From positions 248,001 to 312,000 of the forward strand of contig WHVD01000065.1 in assembly GCA_015178975.1 (NCBI GenBank): a DNA stretch of 64,000 bases. Reading direction: 5' to 3'. Position numbers and translations under genes: made by a program. The notes under the pieces are model-generated. The model saw nothing but the letters and a program-made list of their open reading frames with translations, did no database searches and had not been told where the DNA came from. This document shows positions 1-64,000 of the stretch, in pieces (position 1 is the first letter of the stretch; each line of letters starts with the position of its first letter). The DNA is from Hysterangium stoloniferum. Taxonomy: Eukaryota; Basidiomycota; Agaricomycetes; Hysterangiales; Hysterangiaceae.

Positions 1-417
1 TGTTCTCAATGTTATCATAAAATTGCACTGTAGGCCATCATCATGTTCAGAAAGTTATATAAAGCTCACTCATATGTTTTCTTATTGGATAAATCACTTA
101 TTTGGAGGATAACCAAAGATTTTTTAAATCATTTATTCAATCAAGTATATATATTATATTGTTTGACATAAAATTAATATTTCATCAGATCCAATCCATC
201 AGGCAATACTCTGAAGAATGGGGAAATATTAATATTTATCCTGCATCTGATAAATTTTAGTCAAACAACCATCTGTAGATTATCCTTTTGGAATAAATTC
301 CACAACATTGATTGGTAGGCCAGATATTTCTGGTTAAGTTTCGAAACCAAATAAATTATAATTATAATTAACTATTTTTGAAAGCAAACATATGTATGTA
401 TATACAAAAATATACAT
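1..417. other. AT-rich non-coding left flank
   Basis: No gene recognised. The stretch is AT-rich with frequent stops on both strands and no convincing splice-site or codon pattern. It borders the fold-back repeat to its right and looks like decayed repeat DNA. Confidence 0.5.
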
Positions 418-872
418 CTTATTCCAAAGATTAAGTATGACCCAAACAATCTTGGTCAACCATGACATTTGTGTATATTTAAAAGGGTATACATGTCTTA
501 AAGATGAAATTTTGAAGTACAGTAATGAAATATAAACTTGTAGAATACAGTGAGTGACAAAACCCTTCCAATGATTTTTAGGTGTGCAAAGATTCTTGAA
601 TAGCTCAAGATCCACTGTAGCTACAGAGCTAAATTTTGGTGAGTGGTTAGGTCTATGGAGGATAGTCACAATTTATTAAATATGCAAATTTTTATGAGAA
701 AGTCCTCATATTTGTAAGTGAGACAATTTCCTCTGGCTAAGCCTACATGTTTTAGAAGTTTATATTTCATTACCCCAAAATTTCATCTTTAAGACTTGTA
801 TGCTCTTGTAAAATAAGTACAAATGTCATGGTTAAACAAGATTATCTGGGTTGTTACCTAATCTTTGGGATT
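418..872. repeat. Fold-back (inverted) repeat truncated by an LTR
   Basis: Seen: the reverse complement of about 418-540 reappears at about 752-872 with long exact blocks, for example AAATTTCATCTTTAAGAC and ACAAATGTCATGGTT. The arms are about 120 bp with a spacer of about 200 bp. The right arm stops exactly where the LTR-A copy begins, so the LTR inserted into, or recombined at, this palindrome. It could be a fold-back or MITE-type DNA element; no transposase is visible. Confidence 0.75.
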
Positions 873-1351
873 GTTACGACTGGACAATCCCGCCGGACTC
901 TGGGCACTAACCTGTATGCCATCACACCCTACACGCACCAAATGTCTGTTTATAGGATTTTCCCACCTGGACTCCATTACATCAAGACTTGTTACGTTCA
1001 ACCTCATTACAACACATATCAGTCACTGGACTTCCCCCGGACTCCATCTCTGTCTATGTCCGTCTTCGTCCCACGCATCAGTCACCGGATCCCGCTTAGA
1101 ATCCCGTCACCACTCTAATTGAGCCCCATTCCCATTTTAGCCCCATTCCCATTTTAGTCAAATGACCTGTCACAATTTAGGACTCCACTCCCACTCTGTT
1201 TCCCGTTATAGGTTATGCTTTGTCACGATTCGGACTCCGCTCCGTTCCGTCCCATTCCTAACACCAAACTTGGTGTTTACTATTCCCATTTTATGTTTTG
1301 TTAGTTTTGTTTCATCATTACTGGATTTGGTACGTCATGCACTCCACGCTC

Positions 1352-1358
1352 TATATAA
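1352..1358 (+). promoter_or_regulatory. LTR-A TATA box
   Basis: TATATAA in the context CTATATAAACTGG, conserved in the solo LTR-A near 50981. It lies about 32 bp upstream of the AGTCAGAAAAT sequence proposed as the RNA 5' end. Confidence 0.7.
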
Positions 1359-1384
1359 ACTGGCAGATGTTGTACATACAATCC

Positions 1385-1395
1385 AGTCAGAAAAT
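1385..1395 (+). promoter_or_regulatory. Probable RNA 5' end used as self-primer
   Basis: AGTCAGAAAAT sits at TATA-to-start distance and is exactly the reverse complement of the 11 nt at 1710-1720 just after the LTR. In Tf1/sushi-group elements the first 11 nt of the mRNA prime reverse transcription. The same 11 nt occur at 51014-51024 in the solo LTR. That this is the transcription start is inferred from spacing only. Confidence 0.7.
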
Positions 1396-1609
1396 TAGCT
1401 TAGATTCTCCCCAGTAATCTAACAACATTTTCCACTCTAAACCCTTGCTTGATTCACATCGCTTTCACTAGTCAGAGCCCATGGGCTCCGGCACATCTAT
1501 CTCTCTCAACCATCACGACTCACGACCCACGACCTCCGACCTACGACCTATGACCCATGACCCCCACCTGGACTCCCTGGGATTCCCATCTGCCTGTTCG
1601 AAATAGGAC

Positions 1610-1656
1610 AACACAATCTAGTGAGGGCGCAGCCTATAAGCTGAAGCCAAGTCCTA
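1610..1656 (+). ncRNA. Conserved U5 RNA hairpin box (copy 1)
   Basis: Outer stem TAGGAC...GTCCTA, then GGC/GCC, then CAGC/GCTG closing a CTATAA loop. Six further copies in the window have compensatory changes in the stems (see findings). Its position is in the 5' leader of the element RNA, between the start site and the primer site. A role in priming, packaging or dimerisation is inference. Confidence 0.65.
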
Positions 1657-1709
1657 CTGGATATTCCGCAGGTTTCTCCGGAGACCCGCCCTGTACGTAT
1701 CCTAACAGT

Positions 1710-1720
1710 ATTTTCTGACT
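1710..1720 (+). other. Self-priming primer-binding site
   Basis: ATTTTCTGACT, 2 nt after the LTR end, is perfectly complementary to 1385-1395. No initiator-tRNA 3'-end match (TGGTAGC type) is seen here, which fits Tf1-type self-priming. Confidence 0.7.
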
Positions 1721-1742
1721 TATACCCGCAGATTGTTTCATT

Positions 1743-3022
1743 ATGCCACCAAGAAGGAATACACGTGCACAGGCATCATTACCTGGACCGTCGACTCCTC
1801 ATTCCCCGTTAACTCTGTATACCAGTCAGATGCTTGCAAACCAGTCGGAACCCATGGAAGAAGCCCATATCGAAGAAGTCCTGGAAAACCAGGACGAATC
1901 CGAGCACGAGGATGAATCCGTGGCCCTCAACAAGGGCAAAGGTGTTGAAAATCCTCCGCCTGTTCAACAACCGCACTTGGGGGATCCTACTTCTGAGTTT
2001 TTAGCAGGCACTATAGATAAATTCATGACACACCTGCTTGAAGAACAAAAGAAAAAGGAACAAGAACCTCCACGGTCAAAAGTCAATGCTCTGGAACCCT
2101 TCACAGGTTCCAACCCAAACAAACTCTCTACTTTCCTCATGCAATGTCGCTTCAATTTCCGTGATTGTGCCACTGCATTCTTCATGGACTCCCAAAAAGT
2201 CAACTACGCACTGTCATATTTGTCGGGATCCACGTTGAAATGGTTCGAACCCGCTTTTAGCGGAATTTCCGAGGAAGAGCCACTCTGGCTCGACAATTGG
2301 GAAGCTTTTGTTGAGGAGCTTGAAACCAACTTCAGCCTGTATGACCCGACAGGAGAAGCCGAGAATAGTCTCACAAATCTTCGTATGAAGGACATGCAGT
2401 GCATCAGGGACTACATCGTCCAATTCAATAATCTTGCAGCTCACTGTCAGTGGGGCGATCCCGCTCTCTGCCACCAATTCTATGCCGGTCTGCCGTCCCA
2501 CCTTAAAGACGAAGTCTCGAAAGGAGAAGATGGCAAGCCAAAAACCCTGTCCCGTATGCGCCTCAAAGCTCAAAATGTGGACGCACGCTATTGGGAATGT
2601 TGCATGGAAGTTGCCCGTGAGACCTCCACGGACAAAGTAAACAAGTCCATGGCCAATAAAACCAACAACAACAACTCATCAACCAGCAACCAGAACTCCA
2701 CTCAATCCGACAAGAAGAACGATAAAAAGTCTTCAAACAACAACAACAATAAGGACAATAAGGACAATAACAAGGGTCAACAGTCTGGCAAGCAAGCTGG
2801 AAAACCTGACCTCTCAGGCAAACTCGGACCCGATGGCAAATTGACCACACAGGAAAGACAACGTCATATGGACAACAACCTCTGTCTCTTGTGTGGGAAA
2901 CCCAGTCATTGAGTCCCGGAATGTCCGCTGGCAAAAGCAAACTCTTCTAAGGGTCAAACAGCCAAGGCCTCCACGGAAACCCCGTTGAAGGACAAACCGG
3001 CTTCCGATTCGAAAAAAGAGTA
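1743..3022 (+). pseudogene. gag: Chromovirus Gag (one premature stop)
   Basis: The frame opens at an ATG 35 nt after the LTR. The first ~100 residues are acidic and proline-rich. The capsid-like region (about residues 105-290) has the usual Ty3-type run from a FTGSNPNKL-like start to a LKWFEP block. A long Asn/Lys/Asp/Ser tract follows, then a CCHC zinc knuckle (CLLCGKPSH...PEC). An in-frame TGA at 2910-2912 lies inside the knuckle, one codon after its His, and the frame runs on to TAA at 3022. The stop is one transition from TGG. Gag would form the virus-like particle. Pol lies in another frame 18 nt downstream. Confidence 0.88.
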
Positions 3023-3040
3023 AGCAATTCCGCAGACTCC

Positions 3041-6000
3041 ATGCCGGTTGGGGGTTGCGTTGCCTCTCCGCACATTCAAGAGTTTACTCGCCTCAACGCA
3101 TCCACTCTTTCACATTCTGATTCATTTTTCATTACACTTATGTCTAATATGATCCCGAAATTCATTTTTTCAGCTCTCATAGATTCTGGCTCGACTCATT
3201 GTTTTTTAGATACAAAATTCACACAAAAAAATTCTTTGTCAACTTATTCGATAAATCCCATCGGTCTCCGCCTCTTTGATGGCACAAGTAATTCAGTTGT
3301 TACCCAAGCTTGTGATTTACCCATCAGTTTCCCTTGTGGAACATCTCAATTGGTCACTTTCTATGTGACCCAGTTAGACTCAAGTTGCTCGGTGGTCCTA
3401 GGACATAACTGGCTTACCCACTACAATCTGTTGATTGACTGGATAGCTAACAGTATAACATTCTGGACTCCCGTGGCAGCCGAGGAAACTGCGCCTGTCT
3501 CGGCCTCCATGGCACCCATGGCCTTCCCGGCACCTGCAGTCTCGAGGACTCCTGTGATCCCTACGGCACCCATAGCTTCCCTGGAACCCACAGCACCTCC
3601 GTCCATTTCTCTGACTAATGCTGCAGCTTTTATTAGGGCTTCAAAAATGGATGGTTCCCAGGCATTCACTATCAACTTAAAAATTGATGAAGCAACTGGA
3701 CATTTTTCAACCCCGGTATCTGAATCTGAGCAAGCCACTGACCTAGAAGGCATCCCAGAGAAATATCATGACTTCGTGGATGTTTTTAGCAAGCGGAAAG
3801 CTGACCGGCTTCCGCCTCACAGAGAATATGACTTAAAAATCGATCTTGAAGATGGCACCCAGCCACCCCTAGGACATATTTACCCGCTCTCGTCCACGGA
3901 ACTTTCCACGATCTGTGATTTCCTGGATGAACATTTGTCCATAGGTTTTATCCGACCCTCAAAGTCTCCTTTTGGAGCACCTGTTCTGTTTGTCAGAAAA
4001 AAGGATGGATCCCTTCGACTATGTGTTGATTTTAGAGGACTCAATGCTGTCACCAAAAAGGATAAATATCCACTCCCACTTATATCTGACCTGCTCGATG
4101 CTCCACAGAATCCCCAGATTTACACCAAAATAGATCTCAAGCATGCCTATCATTTGGTCCAGATCGCCATGGGCGATGAATGGAAAACCACTTTTAGAAC
4201 CCGTTATGGGGCCTTCGAGTGGTTGGTGATCCCCTTTGGACTCACCAATGCTCCATCTGTTTTTCAGTGTTTTATCAATGACATTTTCTCCAACATGCTC
4301 GATGTATGCATCATTGTTTACTTGGACGACATTCTTATCTACTCCGAGAATCCCGCAGAACACGACAAACAAGTCCATGAAGTTCTCCAGAGACTCAGAC
4401 AACATGGTTTATTCGCAAATGGTAAAAAATGTACTTTTGACATGGACTCCGTGGAATACCTAGGTTTCATGATGGGACCCGATGGACTCTGCATGGATGA
4501 AACTAAAGTGCAAGTCATCAAAGATTGGCCCGAACCCCGAAAAGTTAAAGATATACAATCCTTCCTCGGCTTTGCCAATTTTTACAGACATTTTATCCAT
4601 GGATATTCTGACATCACAGTACCCCTTACCTGTCTTACGCATAAGGGTACTCCGTGGAATTTTAATGATAAGTGTCAAAAAGCTTTCAATCTTTTAAAAA
4701 ATTCTTTTTCTACAGCTCCTATTCTGTCACATTGGAAACCAGACTTCCCACTCATTGTTGAAATGGATGCCTCCGACTATGCACTTGGAGCCATTCTGTC
4801 TATCCAGGACTCTGATGGAGAAGTCCACCCCGTGGCTTTTCTGTCCCGGACTTTTACCAGAGCAGAGCTCAACTACGATGTTCATGATAAAGAACTTCTG
4901 GCAATCTTTTCAGCTTTCAAAGCGTGGCGACACTATTTGGAAGGTTCAGGAGCTCCTATTGACGTTGTAACAGATCACAAAAACCTGGAATACTTTTCTA
5001 CCACAAAACTTTTGACCCGCTGGCAGGCCCGCTGGTCTGAATATCTATCTGCCTTCAACATGATTATCCGTTTTCGACCCAGCCGTCTCAGCGGCAAACC
5101 CGATGCTTTAACTAGACGATGGGACGTCTATCCTAAAGAGGGGAGCAATGACTATGCAACGGTAAATCTGCACAACCTGAAACCTATTTTCACAAATCAA
5201 CAACTTACCGCATCGGTCCGCACAACTTTCCTCGTCAATCCCATTGTCCGTGGAATTATCATTATGGATATCAAGAAGTTACATCAAGATATTCTATCAG
5301 CAATTCCACTAGACCCGATTACTAAAGCTCACCTTGACAATCCTGTGGACCCCGATCAACTCGGTGGTCTCTTGATCAACATGGTTTCATTAGACTTGAT
5401 GATCAGATCTATGTACCGGACTCCGATGGCCTCCACCTCAGGATCCTTCAATACAAGCATGATCATCCACTCTCAGGACATTTTGGGTACAACAAAACTC
5501 TATCATTAATAAGAAGAGAATATACTTGGCCCGGACTCCGTGGATTCGTCAAGCACTATTGTAAATCTTGCACTACTTGTCCCCACTCAAAATCTCAGCG
5601 ACACAAGCCATATGGCCTTTTGAAACAACTCCCGGTACCGGAACACCCGTGGAATTCTATCTCTATGGATTTCATTGAACACCTACCAAATTCCGAAGGC
5701 TTTTCTGCTATTCTAGTCATTGTTGACAGATTCTCAAAACAAGGTATATTCATCCCTACATATGACACAATTACGTCCATGCAGTTAGTGGAACTTTTCA
5801 TTATCCACGTATTTTCCAAGCACGGAGTTCCATCCCACATGACTTCCAATTGAGGATCAGAGTTCGTGTCTCACTTCTTTAGATCCCTCGGAAAATCCTT
5901 GGACATGACATTACATTTCACGTCCAGACATCACCTGGAAGGCGACGGACAAACCGAACATGTCAACCCGACATTGGAACAATACCTCCGCATATATTGC

Positions 6001-6747
6001 AACTACCAACAGGACAATTGGAAATCCTTGTTACCACTTGCAGAGTTTGCTTACAATAATGCACCCTCGGCCACTACTGGTGTTTCCCCATTCTTTGCAA
6101 ATAAAGGATATAATCCAAATATTACAGTACATCCAGAATGAAATCTCCCCTCTGTTCGTGCTCAAGAGTTCACCACAGACCTCCACAAGCTCCACAAGGA
6201 ACTCCGGACTGCAATATTGTCCGCCCAAGAGCAATACCAATATTCAGCAGACAAACACCGGATCCTGCCACCCAACTTCAAGATTGGCGACCGTGTTTAT
6301 GTCAAAGCTCAATTCTTCCAGACTACCCGTCCATCAAATAAGCTTGCTGAAAAATATTTAGGTCCATTTGAAATTATCGCACAAGTAGGTCCAGTTTCTT
6401 GGACTCTACGGCTTCCGGATAGTATGCGCGCAGTACACCTGGTATTTCATGTTTCTATGCTAGAACCTTGTACTGCTAACACTATCCCAGATCGCATGCA
6501 ATCTCTGCCTCCTCCAGTCATCATTGACAGAGAACCTGAGTTTGAAATCTCACAGATTTTAGATTCAAAAATTGACAAGCGTCGATGCACTTGTAAACTG
6601 CTTTACTTGGTCAAGTGGGTGGGTTATGAGGGCACCAATGAAGAAACCTCATGGATTTTGGCCACGGAACTCGGTAATGCCACGGAAATCATTACTGACT
6701 TTCATACAGCTTACCCACTCAAACCTGGACCATTATCGTCTCTCTGA
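3041..6747 (+). pseudogene. pol: Chromovirus Pol: protease, RT, RNase H, integrase, chromodomain
   Basis: Domains in order: aspartic protease with DSG at residues 48-50; reverse transcriptase with YLDD near 4319; RNase H with EMDASDYALG near 4760; integrase HHCC finger near 5455-5580; integrase core; a GPF-like module; and a C-terminal chromodomain (KWVGYEGTNEETSW near 6615-6660), which defines chromoviruses. Lesions: a 1-bp deletion near 5381 shifts the frame just before the HHCC finger; TGA stops at about 5851 and 6139, both one C-to-T step from Arg CGA; and the integrase motif expected to read TSD-R-GSEF reads TSN-stop-GSEF, so the second catalytic Asp is also lost. The element cannot be autonomous. 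Confidence 0.92.
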
Positions 6748-6948
6748 CTGCACTCCACGGACCCCATGTTACGTTTGGACTCATTTTCATTATTCCCTGT
6801 CACCCTATGTCTCTCTTTGCTTTTACAGGTTCTGACATGTCTTGTCAAGTCCTTAAGCGGACTCTCCGCAGACTTTGGCTTTGACTTTATTTCTTATGTT
6901 TTTTCATGCTTTACTTCTATGTTCAAAATTATTATTAAGTTTTATTTT
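6748..6948. other. Post-pol untranslated segment
   Basis: T-rich segment following the Pol stop. No 3' LTR-A is found; the junction between the LTR-A element body and the LTR-B-type 3' end must lie in or near here but leaves no visible mark. Confidence 0.4.
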
Positions 6949-7254
6949 CTATTCTTCATCTACATTGATGGGGCTATCTTTTTTCCCCGCCTCTTTTTCC
7001 ACCTCAGCTTTTCCTGCCTCATTCATCTCCTCAGGTAGCTCTGCTATCTCCGTGGGCACCTCCTCCTCATCTGAACCGGCCTCCTCGGAACTCCCAGCCT
7101 CTGGCTTCTCATACACAAAGCTGGCATACTCCATCAGGAATTTGAAGTGGTCCCCACAGATTGCATGGAGATCGTTCACCATGATGACGCTAACTTTGTT
7201 GCTCTTCCGGAGCAACTCGTTTTGGGCTTCAATGCCCTCGGTGATCCGTCCCAA
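6949..7254 (-). CDS. Antisense ORF between pol and LTR-B
   Basis: 101-codon ORF opposite to pol, open further upstream to about 7356 without an ATG. The N-terminal half is amphipathic with a heptad-like run (LGRITEGIEAQNELLRK). The C-terminal half is very acidic (SSEEAGSDEEEVP). It ends near the pol 3' end. No function is recognised. It may be an accessory antisense gene of the LTR-B family or a chance ORF; codon content looks protein-like rather than random. Confidence 0.45.
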   Translation of the reverse strand: MGRITEGIEAQNELLRKSNKVSVIMVNDLHAICGDHFKFLMEYASFVYEKPEAGSSEEAGSDEEEVPTEIAELPEEMNEAGKAEVEKEAGKKDSPINVDEE

Positions 7255-7319
7255 GGCTTCCTCCAGACTGGAGTATCCATCTGACCCACCATTCTCCCAT
7301 GAACCGGACCCCGCGGCCT

Positions 7320-7354
7320 GCTCGTGAACGAGCGAGCACCTCGCCTTGAGGTGC
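7320..7354. repeat. Two perfect hairpins just before LTR-B
   Basis: GCTCGT-GA-ACGAGC (7320-7333) and GCACCTC-GCCTT-GAGGTGC (7336-7354) stand back to back, two bases before the LTR TG. This is where a polypurine tract is expected. Being perfect palindromes they could act on either strand. Confidence 0.7.
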
Positions 7355-7356
7355 GC

Positions 7357-8300
7357 TGTTATGTATTTTTAGGTTTTTCCAATTTTTAACCAATCTCCCC
7401 CTAAACAAATTGATAAAAACACGTTTAAATGTACTTATATTGCGACGAAATTATTGTACAATAGTCTCATGAGATTAAGCTGATTTTTACAATTTATTTC
7501 ATATTTTTATCATTTATTTTGGGAGAGTTATCAAATTTCTACTGTTTATTCTTTTTTATCTAAATATCTTCTAAGTCGGCCATCTGGCGCTTATTGCGCA
7601 ACGCGCGGGAAAATTTGTCACAATATGTGACATTCGTTACAACAGGTGACATTCGTCACAACAAGTGACATTCGTCACAACAGGTGACATTCGTCACAAC
7701 AGGTGACATTCGTCACAACAGGTGACATTCGTCACAACAAGTGACTGGCATCACAACAAGTGACCGGCGTCACAACAAGTGACTGTCGTCACAAAATACA
7801 AATGCGACTCAGCTGTCACAAACAGCTGAATAATAATAACGTTACACATATATTACACGCGCGGGAAAATTATGTAATCAGCGCACGCACGAAATCAGCA
7901 ACTTTGCGACGCGCGAGAATATTACATCAGCATATATGCTACAATGGAAAGTAGTAGAAACTCCTGGAATATTCCAGCAGATTCCAGGTAAAATAGCTAA
8001 AAATAGGTAAAACAAGTAGCTAGAACATTCTCCCATGTCTCAGATTTTACTGTATATAAGGAGCTCTGCTCCACCACTGAAATATAACTTATTTTAACCC
8101 ATTTACTACACCACATCAGTGTGCCACTGCATCAGCAGTTATATTCCACCCCTAGTTGGGCTGTTGGATAAATATATACAAACACTTAGTCACCTCTAGT
8201 TGAGCTGCTGACCTAAGCTAACTCAGGATCCCTTTGCGACCTCTAGTTGAGCTTCTGGTAATAATCCTAATTGGAGGATATCTGAAAACTATTAATTATA
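7357..8300 (+). repeat. LTR-B copy 1
   Basis: Starts TGTTATGTATTTTTAGG and is alignable over several hundred bp with the copy starting at 10240: shared GAAATTTCTAC / AATTTCTAC blocks, an ACGCGCGGGAA block, TATATAAGGAG, GAAATATAAC and the CACCTC...TTGAG repeats. TATA box near 8053. The right end is not defined and the end given is approximate. It may be the 3' LTR of the mosaic element to its left. Confidence 0.6.
7616..7796. repeat. Tandem array of a palindromic ~22-bp unit
   Basis: About eight copies of GTCACAACAGGTGACATTC with small variations. Each unit contains GTCAC...GTGAC as an inverted repeat. It lies in the U3 part of LTR-B copy 1; the second LTR-B has only a degraded version (about 10493-10580). 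It could be a repeated protein-binding site. Confidence 0.85.
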
Positions 8301-9180
8301 CCAAATTCTAATATACTCTAAAGGTCATTTAAACATCTGAGATGTGATTCAAACATAATTTGGTTTTTAAAACTTTTTGAAAGTTTTAAACTCTGTCATA
8401 CATTACAAACTAAAGAATCTTTCCGGACATGAGTAGACAATAAAAAAAATTAGTAGTTTGAAACACTAATACTTTTAAAAAATAGATACCTTTAGATAGT
8501 CCATTCCATGCATATGTATATCATTGGCACCTCTAAATACATATGTATTACTTCGGAATGGATCTGTTAATCTGAACAGATTTCTACTTGATTCAACATA
8601 CCCAGAATATATAGGGGGTTTTACTTAATAAAGACAGCTGTGATATGAAAAATTTCCAATAATATTTTACATATTTTACATGGAAATAACTACATTTCAA
8701 CTTTTAAAAAACAAAGTACTAATAAAAGTATTAGTAGGCATCTGTAAAAGGAAGGAAATTATATACAATGGAATTTGTTAAATAACTATGGGTTGTATAA
8801 GATGTAATATGGAGAACTATTTCTGATGGTTATTTTTTGATGATATAATTGTTTCAGAATAGATATCACTATTTAAAGATGGAGTTTTGTAAAAATAAGA
8901 CTTTTATTAGTAAATATTTGAGATTATAGTAATTATAAACACCCTCCTCAAGGAATAGTTCTTTTATTTGCTAAAAGAGTCATACATTGTTCTATTGAAC
9001 CTTTCATTAATCAAAATAAGCATTGATTTGAGTTGTTTAAGCTTCATAATGCAGCTCATTAATCTATCAGTATTTAAATTACTGGACCTTTGCTTGTTTT
9101 ATTGTTGAAGCTCTGTGACACTATAGCATATATTGAGCTATCTAAGAGAAACCCCTGAAAACATTACACTGCTTATACCT
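8301..9180. other. AT-rich spacer between LTRs
   Basis: No gene is seen. It contains one imperfect inverted repeat with TCCATTCC (near 8500) against GGAATGGA (near 8555) and ATACATATG repeats between. Confidence 0.45.
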
Positions 9181-9850
9181 GACTCTCTGTGTCTCATGTA
9201 CCCATCACTGCGACTGGACTCCCAGAACCCCTCTAACAGAGCATAGAACCCTGCTCCCCTTATGGTCAAACAGTCTGTCATATGTCTCATGTACCAGTCA
9301 TTGGACTCCACTGGACTCCGAACTCCACCCTATATACACCCAACATTCTGTATCTCACGGACCAGTCACCAGACCCCAACTGGACTCCCCAAAACCCCTC
9401 TAACAGAGCCTCGTTCCCATTATGGTCTAATGACCTGTCATGATTTGTTCACTGCTCCCGTTCCATTCCATCCCTCACTCCCAGTTTAGTATTTACTTGT
9501 TCCATTTTATGTTTAATAGTTCTGCCCCTCATTAATACCGGATTTGGTATTATTACATTTCACAGTCTATATAACTCTCCTATATTCATGTACTTAGAAT
9601 CCAGTTTGAATCTCAAACAAGTTACACCCCTGATCCAGTCTCTGCTCCTCTCATCTGTCTGCATGCTTGATTCCTGGAACTCCCAAAGGAACTCCAGAAT
9701 CTACATCTCTTTGTATGTGTTCCCTCAGCTCGAAATTTGGACACCCAAATGAGTGTACAAGGGTGCAGCCTATAAGCTGAAGCCAAGTCCATCTCAGCTG
9801 TACCATACATACTTCTGGTAATTATTCTGATACCACACTCCCTTGTACTA
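9181..9850 (+). repeat. Decayed LTR related to LTR-A
   Basis: Recognised by order and spacing of LTR-A landmarks: a GACCTGTCA...CATTCC block near 9428, GGATTTGGTA, a CTATATAA TATA box near 9567, AATCCAGT, then the conserved U5 box at 9735-9792. It contains an internal duplication of about 100 bp (9188-9285 resembles 9345-9445). Ends are uncertain and no paired LTR is assigned. Confidence 0.6.
9735..9792 (+). ncRNA. Conserved U5 RNA hairpin box (copy 2)
   Basis: Outer stem TGGAC/GTCCA, middle GGT/GCC with a G-U pair, inner CAGC/GCTG, loop CTATAA. The outer closing pair differs from copy 1 but still pairs. Confidence 0.6.
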
Positions 9851-10119
9851 ATATCCCCAGAAACTCCCCCAGACTTACATATTACCCAGGGACTCCATGG
9901 AATATTTCCTGGAAGAAAGCATGTATTTGGAATAATTACCAGAAACCTCCGTGGGACTTCCTCGGAGCCTATCCCTTTGTTTGGAACTTAACACTTCTCA
10001 ATACACTAAGCTAAACTATGAAACTTGACACCAGTGTATTTTCAGAACCCCTGGGTATCCCAACTCTCTGACCAGTCATGTACTTTCAGACTTTCTAGGA
10101 TAACTGTACCTACCCCTGT

Positions 10120-10180
10120 CTGAAGCTAGGACCCAATGATCATACAAAAGCATAGCACATAAGATGAAGCCAATTTCTAT
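10120..10180 (+). ncRNA. Degraded U5 hairpin box (copy 3)
   Basis: AGCACATAAGATGAAGCCAA preserves the box order but both stems are broken. It marks another LTR relic immediately before LTR-B copy 2. Confidence 0.5.
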
Positions 10181-10239
10181 CTGCCTTGGAACTTCTACAG
10201 GTTTTCCCCATGCCTTAGTTCACTCCTGCCCAGTAAGGC

Positions 10240-11130
10240 TGTCATGTATTTCTAAGGTTTTTTCTATTTTTCACAATTTCCCCAAAACGAAATTCTTAAC
10301 AAAGGCTTTTAAATATCGCAATTATAAAATTTTACAATATTCCCTTGATTTATATTGAATTTATGCAATTTATTTTGTATTTTTATCTTATAAATTGAGG
10401 GAGCTATGAAATTTCTACCTTTTATTCTTTTTTAACTAATATATCTTCAAACCGGCCCACCTGGCACTTATTACACAACGCGCGGGAATATTTGTCACAA
10501 CGAGTGACAGTCATCATAAAAGCGCGTGACAGTCACAAAAGGCGCATGACAGTCACAAGGCGCGGATGGGTGTCACACACGCACTAGCGCGGGAATATTA
10601 TGTCATATATTATATCATCATATATGCTACAATAGAGAATGGCGGAAATGTCTAAAACATTCCAAGTAAAATAGCTAAAATAGAAATAAAGTTCAATATG
10701 TCTCTAAATGTCTCAGATCTCAGTGTATATAAGGAGGTCTGCTCCAGCCATGAAATATAACCAATTTTATCAACCCATTTACACCACATCTGTGTGTCAC
10801 TGCAGCAAGCAGCCTACTCCACCCCAATCTGGGCAGTTGGACATCTAATTCCACCTCTATCAGAGCTGTTGGAAACCCTTGCCACCTCTATCAGAGTTGT
10901 TGGCCCAATCAGATCCCTTGTCACCTCAATCTGAGCTGTTGACTGATCTGTTGTTCCCCCTGTCACCTCAATCTGAGTTGTTGACTTTTGTTCTCCCTTG
11001 CCACCTCTTAGTTGAGTAGCTGGCTATCCTTTATTACTTATCCACCTCTAGTTGAGTTGTTGGATATCAATAAAAGTAGTAAACAATCTTGGTTATCATT
11101 GTTGAGATTAGGAATACATTTCTAATTTCT
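10240..11130 (+). repeat. LTR-B copy 2
   Basis: Starts TGTCATGTATTTCTAAGG and parallels LTR-B copy 1 throughout, including TATATAAGGAG near 10731 and GAAATATAAC. Right end approximate. It is strongly diverged from copy 1, so the two are separate old insertions rather than a recent pair. Confidence 0.6.
10845..11070. repeat. Degenerate tandem repeats in LTR-B
   Basis: Seven or so units of the pattern CACCTC-(T/A)-...-GAG(C/T)TGTTG, 35-45 bp apart, for example CACCTCTATCAGAGCTGTTG. Copy 1 has three related units near 8140-8260. The expansion is unequal between the copies. Confidence 0.7.
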
Positions 11131-11890
11131 ACCCGGTTTTTGGCATAAATAAATACTGAGAATATCCTTGCAGAATCCTTAAGACTACATTAACATCCTG
11201 ATAAGTTAGTATCACAGTAGACCCTGTAGGTTAGTGTAAATAAAGCATATATTAGCCAAATAGTGTTTATTCTATATCTAATCTTTTGACCTGTTTATAA
11301 ATATTTTTACTGTTTGATAAATAGTATAAAATATATATAAACTAGCTAGAATTGAAGTTGAATCTAGATTCTGAATCAGTGAATTGTTATTCATATTTTA
11401 AGTACATATTTTCACAGAAAAAGAACAGCTTGCAAAAGCAGCTCTCAAAACCTTCTTTGCGAAGTTGGGTGCATATATTCAAGTAAACTCTTGACTTCAG
11501 GGGTTCTAAGTCTATTCAGGCTGCCACTGATTAATATCAAATACTTAAATTATTTTACCTTGCAGTGAATTGAGTATTTGCACATTTTGATTGAGCATTG
11601 GACTCCTTTTTTGGGAAATAAGTATTAAAATAAGGCTAATACATCACAAAGGCCTGAGCTTAACATATACATATCCTTTGCATCCTTGTTATATCTCTGG
11701 ATTGTTATTAAAATAACTCCTCTATCTATATATACATGGAGAAATAGTATTTGCAATCCAATCTGAATATTGTGTTACATCACATTACATTTAAACTTAC
11801 TTCTCTCTACAGAAAAACCACCCATTCTCTTCCTATTTTGGCCCATTAAATACCTTCAGATTTCCTGAGCTGCAGCTTCATTCCTCTTCT
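11131..11890. other. AT-rich spacer
   Basis: No gene recognised. Decayed repeat-like DNA between LTR-B copy 2 and an LTR relic. Confidence 0.4.
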
Positions 11891-12060
11891 AATCCTATTC
11901 TTGGCCCATCCTGAAGTCACAAATTCATTTGAAATTAGGACAGCTGCATAGTTTGTAATGGTGCAGCATATAAACTGAAGCCAAGTCCCACCCATTCACA
12001 GTCTTTGCTCCTTGGTTTAGTACTTGACTTAGGGACTTAAGGTCTCTATAGTATATTTTA
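11891..12060 (+). repeat. LTR relic with U5 hairpin box (copy 4)
   Basis: The box at about 11932-11990 keeps GGAC/GTCC and CAG/CTG pairing, loop ATATAA, with one C-A mismatch in the inner stem. Only the U5 side is recognisable. Confidence 0.5.
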
Positions 12061-12837
12061 TTCTCAACTAATCTCACTTCCAACATCCTGACCATATCCA
12101 GCCTCTATTACATATATGGATTGTCCAATCACTAACTAGATACATATAAAGCTGTACAAGGCAGCAATATCATTGTGAACTCATGATCAATATCATCCAA
12201 CCTCTCTTTTTGACCAAACTCAGCTGATTTAATAGCAATATTCAATGTTTGTATACATACTGTCTAAGGCAAAGGAATCGTCATGGGGCTTGGACTGACA
12301 TTATTCTGCCCATTCCTTATCCTAGTTGTATTTTGTATTTGGGCTTTTTGGATTTACATCTGAGTCCTTTACATATATCCTCTAACAAAAAACCTGATTT
12401 ATCATTATATATATTTAAGGCCTGTCCATTTTAGATTTTCACAGATACTAGTGCTCCAAAGCAACAAATTCTCACAACTCTTACAGAAGTGTAGGGTAAC
12501 TGGAAAGAAAAAAATCATAAATAGGAATGGATTAATAGAAAGGCTAATCAGAGTCTCAACAAGGAATATAATGTGATTTGGATAGGAAGTGTAGAAGTTG
12601 ACTGCCAGAGGCTCAAAATATTTCAAACTCCAACACAGCAATGTGCCGTGCACTGCTGTGAGGGGTGAAAAGTGGGCAATTGCCACAAACACACATTTTG
12701 GTTTCAAACTAAAACTGTTGAATTTTAGGCTCTCGCACTCGGACCAACGGCTACCTCACACCGTATCTGGATATACCACCCCATATACGGTTATACCAAG
12801 CCGCATTATCCCCTGTCAACTGAGCGTATTTCTTACA

Positions 12838-12849
12838 GGTTATGGGCCC
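12838..12849 (+). other. Copia-1 primer-binding site (half tRNA-iMet type)
   Basis: GGTTATGGGCCC, immediately after the LTR. Its complement GGGCCCATAACC has the form of an initiator tRNA-Met anticodon stem-loop containing CAU. Drosophila copia and yeast Ty5 prime from this internal half of tRNA-iMet. The same 12 nt occur in the other two Copia elements here. Confidence 0.8.
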
Positions 12850-12944
12850 TGTCCAAAGCTGTTAATCACAATTGACTGATCAAACCAACTGACCCCGACA
12901 TTGACCAACTGAACCTGACCCTGACCCACCTGACTAAAACGAAC

Positions 12945-15900
12945 ATGGCATCGAACCAACCAGCACTATTCATGTTGCAACCTGAGGATTGCCTTGATGG
13001 ACACAATTGGTTCATGTGGCATGACACTATCTGGTCTGCAGCGGGTGCACGAGGTGTCTGAGGGTATATAGATGGGACCATAAAGAAACCTTCCCAACTT
13101 GCCCCCAATACTACACCTGTACCAATGACTTACTGGGGATCACACAATCCTTCACCTGAGGAATGGGAACAGCGCAACACATATGCAAAGGCAATGATTG
13201 ACCTGAACATCAAAAATCCTATCGGCAATGGCATTCAACCGTCAGATACTGCAAGTGAGGCTTGGTCTGCCCTGAAAGCAATACACAGCGCAACCTCTGA
13301 TATAGGATTGCTTAATGCCGATAACGATTTGCATGCAATCAAACATATTGATGGCGCGGACATCGTATCCCATTTCACACGACTGCACAAAGGATGGGCA
13401 AAAGTCAATGTGCAAGGGGGAAAAATGAACAACTCTACCTTCCGCACAATCGTCATTGTGTCGATGCCTAAGGAGTGGGATCTAGTAATTGGAACTCTTT
13501 TTTCACTGAAGACCTCCAAAGAAGTAATATCAAACCTCACCTTATATGACAAAACAATCGCACGAAACAGGAAACCCACACCCCAAACCTCACAAGCTCT
13601 TGCAACCACTAAATCCAATCGGTCTAGTGATGTCTGCTCCAACCCCAACTGTAAACATGTAGGACACACAATCGAGAAGTGTTTCAAAGTCGGAGGAGGG
13701 ATGGAAGGTCAGTTTCCTGATTGGTGGAGAAAGAAGGGGACCGGTACCGGTGGAAGTCAAGCCGCGCAGCAGCAAAAACCATCGACCAACGCCATACCTA
13801 CCAAATCAACAGTTAACGTGGCGGTCGCGCCCTCTATTCCCTTCACGCCCAGATCTGGAGAATTCTGCACTCTTATGATGCAGGTAGATCCAACAGTATC
13901 CACTATTGGCACTATTGTTACCTATGCTGACTCCACAGTGAGTGATCATTTTTTTATTGATATAAATGATTTTCAAACTTACAAGAATTATAATGGGAAG
14001 AATGGAACTATGGCTAACAACAGTAGCACCTTCTCAATCTGTGGAAAGGGGACAGTTAGCAAGCACTGCGTATATGATGGATGCATTATCAATCTTACAT
14101 TTCGGGACACACTTCATTGACCGACCTTGTCTCACAATCTCATGTCCATCAGGAAACTTGATAACAGCAGATGTTATGTGATTTTCGGGGGTGGCGGCGT
14201 TACCTTTATCAACTCAGATGGTCACCCATTTATGTATGGGAGGGGAGAAGGGACAATGTACAAGATCGACATCTTTCCACCAGCTGGTCCCCTCCCAGAT
14301 AACATGCAATTATCCCTGGACATGGCAATGCACCCAACAACCATAGTCAAGACAACTACACACGCTTTTGCCGCCAAATCCCACGACCAACCAACCGACA
14401 TAGATACCTGGCATTGACACCTTGGTCATGCTAGATATGATACTGTACAACAAATGGCCAAGCATAATGTCATCCGTGGTATGCAGGTAACCACCATGAC
14501 GCCCCAACTGAGGACATGTGAAGGATGTATAATGGGGAAGCACACACGCCACCCATTCTACATCAATGATGAGCATGAAACAGCAATCAGGGAACGGACC
14601 TATGTTGACTTGTGGGGACCATCCCGAGTCCAGTCCATTGGCGGGAGAAGTTATATGATGCCATGTGTCGATGGGTACAGCAGTCACCCGGAAGTTTTCT
14701 TCTTGTCCAGTAAGGAAGCCAAAGGAACCCTAGCCACATTGAAGCACTATACAGCGCTCACTGAACGTCAGACAGGGATGAAGGTGCACATGATACATAC
14801 CGATGAAGGCACTGAATTCTACAATTCCTTGTGGACCACATATCTCAACGAACAAGGGATCATACATGAGACCACCACTGCGTACTCATCTTCCTCCAAC
14901 GGTGTTGTTGAGCGGTGTCATCGCACCATTATCGAGCGAGTGTGCGTTTGCCTGTACAAGAATAAGTTACCCACTGCGCTGTGGTGTGAAATTGCAGCGG
15001 GAATTATATATGTGATGGATTTTATCCCTACTACCAGAAACTCCAATTTGACTCCTTTTGAGTTGTGGCATGGGAAGAAACCTGATATTTCTCACCTGTG
15101 TCCCCTTGGTTGTGTAGCTTACGCTAAGATTCCCGTCAAAACAGGAGGTGGGCTCAGTAAACTGGACCCAAGATCCATCAAAGGGGTGCATATCGGATAT
15201 TTCGGATGTGACACTTACAGAATTTATGATCCAGATGGTGTCGTATCTTTCACTCGCGCGACATCATATTCAAGGAAGGTCGCAGTTGCAAGACACTAAC
15301 TGAGATATCGGGTGAGGAGGAAACACAGAATCTTGACCACGTTACACTTGCCACACCGGTTAACGAGACCCCAGATGAACTGAGCAGAGGTTTGGCACCA
15401 GTATAAGACCACGCTCCTTCAATCGCCCCAACCAATATCTCATCCCCACCCGTCACTGAACCGACCAGCATGGAATCTGCACCATGTCGCTCCACGCATG
15501 TATCTGTCCCAACACAGGCACTTAAGGACTCTCTCAACTCAGAAATGGACATACAGCAAGCCCAGCTGGCAGGGGAGGCATGGGCTGATGACAGAGTACA
15601 TAGTGTGTTCCATACTGACCCCATGACAGTGCCAGACCCAACAAACATGTGGCTCCCCAATACATACAGTGAGGCGATGACGCGTCCCAACATATGGGCA
15701 GGCCCTATCCACAAAGAATTAGCGATCATGAGGAAACACGGGGTGTGGACAGTTATGGATTGTCCTGCAAATACTAGACTGGTAAAAACATGTTGGACCT
15801 TTGCACACAAATACAGTGGAAACGGCGAACTTATTGCCCGCAAGGCAAGACTCGTAGCTAAAGGATTTACACACATTCCCGGCATCAATTTTTTCGAAAC

Positions 15901-17155
15901 ATATGCCTCTGTCGTCTGGTATGAGTCACTGCAGATGAATTTGGCCATTGCAGCTGCCAAAAGCATGGAGTCATGGCAGGTTGACTATGTTGCAGCATAC
16001 CTTCCACGAGCCACTATGTACATCGAACTCCCTGATGGTGTGAAGGAGGCAGGGAAGGTTGGGTGACATGGATGGTGCCAATAACTGGTGGGGGACATTG
16101 GACAAAGAAATGGGTGAGTTGGGATATTACCGGTTGAAAGCCAACTCATCAGTACACTCCGGCCATGCAAACGGCAGCACCACGATAACATCCACATATA
16201 CTGACGACACAACCGGAATCTCGTCATCTGAAGAAGAGGCAAATAGAGCCAAGGAAGAACTAGGCTGGACCTACGAGACCAAGGATATGGGGGATGCGAA
16301 CTTAGTTCTGGGAATCTGAATCAACCGAGACAGGGAATGTGGCACAATCAGGCTATCACAATGTGCATACCTTGAACGCATTCTTGAGCATTTCGGAATG
16401 ACAGAGTCAAACCCTCGCACCACACCACTACCCCAGGCATTATACTGAACAGGGAGCAGGGACCTCAGATGACTGTAGACAGCGTCTTCATGGCTGATAA
16501 GCCATATCGAGAGTTACTGGGATCGATTATGTACACACAAATTGCAATGCATCCAGACCTCTCATATGCCATATCCACACTGAGCAAGTTTGCTTCAAAC
16601 CCCGGGAAGGCTCACTGGAATGCATTGACCCACATCTTACGATATATCAAAGGGACGCTTGACTACAGCATCATATATGGGGGTTCACTCCAGGATGTCA
16701 GGCCACTCGGGTATGTCGATGCTGATTTTGCAGGGGACACTGACACACGCCGATCCTGTTCTGGGCACCTCTTTATTCAGGCAGGGGGACCTATTGCTTG
16801 GGGATCAAAGTACCAGCTGACAGTCACACTATCAACAACAGAGTCGGAATATATGGCACTCACCTGAACCATGAAGCAGATCTTGTGGATGTATGCTGCA
16901 ATGGACCAAGTTGGTTTTCCACAGCCGAAGCCAGCAATCCTCTACAACGATAATTCAGGTGCAGTTCTTTTAACCAAGAATACAAAATACAATGCATGTG
17001 TTAAGCATATTGATATACTGTATCACTACATACAGGAATGGGTCGAGGAGGGGGACATTGAAGTCCGTCACATCACATCATCTGACAACCTCACCGACAT
17101 GTTCACAAAACCGTTGCCCAAATCAATGTTCACTCAGCAATGTATTGTGCTGTGA
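12945..17155 (+). pseudogene. Copia-1 Gag-Pol polyprotein (several stops)
   Basis: Gag begins MASNQPALFML and has a zinc knuckle (CSNPNC...H...C near 13634-13683). Protease region near 13930. Integrase has its HHCC part near 14410-14530 and core with DLWGPSR (near 14610) and TDEGTEF (near 14800). RT has VVWYESLQMNLA near 15915 and YTDD near 16198. RNase H has DADFAGD near 16722 and TKPLPKS near 17107. In-frame TGA codons interrupt it at about 13061, 14118, 14415, 16317 and 16865, and there are frame breaks near 15296 and 16065, the latter with a small deletion. Non-functional. Confidence 0.9.
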
Positions 17156-17408
17156 CTCTGCAAGAGTGAGTCGAGCCAGGGGGAGTGTTGAATTTTAGGC
17201 TCTTGCACTCGGACCAACGGCTACCTCACACCATATCTGGATATACCACCCCGTATACGGTTATACCAAGCCGCATTATCCTCTGTCTAATATACCACAA
17301 CTTACTACCATCATCTATGTAATTTTACTATTTAGTCTCGAACATTTCAATACCCATACCTCAGTCGAGTCACTATCTGTGTCGACTGAGCGTATTTCTT
17401 ACAAAAAC

Positions 17409-18285
17409 AGAGTCATATTTTGAAAGGAAATACTCAAAATATCATGTTAAATGATATATGCGATTAGAAAAGGGCCTAATACACCATTTTAAACATTAAC
17501 ACTAAGTCTTAAAGTAAATTAACAGGCCCCAGTACACATATTGATATATTCTGAAGAATAGATGGAAGGTTATATCTATTTATGCTAGTCAAATGTGTGT
17601 TTTTGAAGGCATTTTGAGGTGTTCGCGGCAGTCGCGACACCTGTGCGGCACTTTCAATGAAATCATGGCGTCAACCCTTTCCGGGATTTGGGAAGGTAAA
17701 TGATCTTGTACATGCGTTTCCGACCCTTATTGTCACAAAATCTGCTTGTTAGCCAAGGGTTATTTAATGAGACTACACATGAACCCTTTCAGCTTGACGA
17801 GTCGATCACAACCCGAGTTCACCATGATCGGGGTTCCTTGGGATCCAGAAGCGTCGAGTCGCAGTCAGATCGGCGGTTTCCCCATCAATATCAACGCCAT
17901 TGCGATGTCCAGGCCCATAATCAAACACAGAGTTGGGGATTACCAGAAGACAAACATTACTGCAGGCATTTAGACAGCCTGAGCGGTAAGAGCTCCGCCA
18001 CCTACAAGACTCAAGTTGTATCGTAGTTAGGTTGACCAGAAATTTAGAGTAAATATAGGGAATCTTCTATACAAATCAGAAAATAATATGATACGGGTGC
18101 TTTAGATAAATTGTTCAAACTGCATGCTGCGGTATGCAGTGTTAAGGAGGCGTAGCAGAGCTAATTACGCAGCCGAACTAGCCCACCGGCGCTTATTCCC
18201 ACAACAGGCACGGTTACCCTGCCCGTCGATCACAGAAACATATAGACAGTCAGGCTACTGTCCTTGCTCTTGACCAGCATCCACC
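17409..18285. promoter_or_regulatory. Upstream region of the chitin synthase gene
   Basis: Intergenic DNA between Copia-1 and the chitin synthase start. GC content rises toward the gene. ORFs here have no supporting features. The start context is CCACCATGT. No specific site is assigned. Confidence 0.4.
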
Positions 18286-21200
18286 ATGTCCTACTTCCCT
18301 CCAGAGGTAAGTTTTTAGCCGCAGAAGGATAGAAAAATGCTCAAAGAACGCGTATAGAGGGGTTACGAGCAACAGGGTTATCCGCCCTACTCCTCGTTTT
18401 CACCGCCTCCAGTGTCATACCCAAATCCTACACCTCCACCTCCGCCGCCGCCTTCAGCGTATCCCCCTCATATCTCAACGCCAAACCCTTATGATAACCC
18501 GCCCTTGAGCAACCCACACGCCGACCCTTTCATCACACCAACTGATCCATACGATCCGGATCCGAATGGCCCACCGCGAACAGACTATAACCCATATGAC
18601 CCTCCACGACCATCCCGTTACGAACCTCACGATAATCCATTTGAAGGCGCTGGGCAGGCGAACCATGATATACCCTTGTTGCATAGAGAGAGTTCGGCCG
18701 GTGCGCCTTCGTTGCATGTACCAGGCGGCTTTGAGCAGGCTTCGACGGAGGAGAGTGAGGAACCAACGAATATCCGCTATGGACGTATACCCCAGAGAGT
18801 ACCCCGTCGTTACAAAACAATCAAGAAGGTCGAGTGAGTACAGCAGTTCGTGATATAGACGCGAGTGTGTCTCTGAACCCCATATCAGGCTTTTCCACGG
18901 CAATTTCGTCCTCGATGCGGCTGTCCCTTCAAAATTGCTCAACATGTGTTCGATGCGCACAGAGCGCGAATTTGCGTACATGCGATACTCGGCCGCGACT
19001 TGTGACCCTAACGACTTCAAGGATGAAGGATATACCCTCCGCCAAGTCCTGTACGACCCCCCGCGGCGGACGGAATTGTTTATTGTGTTGACCATGTATA
19101 ACGAGGACGAAGAGCTCTTCTGTCGAACCATGCACGGTGTAATGAAGAATATCGCTCACTTGTGTACCCGTGACAGATCAAAGACATGGGGCAAGGATGG
19201 GTGGAAGAAAGTTGTCGTTTGTATCGTTAGTGATGGGCGTATGAAGATCAACTCCCGTACCTTATCCGTTATTGCTACAATAGGCGCGTACCAGGATGGC
19301 ATTGCGAAGGTACGATTGATTGTAAACCGTCCGAGCGGTAGTATTTGACTAACCCCGTTGGCTAGAACGTTGTAAATAACAAACCTGTCGCTGCTCACAT
19401 CTACGAGTACACCGCGCAAAGTGAGTCAATTTTGCCGTTGACGGGTTCTCGTTCCTAATGTAAACCATTTTAGTCTCGGTAACTCCTTCGATGAAAATTG
19501 AAGGTGCAGAGAAGGGAATAGTACCCGTTCAGATGATCTTCTGTCTCAAGGAGAAGAACCAGAAGAAGATTAACTCACATCGGTGGTTCTTTAATGCTTT
19601 CGGACAAGTACTGCAGGTATATATAGCTCACCCATTCTCGTTCTGGCAACCCGCTCAACCATCACCTTCCAGCCCAACGTCTGTGTCCTCCTCGATGTCG
19701 GAACCATGCCCGGTCCAACCTCAATCTACCATCTCTGGAAGGCCTTCGACATCAACTCCAACGTCGGGGGCGCCTGCGGCGAAATCGTGGCGCTCAAAGG
19801 CAAATATGGAATGAACCTCCTCAATCCGCTCGTCGCCGCGCAGAACTTCGAGTATAAGATGAGCAATATTCTGGATAAGCCGTTGGAGAGCGTGTTTGGA
19901 TACATTACGGTGCTACCCGGAGCGTTTAGTGCGTATCGCTTTATTGCGCTGCAGAACGATGCCTTGGGCGAGGGGCCGCTGCAGAAGTACTTTTTGGGAG
20001 AGACCATGGTGCGTTCTGTGTCTGGCTTTTGATATTGACGTTCGCGCGGAGTTTTGACTGGGCCTTTTTCTCGTTTGGGGTGGTTTTGGTGGTGGTCTTA
20101 GCATGGTGCTGGCGCGGATATTTTTACGGCGAATATGTACCTTGCTGAAGATCGTATCCTATGCTGGGAGCTTGTCTCCAAGCGAGGCGGGTCGTGGATT
20201 CTCCACTACGTCAAGTCGGCTTATGCTGTCACCGATGTTCCTGACGAGGTGTGCTGTTCAACGACTTGTATTATGATTTTTTCTGACGTATCTTGTCATG
20301 GCTAGGTCCCTGAATTGATTTCCCAGCGTCGACGATGGCTGAACGGTTCGTTCTTTGCCGCTATTCACTCTACAGTCAAGTTCGGGTTTATCTATCGGTC
20401 GTCCCATTCGTTCACCCGGAAGGCGTGGATACATGTGGAGATGGTGTATCAGAGTTTCAATCTTATTTTCTCCTGGTTTGCTTTGGTGTGTAGTTTTATC
20501 ACTTGGTGATAGTCAGTCATGTATGGCTGACACCGCGTTTAACATATCTAGGGAAACTACTATATTTCATTCGTGCGTTGCGTCACGTGTCCCATCCGCT
20601 TCTTTTCTGTTGAAACATGACATTGTGTAGTCTATCTTAAGTAACGCCCTCGAAGATCCCAGCTTCAAAATCGGGGGCTGGATCAAGGTCCTCAATGTGA
20701 TCCTCAACTACTTCTATCTCGGCCTCCTCATCATGTGTTTCCTCATCTCGCTCGGGAATCGGCCACAAGGGTATGTGATTTGCATGCTCCCTGCCGTCCT
20801 CTGGATTCACTGATATCGAACCTCCCCATCAGCTCGAGACGCGCGTATACCATGGCCATGATTGGATTCTCGTTTATCACCATCTACATGACAGTATGTG
20901 CACCAGCAAACCAGACCTAGTGTAGAAACAACCATTAACTGTGCCATGTCTGTAGTTCTCCGCATTCTTCCTTGCATTCAAAGGGTTGGCCAATCTACAA
21001 GAACAGGCACCAAATCACCAGCTTGCAGTGAGCGACGTGTTCACGAACCATATCTTCCGAGATATCATCATCTCGCTATTGGCGACGTTGGGGCTGTACG
21101 TTATATCATCGCTGTTGTTCGTGAGTTGTGGTTGTGGTTGCTGTATGTTGGATGGTACCTCATTGACTGGTCTGGTTGCGTGTCAGTTCGAGCCATGGCA

Positions 21201-22002
21201 TATGATTACATCGTTCATACAATACTTGCTGATGGCGCCGTCATATATCGCAGTGTTGAACGTCTACGCCTTTGCTAACGTCCAGTGCGTTGTTGAGCGC
21301 TTTGTCATGCACCCTGCTCGCTAACACACATTGTACCAGTGACGTCTCATGGGGTACGAAGGGTGATAACACAGTCAACACCGACCTCGGTGTCGTGAAG
21401 ACATCAGCGGGCAAGACAAACGAGGTGGAGGTGTCAGTCCCAACGGAGGATAGAGATATCAACGCTGCCTATGAAGACGCGATTCACGTGCTTTCGACAA
21501 AACCACCCAAGGCAGAGAAAAAGGTTGATGCTGCGACACAGCAAGAAGACTACTACCGCCAGTTCCGTACGAAGTGAGTGGTTCTCACCCTGACTTACAT
21601 GTGTTCATTAGCCTGATCGTCGCTGGCTAGTGTGTTGTTGGCATGGACGTTATCCAATGTGAGTGCTTCTTCACTCTTACGTCGTGTCTCTATGATTTTT
21701 AACCCCACATACCAATCCAGGCTCTCCTCGCAGCCGCGATTTTGTACGGGCTTTTCTCTTGGCGATAATGGGATTACTAATTCTGACGTGTCACAATAAC
21801 AGGAGTGCGACAGGGGATGCTTCGACTCGTGGCGCCAACAATACTGTAAATGGATACATGTCATTCGTATTATTCTCGGTAGCGGGCCTCGCATGTAAGT
21901 GTGGTTCCGCACATGGCAATAAAAATGACGTAACTGGTGACAGTTATTCGCTTTTGTGGCTCGACGGCATACATGCTCATCCGCTTGTTTGCGGGAGAGT
22001 AG
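18286..22002 (+). CDS. CHS: Chitin synthase (division 1, GT2 family)
   Basis: Polymerises UDP-N-acetylglucosamine into chitin at the plasma membrane for wall and septum growth. Eighteen exons join in frame to an 899-residue protein: 18286-18306, 18358-18833, 18889-19309, 19366-19420, 19474-19616, 19673-20008, 20102-20248, 20306-20485, 20552-20572, 20631-20770, 20833-20893, 20956-21120, 21187-21284, 21340-21573, 21631-21658, 21721-21743, 21803-21894, 21944-22002. The first ~165 residues are Pro/Tyr/Asn-rich and disordered. The N-terminal chitin synthase domain and catalytic core follow: [18 protein letters not shown] (near 499-502) and the signature QRRRWLNGS (near 538). Several membrane helices fill the C-terminal third, with VSWGTKGD between them. 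Length fits division-1 enzymes (about 900). The acceptor of intron 1 has an in-frame alternative at CAACAG (18365). Three exons are under 24 nt. Confidence 0.97.
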
Positions 22003-23803
22003 GGGACGACAAAGATTGGAGATTCTCGCACTTCTCAATTAAGGCGTTGGTATTGGCAACGCAGACGATTCGATATCTGCACAGTTGATATATGACGTGA
22101 CAGACTATATCCTTATCTATCTTCTTCTCCTTGCTTTCGTTATATTATTAATTGATCTGCCGATCCGATGCCATAATCATGATGCAATTGCCGGGACATT
22201 CGCCGGTTGACCCACACTTATCTACAAGCATGTAGTAATGTTGCCAAAGAGGGAGACTTGCATACGTCTTAGCTGGGAATGCATCAAGGCACCCACCCCA
22301 GTACGATCCGACTCCCCTGGCTGGTTCTATCAATCCTAGCAAGTTACGGCTACTTGATACCAATGAAATTCCCGATTCTCCCGACCGCCCGAGGTCGGTG
22401 TCTTGCTGTCTCTGAACGCAGAAAAATCGGCATAGTGCATCGAGTGCGTGCGATGAATCTGCTTGCACTGTCTTTTTTTCGTAGATCCGACAGACACGCC
22501 GGGATTTACCGACCATGTTCTGGGTGGTCTCTCTCTGCCACCGTGTATAAAGCCCGAGAAGAAGCACCCGTACCGCCACTGATATCCCATCACCCTCGAT
22601 CGTGTGAGTGGGTGGCTCATTTCTTAATTTTGAAGGCACTCTGCCGAAGACGAAGCAGAGGGCTTCTCCCTGGAGATCGAAACAGTTCACTTTTTGCAAG
22701 AAAAAAAGAAAAAGGAAAAGTGCTCTTTAATGGCACCGTTAATTTCGGATCGAAAGTCGTCTATCTAAGCAGCTGGATTACGGCAGCAAAGGAGATTGAT
22801 TTCGGGTATGTTTAGGACTGACTGACGTATCTGTCCTATATATATATATATGCCACCGCTCCGTACGGATCAGGGGAGGGACGATCTCCACCCCCAATTC
22901 CCGAACCGTTTGATGTTCTGCCAGTTCCCAAACTGAGCATATGCTCTCTTAGTTTTAGCCTGTGACCGTCTCTACTTTACTTGACGGTGGGTAAGCTGAG
23001 AGGAAACTCCCGACCTGAAGGATATCGACTGCACGTCACTTGTCAAATGATAGCAGTGAATTCTGCTCTACAATGGAGCGGAGCTACGTAATATGCTTTA
23101 TATGAAAATTCTAAGCCATTTTTCTTCCTTCTTCCTCCGTTTGTGGTTGGCTTCATCGTGCAGGGTCGACCTTATATGGCATCAAAAAGCGTCCAACCGG
23201 TCCGCATGCCCGTGTTCGGAGATCCGGATTAGAACTTCTCACACTCTTTACGCGTTGCGGCCTTGAGGCTTTCGCGAGATTTTCGCGACAATAGATCTTC
23301 TAGAAAAAAAAATTAATGAACCAACCGTTCTAATGCTAGGAGCACATCTGATTTCTTTACTTCATATCGATTCGTTTGCAAGATACGCCGCTCCCTTTTC
23401 CATGCTGCAGTGCGACTGAAGGGGTAAGACTGATCAAAGGAAGCACAAACAATCGGGCAAATCTAATCTGGGATGTAGATCTACGATAGCTTTCAAGCTG
23501 CCATAGTCTAGACAGTTAACGCCACGGACAGCCTGCATTAATTATCTTTCCGTCTGAGAAACAGTGTACATACAACATGACAATAGCAGCTCTTAAGGCT
23601 CCGAGTCCAGCCTATCTGCAATTCGAACTAAGCGAGACATTGGAATCCCACGAAGGTGTCACGAAACAAACTCATTATTAATGAAGCACAGTCAAGATAG
23701 CCAGATTTAATTTTTCCACCGTGCGTGGTTTTTATTAAGAGCATCACTATCTCATAGCCATACATGTATCATATGAATCTGCACTGCAGACCGACAATAA
23801 TGC
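22003..23803. other. Intergenic region downstream of chitin synthase
   Basis: No gene supported on either strand; the longest ORFs (about 180 codons near 22150-22800) overlap on opposite strands and show no domain or splice pattern. A TATATATATATATA run lies near 22840 and a poly-A run near 23926. Confidence 0.5.
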
Positions 23804-24503
23804 CTACACACCAGTTTGCCCAAATGAAAAAATGCTATAATGAAACAATGCTGAGAGACACGTCTATGGGTGCTGTTGCGGGACATGGATGCGATAGAGA
23901 ATGCGAAATGCAGGGTACGAAAACCAAAAAAAAAAAAAAAGGGGGAAAGGCAATTGTGGTGATCGACAATGTGTGACAATGTGGGGCTCTATGCGGGTTT
24001 TTTGCGTCCCTATATATGCAAGCGGACGAGAAAAATGAGCGATGAATTTGGGAGGAGTGAAATTTTGATGATGAGACATACCTTGCCCATCATTAGGTAG
24101 TCTCCATCGTTACTGCCAGTTCCCTTATGGGATGGGCCCTGTTGGCAGGCGGTGTCAGTTAGCCATCAGGAAATGGTGGCGCGCGTTACTGACCGCGCGG
24201 TATGCTGGATGGCTCTGGCTGCTGCTGCCCCCGTACACCGAGGCAGTGCCTCCACGCTGCAGAGTCTGCTGTAGCTATGCCATCTGTCAGTTTGCTGCCC
24301 CTCGATGATGATGTTGCTCAACGATGAACACGTACTTTTGCCTCGCTTGCGGCTTTTGACCCCCCGAGTGCGCCGTAGTGCAGCGTGCGGGGGTCGACGC
24401 TGGACATGCTGGGTAAATGTGATAGTGAATGTGTCATGCTGGGGAGAGCGACGACTTTTGAGGATGTTTTTGAAGACGAGGATGTCTTGGTAGACGAGGA
24501 CAT
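23804..24503 (-). CDS. Small Ser/Gly-rich hypothetical protein
   Basis: Not recognised. Exons 24336-24503, 24194-24274 and 24082-24138 join in phase 0 with good GT-AG sites, giving a Ser/Thr-rich start (MSSSTKTSSSSKTSS), then a Gly/Ser stretch (RGGTASVYGGSSS) and a more ordered block (KGTGSNDGDYLMMGK). A fourth exon at 23804-23863 would add 20 codons and close a 121-residue protein, but its intron is long (218 nt) and holds a 15-nt T run on the coding strand, so the C-terminus is uncertain; reading through the last donor would instead end about 25 codons later. No signal peptide or membrane helix. Missed if only long ORFs are considered. Confidence 0.6.
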
Positions 24504-27052
24504 GGTCCGCTGCAGATGGTGGTGGTAATGGGTAATGGCAGTGGGTGGCTAGTCGGTTGTAAGTAGTGCGCGATTCTCCACTCGGGGACCAAATTGCAAC
24601 AACACTGGAGGGGGGGATCTGGGCTAATAAATAGTAACGCCTGGCCTAGCACCTGGGAAGCAATTGAACTCGCCTGTCATAACTTGAAAGATGCATCAAG
24701 GCTCGGCGTGCATCAAGTTTCTTATGTTACTTACTCCTCGCGGCTGCTTCGTCCCAACGGTCCACGCGCAGGCGATTATCGCCGGCGAATTCCGAGCAGG
24801 CAGAAATTTATCCTTTCTTTGACTCTCCGTTCGGCCATGACCGATGCCAGGTGATAGCCCCCAACTCTCTCGGAATGGTTGTCCCTTGCACACGCTGACA
24901 ATTTCCAAGTTTGCTGAACCTTGACGCTGAAACTCTAGTTCCCTCAGTCGAGTGAACCGTTATCTAGCTCGCTCGCATTTTAATCACACGCTGTGAGTCA
25001 TCTCTCGTAAGTCCCCATATGTTGTGTTTTTTTCCTCGTTCGTGGATTACGCTGTAGCGTGCTACCGGTGTTAGAGTATGGGCTGTCACGAACGATAACA
25101 GGGCATAGCATGCTTGGAGCACGTTGAGAAATATTCATGTCCCATGAAGTCCCTTGAAGAAATTAACCCCGTCGACGATCGTGTACAATCTCAATTTAAT
25201 CTCTCGATGTATCTAAATGAAGACAAGTATTCAACCTGACAATCCCCCTTGGATCACCCTGACCGCCAGGCCACGTTTCGGTGTCCTTGGCTGCAAACCG
25301 TGCAGCGACCGACATATTTCCGTGAAGTGGATTCCTTCAGACTCCCAGGCTGCACAACATTATTATACATATACAGTGTTCTTTACAAAGGACCCTGCAG
25401 GATGACGTGATGCGAACTCGCTAAAATATAAGCTTTTAGCGGCACGTGGAATGTATGATGAGGGCCTTGTAACGCTGGGAATATTCTCTCAACAGAGTCG
25501 AGTATGGTGGTGGCGAATTCTATACAGTGTTGCCGAACGCTAATAGGCCCAAACGGGTTCTGAAGGCTGTGACTGTGGCAACTCCATTTTCCGCCCAAAT
25601 AGGCTTCAGGTGCTAAGACCGACCGATTATCCCGATAAATCTGGTGGAATGAATGGACGGATGAAAATTTCCTGGCCGACGCCCCTCCTTGCCATCTTTT
25701 TAAGACTAATATTGAAATATATATGTGTGTGTGTCCTGATTACCTTGCAGCGTCTCCACCCGCATAGAAGGCCTTGGACACAGTATACCCCAGCACATCG
25801 ACCTTTTCTAGTGCCGTCGAAGAAAAGCCGCGACACGGGTTTTTCATATGACTCAACGATCTATGCCCAATCGAGGGGGCAGAGGAGATACATCTACTTG
25901 AGTTGCCGTAGTTGGTCCCGCGAATTGAGCTGCTTGTCGTAAGGACACTGATATAGTTTTCTTGTTATTATCCTTGCCAGATGCGTGGGCACCGCCTGTC
26001 CCGAGTGATCCTGACATTTATTCATTTCATGTGGCAACTGGTGCCTCTGCTCCCAACCACGTACCTTGAGCTCTTAAGTCCGCTCTCACCATGCATCCGA
26101 GTAACCCACGCCGTCCACTTCCGTATCGAGAGTTTCAAGCACGAGCGAGATTGTCGGTTATTATAGCGCATTCGCGGCAGCGGATAACGGTGCGAAGTTT
26201 CCGAAGGGACAACCTAATCACGCAAGCCGGGCCCTGCTCCTGCCAATCATCGCAACGCGATGACTAGCCGGTGGGTGCGCTCGAACAGCACCAGCATTCA
26301 ATGCCTTGGAGAAAAACGACTGCTCAAAGTGAATGCAGACATTAAATGCGACGGTCGAGCCGCCGATACGCAGTGCGAATCTCATCTCCCTTGACAAATA
26401 TTTATTAGTTCCCGCTCTGGAATGCGCTGTGAGGATAATGAGTCCCCTCATATCTAGATATCTACACGGCGTAACTATGCCAGGAATGCACGGTCCTCGG
26501 TGTACCTTTCATTTTGAATTAATGACGTCAAGTGCACAGATAGTATCGTGGCATTTGCGTTGTTCGTTGATAACGCTTAGTCCAGGCCTTTGTCGTGTGT
26601 TATCCGCTTGGGGTGACGGAGAGATGTCGATGATAGACATATTAGGGAGTTGCCGTGCTTGCTATCCAATAGTTTCTGCTTCCAGAATATATATCTGCGG
26701 AAGTGGACTTCCATTTCCCAATCCGCCCCCTTCGACCGTTTTGTTTGCCCTTGTGCTTCTTTCAATCGGGAATATACTTTCATATAATATATGTTCATGT
26801 AAATCATAACTGCCGCGCCAAAATGTCTGCCGCCGCCACTAGCAAGATAGCCGTCAGTTGCCATTGTTCCTCCCGCCGCACATGTCTGACGCCATCAGGT
26901 ATTTTGAAAAAAATTGTGACAATCGGAACAGCAGGATAAAAAAATTGTTCGGGTATCGTTCGTATGTCAAATATATACTTAAAAATTAGCAGGAACCCAA
27001 GAATATGTGTATTTATTTATCAGATAAGCAAGCGGACACTCATAATTAGACT
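24504..27052. other. Intergenic region
   Basis: About 2.5 kb with no recognisable gene. ORFs are short, overlapping and antisense to one another. A short GTGTGTGTG run is at about 25726. Confidence 0.45.
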
Positions 27053-29100
27053 CTACAATTGGCTAATCCAGGTGGGAGGGTGCTCAACGACCGCAAGTAA
27101 TGTCTCCGCTACGATATCCATATCTCCTTTTTCCATTCCATTTTCATTAACTGTCTGGAGGCCGGTGCACCAGTTCGAAACCGCTATTCTAACAGCGCCA
27201 AGGCCGGGTGTTACCTGGATTTTTCTCGTCTCGTTTAAAGCCCTAACAAGGGTGGCAGAACCCCCCGGCTCGCAGTAGGCCTGTACAGGATTCCCTGCTG
27301 ATGCCCGGAACAATAGCATGTTCAAAGGCGTCGTGGGCGGCGCAGAAGAATCGACCCATGATTGCCGCAAATTGAGGACTTCATAGTATCCTTTTCCTTC
27401 GGGACTTGCCATCCATGCCGCGATTTGTCTTGTGAAGAGAATATTGCGACGAACTAAGTCCGCATAGCCCTCCCGCCCTTGGTCTAACAGGGCGGTATAG
27501 AGAGGAAGCGCACGAAAGCGGCGTGAATTTTCAATCGTCATGTTCATTGCATCGGGAATAGCCTTTGCTGCTTTCATTTCTGGCGTCAAGGCCTCGTCCC
27601 ATGGCCCAGTGGCTCTGGCCAGATATGCGGGTGGCGCCTTTGAGAGGGACGGGCCAAATACTGAACTCTGATGTTCGATGGACCGAGAAAAGAATATACC
27701 GCAATCGTACGGAACATTCAACCACTTGTGTCCTGCGGAAATTACTCGTTAGCTTGCAATATGGGGTGTTCAAAAGAAAGGGACACTCCGTACCATCTGA
27801 GGCGATGCTATCGGCCAGCTCCAGACCATCCGAAATGCTTCCTGTGATATCGGGGACCAGACGCGCATAAGCTCCGAATGCTATAATCCATAAAAGTAAG
27901 CTATTGCGAATGACACATGTATATAAAGACACGACGACGTACCAGCATCTATATGAAGCCAAACATCGTATTGACTACATAATTTGCGGATTTCACGGAC
28001 ATTAGGGGTGAAATCGCCCTGAACGATTGCGCATTAATGAGCCATCAGCCCTCAATCTATCAATAATCTTGAAGCCCGGCGGAGTACGTACCGTACTGAT
28101 TTCCCCAAAACTAAGGGACACGACTGCGCCTATGCCTGAGCCCGGAGCGGCTTCTTTCAGGTACTTTTCCAGCTCCTCAAGGTCAATGCCGACAACACCA
28201 CTGGCACCACTCTTCCTCCCGATATCAACAACGTTCGATTTTCCAAGGCCGACTATTCCAGAAGCTTTAATGAGAGAAGCATGTGGCCTATCAGAATACA
28301 CTTTGACAGTGGCTCCGCCAAAGCCGTCTTCTGCAACAGAATAGGTAGGAGAACCCAGCGCCTTGCGAACGGCATAGTCGCGTGCCAACGCTAGTTATTG
28401 AGAGCAAATTTCATGCAGCGGGTCGGGAGAAAATAGATGCACGATGTGGATTTACCTAGCCCGAGCACATTCGATGCAGTCCCACCGCTCGTGAGCACAC
28501 GTGCAGGAAATTTCTCCCGTGGCAAATGAAAAAGATCGAGGACAAATTCCAATGCGCGTGACTCGATCACGGCTGAAATGCTTTCATCCTGCGCGCATCG
28601 CATGAGAAAACAGCGCGCCTTAGCGCCTCGAAAGCAGGAAGGCTAAAGGGGACGAACTAACTGGTCGGTTTCCGCCGACATTCTGATCGTAGATTGTCGT
28701 TAGAAAATCAGCAAGCTGAAAAATTCATGCCACTAATTAGCGTGCGAACACGGCCAAAACAGAATTAGCTATTTGCCTGTGCAGAGGGGAGCGTGCCGCC
28801 CGTGATAAAACCGAAATATCTGGAAGGGAGATCGATTGGGGTATCTCCATTGTTGCAGTAAGCAGCGATAACTTACCGTGGTCCCGCATGACCAGGGGCC
28901 AGACCTGGTATTACGTCTCGCAGGACCACATCTATCGCCTCTGTAGGTCCGAGGCCCTTTTCGGGCAAAGACGTTGGTAATGCAACAAGGGCGGCTTGAA
29001 TATTTTTAGTATCTGCAACCGTCGATAGGGCATGTAACGTCTTATCTCTCTCGCCGGCGATCTGAAGGATTTTTTCACGGGTGGAATGGATAGCGTCCAT
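27053..29100 (-). CDS. PLP-dependent group II decarboxylase
   Basis: Removes the carboxyl group from an amino acid using pyridoxal phosphate. Eight exons join in frame to 531 residues: 28877-29100, 28777-28819, 28662-28715, 28456-28588, 28092-28390, 27943-28018, 27794-27880, 27053-27732 (minus strand). Family landmarks in order: YFGFITGGTLPSAQ, LTSGGTASNVLGL, RPHASLIKA with the ring-stacking His, SLSFGEISTGDF, VWLHIDAAFG with the pyridine-binding Asp, and ASDGHKWLNVPYDCG with the Schiff-base Lys near 308. The start ATG is in a CCATGG context. One intron (28716-28776) has a GC donor. Substrate is not decidable: the family includes aromatic amino-acid, tyrosine and diaminobutyrate/glutamate-type enzymes. 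No biosynthetic neighbours are seen, so a lone metabolic enzyme is likely. Confidence 0.93.
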
Positions 29101-32100
29101 GGGTGGAAAGGCTCTGACCGTGTGTATTCCAAGTCGGCAGATGATTTCCAGATTTACATCTTTATCAGCTGGCTGCTAGCGGCAAACTGGTGAGTCATCT
29201 ACTGCTCCTACGCCAGCTCGTTACGTTATACTAGCCCTGATGTGACCAAATGCGATAAACCGCTCGAGTGGTACCGACGGGATTCACTAAGGAATTACCA
29301 AGTGTATCTACAAGTCGTGTATATATTAGCAAACCAAACGGGGTTCCATATTCATATGAGGTACACAATTCCGTTTGTTAATATATCTACGAGTTTACAC
29401 TCCTAACAAGCCTTAGAACCTTTGCTAAGTGGCGGTCATTCTTGGTGCAACGTTTATTTCATAAACATATCTTTATAATGGGAAAACTATGAGCAGAATG
29501 GTTGGGCAATTTGTCCCCAACTAGCATCCAGTGATTGAACGTCTTTGGATTTCATACATATTGAACATATCAAATTACACACCCTGAAACCAGAGGTAGA
29601 TGAGGTTGGTCGTTTATTGTTAATTATAAGTTATTTTGGCTGTACGGATATGAGTGTCAATCGGGGTAACATTTTTCTGAGTCCACACGCCAGTTTTAGT
29701 GGTAGGCAATGTCGGGCACCATTAGGTTATTGCCATGGAGTTGCCTAGGATCTTGTGCCGGCAAATCGTCTGGAGACTTCCGCGGGGCAAATTTGATATA
29801 CTTTCTAGTCACGGATGTCCTCATTGCCTCACATAAGAAAGTGGTATCCTGAGAAATAATAGACCCAACTTATTAAGGTAAACGGGCATTTTACCCCACT
29901 CGCGACGCTTGCGAAACACTGACTGAGCACCATCAACGAACTTTGCTTTTCGTGAAATTACTCGATACGCAATGCAAAATCGCTCGAAAAACGCCAGCAC
30001 GACACGCCCTTAACGAAATCTGCTCATTTTCATGCGACCAGTTGAAAGGTTGCAATGAGAAACGGTAGGCCCTGTGGCGGCATATAAAAGCTGGTGCACT
30101 GAAACTATTCTTTCAGGATTTTATATAATATTAGCACATATAAAGTCCCAGAACACGGCCAACTATAACGGGCGACCTTGAGCAAGTATCTCTGAGCTTC
30201 CACTAATACATCACACAAAGGCCAGGATATTTTAGACCTCACTTTAGTGAATCAGCCTGCTTCACGTCAACGCACGAGTCCGACTCTACCCCTCTTTCCT
30301 GGCTTGCAAAATAGACGTCAATCCCTCCGTCAGAGATTATGCTAGATTCCAATAATGCGACGTCGAGGCTACTACTACAGCTCGAAGAAGTGGCCTGAGG
30401 CTCATACCAAGAATTCAGTGTGAGTATCTATTTCTGCACTCAGATGTTTCTTCACGGATTTGTACAGCTTACTATTGACTGGGTTACGTTTAATATATTT
30501 TATTCATCATGTTATCAACTGTTGATTCCATTGTGATTGTGATTGATTACTTTGAACGGATCACTTTTTATCCGGATACTAATGGGGACCCGCCCAATGC
30601 AAAGCATCCGTCATGGGGTAATTCGTCAACCTTCCAGTTACATGGGGTCCTAGGCTCCTGAGCTCTTCGATTCAAATTATCCACCTGATAATGTGAAGAT
30701 TCGATTGTGTCCCGCCGTTCCCGAGAAATGATGGCAGCTGCATGCAAGACGGCCGTATGTTGTATCGACATTTACCCCAAGCAACTGGAAGACTATCATG
30801 TTAATAAATGGTAATTTCATGTAGATAGCAATCGACATGCAAATCTGAGCATCTGCGGCGTGAAAATACTTTAGAAGGTGACAGAATATGTACGGTGATT
30901 AATTATGTTACCCAAAGTACGAACTCATATATCTGGCAGGAATTTGGGGGTAAATTATCTCGCTCAATTTAATATGCAGTGAGAAGCTACCTGTGGATAC
31001 CAGTTATTCATTACTTTGAAGTATGATATCTCCTAAGTGAGGCAAGGAAAGGAGGTCATTTCCCGCCTGCATTGCTCCAACGGACTTTCTCGTTCAACGA
31101 GCTGCCTGATGACTTCCGTAAAATAATTATTCGATGATATTAACCTCGTATTTTCTACATTCCGTTTATTTTTGTTCTCCTACTCTCTTTCCTCGCCTCG
31201 TTTACACCGGGTGAAGAATTGGTGTGGCATCGTGGACTTTACCACCCGAAAAGACGTTTTTCTCTGATCACATAGGATGAGTCCAGAGAGTAGCATCAAG
31301 AGAATTAATGGTAACGTTGATGCGCAACCTTGTGTTAAAATGAATCCTGGAGATGGAAAACGAAAGGTTCCGGAACCTACGAGTAAAACCCTAACAGGGA
31401 TGCTATCGATACCCCTTACTAGTAATAGTAATAGTATTCGCGCAGTACCATCGTGATGAGAAATCCGGACCAGAAAAGGCGGCATTGACAATTTTCATTC
31501 TCAAGGTGGAAAAAGAGCCCGACGTGCCGTGCCTCTGGAAGACCGGCGTCATGTCAGAAAGTATGAAAAACGCTTGGAAAGCCTGCCAGTTGTACTTGTA
31601 CCTGCAATTTTTAATGCCAAGAAAGCCAGTGAGGGACAATCTCACAAAGGCGAGGCTGATCGATGATGATGCCTCTTCGAAACCTATCTACAGGAACGGG
31701 CGTCGGGTTTTGCACTGCAGGCCATCAAAACGCCGGTGCGTTGCCAAATCAAAATATCTTTTTCACGCACACAGATTTCATTAGTTTCTGTATTTTTGGT
31801 GAGATGAAGGGGGGATTTTTGTTGCGAATTTCGGACGCAAGGGAACTCGTGTAACAAACGAGTAAAGAAACTATCACAGGACTGCTGATTGTATGTCAGT
31901 TCCGTACCGTAGTACCCGGTGACCTTGACATACTATGCTGCATCGGCAGCCATCCCAATATTCTGATAAATGGAAGTGTAGGCCCCTGGTTAATCGTGTA
32001 GTTTTTTTCTTCTTTTTGTATGTAGAATATTTAGGTGGGTCTGGACAAGCAGCCTTCCGCCCGAGACAGACGCTGTGTATCAACTGGCTCGTGCCAACAA

Positions 32101-32762
32101 ATCAGAAGCATAAAGAAAACCTAAAACACAATCATAGAACATGCAGGTCCCACCGAGGAAATGCTGGTTCCCACGCTGGCTTGGCAGTGTGTGGTACTCA
32201 AGGAGCCGGAAGCCATTAACCGCGGTATTTCATGATTTTGTTATTGATGGTTAATTTGAAATGCTGAGATATAACGTTCTTCGAGTATAATGATATGTAT
32301 TAAGACTTTTTTTCTTTTTTGAGCGAACTTCAAGTTCAGTAAGATATAACGAAGTAGAACGAATTTACAACGTTCTCTAGTACGAGGATTTTCGGTGGAT
32401 TCACTCAGAACCCAAAGCGTTGAGTGGATCTTGGTTTGCTTTATATTATTCAGGCTCACAGGGTCAATGTTTTGTTCAAAATGTTACACCCATCACAGCC
32501 TGACTGGCTCATATATATTTAAAACTCATTGACAGACTTGAGATGTGACCCCCAGATTTGACACACAAACCATATATCTTTGTAATCACATGGTTTGTAA
32601 TTAAAACACAACCTCACACCATGAGACGACAACGTGAATTGATTTAATACACATGTACAGCATTCATGTGACATCTATGAGCGGTACATCCCACAATGAG
32701 TAAAATGCGGTGGAAAGTCAGATATGCAATGCAAACAAAGCCGGGACAATCGGAACGAATGA
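29101..32762. other. Long intergenic region
   Basis: About 3.7 kb without a supported gene. ORFs are at most about 100 codons and inconsistent. The first few hundred bases upstream of 29100 are presumably the decarboxylase promoter. It may hide short multi-exon genes that cannot be seen by eye. Confidence 0.4.
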
Positions 32763-33849
32763 TCACTTCAGTAACTCTTCAACAATCCTTTCGGGTGATA
32801 TGTTCGGCACATTTGCACCACGATAGTTCAACCGCCGCAGGACCTCAATCTATATAGAATGCAACAGAATCAGCATAGCAATATACTCAGGATTGCATCG
32901 CCCAACTCACCACTTTTGGTCGTTCAAAGCCTAACCCCTCAAATTGTTCTACATGTGCACGCTCCAATCCAGCCATGGCAATTTCATCCCGCTGGGAAGA
33001 TGTTAAGCGCCAGTGTAGATAAGCACGGAATTTGAAATGAATTACCTCCTTCGTCCCCTTACTCGACGACGCGGGCTTTTGACCTGGTTTCGATCCTGCT
33101 CGTGGGGGTGCGCCAGCATAAATCTCAGCCCAATATCGCGCCGTATCCTCGAAGGAGGCACGGGAGGTCGTATAATGCTTGGCGACTGGATGTTTTCTTA
33201 GTAGAGAGGTTGGGGACATGTTATCAGAAACCTACCTTCGGCATCTTGGGGATCCGAGGGTTCTGGTGAACATAGGAGAGATTGCAGAGAAATCAGGGTA
33301 GATTTCAGCGTGAGAACGGGAGACCATGCATCCTTCAAAATATCTGTCGCGACGAGGTCAGATTGGTCATTCCAGACGTCGATATGAGGTGCAAACCAAG
33401 GCAAATTGCACCCGATGCAGATGATATGTTCGGATGATAAACCTTCCTGTAGATCTCATGGGCAATCTACTGATTTGTGGCCCAAACGCACTCACGTTAT
33501 AAACTTCATCTTGACTGGTTGAAATGGATAGGAATCTGGAATGGCGATGTCCTATCGCATCCATCAAATCGTGTATGAAGGTACTGGGAGAGAGAAGTTT
33601 ACAACGTACGACGTCGTATATCCCACCCTCGTATGGTGTGCCTTCTGGTCCCGGAAATGTGCCTTTCAGGTGAAACGGCGAGTCATCGATGAGTGTTATA
33701 GTTATATTTGAAGTCCTGTCATTCTTGCAATCTTGCGAGATAGAAAGAACAAGGGCAAGGTACAGTCAGTCCACGCACTCCTAGGCGGTGTGTACGATGA
33801 CGATAATACCTGCGATTTCTTTGTTTACTCGACGGAGTCGTGCATCCAT
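32763..33849 (-). CDS. UBC1: Ubiquitin-conjugating enzyme E2, UBC1/E2-25K type with UBA domain
   Basis: Carries activated ubiquitin on its catalytic Cys and helps build Lys48-linked chains for proteasomal degradation. Eight exons join in frame to 227 residues: 33810-33849, 33610-33731, 33496-33551, 33397-33446, 33236-33343, 33046-33185, 32911-32991, 32763-32849 (minus strand). Evidence: [32 protein letters not shown], the HPN motif and the active-site Cys near residue 88 in [16 protein letters not shown] ~45-residue linker leads to a C-terminal UBA domain (about 173-225, ending near RIVEELLK). The UBA tail and length (family 200-220) separate it from generic E2s. Intron 1 uses an AAG acceptor. 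Confidence 0.95.
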
Positions 33850-34349
33850 GATTGTAAATGGAAAGACGAGTGATATTTAGAGAAAGATAGTGAGGTGGTG
33901 GTGGAATGAAGGCAGTAGAACGTAACAGAACTTAAAACCAAAAACGCCCGAAGAGGGAGTGACTTGATCCCAACTATTTGGCGCTCTCCGCGAATATCAT
34001 GTCAGCGTTAAATTCAGAAACTGACTTCGAGAGGCTTCTATTTTGATTTCCTAATATTGATTATCATTATTAATAACCAAGTTGTTATTATTAGATCATG
34101 CAAATGAATACTGCGAGTTTTGCACAGAAACCATCGAATGTTTTCTAAATGATTGCATCAAGAGATGGAATGCGGTGCTGGGTTAACTACACTGGCGTAG
34201 TTCGAGTATCCTAGGCTAATCGTAACTATATGATCAAGGCGGTCCAGGTAGTCTATATACTTGACCTATATTTTTTCCAAATCCCTGACCTGATGTAGTG
34301 GCAATAAAAAATTGGTCGTCGTTAAAGCTTCGGTCAATGAGGAAACACA
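33850..34349. other. Spacer: UBC1 upstream region
   Basis: About 500 bp with no gene; promoter of UBC1 on one side and 3' end of the broken paralog on the other. Confidence 0.4.
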
Positions 34350-35290
34350 TCAAATACAACCACCACCAGTCCCCTCCCTTTTATAAAGCACGATCTCCTT
34401 CCCCTCTCTCTTGCACACAATACTTAACACCGCCCCCTCCCCTTCTCCCAGAACAATCTCTCTGATCTCTTCCAAAATTCTTTTGAGTTTCCGTAATCCA
34501 TCCGCCGTCTTCCTTGCAACCTCTCCCGTCTCCAATTCCTCCAGGGTTTTCCTCCGCACCTCTTTGAAAGTCCCATGGACATGCACACAGACGAAAATAT
34601 GAGGCGTCTGAAAGAGGAGGAGCTGGGGATACGACTCGTTCCAGTCGAAGTTATTTACAGATCTGATGGAGCGGGTTTTAAGTTCCAGTAAGGAAGATTG
34701 GGGGGCGAGTTTTCCTTCGGTGATAATGCTCAGGTGTTTTCCATCACATATTCGAAGTTTTGTCACTTCTGTCTCGGTCTGGCGGACGGTGAGGCCTCCC
34801 GACGCTGTTGCAAGGTCACTTAGATCATCTACCTTCTTTGGGGGCTGAGTCGGGAGACATGCATCGGTCCCATACCTAACCAGCATTTTTGGGCCGTCCA
34901 TATCCTGATACATAGCCGATCAATGGGCATCGAGACTGCTAACAGCGCCGTCTTGTACTCACGTATGTAACAATCCTAGCATGGCCCGACGCAGTCTCGA
35001 ATCCAGGAGCGGGTCGCGTGCTCGCCTTCTCAAACTCCTTCTCGTACCCCGGATCACCGTTTTGCACTGCGGAAATCTCCCACCGCTGCATGAGAATAGT
35101 CTTGACTCCCACAAATTCCAGATCGATCCTGAACGTCCCTGCATTCTCACCGCCAGAAGCCCAGCGCAAGAGTTTACGTACACCGTTGCGGTCAGTGACA
35201 AAATCTACGGAGCTGAAGTCAAATCTGGGTGCGTGATGGGATACTGCCGCGATGAGTAGGAGTAATGGGGAGCTCGACAATCGTGAGGCA
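34350..35290 (-). pseudogene. Body of broken paralog A of a fungal-specific family
   Basis: Exons 34963-~35290 and 34350-34904 (one GT-AG intron, 34905-34962) match the second and third exons of intact copy B at high identity (NASRLSSSPLL, LRWASGGENAGTFRIDLEF, RKTADGLRKLKRILEEIRE). Homology stops abruptly at about 35290, in the middle of the copy-B second exon. Upstream there is an unrelated open stretch with no ATG before a TAG, so no start codon exists. Its C-terminus also lacks the last ~12 residues of B. Its missing first exon appears beyond the ATP17 gene (36167-36376). Confidence 0.8.
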
Positions 35291-35660
35291 TTCTGGAAGT
35301 CGCTGTGTTTGGAGAATTTCTTCAACACGGGCCTAGATCGAACCCAAGTGTTGTTGAACTAGTCGCACAAAGAATACGTTTGCTATAGGCTGTCTGCTAT
35401 AGGCAGTTCATATAGATGACTGAGCTCTAGTAGGTATGCAAGGGGTTTTACGGCTCCCTGACTAGTAACCGAGTAACTGTGGTTAGAACACCTGTTTTGG
35501 GAGATGTATACTATAGGGGTGTTATGATCTAGTCGAGTTTGAAAACCTATCTAGGGACCCAATAATAATGTTGCACACTGCAGAAGTTCTAACCCGCTGA
35601 TGTAAGGGAAAAGACGCCGAAACCAAACGACGGCAAATAGAATCTTCGTTGTTGACGATA

Positions 35661-36133
35661 ATGCATGCAACGCTCGCTCGCCGTGCTTTGGGCCATCTTG
35701 TTCCTCCTAAAATCGCGACTCCATCCAGCGTGGTAAGTGTCATGTAACCCGTCTTATTCCGTCAAATTTGTCTAATGCAAACTTGTAGTCTGGTGGGTCG
35801 GCTTCATCCCTTACACCACTTGTAGAGTTCTACTCGAAGCTCCCCAAAGGACCTGCTCCTCAAGGAAGGAGAGGACCTGCTGCATGGTTTTTAAATGCCA
35901 AGAATGCATCTGGATTCCCAATCCTCGTCACAATTGCCGCGTTGGTCGGAATGGGTTATACCTTGGATTACCAAAGTATGTACAACATTCTCTTTGCGTA
36001 TAAACACGGTCTGAACATCACTCTTTTCGCGTTCCAACAGTGCATTTGAGTGAGATTTCGATTTTGGCCCGGTATTAATCACTTTGGCTAATTAAATCAA
36101 AACTTAGAGCACCACAAGAATCGTCATCATTAG
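35661..36133 (+). CDS. ATP17: Mitochondrial ATP synthase subunit f
   Basis: Small subunit of the F1Fo-ATP synthase membrane sector, inner mitochondrial membrane. Exons 35661-35732, 35789-35975, 36041-36049 and 36108-36133 give 97 residues. Evidence: N-terminal presequence-like stretch (ARRALGHLVPPKIATPSS), the family core VEFYSKLPKGPAP, a membrane helix (ILVTIAALVGMGYTLDY) and the conserved Lys/His-rich tail QMHLKHHKNRHH. The tail is only recovered if a 9-nt exon (TGCATTTGA) is used; read without the last splice the protein ends in an unrelated tail, so the microexon is strongly supported by family conservation. The gene lies on the opposite strand between the two halves of paralog A. Confidence 0.93.
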
Positions 36134-36166
36134 TCAATGAAGGCATCGATTTGATATCAATATTGT

Positions 36167-36376
36167 CTATAGAGGATCATTTGCAACAACTTTAAAAAAG
36201 ATATCATCCTTTGTGTGTGGCCCTATGTAAAATTTGGAACTTTCCTTCCCCCCTCTCCACGATCCTCCACGCTTGGGCGCGAAAGCTCTTGGATGGCCAG
36301 ATGAGTCGGGGAACCCGCGGCCAGTCATATGGTTAGAGCGTGCAAGTAGTAGTATCTCTTGGGCAACAGGATGCAA
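36167..36376 (-). pseudogene. First-exon relic of paralog A
   Basis: The region matches the start of copy B (38135-37811): QEILLLARSNHM against QEVLLLALSDHM, PRAFAPK against RRAFVPR. Upstream DNA matches too (GTGCAAGTAGTAGTA, TCCTTATAAAGAAA, CACGAAGGTACATA). Homology fades within about 35 codons, and no downstream exon follows before ATP17. Best explained as the 5' end of paralog A, now separated from its body. Confidence 0.75.
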
Positions 36377-36678
36377 ACTTACGCTTTTGTTAATTTGAAA
36401 GATAAGCCTGGGAGTCGTCCTTATAAAGAAACTCTTCGAATCGTAAGTGCTTTTACGGGTTCGACACGAAGGTACATAGGGTATTCATAAATGGAATGTG
36501 AATCTCCTGAAATAGTATACAAGCCACATAAGTATGATGTGATTGAGCTCAGTAAGTGCCAAAATTATAATTAATATACAACCATGGATGAGGCTATGGT
36601 TAACTGTTTTTAACTCGTGCTAGTAGAAAGATTGATAAAAAATCTGAAGCCTCGGTTATTGGAGGAACATGTAGAAAA

Positions 36679-38087
36679 TCATGGCTCAAACTTCTGCAAC
36701 ATCTCCTTTGGTAGACTTGCACCGGTCCCCTCCCTTTTATAAAGCACGATCTCCTTCCCTTCTTTCTTGCACACAAGACTTAACATCGCCCCCTCCCCTT
36801 CTCCCAGAACAATCTCTCTGATCTCTTCCAAAATCCTTTTGAGTTTCCGTAATCCATCCGCCGTCTTCCTTGCAACCTCTCCCGTCTTCAGTTCCTCCAG
36901 GGTTTTCTTCCGCACCTCTGTGAAAGTCCCATGGTCATGCACACAGACGAACATGTGAGGCGTCTGAGAGAGGAGGAGCTGGGGATACGACTCGTTCCAG
37001 TCGAAGTTATCTACAGATTTGATGGAGCGGGTTTTAAGTTCCAGTAAGGAAGATTGGGGGACGAGGTTTCCTTCGGTGATAATGTTCAGGTGATTGCCAT
37101 CGAATGTTGGAATTTTTATAATCTCCCTTTCGGTCTGGTGTACGGTGAGGTTTCCGAAGGCTGCTGACAAGTCATTGAAATCATTCGTTTTTTTCGTGGC
37201 GACTACATTCCCCGCGGGCTGAGTAGGGAGACATGCATCGGTCCTATATCTTACCAGCATCTTCAACCCGTCTAGGTCCTAAGCAACAGCTTATCAATGG
37301 GAGTTGAGACTGCTGACAATTCAGTGTACTACTTACATAGGTGATAATCCTAGTGTGGCCCGTTGCAGTCTCGCATCCAGGGGCAAGTCGCGTGCTCGCC
37401 TTCTCAAACTCCTTCTCGTATCCCGGACCACCGTTTTCCACTGCGTAGATCTCCCACCGCTGCATGATAATAGTCTTGACTCCTACAAATTCCAGATCGA
37501 TCCTGAACGTCCCTGCATTCTCACCGCCAGAAGCCCAGCGCAAGAGTTTACGTAGACCGTTGCGGTCAGTCACAAAATCTACGGAGCTGAAGTCAAATCT
37601 GGGTGCGAGATGGGATACTGCCGCGATGAGTGGGAGTAATGGGGAGCTCGACAATCGTGAGGCATTATGGTCGACGTATGTCAGTCCGCTGTCGCGAGGC
37701 ACGGCATATGGCATTGGTCGATTTCTCCATACAGGAGGAGATGCTATTAAATGACCCGGTCCGTGAGAACGATCCTCATGCGCTGAACGCGGACTATGAG
37801 GACTACTTACCAGGAACAATCATAGTAGGCGACACAGCATCATCCCAACTATAGGACGCAACGACCTCAAAATTACCGATAGCTATACTATTGCCGCTCA
37901 CTTCCTCCGCTTGAGATGCTGGAAGAGATATAAAATCGACTTTGTCCGTCAGGTTTTCCATGATTTGCGCTTCTGAAGGCTCTTTTCGCTCGAACGGATT
38001 GCGTCCGGGAGCATTAGCCCTTCCTTTCCCCCTAGGCACGAAAGCTCTTCGACTTCTAGACGGTGTGGGTAATCCGTAGCTAGCCAT
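36679..38087 (-). CDS. Fungal-specific hypothetical protein (intact copy B)
   Basis: Three exons (37811-38087, 37337-37743, 36679-37278, minus strand) give 427 residues from the ATG of MASYGLPTPSRSRR. An in-frame upstream ATG at 38135 would add 16. Basic disordered start, then a block opening with PPVWRNRPMPYAVP and DFSSVDFVTDRNGLRKLLRW, then a domain ending in a charged helix (RKTADGLRKLKRILEEIRE). I recognise this as a large Agaricomycete family often labelled geranylgeranyl pyrophosphate synthetase in databases. It lacks the DDxxD motifs of prenyl synthases, so that label should not be used. Function unknown. No signal peptide or membrane segment. Confidence 0.85.
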
Positions 38088-38135
38088 ATGATCAGAGAGT
38101 GCAAGTAGTAGTACCTCTTGGGGAGAAGAATGCAA

Positions 38136-39784
38136 ACTTTGTTGATTTGAGAGATAAAAATGGTCCTTATAAAGAAAAGTTCGAGTCTTCTTTCACAGAA
38201 GTGTCATTCCAAGTTGCCGTCTCAGTTTGACACGAAGGTACATAAATCGAACATGGATTTCCTAGTAATGACCCGCCACATAAGTATAATGTGATCCTGT
38301 GCCAGGATTCTTGATATACAGCCATAAACGAAACTAATGCGGACGATCGATGGCACTGGCACACCAGAAATTGGAAATCAAAGTGACAGAAAAATATATC
38401 GGTGTGATACAGCGCGACGGAGCGTGTTTCTCCACGTGACGGACCACGTCTTGGAGTTTAACGCTCTTCAAGTCTCAAATCAGTCCCCACAAATATGATA
38501 AGGCAGAAATTCTTCTTTGAGTTACTAAGTTTTCAATCCTCTACTACCCCAAACTATCAAATAACTTGAACTCAATCATAATGTTCTGAAAACGAACCCA
38601 ACAAGACTACTTGCTAAGGGTAACGTTGTTGAGGCCGTATATGTGCCTTCATTTACTTCACTTTCCCATGCCTGACGAAGGTCGTTAGGTTGGTCATATG
38701 ACTCCCAGATTTTCCTGATGAGGTTAATAAGGGGACTTAGTTTCCTTGATATAGTCTATGGATTACAGTCATTATCTTGGAAGATATGTATTATGTGAAA
38801 TTTGCCTTGCGACGATCATCGTCAGCATAGTGACCGTCTCAGGGGGATGATGATTTTTTGGGGAAAGCACGCATGTAACTAGCTCTTAGTCTAGGCTAAA
38901 AAATGCGATGAAAATAAGGGCTCTTGAGTTGTTAGTCCCGTGAGCAGCTGCGCGGACGCTTTGCCTTCATGTTTACGCTCTGCTTTGACCAGCTTTTGTG
39001 TTCGTTCTGGCGCTCTAGGGACGAAAATAGCAATCGTTATACACGGCGTGAGCTTTTCTTCTTATTCCATTCCCAACGAGCTATCCGCGAGTTGCCATAT
39101 AGACCACAGGATCCGATTGAAGTCATTGCCGGTTTCTTAATCCTTAGGCCTCACGAACTCGGTTGGAATTCTAGAATATTATCTCCAAAATCCAAAATAC
39201 TTCTGATCTGTCCGAAAACTTTCTTACTGTACGTGCAATTAGCACCTTCGGATTCGAAGTTATCTGTGGTATGCGAGGTGGTTAAATAAGTCGACCGCGA
39301 AAGGCGTAATGAAGTACGTCCAGCTTAATAAAAACCAATCGACTGCTTCAATGCTTTTATTTTATAGAACTGTTACATAATGTATCTTCTACTATTTGCC
39401 AACCACCTAGCGAGTGGATACCAAGCTCAAAAAACCAGCTTAGCCAGCATTAACTTCTTTCCAACCAGTTTACAACCAAGTAGTCAATTGGCACATTCCT
39501 TTGATATTCTCGGGGCAGGCACTTTGAGTTCTCCTTTGAACGGTATCTCGATATTTGCCGCAGTTCGAATTCAAGAAGAACGTGGCTTTGGGACTATGGG
39601 CCGATATTTCGCCGCCAAGGGTGGTCTGGCACGTGCGATAATCAATTATGTAACATTAGTGCCGATTGAAGAACAAGGGAAGGGATAAAGAACGTCATCA
39701 AGATAATGAACACATGTAATTGACAGAAAGACACAAAAGCAGTTGAGAAGGAATCTCAAAGACCATTAAATAAATATCCCCCAA
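38136..39784. other. Intergenic region between copy B and HIS1
   Basis: No supported gene. Two ORFs of 102-106 codons (near 38969-39289 and 39380-39688) have no recognised features. The first part, about 38160-38300, is the copy-B promoter and has a paralogous counterpart at about 36380-36560. Confidence 0.45.
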
Positions 39785-39935
39785 TGACTCCCGCCACTGA
39801 TGTACGTGTCACGTGTTTACTATCACGTGATATATATATTCACCCTCGTGTTTCTATTTTTAGTCTCAGCGAATTTTGGTGACTCGACGCACTTCAAACG
39901 ACTCTCTACCTTCAAGTTCGAATAAAGAAACCGAT
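39785..39935 (+). promoter_or_regulatory. HIS1 promoter with TGACTC and CACGTG sites
   Basis: Two TGACTC sites (39785-39790 and 39880-39885) match the core of the Gcn4/Cpc1 response element that activates amino-acid biosynthesis genes on starvation. Two CACGTG E-boxes (39810-39815, 39824-39829) precede a TATATATAT stretch. Regulation is inferred from these motifs and the gene's pathway. Confidence 0.55.
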
Positions 39936-41221
39936 ATGAGTGGGTTTGTTATATATTATTATATTATACACCGTTCTGAAAAGATTGCTAGACTTGGTTC
40001 CCGAAGCCCTTGATGGGCGACTCCTATTCGCCATTCCAAAAAAAGGTGACTTGCCGCATTCGTTTTGAAAAAAAAATAGCGAATAATAACGAAACCCAGG
40101 CCGGTTATACGAGAAAGCACTGGAGTTGCTTGCTGGTTAAAACTTTGTTTTACCCAGAAAGCATCGATATTGACAATAATACAGGTGCGGATATCCAGTT
40201 CAGGCGGTCCAATCGTTTGGACGTTTGTCTTGTCCAAAACCACCCTATAGCACTGCAAGTACCAGTGTGCTTGTTCCAAACAATTAAATGAAACTTATAG
40301 CCATATTCCCAGGGTCTTTCTTCCTGCGGCAGACATACCATCCTTCGTGGGCAAAGGTAATGTCGACCTCGGAATTACAGGGCACGATGTCATCCTGGAA
40401 TCAAGCATGTCCGAGCTCGTCACAGAAACGTTGCGCCTAGGCTTCGGCGCGTGTGCCCTACAGGTCCAAGTGCCAGAGGCGTCCTCAATCAAGACGGTGG
40501 ATGATCTCGCCGGCAAACGTGTCGTGACTTCGTTTGAAGTCTTGTCGGGGAAGTATTTCCAAGAGCTTGACGATAGACTAGGTCTGCAGGGAGAGGAGCG
40601 AACAAAAATAGAATATGTAGGTGGCAGTGTTGAGGCAGCATGTGCGTTGGGACTCGCGGATGGTATAGGTTCGTCGTTTTGAGCTCTTTTCGCTTGGTAT
40701 GAGGCTGACTATCTTCTCTAGTCGATCTCGTAGGTATGGCGTTTCCATTGAAATAGCTTTGCCCGTAACTCAGCATTGCACCGCTCAGAATCCGGAGAGA
40801 CCATGCGTGCAGCTGGTTTGCATGCAATCGGAACAGTTCTACAGACCCAGGCCGTCCTCATCAAATCCAGCACTCCCAAACATGCGCATCTCACGCCTCT
40901 GATTGAACGAATCACGAAACGGATAGCAGGTGTTATCGCCAGCACGAAGTACAACTTGCATTGCTTTAAACTGTGTATTGTTCATAACCATTTCTCAGAT
41001 ACATATTGTGTCAGTATAATATTCCACGAGCCGCTCTTCCCAAAGCGATAGAGATCACGCCTGGACACCGTGCACCGACAATATCGCCTCTAGATGATGA
41101 GGATTGGGTAGCTATAAGCAGTATGGTGGAGAAAAAGAAGGTCGCAGATGTCATGGATCAACTGGTCGACATAGGCGCTGAAGATGTTCTGATTGTTCGC
41201 TTGGACAATTGTAGGGTGTAG
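39936..41221 (+). CDS. HIS1: ATP phosphoribosyltransferase (first step of histidine synthesis)
   Basis: Condenses ATP and PRPP, the committed and histidine-inhibited step. Eight exons give 304 residues, the usual size of the long HisG form: 39936-39939, 39992-40045, 40100-40135, 40185-40254, 40313-40668, 40722-40733, 40789-40948, 40999-41221. Motifs: LLFAIPKKGRLYEKAL, GADIQFRRSNRLD, VFLPAADIPSFVGKG, VDLGITGHD and the PRPP loop ESGETMRAAGL. The C-terminal ~75 residues (DDEDWVAISSMV...GAEDVLIV) are the regulatory domain. The 4-nt first exon (ATGA) is inferred: there is no in-frame ATG closer, and splicing at 39940-39991 gives a sensible start. Intron 4 (40255-40312) uses a GC donor (GCAAGT); no GT alternative keeps the frame. 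Exon 6 is 12 nt. Convergent with RPC34, 69 bp apart. Confidence 0.93.
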
Positions 41222-41290
41222 ATGTAATTACATAGACATGCAAGATTCCTCAATAGATAAGAGATGAAGTTATGCCGCATGCCCCTTCAA

Positions 41291-43151
41291 TCAAAACTCT
41301 GCGAAACCTTGCTGCAGAAACTCCCCATAATACGTGCATTCTTTAGGATTAACAGGTCCTGTCTCGTTGCAAAAGTCGAATACTGGACACCGACCACAGG
41401 GAGCCTGGGACCATCCGAGACTGACCCGTTCATGACGAATAGCGCGATAGACATTCGCCCCGCCTAACGCAGTCATGCCATCATCCGAGTCGTCGGAGTT
41501 GACATCAAACTTGGACTTCACCTTCGCTTTGGTCTTCGATTTCGATCTGGACTTGGAAAGTGAGCGTTTCTTCCTTCTGCGGGATGTCGATGAGGAATCC
41601 GACGCGTCCGATTCAGATTCGGATTCAGATTCGGATTTGGACTCGGATTCGGACTCGGACTCCGAACTGGAGGAGCGGGAACGCTTCTTGGACCTGGATT
41701 TTGATTTTGACCGGGAGGATTTGGAAGATTTCGACGCCGATTTGCGCTTCTTGGATTTCTTGCGATCATTGTCCGAATCTGACTCACTCTCAGACTCATC
41801 GCCGCTGCTATCTTCTTTCTTCCTCTGCTTGCCTTTCTTCCGTCTCTTCCGGTCGTCGCTGTCGTCGCTTTCTTCCTTCAACTTGCGTTTCTTCTTTTTC
41901 CTTGTGTCCACGTCACTCTCGTCATCACTGCTGTCCTTCCGCGATCTCTTCTTCCCCTTCGGCTTCTTTTTCCTTTCTGCCTCCTTTTTCCGTCTCTTCT
42001 CCTTCCGTTCCTCCTCGCTATCATCGTCCAGAGCGCCCATATCCCACATCCCAGCACCGTACGCTGGCAACCGTTCAATCTCGCCATCGTATACCAAGAC
42101 ATCGAGCAGCATCTCTACATGCTCGACACCGAGTTCCTGTTCGCTTAATCGGGACTTTTGTAGCCAAGAATGGATAGTTTTAGCAGTTGGATACGAAGAT
42201 GATCGTGAGATTGGATACAGAGGTGCCGCGGAACCGGACGGGGCACCGTCTTCCCACGAGAAAGCTGACTTTGGGTAACTCTGTGCAATCTGTAATGCCA
42301 AGGGCCATATATAGTATATGTAAAACATACCTTATCTTGGATGAATCTCAGACATGCGCTCGTTAGCATCTTGATGAACTCAGTATCAAGTTCATTCTCA
42401 GAATACCACGGGCCGCCAGTGACTTCTACAGAAGGCTCCAGGTGAGACATCATGTAGATTTTACGAGTTGGGTACTGCATGAGAGCTGTGTCACTGCTGC
42501 GGATAGACCATGTATCGCATAGAACGCACTTTAACCGACTTGATAGCCTTTATCAATCCTTTCTGCTCTAATGACTTCAAACAACGATTTATAATTGTCT
42601 GATGAAGCTCCGTCTTTCCTTTCAGATGCTTCGTCCATATGCCTATAAAGCCAAGGTCATTCGTTATCGGCGTAAATTACGCTGTTGACGAACCTTCATT
42701 GCCGGATGACTGTATATGATTCAAAACCATATTCTCATCGCCTCCCATTTCTTTTTTTCTAAAAAAAGAGAGCTCAGGAGCAAGTAATCCCTCGCGCGAT
42801 GAATGACGTACATCTCTATTTCTTTCTTCGCAACCGCCTTATAGGATATTTGCTTCCCTTCATCTTGCATCATTTTAACCATACCCTGGAAATCCATTCA
42901 GAAATCGATACCGATACTATAACACATATATAATGCGTACCGTGGATAATAAGAAGTTGATGGCCCCAATACGAACATTGACATCTGGAACGAGCGCATC
43001 GATCTCTTTTTGTGAAAGAGTCTACCACATGCCCAGCTCAGCTAAAAATGCTCAATTAGACTGACAAAATATTCACCTTTTTCGCATTACTAGAACAGGC
43101 TAGATGTATCTTCTGCTCTATAGCATTCAAAGGGCGCACAGCAGGAGCCAT
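41291..43151 (-). CDS. RPC34: RNA polymerase III subunit C34 with large charged insertion
   Basis: Pol III-specific subunit that helps recruit polymerase through TFIIIB and open promoters for tRNA and 5S genes. Seven exons (43077-43151, 42941-43021, 42812-42885, 42694-42758, 42530-42642, 42331-42474, 41291-42289, minus strand) give 516 residues; yeast and human proteins are about 316. N-terminal tandem winged helices contain GNEGIWTKHLKGKTELHQ and RKIYMMSHLEPS. The C-terminus keeps the four Cys of the 4Fe-4S site (about 482, 485, 491, 502; APCGRCPVFDFC). Between them, about residues 272-454 is a run of Lys/Arg/Ser/Asp/Glu, including SKSRSKSK and SESESES repeats, explaining the extra length. 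One intron is only 41 nt. Confidence 0.95.
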
Positions 43152-45829
43152 TACAGCTGTTGTTTACCGTGGTCACTGAAGACGATGAGTCACACTATGA
43201 CGAACCGTGACGACCTTATCCATTAGTGATGCAGTTCTTAAGTACTGCAGGTAAATACTTAAAAAATTCAAGAATATTATCTGAAATGTTTTATTAGATG
43301 TAGAGAGTTATTCCGGCGGAAATCCCATCCATAAGCAGACTTGGGTGAATCTTAGCGTTGCTGACGGCGCAAGCGGTTCGATTTTCGCACGACTATCACG
43401 ATTGCAGAACTTGACCTAGCTACTGCAAAGATTCGGCTTTGGACCTTTTCAGCATGTGGCTACACTTTTCATGAAAGGTCCAAAGCCGAATATTGAGCCT
43501 GAAGCCGTGGAGCCGAGTCACGGCAACGTGACACTACACTACATAATTACGATTTTAAAAATTTCTTTTTCTTCGTCCGTTTTTTGGGGAGTATTTTTGG
43601 TGAGCCAGGTCGCTATGCCATACTATGCTTGTGGTTAATTGGCTTGTGCCAGGGGTGTAAATGTAATAAGTATATCTATATTCTAGAAAGGGATACACAA
43701 CCTACAAAGTGTGAACTCCACCCAGGGAAAGGCGTTTAGATAGGATAGCCTCGCTACTAGTGTGGGACTCAGGCAAGCGGTTTCTGGAGATCCCCTCCAC
43801 TAAAACCCCGGTTATCGCCCCTGCTGACATACCTGTTACCTCACTCTTGCCTAAGAATCTCCACCATAACGAGGTTCAGAGACAGCTTTTCTTCTGGAGT
43901 TCGTCACGGGCAGAACAATTTGTATTCTGCCTGCCATTGCCTTAAAGATATACTAAGGTTGCGGGAAGATTAAAGCAAATGTTTAGATTTACTTCTGCTC
44001 TCTGACTCATCATTACGGTGGCAGCCTGAGACACGTCTGAGCAGGCCCTTGGCGTCCTTATCACTGATATCGCTCCATCGAAACTACTGGGTGAGTTTTT
44101 GGTTATTCAACCCGTCCCCGGCGACTGTACTGACTTCTCGCAAGCGCAGAATATGTTATGACATCCCTGATTATGCGTAGAACAACATTGATCCCCATCA
44201 ATGACTCGGAGTCGCAGACATTCTCATCTAAGCCACCGATCGACCAGGTGCACGTGCTCTCACAAGGAACAACGCTCTGCTCGGTAAATTCAGATTTCCT
44301 GAAATCCTACCTGTTAGAATGAAGAAGGGAGGTGGATGTGAGACACAAGAAGTGTGAGAGCTCAGACACAGACACAGACACGAACGAGTGAATGCAAATT
44401 TCACCAGCGCGCACTATGGACCCACAATGGTACATAACTTGTAACTACTGTGCCGAGTCACTAAATCTAACACTACCTCCCCTCTGTAGTATCACAAGTC
44501 GAAGTCCCATTAGAGGTTGATATGAATGGTGTACTCATCTCAGCTCATGTAGCGCATTGTGGAATACTGCAACCAGTCATGCTCCTTGGTCCAAACGGTT
44601 TTCTTTGTTTCACTCTAGATAGTGCCAGCTCGATGTAAAACCGATAGCCCGTGAAAGGGCAAGCATGACTGCAGTAGACAACTCCGGTACGGTGATTACT
44701 ACCATCCCGATATTGCGACACCGACCCCCTCAATGGAGAAAACAGCCCTTGCTGAAGATGTGTGGAGATTGACAAGTTGAATCGTCCTTTACGTGAATGT
44801 CACAAAACCAAATTACTTTTAGCCATTTGAAAATATGGAAGCATCACGAAGTTACTGGGTCGGATGACGTGAGGCCAGCTTTAGCTTATAGAACAGAAGA
44901 ACCGCCATTAATCTACAATGGATATTGTTAGTGTAAGGTATACAAAACTGCACTTTAAGACGGTAAATACAATATAAAGTTGTGGCGGCCAGAAATCAGA
45001 ATTTAGTCCCGACATTATGAATCCTCTGTCCCATACATGTGGGCTGTATCGCGTTTGATATACACGTAATTTTTCCAATCTACATTGCATCTCTAAAGGA
45101 AGCAAATATTTTGAGAAAAAGCTTAGATGGATCCGTCACGGGAAAGCGACATTCCTTTATCGTCGCCATCACCATTCCCGTAAACCAGTAGCAGGAGGTC
45201 CTGGTAAAAGAATAGTTTTTTTTGAACTCCGATATAGAGGCAACGATGCATAAAAGTCAAGAGCAAGGAAGTAGCCGCAGCGGGTGCTGTATTGAAGCTG
45301 ATGGGAGGGTACCAAAGAAGTGGGATTAGCATCTAAAGGTCAGCTAGGGGAGTAGATTGAGGTAGGATATCAGAACTGTTACTTCTATAGTTTCGGGAAA
45401 GAAATGAGTGGAAAAAATCAAGTTTTGTTATGATCTTTGGATCGACTCATTGACCAGCTGGCCAAGCCACCGATACAAAAAGGCAAGAGTGATCCTTGGT
45501 GCGGAATGGCACAGCTACTTGGGTCCTGGCATCTCATTTACATGATATCCATGATGCTACCATTAGATTTAGTGTTAAGATAATCTGGTAGCGAGGGAGA
45601 GCAAAGTGCAAGGACTCTCTATCTACTGACAAACATTGAGCTTTTATGATCTAAGGTCTGATGATTTGATCAGATTCTGTCGACATAACTTGTTTCCTGG
45701 AATAGCAGCTAGCAGCTTAGTGTTGGAAAGTGCCTGACAAGGACTACACCCCACCAGACCCTCCCGATAAGCTCCCGAGGAGTTATATGACCCACTGAGT
45801 TCAAGGATAGGATTTGTGTATTGTCTAAA
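43152..45829. other. Intergenic region right of RPC34
   Basis: No gene supported in about 2.7 kb. It contains the perfect hairpin at 43431-43491 and otherwise weak, mutually antisense ORFs of under 80 codons. Confidence 0.4.
43431..43491. repeat. 18-bp perfect inverted repeat (hairpin)
   Basis: ATTCGGCTTTGGACCTTT (43431-43448) and its exact complement (43474-43491) enclose 25 nt. A second small one, GCCGTG/CACGGC, follows near 43504-43524. Could be an element end or the precursor of a small RNA. Confidence 0.8.
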
Positions 45830-46185
45830 TGTTAGAGTATGAGATACTCCGATTAGTGATGATCTCATACCTTGTCTTGTGATTGATTAGATCCGACCAG
45901 TTCACATCATGTGATAGTTATATTTAGTTTAGTGTTCACTTAGTTCTGTGTTGCGCACACACATTCACTGCACAGACCAGTGCACAGACCATGTATTCTA
46001 GTATATAGTTCGCCCCAGCTGAGGAGTGGATCCTCATCTGGAAGCCTAGCTATAGCATCAGTTTACTTCACACCGCTCTACTCTTAAGTGGCATTCACTC
46101 CTAATGGCAGAAACATGTTCGGGTCTGATCTTGCTGTCAAGTGCTAGGATTCCCAATGTATTCTCTTTTCAGATCTTCAACTATT
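45830..46185 (+). repeat. Candidate solo Copia-type LTR
   Basis: Starts TGTTAGAG, with an early perfect inverted repeat GTATGAGAT/ATCTCATAC (45837-45870) and a TATA-like AGTATATAG near 46000. Copia-2 inserted close to its right end. No second copy is seen in the window, so the call rests on form alone. Confidence 0.35.
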
Positions 46186-46190
46186 ATTTT

Positions 46191-46533
46191 TATAACAAAT
46201 AGAATATCTCAGTCGTTACAAGATATGTAGAACAACTAGTATTAAATGGAATACCTATAACAAATAGAATATCTGTTAATTAAGTAAGCAAACTATAGCA
46301 GTAAACATATGAGTCGTGTCGTACCTCAGTCGTTACAAGATATGTAGAACGACTGAGGTTAGAGTACAAATCCCCAACTATTTATGCGTAGATAGCCAAC
46401 TGGAACAATAGAACAAAAGAGCCAAAAGGGGTCACTGCCAAGAAAACAGACTATGGAATACAATAGGGGTTGAGGACCCTATGACTTCAAGTGTATCGGG
46501 ATCCGGAGCATGTGTTAGTCTTGATCCATAACA
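46191..46533 (-). repeat. Copia-2 3' LTR
   Basis: 343 bp. It contains a perfect 12-bp inverted repeat, ACCTCAGTCGTT at 46323-46334 with its complement at 46348-46359, and TATAACAAATAGAATATCT twice. In the 5' LTR one arm has a single CpG-to-TpG change. Confidence 0.93.
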
Positions 46534-49500
46534 CTCTCCCTGACTAAACGTGCTCCTTAGGATCGCAAAGGCAAAGTGCGATGCATTGTCGTATATGTGC
46601 GATGTGTGTAAGTGGTTTAGTGAATATATCTGCGAGGTTATCGATAGATGCGAGTTGTCGTACTTCAACATCACCACTAGCGACACGTTCCCTAATATAA
46701 TGATATCTGATATCAATGTGCTTAACTCGTGAGTTATGCTTGGCATTCTTGGTTAATGACACAGCTCCAGCATTATCGTTCCACAGGATCGCTAGTCGTG
46801 GCTGAGAGTATCCGACTTCATCCATTGCTGAGTACATCCACAATATCTGTTTCATGGCTTTAGTAAGTGCCATGTATTCTGCTTCTGTTGTTGAGAGTGC
46901 TACAGTAGGCTGATATTGGGATCCCCAGGCAGTTGGACCTCCCACTTGTATAAAAACATGTCCAGAACATGAGTGGCGATTATCGAGGTCACCACTGTAG
47001 TCTGCATCCACATACCCCACTGGCTGTAGGTCCTTGTACTCCCCTCCATAAGTGATCTTATAGTCGAGTGTACCCTTGATGTACCAAAGTACATGTGTGA
47101 GTGCATTCCAGTGGGTACGGCCCGGGTTGGATGAAAATTTGCTTAATGTGGATACTGCATATGATAAGTCAGGTCATGTAGCAATTTGAGCATACATAAT
47201 TGAGCCTAATAATTCGCGATAGGGTTTGTCTGCCATGAAGGCACGATCCTCTGGTATAATGGGTGCCATACTATTAGTAAGGGTGATTCCAGTAGGGAGT
47301 GGTATTCCTTTAGGGTTACAATTCGCCATTCCAAACCTTTCAAGTACACACTCCAGGTAAGCTCGCTGGGAAATGCTTATTGTCCCGGCTGTCCTATCTC
47401 TGTCAATCCGTATTCCTAAGACCAAGTTTGCATCACCTAAATCTTTCATCTCGTAAGTCATACCCAATTCCTCTTTCGCTCGTTCAGCTTCCTCCTTGGA
47501 CGAGGAAATACCTGTTGTGTCGTTGGTATATGTACTAGTAATAGTGATATCGCCATTTGCATGTCTGGATCGGACTGCAGGGTCGGCCTTGGACCTGTAA
47601 TATCCCAGTTCGCCCATTTCTTTGTTTAATGCCTCTGCCCAGTTATACGCGCCATCCATAGTCCCATAAAGTGTCTTGTTCAGTTTCCTGATCTTTCCAT
47701 CTACTTTTGCTCCATCAGGTAGTTCAATATATATAATTGCTTGTGGGTGAGAATTCAAGTAGGCGGCAACATAATCGATTTGCCAAGCTTCCATATCCAT
47801 TGCTGCTGCGATTGCAAGGTTCATATGTAGTGATTCATACCGAACAACTGATGCATATGTCTCGAAGAAATCGACTCCAGGGATTTGTGTGAATCCTTTT
47901 GCAACTAGACGGGCTTTTCGTGCGACAAGATTTCCCTCGGCATCGTATTTGTTGGCAAATGTCCAACGAGTTTGTACCAGGCATACATTTGCAGGGGGCT
48001 CAATAACCTCCCACACCGCTTGTTCCTTCATAATGGCTAATTCTTTAGTAATAGGTGCAGTCCAGATGTCAGGCCATGTCATCGCCTCTGCATATGAGTT
48101 AGGGAGCCAGTAATTTAGTGGGTCAGGTAGTTTAGCCACGGTGGTCTCCCTTGCAGTGTATAGGGCCTTTATAATGTTAGTCTCTGTGGGATACCTTGCA
48201 TCCAATGCCCAATCCTTTCCAGCTTGTTTGGCTTCCTCAGCTGTACGCTCAAATTCTTGTGAGTTGAGTATTGCCTGTGTTGGGGTATGGGTACGTGTGG
48301 AGGTACATATCACAGGCTCTGTTGTAGTCACTGGAGTTATTGATTCGGGTGTCTCAGATGTAGTTGGTATGGCTAATGCATCTTGAGGTATATTATTGTT
48401 GAATTCCTCTCCCTCGCTTGATGGGACTGTGGAAGGAATTGTCTTGTTGCCCTGGCCCTCCTCAAAGATTACATCTCGCGACCGGAAGATCTTCCGTGTC
48501 AAGGGGTCGTATAGTCAATAAGTGTTGCACCCAAAATAGCCAATCAGTATACATTTTACAGATCTTGGCTCCAGCTTGCTAAGACCACCACCTGCCTCCA
48601 CTGGTATTTTCACATAAGCTGTACACCCAAAAGGGCGCAGATGTGAAACGTCAGGCTTCATGCTGTTCCATAGTTCGAAGGGTGTTATGGATGGGTTCCT
48701 TATGTTGGGTACTAGATTGCTGGTGTAAATAATCGTTGATGTGATTTCACACCACATTGATGGTGGTAATCCAGCTTCATGCAATAATATTCGTACATGT
48801 TCGATAATTGTACATTGTGTACACTTGACAACGCCATTTGACTGAGAGGAATATGCAGTGGTCGTTTCATGTATGATCCCTTGATTTGTGAAAAAATCTC
48901 GCCATAGTGTGTTGCAGAATTCAGTGCCTTCATCCATTCGTACACGTTGAACATGCTTTCCTGTTTGCCATTCTGCCAGGACAATGTATTGTTTGAGGGC
49001 TTGTAGCGTTGTGTCGGCCTGTTTATCAGCAAGAAAATATCCTTCAGTATACCCCGACGAACCATCTACAAGAGGCATCATATAGGATTTTCCACCAGTA
49101 GATCTTATGCGTGATGGTCCCCATAAGTCGACATATATATGCTCGCCAATTGTCATTTCTCGTCAGTCATTGGTATGAAAGGGGCGGTGTGTATGTTTAC
49201 CCATAATGCAGTCCTCGCATGCCCCAGGTTTTGGCGTGACTGAAGTGATATCCAGCCCATTGATGGTTTTGTCATGGTGCATTTGCTCAATTGTTTGGTA
49301 GCTGATGTGGCAGAAATGTCGATTCCACGTATCGATATCAGTTGGTTTGACATGTGAACGAGTGGCATAAACAGTTACTGTGTTTTTCACAGTGAGGGCC
49401 TTTTCCATATTTGGGGGTCCCGGGTTGGCCATAGCGGGATTGAGTAATGGATGTATATCCACCTCATACATAGTTCCTACACTTCTTCCACGCATGAATG

Positions 49501-50518
49501 GTTTGTCATTGTTGTCAATGAAAGTGACACCACTCCCACCAAAAACTGCATAACACCCAGCTTTATCCATGCAGCTGATGGATATTAAGTTGTGGGACAA
49601 ACTAGGGGTGTGTAGGGCATTTTGGAAAGAGATATCGATTATCTTACCGTTGAAGTTGATTTGTTTTTGAACGGTACCTATGCCATGTATACGGAATGTT
49701 CCCCCAATTGTAGCTGTCGTCCCAATCTTTCCATTAAAGGGTGTATATGTCGAGAAGTCGTTGATGTTGGTGAAACAATGATCACTGGCCGCTGAATCAA
49801 CGTAAGTGACAGTATGGGGCATTGATGGCTTTGTGAGTTGCGTCATGAAGGCATAAAAGTTATTCCCGGGGGTACCATTTACTTTTTCAGTGGGGACAAG
49901 AGCAATATTGGCTGTGGTTGTCTGGGATCCGGGCTGTGATATGGGTGGATTAATGGCACTTCCTTTCTTCCTCCACCAGTTGGGATATTGTCCCTCCATT
50001 CCCCCTCCAGGCTTAAAGCATTTGTCAATTGTGTGGCCTATTCTTCAGCAGACTGGATTTGAACAGACGAGTGAGCTACGTGTCGCTCTCTGCTGTGTCG
50101 TAGCCAGAGCTTGGGTAGTTTGGGGCATTGGTCTCCTATGGTGGGCAAGCACCGCATCATGTATAGTGAGCCTTGCAATGACATCAGCTGACGTTTTCTG
50201 CTCGTAAAGTGTACTAATATAAATTGACCATTCGACAGGCATTGAGCCAAGAATAATGGTGTGAAAATCAGAATCATTGATCTTGCTGCCCTGTCCTGTC
50301 GCTTTCTCCCAGGCTTCCTGGAGGATGGCAAAGTGAGCAGTCAAATCTGCCCCATCAATATGTCTGATCGAACGAAGGGCATTCTCGGCGTTCAAAAGGC
50401 CTATATCAGAAACTGCATCATATATTGTAGTAAGTGCACTCCATGCCTCTGTTGCAGTTTGCGTTGATTTAATCCCGAAACCTAACAGGTTCTTGATATT
50501 GAGCGTGATGATGCTCTT

Positions 50519-51338
50519 TGTTACGACCGGACAAATCCCGCCGGACTCCGGGCACTAACTCGTACGCCCCCATGCGCTACAAGCACCAATCGTCTGTTTA
50601 TAGGATTTCCCGCCCGGACTCCGTTACGTCAAGACTTGTTACGTTCGACCTCATTAAGACACATATCAGTCACTGGACTTCCCCCGGACTCCGTCTCTGT
50701 CTATGTCCGTCTTCGTCCCACGCATCAGTCACCGGAACCCGCTTAGAATCCCGTCACCGCTCTAATCGAGCCCCGTTCCCGTTTTAGTCAAATGACCTGT
50801 CACGATTTAGGACTCCGCTCCCGCTCCGTTTCCCGTTATGGGTTATGCTTTGTCACGATTCGGACTCCGCTCCGTTCCGTCCCGTTCCTAACACCAATTT
50901 GGTGTTTACTATTCCCGTTTTAGGTTTTGCTCGTTTCGTCTCATTATTACTGGATTCGGTATGTCATGCATTCCACGGTCTATATAAACTGGCAGATGTT
51001 GTACATACAATCCAGTCAGAAAATTAGCTTAGATTCCCCCCAGTAATCTAATACATTTTCCTCTCTAAAACCCTACTCTTATCAGACCGCTCGCACTAGT
51101 CGGAGCCCACGGGCTCCGGCGCATCTATCTCTCTCGACTATCTCGATTCACGACTCTCGACTCACGACCTATGACTCACGACCCACGAACCCCCGCCCGG
51201 ACTCCCCGGGATTCCCGTCCGCCTGTCTGAAATTGGACAACACGATCTAGCAAGGGCACAGCCTATAAGCTGAAGCCAAGTCCTACCGGATATTCCGCGG
51301 GTTTCTCCAGAAACCTGCCCTGTGTGTGTATCCTAACA
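50519..51338 (+). repeat. Solo LTR-A inserted in Copia-2 gag
   Basis: 820 bp, TG...CA, flanked by TSD CTCTT (50514-50518, 51339-51343). CpG-rich compared with the LTR-A at 872, so more recent. TATA box near 50981, probable start AGTCAGAAAAT at 51014-51024, U5 hairpin box at about 51232-51284. Formed by recombination between LTRs of a full element after insertion. Confidence 0.95.
51232..51284 (+). ncRNA. Conserved U5 RNA hairpin box (copy 5)
   Basis: GGAC/GTCC outer stem, GGC/GCC, CAGC/GCTG, loop CTATAA. It is the best-preserved member with LTR ends and TSD, so it fixes the box about 55 nt before the LTR end. Confidence 0.65.
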
Positions 51339-51639
51339 CTCTTTGCGTAGGCATCACGCTGTGCCCATTCATCTGGAGTTGGTGTTGTAGATCCCCAGTA
51401 GCTTGTTGCTATCGGTGCCTGCGTGTTTGGTGAGATTACTGGCTTTGCGATACTCCCGCTGAGGTAGCCACACACTCCCCTAGCATTGGCTGCTGATAAT
51501 ACAGTTTCCTTCCAGGTGTACCATTTGCTCCCATCAAAACACTCATCAGTAAGGAGTTGGAATAATGCTGGTTGTGTGGACATGTTTAGAGGTCAGAGAT
51601 TAATGCGATTGCAAGTCGGTAGTCTGGTCGGAATTCAGT

Positions 51640-51800
51640 TTGGTTTCGAGTCAGTGTCTTTTGGTTTCGGGTCAGTGTCTTTTGGTTTCGGGTCAGTGTC
51701 TTTTGGTTTCGGGTCAGTGTCTTTTGGTTTCGGGTCAGTGTCTTTTGGTTTCGGGTCAGTGTCTTTCGGTTTCGGGTCAGTGTCTTTCGGTTTCGGTTTA
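51640..51800. repeat. 20-bp minisatellite in the Copia-2 leader
   Basis: About eight head-to-tail copies of GGTTTCGGGTCAGTGTCTTT with one or two base changes, between the primer site and the Gag start. The Copia-1 leader (12880-12935) has a short, irregular run of related CTGACC units, so the array expanded here. Confidence 0.9.
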
Positions 51801-51812
51801 TTGGCTTGGAAC

Positions 51813-51825
51813 GGGGCCCATAACC
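51813..51825 (-). other. Copia-2 primer-binding site
   Basis: On the minus strand reads GGTTATGGGCCCC directly after the 5' LTR; identical core to Copia-1 and the gag-only element. Confidence 0.8.
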
Positions 51826-52168
51826 TATAACAAATAGAATATCTCAGTCATTACAAGATATGTAGAACAACTAGTATTAAATGGAATACCTATAACAAAT
51901 AGAATATCTGTTAATTAAGTAAGCAAACTATAGCAGTAAACATATGAGTCGTGTCGTACCTCAGTCGTTACAAGATATGTAGAATGACTGAGGTTAGAGT
52001 ACAAATCCCCAACTATTCATGCATAGATAGCCAACTGGAACAATAGAACAAAAGAGCCAAAAGGGGTCACTGCCAAGAAAACAGACTATGGAATACAATA
52101 GGGGTTGAGGACCCTATGACTTCAAGTGTATCGGGATCCGGAGCATGTGTTAGTCTTGATCCGTAACA
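51826..52168 (-). repeat. Copia-2 5' LTR
   Basis: 343 bp, 98.5% identical to the 3' LTR by direct comparison. Confidence 0.93.
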
Positions 52169-52173
52169 ATTTT

Positions 52174-52316
52174 TGATGTCCATGTTTTGTTGGAATATGT
52201 GGTTCAGAGCCCTAAATCCCCACATGTATCCATGGTAGTTCTTATCCATGGCTTCAGTGCTGTCCACCATGCGGACATCTGAGTTTGGTCACTTCTGGTG
52301 ACTTGGTGGTCTATTT
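52174..52316. other. Spacer between Copia-2 and the gag-only element
   Basis: About 140 bp with a minus-strand open stretch that runs into the Copia-2 LTR. Origin unknown; probably an older repeat that received both insertions. Confidence 0.35.
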
Positions 52317-52475
52317 TGTTGGTTTTAGTTATATTATGTTGTAAGTTGTTGAGGAAACTCATGATTTACTAAATACACACTTTCATAGAATACACTCAGC
52401 TAAGATGTACTTTACAGTAGCTTAGTCATATGTACAAAACTTTGTCCATTTTTGTTATACTGTCAACATTTAACA

Positions 52476-52488
52476 GGTTATGGGCCCC
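52476..52488 (+). other. Primer-binding site of the gag-only element
   Basis: GGTTATGGGCCCC directly after the left LTR; half tRNA-iMet type. Confidence 0.8.
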
Positions 52489-52531
52489 ATGTCATTGCTT
52501 TAAAAAGTCACATTAATACTATCTCATTATC

Positions 52532-53328
52532 TTATATCTAACATCAATGCCTTACTTGCAAGTGTCCCGAAACTCTCAGGTGATAATTACCACAAATGGA
52601 AATTTTCACTGTCAATGGTTCTGGATGGTTCTGGATCTTGGAGTGTTGTGAGTAGTGGAACAAAGCCACCTAAAGATGAGAGTAGCAAAGAGTATTTGGA
52701 ATGGGAAAAGCATTCAGAGGATGGTTACACAGCAATTGGGCTTACAATCAAAACAAGTCAACAATTATATATTTGGGATTGTACTACTGGACCTGAGGCA
52801 TGGAAAGCACTTGCAAAAATTTACCAGGCAAATAATTGGGCCAACCAGATCTCATTGAAATGGCAGCTGTATACATACCGTCACAATGTTGAAAAACTGG
52901 TGATGGAATATGTACATGGGATTCTGACTCTTGCTTCACAACTTCAAGCAATTGGAGTTGAATTATGTGAGGAGGATGTGCTGGATGTCCTTATCTATTG
53001 TTTGGCTCCAGAGTTTAGTGCAGTTACAATTGCTCTCATGCAGTGAGTAGGATCACTTACCATTGAGGATATTTCTACAGCGCTGGTGGAAGAGGAGAGC
53101 TATTTGAAGGGCTGAAAGGACACTAATGATCAGTTTGCAATGAAAACAAGAACAGACTCATCAATTGTGAAACAGCTGACAAACTATAGATGCAATGGCG
53201 AAGGTCATATTGTGTGTTTTTGTCCTGCACCAAAACTAGTTGATTCATCGACAAGTGGATCACTTACTGAAATCCCAGAGGCTCTCACTGCAAGCACAGG
53301 GGAGAGTGTTTTTATATTGCATGTCTAA
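52532..53328 (+). pseudogene. gag: Copia-type Gag of the gag-only element
   Basis: Begins in the LSGDNYHKWKFSL region typical of Copia Gag, continues through YIWDCTTGPEAWKAL and LKWQLYTYRHN (UBN2-type Gag), then a zinc-knuckle remnant (YRCNGEGHIVCFCP, near 53180). TGA stops at about 53043 and 53114 interrupt it, and no clear start ATG precedes the conserved part. The intact capsid part may still be made from 52615. Confidence 0.8.
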
Positions 53329-53765
53329 TATCGTCACATGGAATAGGAGTCACAAGAAGGGCTCCAAGATCCGGCATTTTCTTTCTGGGAGGTTTGGGGA
53401 AATGTGTACTAGGAGCAAGGGATGCTCCAAGGTTTGATTCAATGCCAAAAGTACCAGATGATTTTTGTGTCTAGTGAGTGCAGCATATTTTCAAGTTTCG
53501 GATGAATATCGCATCTAGTGGGTGCAGCAGATTTTTGTTTTCAATTTTTGGATGGATTTTGTGTCAAGTGGGTGCATTCTCAACAACATACAAAGTGGGT
53601 GTGTTGGTTTTAGTTATATTATGTTGTAAGTCATTGAGGAAACTCATGATTTACTAAATATGCACTTTTGTAGAATATGCTCAGCTAAGATGTACTTTAC
53701 AGTAGCTTAGTCATATGTACAAAACTTTGTCTGTTTTCATTATACTGTCAACATTTAACATATTT

Positions 53766-54206
53766 GTCCACTAGGGTCACTATTTTGTGCCCCGATCACC
53801 CCCTCTATTCTATCATTCTAACATATTTCAGATAATATGCAGACTTATACTTGTGACAAGAAAACCGATCAGGTGTATACTCCACTATTAGGTACTGGTG
53901 CAGTCTGGTGTTTTGGCCATCCAGTCTATATCAGCGCGTGAAGTGGAACTCGCATGCAATCCGCTGTTTTGTCTGACTTAGTACTTAAATCAACATTTTA
54001 GAGGAAGTTCGGGGAGAAGAGAGCAAACGCTAGTATTTCCAATGAAGATACTTAAGTTCATACTGCTCTCAGGCTGGCAATTCATAATAGTCACCTCGAA
54101 GAAAGTGTACCGCAAGGATGAATAGTACGTGTATGTTTGATTATAAAAAATAGCTGAAAATGTTATATGTACAATACGTAGAGGAAGGTGGCTCAGAAAC
54201 TAGCAT
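53766..54206. other. Non-coding spacer
   Basis: No gene or repeat recognised. Confidence 0.4.
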
Positions 54207-54753
54207 TCAAAGAGACGAAGGATGGCTAAAGTTCAACTGATTCATTTCTTTGTCTTCGTTGGAATCACTGTCAACCTCTCCATCAGAATCAATGTCAACG
54301 TCTTCATCAGAATCAATGTCATCTAAATGGATATTATAATCAATATCCCTTAAGAAAAAAAGAGTAAATACCATGGCATAAAAGGTGAACAATATAAAGT
54401 AACGTACATCTGGGCCTCTTCTATACGTAAAAGACTGTCCTCCTGCGTTTGGTTCGTCAAGGCAAAAGCACCCGCGCGCTGCTCCATTCCCTCACTCAAC
54501 GTCTGCAGGGTGATTCTTTTCCGTCGCTTGCCATCAGTCTAACAAATCATTGATATTGTTCCCAAAGCCTCCACAGACACAAGGGAAGCATACTCACAGA
54601 TTGATATCGCCCAACGGTCATACTGTGTCCCGCTTCCAGTGCCAGTGTAGAGGCTGCATCCGACTGGGACTCAGAAATATCACCGGCGGAGTCCTCTTCA
54701 TCGTTAATAGGGATATTTGACAGTGTTTCATCGGGTGGCACTACTTCAGCCAT
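54207..54753 (-). CDS. Hypothetical acidic-tailed protein
   Basis: Exons 54598-54753, 54408-54538 and 54207-54348 join in frame from an ATG to 142 residues. Features: acidic start (MAEVVPPDETLS), a basic patch (DGKRRKRITLQ) that could be a nuclear signal, and a very acidic tail of DSDEDVDIDSDGE type. Not recognised. The ATG overlaps the stop of the next ORF upstream (ATGGCTGAAGTAG), so these may be one gene joined by a 35-nt intron or two separate ones. Confidence 0.5.
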
Positions 54754-55153
54754 ATTCTGTATCGTTGATTCAGGGGAAAAGCTGGGTCTACTCCAAGTAT
54801 ACTCTCCAGCTCATTTTGTTCCTGTATGATGCGTTTTATCGACTCAGGCATCACAAACAATCTACCCCTAGTAATTATAATTTAAATCAGATAAACAAGT
54901 TGAGTCGGTGTCACTTGATTTACGCTTACGGCCCTTCATCGAGTTCGACTCTCAGCGTCTTGTAGTTCTGACTGTAGCGACGACAGACCTCATCAAAAGT
55001 CAGCTTCCTAAGAGGGGATGCTTGTGGAGTAGGAACCAAGATTTCATTAACAATAGGTCTGGGCCTTTGTTGATAATGGGTATTGAAATAGTGGCGACTG
55101 CGTGGCGTGGTACTAGTCGTGTTTGATTTGAATTGTGGGGAGTTGGCAGACAT
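54741..55153 (-). CDS. Hypothetical protein, possible 5' part of the same locus
   Basis: Exons 54930-55153 and 54741-54867 close in frame at 116 residues. Ser/Thr/Arg-rich start (MSANSPQFKSNTTSTTPRSR), a proline stretch, then LRKLTFDEVCRRYSQNYKTLRVEL and a helix-like end (ESIKRIIQEQNELESIL). Not recognised. Joining the GGA codon near 54788 to the AAT before the downstream ATG would fuse it to the next ORF through a 35-nt intron, shorter than any other here. Confidence 0.5.
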
Positions 55154-55705
55154 TTTCTGTCAATAGATGGAATCATCTAAGGTATTTATGCAAATTCCCC
55201 ACGCAGTTGTGTTTTTCCAGTAAAATTGCTTCCTGTTCAAAGCTCGGGGTGGAGAAAAACAAAGTGAAAGGACTGAGAAAACCGAAGGATGGGGAGCTCA
55301 GTGTGTCTCGGATACCTCCCGAGTAGGTCGAGTGTCACAGATCTGTATCGCACTTGTTTAACGTGATTGGGTGGAAGACGCTTTGAGGCGGGGGGAGGGT
55401 GGTTAAAAGTGCTAGGAGTCAGGGAGGTGTGTTTGTCGACTTGATAACTGACAATGATAGTTAATGTAGTGCGTAATCTTTTTAGCAAGGAAAATAAAAC
55501 GGCGTGAAGGGCGTGAATTTTCATGTTAGCAACCCGCGGCGAAGCTAGCAGAAATTCGAATACTTCAGATAGTAAAAGACAACGAAATATAGTTACAATT
55601 ATGTTTAGGTGGTCATTGGGTCCCAAGTAGTCTCAAGATCCGACAACCTGGATCCAGCTCACAATCCCGATCTGGGTTTTAGGGTTTATAAATAAATCTA
55701 CAGCA

Positions 55706-55748
55706 TCACGTGACAATTCTTTTATTTTATTTATCACGTGACAATTCT
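55706..55748. promoter_or_regulatory. Direct repeat of a CACGTG-containing 15-mer
   Basis: TCACGTGACAATTCT occurs at 55706-55720 and 55734-55748, and again at 55953-55967 over the stop of the zinc-finger gene. CACGTG is a bHLH binding core. It lies upstream of the 55153 start by about 550 bp. Confidence 0.5.
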
Positions 55749-55965
55749 TTTTTTTTTTTTTGTTATATTTGTATCCCGCTTCAAGCAACAATGGCTAACT
55801 GCGGCTAGGGGGTGGAAAGGCCCCCAGAGAAACTATGCTACGGTGGTACGGTGGTAAGAAGTTCCGAGTGAGCTTCGTGTCTACGATGGATTTTAGAGGG
55901 CTCGAGTCAGGGTGGGGACGGTGAAAGTCGGCGTACGGAGTCGGATGTAGCTTCACGTGACAATT

Positions 55966-57906
55966 CTAATCTACTATGTCGAACACTTGACAAATTATTT
56001 TCTGATACCAGGTCTTGAAGACTTTTTTCTCCTTCGGAAGCAAGGTAAACCTTTCCGATAGTTTCTGAAATTCGTTTAAGGTCAGTTCATTATTTTCCAT
56101 GTGTGTTTTGAGGTGCCGCTTCAAGGTGTCCTTCCTCGAATAGCCGACAAAGGAGCCTCTGGGTTTGTGTTTGGTCTGACTACATCTCAGAATAGGACAT
56201 TTCCCACTGCATGCCAACAGAAAATCAAGTCGGTTCTTGGACGTGACAATCTGTCCACCATAGCGCTCGAGTCGTTTAGCAGCCATGTCGCGAGCTTCTT
56301 GATAAGCATGAGTAGTGAGCCAATGCTCGAGAAGCTTGTTGGGCGGTCGTTTCGCGCCACAGAGCTCGTCATCTTTCCTCACTTCTCCACTTTCTCCGAC
56401 GGTACCAGCCTTATGAACGACGAAGTTGCACCTGCCGTTGGTCGAGACCAATTCGAAGGCCCGACAGGCCTTCCGCTTATGCAGTCTCGTGGTGGACGGC
56501 TCTGGGGTGGGCTGCGGAGATGTGGAATGTTTGGTCTTGACGCTGTCTGAGAATTGTCCTACAATTGCTGTGGATGTCAGAGGAACGTCCGACTCTCCAG
56601 TTGCCGTGAATGACAGTCCTTCTGCTGGTGGGGTGGCGGTCCATCCTGTCAGTGTCGGTCTGTCTCTGGTATATGTGACTAAGGAGTTGTCGTGTCCAAG
56701 CCTATTAAATATGTCATGTAAGTTCCCTATATCAAAAGTAGATCACGTACAAGGACGGCTCCTCAGTCACGCAGAATTCTCCCTCATCTCCCATCTCTCC
56801 CTCTTGATTCAAATCATTCCCTCCGTATAAACCTGGATCACTGTCATTGTACAATAAATGCTGTTCATGCGTGTTTCTACATCGCTACTTTAGACCATGT
56901 CTAAGTGCATTAGTGGCACAACTCACGGAGTATGTTCAACAGTTGCAGTTGCTCCAGCAAGTCTCTTATGCTCTCCTGTGCCGAAAAGTAAATGAGAAAA
57001 ATGCTTCTCACTGTGATCATGTCAATACTCCAAATTAAATCTTTGCAAAAATTGTATTACTGAAGACCCTTGTCAGAGTAGAAATATTGCCGACCGCTTG
57101 GTCCCGCTTCACTGCACTTAGTGGCAAGAATCTTTGACACACCGGATCCATGACCCGTACTGGAGAGCGGGATTACGTTTTCAAAATGTTTACACTGTAA
57201 GTTACTAGGTTACTTACGAGTCTTGATATTGGTAATGGCTCCCAGTGTTCTGCGTGTTGGCAAGCTGCAGTTGATGGAGTTGTGCCTTTCCCCCAATACC
57301 TTGCTCGATAGATATCATGCTTTTGCAAAAATCTACGTCGAAATAATTTCCGGGAATTCTGTTACCCTCGCGGTGAGTAAAGAAAAGAACAACGTATGGT
57401 GTTAGTATCACTCAGGGCTGCATCTTATCCCCTGATGATATTCAAAATTTTGCTTGGGATGTTTCCTGAGTTGCCACCTGCCCGGTGAGTTGCTAGGTAC
57501 TGGAAAGATAGAGGATATATCACTCACGAGTTAATGTCATCCGCAGGAATATATTCCGTCTGATGCCACCACGTCTCGTAATCGCTGAGATTTTGGAACT
57601 TGTTCCCGTTCTGAACTCGTTGTTCTCTGCCGACTTGTGAATTATTGAGGGGGTGACAATATATCTCACTTACGGAGTATACGAATGAGGAAGATGGTGG
57701 CAATTCTGCCCCCATACGGTCTTCTCGAGAAAATCGGGTTCATCATACCCGTCGAGACCACTGTCAATCCCAAAGTTAGAAACATGCCCTCTCATCCCAA
57801 AAGAAGGCCTATTTACATGGCCATTGTCTGAGCCGTTGGGAAAATGGTGTAGGAATAAGACATTCTGACTGGTGTGCTCCAAATGAGATTGGGGTGTAAT
57901 TGACAA
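55966..57906 (-). CDS. Putative C2H2-like zinc-finger protein
   Basis: Eight exons join in frame to 506 residues: 57674-57906, 57528-57626, 57412-57492, 57218-57358, 57068-57159, 56927-56975, 56751-56840, 55966-56701 (minus strand). The first ~300 residues are low in recognisable motifs, with Asn/Gln- and acidic-rich stretches typical of activation regions. The C-terminal ~150 residues hold two Cys/His sets: ELCGAKRPPNKLLEHWLTTH and, further on, CSGKCPILRC ending in DTLKRHLKTH, which look like divergent zinc fingers. A DNA-binding transcription factor is the best guess; family not identified. The exon 5 donor (GTCTTC) is weak, but the frame demands it. A CACGTG repeat overlaps the stop. Confidence 0.7.
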
Positions 57907-59237
57907 GATGATCGTGTCCTCAGGTCAGGATGCACTCATTTATAGAAAATATTCTCTTTGCCTTGACCTGCTCCTTATCCCATTCCATTACTGCTCAATA
58001 GTCAATGTTCCCTACACAAAGCGATCGCCGGATTAGGCCCGTGACCAGTCAAAGTGCACGCGTCGATCAAGTTTTCACAGTGGGTTGATGGAGCCACAGT
58101 GGAACTGACATAACGATTATCAAATAGGGTCACTGAGTTGGTTGTCAGGCAGAGTAATATACAACCCCCTAACTTTTGGTTTTCAATTCAGAATATCTTT
58201 GACTAATGGCACTTCCTCATCAAAGTGCCTTCCACTCACGCTCTTTGAAAAAAGTCCATTATCGATCTCTGCCACCGATCTATTCCAAAAATAGTCAAGA
58301 TCTGCTGAGATTGTCATCTTTGGATTTATACACAGCCTTCTCACGCCGAAATTTAACAATCCAAACAAATCAGCGGATCAAAGAGGTATTTCTTTATTCT
58401 ACTCCTGGTCTTCGATCTTCCGGTTGAAGGCTGTTCGGTAGACTCTTTGACATTAAATGGGATAGAAATCGGATCAGATCACTAACCGACATGTCCCGGA
58501 GAGATTTAGAGGGTGAATCACATGTGAGTGGTCACCGACGGGACGCTTTCAAACCCATATACATATACGCAACCCAATAACTCGAAGAACAATGCCATTG
58601 GCTTGTGCATGAATCACAGATTTTAGTATTGTATGTTACATTACATCCAACGATAAGTGTCTTGTTATGAAGTACCAGAGTGGGGGTTGCACTGTATGAA
58701 GTTCATCTCTTGAGTGGGGGAGGATGCTCCAGCCCGTGGTATCAGAAGCAGGATAATTCTAATAATCAATCCAATAATGACTAGAGCATTAAATCACCCT
58801 GGTAACGATGTACGGCAATTCTTGAAGGGTCCTTCTGTACCGATTAGACTGGGATAAGCCACCTGTCGTGGCACATCAATACTTTTTGGGTCATGTGGTG
58901 CTTCCTATCCAGTAGCTTTCCCACGGTCTAAAAAAAGAGTAGAAAGTCACTTAGACAGAAAGGGAGTGACAATAAAAACTTAGCACAAAGTTTAAACAAT
59001 GAACCCATCTTGGGTGTCACGCATTACATACCCCAGTCCTCTGTCTAACACTCAGTAAAATTGCTTCAGTATATGCTATGCTGCCAATTGTGTACAGCCG
59101 CGGTCACCACTGGCACAGCATAATACTAAGCATACTTAGATTGATGCCAACATACAAACAATTCATAGCTTCAAACTTGAGCTACAGTACATACATGAGA
59201 ATTTTTATTTTATTTTATGATTTGAATACTGTACATG
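57907..59237. other. Upstream region of the zinc-finger gene and spacer
   Basis: No gene supported. A short TGGTATCAGAAGC near 58738 resembles a retroelement primer site but has no LTR beside it. Confidence 0.4.
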
Positions 59238-59422
59238 TGTAAGCCTGGTGAAGCTTACCACAATGGACCTTTCATATTTAGTATCCGCTTCCTTAGATAA
59301 TTAGGATAAATGTGTGTAGTAGTTTTTTCATTATCATTTTTACCTATTGTCACTATCGTGTACTGCCATCTCTGTTCTTAGACAAATATACTTGAGTCCT
59401 ATCAATGTTGGACTGAGACTCA
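59238..59422 (+). repeat. 185-bp direct repeat, left copy (LTR-like)
   Basis: TGTAAGCCTGGTGAAGC...GACTGAGACTCA. About 93% identical to the copy at 62238-62422, with many of the differences being C/T or G/A. TG...CA ends suggest an LTR. No TSD could be matched across the pair. Confidence 0.7.
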
Positions 59423-59518
59423 GTGAGGCTGCAATTGACAGCAGCCTTACACTTTTTTTTTGATACTGACTTTCCTTATTTGCTACCAGCTCATTGCCTT
59501 CCTGCTTCACACTGGATC

Positions 59519-60242
59519 TGTTACAACCATGTCACAACCTGATGGTCCCCGAGGTTATTGCCACCTATCAATGTTTCAGGTTATCAATCAAGTCATCGCA
59601 TCGGTCGCCCGACACTGATGTATGCTTTCACGGTGATCAAACCCCATTTACACCCTGTCAAAATATACTTGTACTATCTGGTTATACTCTGATACATCCC
59701 TTTTTATTATGACGATCCATTCCACTCTATGTTTCACACATGCCTATATATACTTGTAACCCTCAGACTATTTCCTTTTCTCGTAATCCCACTCTTGGTT
59801 AATCATGGCCTCCAAACTTATCATAACCTTCCCGTTCCTAGTCAAGTTTATTTGTCAATAATGTTTCTGCTCTTCCCTTAGTATTTTCTAGATGCCAATA
59901 ACTTGTATATGAACCCACTGTAGTTGTAGTTACTAGGCAATCAGAATATTGACTCAGAACACCCACTTACATCTCATTTGACTTTATACTAAGTATCCCA
60001 CTCCCCACCTTTGCGTGCACTCACCCACTCTCAGTCCCTGACCCCTTGGCCCGACACTTGACTTATCCTTCAGTCCCAATTGGTAACTCACCGTGAGGTA
60101 CTTGTTAGGACTAGTCTTCACCCATCTGAAATTTAAGGACACCCGATGGATAATTGCGAGGGCGCAGCACATAAGCTGAAGCCAAGTCCTTCCGATCGGT
60201 CCCCATCGGCCTGCCGACAGTAGTCAGTTTTCAGTTCTTAAC
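59519..60242 (+). repeat. LTR-C, 5' LTR-like of a Gypsy-type gag-only element
   Basis: Starts TGTTACAACC and ends CTTAACA, like LTR-A; TATA-like CTATATATAC near 59745; U5 hairpin box at 60133-60190 about 55 nt from its end, the same spacing as in LTR-A. Upstream sequence is unlike LTR-A. Confidence 0.6.
60133..60190 (+). ncRNA. Conserved U5 RNA hairpin box (copy 6)
   Basis: AAGGAC/GTCCTT outer stem (six pairs, a double change relative to copy 1), GGC/GCC, CAGC/GCTG, loop ACATAA. Confidence 0.65.
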
Positions 60243-60358
60243 AGGATCCATCAACTGTTCACTTCACAAGGAACACCACCACTCAATTCGAGTTCCCAAT
60301 TCTTGACCCTTATACAGAACCATGTCACCGACATCATGATCAATGGACATCCACTGTC

Positions 60359-61363
60359 TTGGACTCAGATTCGGACTTGTCAGGCCCGGAGCCCTTCAAC
60401 TCATCCACATTCTCACAGCCCTCCCATTGCCAAATCCCTCATCTTCCACTCATCTCACAACTCTCACCTCAGCACATTCATCATCCAACTTCTCCATCAG
60501 TGTCAAAAATGTCAAGTAAAATTGTTTTGCCTTTTGCTGGCCCCCTGACAGCCAACGGCTTGAAAGTCTGGCTTGGATCCTGTGAAGATGGGTTCAAAAA
60601 TTATGAAGACACACATGACAAGAAGCTTATGCCCAAGACTCACATCCACCTTACTGGTGCCACTCTCACTGAACCTCAGATGGCAGAATGGTGGGCATTG
60701 GGGAAGGTGAGTTTTTAGCATTGCCTTCCTGAGAGTTGTTCGTCAAGAAGGTAAAAGATTGTTTCATGCCAGTCAATTGGAAAATGGATGCGTTGGAACA
60801 GTTCTATTCCTGTTCTCAAGGCAAGTGTGATTTTCACACATTTGCAATGGACCTCACCCAATGTCTTGGCACCCTTCCTTCTGCAACAATATCTACAGCC
60901 ATTTACAAACACCATATTCTCTTTTACTCTCACCCCCTCCTATACCTTTGTATGCATGCACTCCAGGCCTTTGACATCAACAATTCATCTCAGATGCCTG
61001 ACGAACTGATTGCCCTTATGGGATCACAATGGGACAGCCTTGTTGCTGACAATGTGGCTTGCTCAGGCCATTCTTCAGCTCACATCAATCATACTAGCTC
61101 CACTGGCATTCCACTTCTCATGTCATTGACTGGAAATGCCACCAGCCCCACCAGTCTCATCACTCCTCTGAAATTCCTTCCAATCACAGAGGAGGAGAAG
61201 GCTGCACTTACAGCCGTTCCAGGGTGTTGGAATTGTTGTGGCAAACCAACAGACCCAGGTTGGGTCCCTCATCAATGTCACACCTGCCCATGCAACCCCA
61301 CCATTGGCACTTGTCCTGGCAAGGATTTTAGCCCATTAACCGTTATGAGCACCTCCCCTACAT
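60359..61363 (+). pseudogene. gag: Gypsy-type Gag of a gag-only element
   Basis: Acidic start (MDSDSDLSGPEP), capsid-like core (GLKVWLGSCEDGFKNYEDTH, then VKDCFMPVNWKMDALEQFY), then a Cys-rich tail (CWNCCGKPTDPGWVP...C) that looks like an altered zinc knuckle. A stop and frame change near 60716-60740 break it. Directly after it comes an LTR-like sequence; no pol is present. The frame stays open to 61470 only by entering that LTR. Confidence 0.7.
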
Positions 61364-61892
61364 GTTACGACCCATTCCTGGATGTTTCAATATCCGACTC
61401 CCGATCTCTGACTACGGAACATCATAGTTACCGTATCTTCCGCATTCTTCCCTTGTTCCGCATTTGGTAATTTGTCCATTGACAAGTATTCACTCGTTTG
61501 TTTATTATATTCCCATTTCGGAATATTGTCTCCCTGATGTCTTATTGTATTTCTGTTTTAAGAATACTTCTGTTTCCATCTTATTATGGTCTCAGTTTGT
61601 AGTACAATAACGAGAAGACTTATATTAGTTTCCATGAATTTGTACTTTACCTTAGATCTGATATCAACTTAGTTTCTTATTCCTTTTTCTGTCTTTCTGT
61701 ACGCTTGATATTCGGAACTCTTCGGAACTCTGAATATCCGTATCTTCCACTATAAGTCTCACTTCTGAAATTAAGGACTTTGAGTGTTTATGTAGAGGCG
61801 CAGCACATAAGCTGAAGCTGATGTCCTGACCCTATCTGATAGTTCCCGACTTCCTGGTGACTTTCCAATAGTTCCAGAATAAGTTTCCGACA
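61363..61892 (+). repeat. LTR-like sequence with U5 box (3' side of the gag-only element)
   Basis: Starts TGTTACGACCC and ends TTTCCGACA, with the U5 box near 61773-61828. The U5 side is similar to LTR-C; the U3 side is not clearly alignable, so it may not be the true partner of the 5' LTR. Confidence 0.5.
61773..61828 (+). ncRNA. Conserved U5 RNA hairpin box (copy 7)
   Basis: AGGAC/GTCCT outer stem, GGC/GCT with a G-U pair, CAGC/GCTG, loop ACATAA. Confidence 0.6.
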
Positions 61893-62074
61893 TGGCACTT
61901 AACACTACACCTGTTCCAACTGCTACCACTATCACAGCTGCAGCAGTGATTTTGCAAGAGTCACCTTATGGTGCATATGATTATCCCACTCACTCTGGTT
62001 CAATGGCCATTAGGTGTTCCAGTCCCAGTGTTAGGGATGAGGATACAGATTCAGAATTGGGATTGGATAATTAA
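61892..62074 (+). pseudogene. N-terminal Gag fragment
   Basis: 60-codon ORF starting at the end of the LTR-like sequence (MALNTTPVPTATTIT) and ending in an acidic DEDTDSELG block that resembles the start of the Gag upstream. Cut off before any capsid region. Confidence 0.4.
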
Positions 62075-62237
62075 CAGCAAGCAGCATGGAATTCACTTCT
62101 TTTTATTTTCAGTTCACTCCGGTATCATCTTCATCACCTGTTGTGGTTCTCGGAATCACAACTCATCTGCCATAATGGTCCTACATGTCTGCCAACTTGG
62201 CTGTTGGGGATGCTGTATTTTTCAAAGTGGGGAGGGG

Positions 62238-62422
62238 TGTAAGCCTGGTGAAGCTTACCACAACGGACCTTTAATATTTAGTATCTGCTTCCTTAGATAA
62301 TTAGGATAAATGCGTGTAGTAGTTTTTTCATTATCATTTTTACCTACCGTCACTATCATGTACTGCCATCTCTGTTCTTAGATGAATATACTCGAGCCCT
62401 ATCAACATTGGACTGAGACTCA
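62238..62422 (+). repeat. 185-bp direct repeat, right copy (LTR-like)
   Basis: Preceded by GTGGGGAGGGG, a good polypurine tract, which fits a 3' LTR. With the left copy it would bound a ~3.2-kb composite holding the gag-only Gypsy material. Confidence 0.6.
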
Positions 62423-62426
62423 GTGA

Positions 62427-63087
62427 TGTTCATTATGGGAAAAGATCTTACAAGAGCCTGGAGTGACGTTAATAGCGTAGCTGTTGAACAATCATCTGTG
62501 GGGGAAGTCGAGTACACAAAGATGTGAGGCTCACCGGAGAACAACAAGACAAAATGTGATGCGTTAGTTGAAAGTATCACACCAGGTACTTAAAGGCACA
62601 ACGAACAAATCCGTGACTCCTAGCTTATCTATGCCACTCCCTATCGCTATGCTTCCAATTTTTTGCCATCACGGTTACCACTAAGCCGTTAAGATTTTGA
62701 TTCCAATAGGCAGGTCGGCTAACATTTTCAGGATTTCCTCGATTGGCGCTTGAAAGTGCTATGCCCAAGCTGTAATATCGTCGTCATCAAGGTCTCGTTG
62801 CCTCTAAGTGAAAGGACTTGAAAGAGCAGTCAATTAAGCTATAGTACTGTATTCAGACGCAAGGACACTCTTGCTGTGCACTGTAGTCTATTACGCCTGA
62901 GAATACATAATCATGAAACATGCAACGAAAGTATTGGGATGATAAATGGGGATAAACGAGAAATGTCCGTATGATGACTTGTGAGAGTTTGACTACAGAG
63001 AGTCTTATATCAGATATGTTTAATAGCCTGCGATAGATAAATAATAGAACATTAATGCCTGATGACCTCATTTCTCTCCTCTTCTCA
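62427..63087. other. Spacer before the protease gene
   Basis: No gene recognised; the right part is the 3' flank of the protease gene. Confidence 0.4.
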
Positions 63088-64000
63088 TTACCTACGCATA
63101 TAATGGTCGGTATACTGCGTCTGAGGAATCATAGGATACTCCGTTAGAGGCGCGGACCTCGGATCGTCTAGTTGCCTGTAGGGACCAGCTTCATTGCCGG
63201 CTGCAGGCCTTGGACGCCTCGAACAACAACATCGAATGAGAATGCTGCCAACAATCAACAAAACTAACGCCCCCCCTCCTGCAGCAATATATGGCCAATA
63301 TTTCGATATAAAATCTTGAACATTATTATTGTTATTGATAGGATGAAGGTTGGTGTCTGGGGAGTGCAGGCCTTGATCTACAGGGAGTAGAGCATGCGAG
63401 GAGTTGCCTGTTGTATCAATACCCTTCAGACGAGCGGTCACAAAGTCCTGGTGAGCCGTGGCTGGGTCGGTTACTGATAACATCTGGAAGAACGGATTTC
63501 CTTGTTTGTCCGGATTGCCATCAACGAAGTCACCGAAATTGATGAGTGTGTACGTGTTTCGCACTAGATATATTCTGTGAGACCGCTTTTTGAGAGGAGA
63601 TAAAACAGACGAACGAAATCCCATGCCCAAGATAGCATCGAATGTCCCATCGAACGAGTCGCTGGTTATTGGTTGATACTAACAATATGTACGATTCGAT
63701 TTCAGCCACCCAGTAACAGGATCTACTGGACTTACACTTCCAACACACGGAATAATTTTGCCACTGACATCGGTTAAATTCAATCCCGATGCCGATACAT
63801 CCAATGGATGCACGGGATATTTTTGTCCGGCGATGACTACGGTCAGATTTATTTCCTGGTCACAAGGAACAGTCCAAACATGATTATTGAGATCAAAGGA
63901 TGCCCCTGGGACGCGCCCGTAAATCGCATCGCTGACATTCCTCGGCACTTGAGGGAGAGTGAAGCCTGAATCCAAAACCGCGAGAATCTTTCCGCTAGGG
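63088..64000 (-). CDS. Aspartic protease (A1 family), membrane-anchored, 5' end outside window
   Basis: Partial: exons 63736 to the window edge, 63615-63678 and 63088-63563 (minus strand). The edge exon carries the second active-site motif (AVLDSGFTLPQVP, DSG). Then come the typical PCVGS, AILGMGFLRNTYTLINFGDF (spliced through a 51-nt intron) and a tail with a single membrane helix (YIAAGGGALVLLIVGSILI), a Cys-rich and basic juxtamembrane stretch (RCCCSRRPRP) and a short cytoplasmic end. Basidiomycetes have many such anchored A1 proteases at the cell surface or in the secretory route. The first active site and signal peptide would lie beyond 64000. Confidence 0.88.

Follow-up and report, generated by a model that had tools for sequence, protein, structure and literature searches.

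What lets a single short hairpin persist in long terminal repeats (LTRs) that have otherwise diverged? The question arises from a 64-kb stretch of the Hysterangium stoloniferum genome (contig WHVD01000065.1; hereafter the window), where an initial annotation described a conserved U5 box, folding into an RNA hairpin, at about 1610, 9735, 10120, 11932, 51232, 60133 and 61773. Detailed knowledge of self-priming in LTR retrotransposons comes from Tf1, and what is understood of leader recognition has rested on few elements. Here we propose that the box is very probably what U5 contributes to the self-priming leader of Tf1-like Ty3/gypsy chromoviruses, a leader that would form a pseudoknotted clamp. 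Coordinates are those of the window and refer to the + strand unless stated otherwise.

The box and its LTR context

A 66-position RNA model (R1), built from 17 representative rows, matched seven boxes near the annotated places, all on the + strand, with E values from 2.5e-17 to 0.003. The boxes starting at 9732, 11931, 60128 and 61767 are four of the 17 model-building rows, so that their scores follow by construction; those at 1600, 10122 and 51229 are not. A family A box (1600-1658) lies in a 5′ LTR, and a family E box (9732-9794; E 6.7e-14 as a model-building row) has the 5′ arm TTGGAC and the loop CTATAA. The family G box (10122-10181; E 0.003) is decayed and the weakest of the seven, and is followed by a family H box (11931-11992; E 8.8e-11, likewise a model-building row). 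Across the 111-Mb genome of the same fungus, the 19-nt core GCAGCMYATAAGCTGAAGC has 6,635 exact matches (3,339 on the + and 3,296 on the − strand), against none on either strand for the reversed pattern. No Rfam family matched above its gathering score in the entire 64-kb window, and the box had no match in viral contigs; two prokaryote contigs matched, which we take for chance.

In the DNA examined, the box is mainly an LTR feature, as first proposed. The LTR-end word TAACA lies 40-140 nt downstream of 95 of 121 boxes, compared with 9-27 for control words, and perfect 5-bp target duplications flank 27 of the 121 box LTRs where 0.5 would be expected. In the window, the 1610 site belongs to a gypsy 5′ LTR, and the sites at 51232, 60133 and 61773 fall in solo LTRs, each between perfect target duplications: a family A copy at 50519..51338 (CTCTT; box 51229-51287; LTR match 50518-51344), a family B copy at 59519..60243 (GGATC; box 60128-60193) and a family C copy at 61363..61904 (CTACA; box 61767-61830). 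The sites at 9735, 10120 and 11932 lie in putative LTRs. The hairpin had been placed ~55 nt before the LTR end; the distance is in fact 59-134 nt and varies by family.

The family A solo LTR is an insertion within a copia element (46191-52168, − strand). Of the two LTRs of this element one was scanned; it has no box match, and the sequence that follows it is different. The 11932 box also falls outside the copia ORFs at 13125-16066. We therefore rejected the box as a feature of copia LTRs.

The window chromovirus and its relatives

The window copy of family A, a Ty3/gypsy chromovirus, begins with a 5′ LTR of 836 nt (872..1707; TGTTACGAC...CCTAACA), delimited by its termini and by the LTR match at 50518-51344; a target duplication was not found for this copy. 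Its coding region (1743..6747) is split into several separate ORFs, in which Pfam identifies gag (1743-2912), protease/RT/RNase H (3041-5509), and a Tf2-1-type SH3 domain with a chromodomain (6217-6747). Families A and B both encode gypsy gag, RT/RNase H, SH3_Tf2-1 and a chromodomain (Pfam; the window copy and loci L018, L009 and L024), the family B locus L018 giving Chromo and SH3_Tf2-1 matches as the window copy does. The family C locus L012 gave RT, RNase H and integrase only, with no chromodomain, in a scan of three ORFs that left out those upstream.

Structure and covariation of the hairpin

In the window element the hairpin GGC-G-CAGC-CTATAA-GCTG-AA-GCC occupies 1626..1648 and is enclosed by an outer stem whose arms are TAGGAC (1604..1609) and GTCCTA (1651..1656). 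RNAalifold predicts the three-part stem unprompted, with 13 pairs, from the 17 representatives. In the aligned boxes, 94.1% of cells are paired, compared with 15-41% when the structure is slid, and 22 cells carry double changes, compared with 7.7 after shuffling; when 119 distinct rows are fitted to the model, 91.3% of cells are paired. Counted by pair, double changes do not exceed the shuffles (5 pairs against 4.1, and 6 against 6.1 in the 119-row set), and there are fewer additional pair types than after shuffling. A tree-aware per-pair test found no significant pair (lowest E 2.4), the two top-scoring of all tested column pairs being model pairs, and a family-level permutation of the outer stem gave 48 to 248 of 5,040, a range set by the choice of D and E rows. 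The claim of compensatory change is thus supported in part: the slide and shuffle controls speak for it in the paired and double-change cells, whereas the count of double-change pairs and the tree-aware test do not. The initial annotation had named R-scape as the arbiter, and since no pair was significant in our tree-aware test, covariation in this sense is not yet established.

The annotated outer-stem variants are real, and more exist: family D has TGGAGC/GCTCCA where family B has AAGGAC/GTCCTT. In 16 of 31 D-type boxes CCAG replaces CTGG in the outer stem, which breaks one or two of the TGGAGC/GCTCCA pairs. The middle-stem GGC/GGT variants, by contrast with the earlier reading of them as compensatory, trace to CpG decay (GGCG becoming GGTG or GGCA); the CpG pair of this stem shows 58 U-G cells and 1 C-A cell, as expected where only the 5′ side carries a CpG. 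Outside that pair, wobbles are not preferred within families (33 G-U against 66 A-C cells), a count consistent with neutral decay, and we rejected the idea that wobble asymmetry proves selection on the RNA.

For inner-stem pair 3, 565 places were found genome-wide, of which 100 were listed; 76 of these carry the compensated CAAC/GTTG and look like one family. In 116 places the G is kept and its partner changed. Pair 2 has 19 changed copies and none compensated, pair 1 has 137 changed copies and none compensated among the 24 with letters listed, and the closing pair has 155 changed copies with one compensated among 100 listed; the second middle-stem pair is changed in 136 copies. Covariation of the inner stem at the level of individual copies was accordingly rejected. 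Free-energy folding does not favour the outer stem (probability ≤ 0.09 in 10 of 10 leaders), and gives the middle stem at least 0.69 in 3 of 10 leaders and the inner hairpin at least 0.95 in 6 of 10. A candidate second U5 hairpin between the box and the LTR end (z −1.9 to −3.5 in four of six family A elements) was discarded, with z −1.8 to +0.5 in five elements of other families.

A putative self-primer complementary to the primer binding site

The primer binding site (PBS) of the window element, ATTTTCTGACT at 1710..1720, lies 2 nt (GT) past the LTR end and is the exact reverse complement of AGTCAGAAAAT at 1385..1395 in the same LTR. The latter would form the RNA 5′ end and the self-primer (nt 1-11); it is followed by YRRCT, and a putative TATA box, TATATAAA (1352..1359), starts 33 nt before it. 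The same self-primer is present at 51014-51024 within the family A solo LTR.

An exact 11-nt complementarity between the PBS, at the fixed +3 position, and an upstream part of the same LTR was found in 12 of 16 box-bearing 5′ LTRs with element interior, and with one mismatch in two more; L014 and L025 have no self-primer nearby. Because the 11-nt self-match explains the PBS, a tRNA is not needed for it. A search of 362,041 bases (overlapping loci included) for CA-GT-11-mers with an exact complement 100-700 nt upstream returned 12 places, with a box in 11 and YRRCT after the primer in 11, as against 1 of 61 for each feature with eight control tetramers. The raw number of exact complements (12) is not above that of the control tetramers (4-11 each), and only the box and YRRCT distinguish the two. 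A recognisable primer (at most one mismatch, plus YRRCT) lies within 500 nt upstream of 72 of 117 boxes, compared with 3 of 117 downstream.

Five distinct primers were recognised, each forming 11 of 11 pairs with its own PBS and 5-9 pairs with those of other families. A TATA-like word, as read from the sequence, precedes each of the five by 30-38 nt, and we infer that the element RNA starts at the self-primer.

The box linker is complementary to the sequence past the PBS

The "~20 nt" spacer of the annotated box proved to be complementary to the sequence just past the PBS, in family-specific pairs. In the window element this linker (1606..1625), the first four bases of which are shared with the outer arm, is the U5 strand of a second duplex, located with RNAduplex. 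ACAATCT (1613-1619) pairs with AGATTGT (1730-1736), and GTGAG (1621-1625) stands opposite CCCGC, with one mismatch in this copy. The post-PBS strand, CCCGC-AGATTGT (1725..1736), stops 6 nt short of the gag ATG at 1743. The duplex scores −10.5 (z −2.76), and 2 of 309 other leader segments are equally good.

Among 16 elements, the second duplex has z ≤ −2 in 14, and in 12 at most two other leader segments are as good; L025 no longer has it, L023 has a weak form, and in L014 and D1 it is surpassed by another leader segment. Across eight families, 13 of 40,320 permutations reach the own-family sum. Primer, PBS, linker and post-PBS sequence thus differ together between the five primer families, while the one hairpin stays much the same. 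Judged from sequence, the pairing is the second duplex of the Tf1 "pretzel", and together with the self-primer matches it supports Tf1-type self-priming in the box-bearing elements, in keeping with the leader suggested at the outset. For the third pretzel duplex, between sequence 5′ of the PBS and the LTR downstream of the primer, no partner place common to the nine leaders examined was found; TTAAG(GAC)/(GTC)CTTAA occurs in families B and C and is absent from A and D.

Proposed leader fold and alternative explanations

In the fold that we propose, the 11 nt of the self-primer at the RNA 5′ end would turn back onto the PBS, 2 nt past the LTR, as duplex 1, and roughly 20 nt 5′ of the hairpin would pair with roughly 20 nt 3′ of the PBS as duplex 2. 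Duplex 2 would cross both duplex 1 and the outer GGAC/GTCC stem, and the leader would therefore be a pseudoknot that clamps primer and PBS. The hairpin (GGC-CAGC, a 6-nt loop, GCTG-AA-GCC) would directly adjoin duplex 2; its fixed sequence is probably a landmark, which either keeps the junction from closing or is recognised by the RT/RNase H or Gag of the element. By analogy with Tf1, RNase H would cleave the RNA after nt 11, and the primer would be extended through GT into U5.

The hairpin might instead serve mainly in packaging or dimerisation, or as a landing site for Gag or RT, and adjoin the clamp because leaders are compact. This reading is possible, though we consider it doubtful. CAGC-NYATAA-GCTG-AA-GCC is conserved beyond the needs of pairing while primer, PBS and linker vary between families, and so constant a sequence suggests that a protein or an RNA binds it; yet the linker, directly adjoining the hairpin, pairs with the post-PBS sequence, which ties the module to priming.

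A more elaborate version of the pseudoknotted leader, and an unlikely one, is a two-state switch. Here the linker would clamp the post-PBS sequence, and the loop and 3′ arm (UAAGCUGA) would either close the inner stem or pair with RNA nt 11-18, right where RNase H is expected to cut. All eight pairs, wobbles included, can form in family A (six of six elements, three sequence variants) and family D (two of two), and in seven of those eight elements no other leader place is equally good, D1 having one other. The match falls to 7/8 in family C (one element) and 6/8 in family B (two elements, with two other places equal). Moreover, the R sequence is itself conserved, so that the families are not independent, and by our estimate an 8-nt match with wobbles would arise by chance in about one leader in ten. 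Were the switch real, RNase H would free the primer only in the right state or the right particle.

We regard it as highly improbable that the box acts at the DNA level, as a core promoter (loop TATAA), a polyadenylation signal or a protein-binding palindrome. The CTATAA loop does resemble a TATA box, and copies decay without wobble bias. However, a TATA-like word already precedes each of the five self-primers, and the loop is ACATAA in 68, CTATAA in 42 and ATATAA in 6 of 121 boxes, a sample enriched for family D by the way part of the loci were collected; we accordingly disfavour reading the loop as a TATA box or poly(A) signal. The complementarity of the linker to post-PBS sequence, outside the LTR, has no evident use in DNA. 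Least probable of all is that the box is a functionless, slowly decaying remnant of one ancestor of all these LTRs: many of the copies survive only as dead solo LTRs, and no single pair covaries significantly once the tree is allowed for, but the box stayed while primer, PBS and linker came to differ between families, and the linker changed together with its post-PBS partner, family-specific complementary pairs that disfavour simple descent.

Comparison with known systems

The hairpin has a parallel, by description and not by sequence, in the retroviral U5-IR stem-loop, which is likewise a U5 hairpin near the PBS. Retroviruses use a tRNA primer, in contrast to the self-priming proposed here. 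A Tf1 counterpart of this stem-loop was reportedly proposed by Lin and Levin in 1998.

The closest likeness is to Tf1 and Tf2 of Schizosaccharomyces pombe (Tf1/sushi chromoviruses). As described for Tf1, the RNA begins with 11 primer bases that can pair with the PBS (PMC7175516), and the leader forms a "pretzel" of three duplexes, the extra ones joining PBS-adjacent sequence to the LTR downstream of the primer (PMC10085805). The Hysterangium elements share the 11-nt primer:PBS match and the second duplex, as well as gag, the Tf2-1-type SH3 domain and the chromodomain (families A and B). The difference is that here duplex 2 has its U5 strand within a stem, directly next to a hairpin whose sequence is conserved across the families. 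The available text of the two Tf1 reports describes no such hairpin, a distinction drawn from description and not from the Tf1 sequence (PMC10085805, PMC7175516). The third duplex reported for Tf1 was not found consistently here.

Compared by description only, Tj1 of S. japonicus and Tosmo1-3/Tcry1 of other fission yeasts are also alike, with a PBS complementary to the RNA 5′ end and pretzel-capable leaders in the published accounts (PMC4600332, PMC10085805); these, however, are ascomycete elements. Tcn1 and its plant clade are chromoviruses too. According to the available text of these sources, self-priming has been proposed for Tcn1 of Cryptococcus neoformans (PMC7175516) and for most plant Tcn1 elements (PMC6317226), whereas a spikemoss Tcn1 element gave no evidence of it (PMC2864245). 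The same text, again compared by description, makes no mention of a conserved U5 hairpin for Tcn1 (PMC7175516, PMC6317226, PMC2864245).

With 6,635 exact cores and five co-differing primer families in one genome, the fold of the self-priming leader becomes a testable comparative problem. The box offers a sequence handle by which self-priming elements can be found from their U5, and its conserved hairpin is a likely point of recognition.

Box sites and their position in LTRs

All seven boxes of the initial annotation were confirmed on the + strand by direct reading. GGCGCAGCCTATAAGCTGAAGCC is matched by six of them with at most three substitutions each; the 10120 site is decayed, showing four substitutions even against a laxer pattern. 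No Rfam family matched at gathering score within the whole window. Across the genome (111 Mb, 554 contigs), a degenerate 19-nt core gave 3,339 exact matches on one strand and 3,296 on the other, and the reversed core, used as a control, gave zero. From the window and loci L001-L058 of the same genome we collected 121 distinct boxes, among which family D (one of the box-bearing LTR families, A-H) is over-represented because L029-L058 were picked by a pattern excluding the usual inner stem. A 66-position RNA model of the box gave 151 matches in this material at E ≤ 0.1, including all seven window sites.

The LTR-end word TAACA follows 40-140 nt 3' of the box in 95 of 121 cases, against 9-27 for control words, so the possibility that the box lies mainly outside LTRs does not hold in this material. 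For 27 of the 121 boxes the LTR runs from TGTTA to TAACA and is flanked by a perfect 5-bp target duplication (0.5 expected from shifted ends), and three solo LTRs in the window (50519-51338, 59519-60243 and 61363-61904) carry both the box and a perfect target duplication. The 1610 box lies in the 5' LTR (872-1707) of a gypsy element, 3' of which are gag, protease/RT/RNase H and chromodomain ORFs (1743-6747). In a family B copy (L018, 608-8377) the two LTRs are 99.86% identical and GTAGT flanks the element at either end; some insertions are therefore recent.

Unlike these LTRs, the one scanned from a copia element (46191-52168, - strand; 343-bp LTR stretches, 98.5% identical) has no box and is followed by different sequence: directly after its 5' LTR stands GGTTATGGGCCCC, which we take to be a half-tRNA-iMet-like primer binding site (PBS). 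A solo family A LTR sits within this copia element.

Several repeats were also recorded. Direct repeats (59237-59426 and 62237-62426; 93%, 3,000 bp apart) flank the second and third solo LTRs and an ORF (60736-61470, 244 aa) with no Pfam match. Tandem repeats of 19 bp (type GTGACATTCGTCACAACA, 7575-7813) and 21 bp (TTTGGTTTCGGGTCAGTGTCT, 51639-51806, just past a solo LTR) occur in the window, and L010 holds a long array at 1458-5662 (unit ~126 bp). A direct repeat of ~950 bp (34364-35296 and 36720-37670; 87%), with ORFs on the - strand, is possibly a tandem gene duplication.

A putative self-primer accompanies the box

At box-bearing 5' LTRs, the LTR end is followed by GT and then by 11 nt exactly complementary to an upstream site in the same LTR. 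According to PMC7175516, the primer of Tf1 RNA is 11 bases long, and cleavage falls between nt 11 and nt 12. Among 16 box-bearing LTRs with an interior starting GTAT, the self-primer is exact in 12, has one mismatch in two and was not found nearby in two; 11 exact primers lie within 700 nt of the LTR end and that of L011 at 1,213 nt. Each of the five primer sequences (AGTCAGAAAAT, AATCAGAATAT, AGATCTGATAT, AGTTCTAATAT and AGTTCAAAAAT) pairs at all 11 positions with the PBS of its own family and at 5 to 9 with those of the other families. By visual count, a TATA-like word begins 30-38 nt upstream of each primer's first base, and YRRCT occupies RNA nt 12-16 after every self-primer seen, in all five primer families. 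Of these nucleotides, 14-16 may be able to pair with the AGT where the LTR end meets the PBS.

A scan of 362,041 bases (overlapping loci included) found 12 such CAGT-11-mer places, against 3 for the reversed and 0 for the complement-only control. The raw count is not unusual, since replacing CAGT by other tetramers yielded between 4 and 11 places per tetramer. The box is present at 11 of the 12 CAGT places, 59-134 nt before the LTR end, and YRRCT at 11 of 12, versus one each among 61 places for eight other tetramers, which include a few script artefacts near locus ends and several in facing inverted LTR copies. The CAGT places thus stand out by their company and not by number.

The linker is complementary to sequence beyond the primer binding site

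As described in PMC10085805, Tf1 requires a three-duplex 'pretzel', in which primer:PBS is joined by two duplexes of PBS-adjacent sequences with LTR sequences downstream of the primer. In the 16 leaders compared, the 20 nt 5' of the hairpin (linker) are complementary to the 22 nt 3' of the PBS, in family-specific sequences: ACAATCT-A-GCGAG with CTCGC-AGATTGT (family A, L024), ACGGA..TGCGAG with CTCGCA..TCCGT (B, L018), TGAGCG..TGTAGA with TCTGCG..CGCTCA (C, L012) and TAACAGTTT with GAACTGTTA (family D element D2, L046). By RNAduplex, this duplex 2 reaches z ≤ -2 in 14/16 elements, and at most two other leader segments equal it in 12/16; in 11/16 it abuts the hairpin directly. It is lost in L025 and weak in L023 (z -1.47), and equally good segments elsewhere in the leader number 24 for L014 and 12 for D1, another family D element. 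As the complementarity was spotted by eye and then tested on those same 16 elements, the fairest figure is the family permutation: the own-family sum of -104.1 (eight families, one row each) is equalled by 13 of 40,320 permutations. No consistent third duplex was found at the LTR end.

Short tandem repeats separate self-primer from box in the family B' LTRs of L011 (1-1377 and 6134-7078). Its primer, 1,213 nt from the LTR end, still matches, and duplex 2 (-16.9) is likewise preserved, so the spacing seems flexible.

Hairpin structure and covariation

A first alignment of 78 boxes (near-identical boxes and one wrong-anchor box removed, window 1600-1658 added; 12 of the 121 boxes lacked the 5' anchor) misplaced the family A outer arm, and we therefore used 17 representatives from families B, C, D, E and H, excluding A, F and G. 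On these, RNAalifold predicted unprompted the three-part stem that had been proposed: an outer stem of six base pairs, a middle GGC/GCC stem and an inner CAGC/GCTG stem closing a 6-nt loop, with 5 of 13 pairs changed on both sides. Paired cells reach 94.1%, versus 15-41% when slid, and double-change cells 22 versus 7.7 in shuffles; the five pairs with double changes do not exceed the shuffled 4.1. All four D rows have the CTG(G/A)AGC form, and 31 D-type boxes divide into CTGG (11), CCAG (16) and neither (4). Of 150 rows aligned by fitting to the structure, 119 are distinct; in these, 91.3% of cells are paired and double-change cells number 145 versus 51.9 shuffled, with no excess of pairs with double changes (6 versus 6.1).

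For the outer arms of seven families, with rows taken as typical, 39/42 positions pair, a value reached by 48 of 5,040 permutations. The commoner D form gives 37 pairing positions (72 permutations), the window's E form 38 (144) and both together 36 (248). A self-written tree-aware test, run on 117 of the 119 rows with a FastTree phylogeny, a Fitch-based null and 200 simulations, gave no significant pair (lowest E 2.4); the two top-scoring column pairs among all tested are model pairs, and many D-branch columns correlate nearly as strongly. The middle-stem GGC/GGT variants, initially listed among the pairing changes, are explained by CpG decay, and copy-level changes show no wobble preference, a pattern consistent with neutral decay.

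Free-energy folding of 10 leaders favoured primer:PBS (0.89-0.96), a figure helped by the trimming of each leader to precisely these two ends, and the inner hairpin in 6/10; the outer stem stayed at ≤ 0.09 in all ten, including family C in its corrected register. RNA nt 11-18 can pair with the box word UAAGCUGA at 8/8 positions in families A (six elements) and D (two), 7/8 in C (one) and 6/8 in B (two). Such pairing would compete with the inner stem and might act as a switch, which we regard as a lead, not a result.

A probable Tf1-type leader

No description of the hairpin was found in the accessible parts of the self-priming literature; the work of Lin and Levin (1997/1998) might contain one. 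Families A (window) and B (L018) encode gypsy gag and pol with a Tf2-1-type SH3 and a chromodomain, and the scanned ORFs of family C encode RT, RNase H and integrase. This agreement of coding domains supports what we consider the best reading, that the box is part of a Tf1-type self-priming leader, in which a sequence-conserved hairpin stands beside duplex 2.
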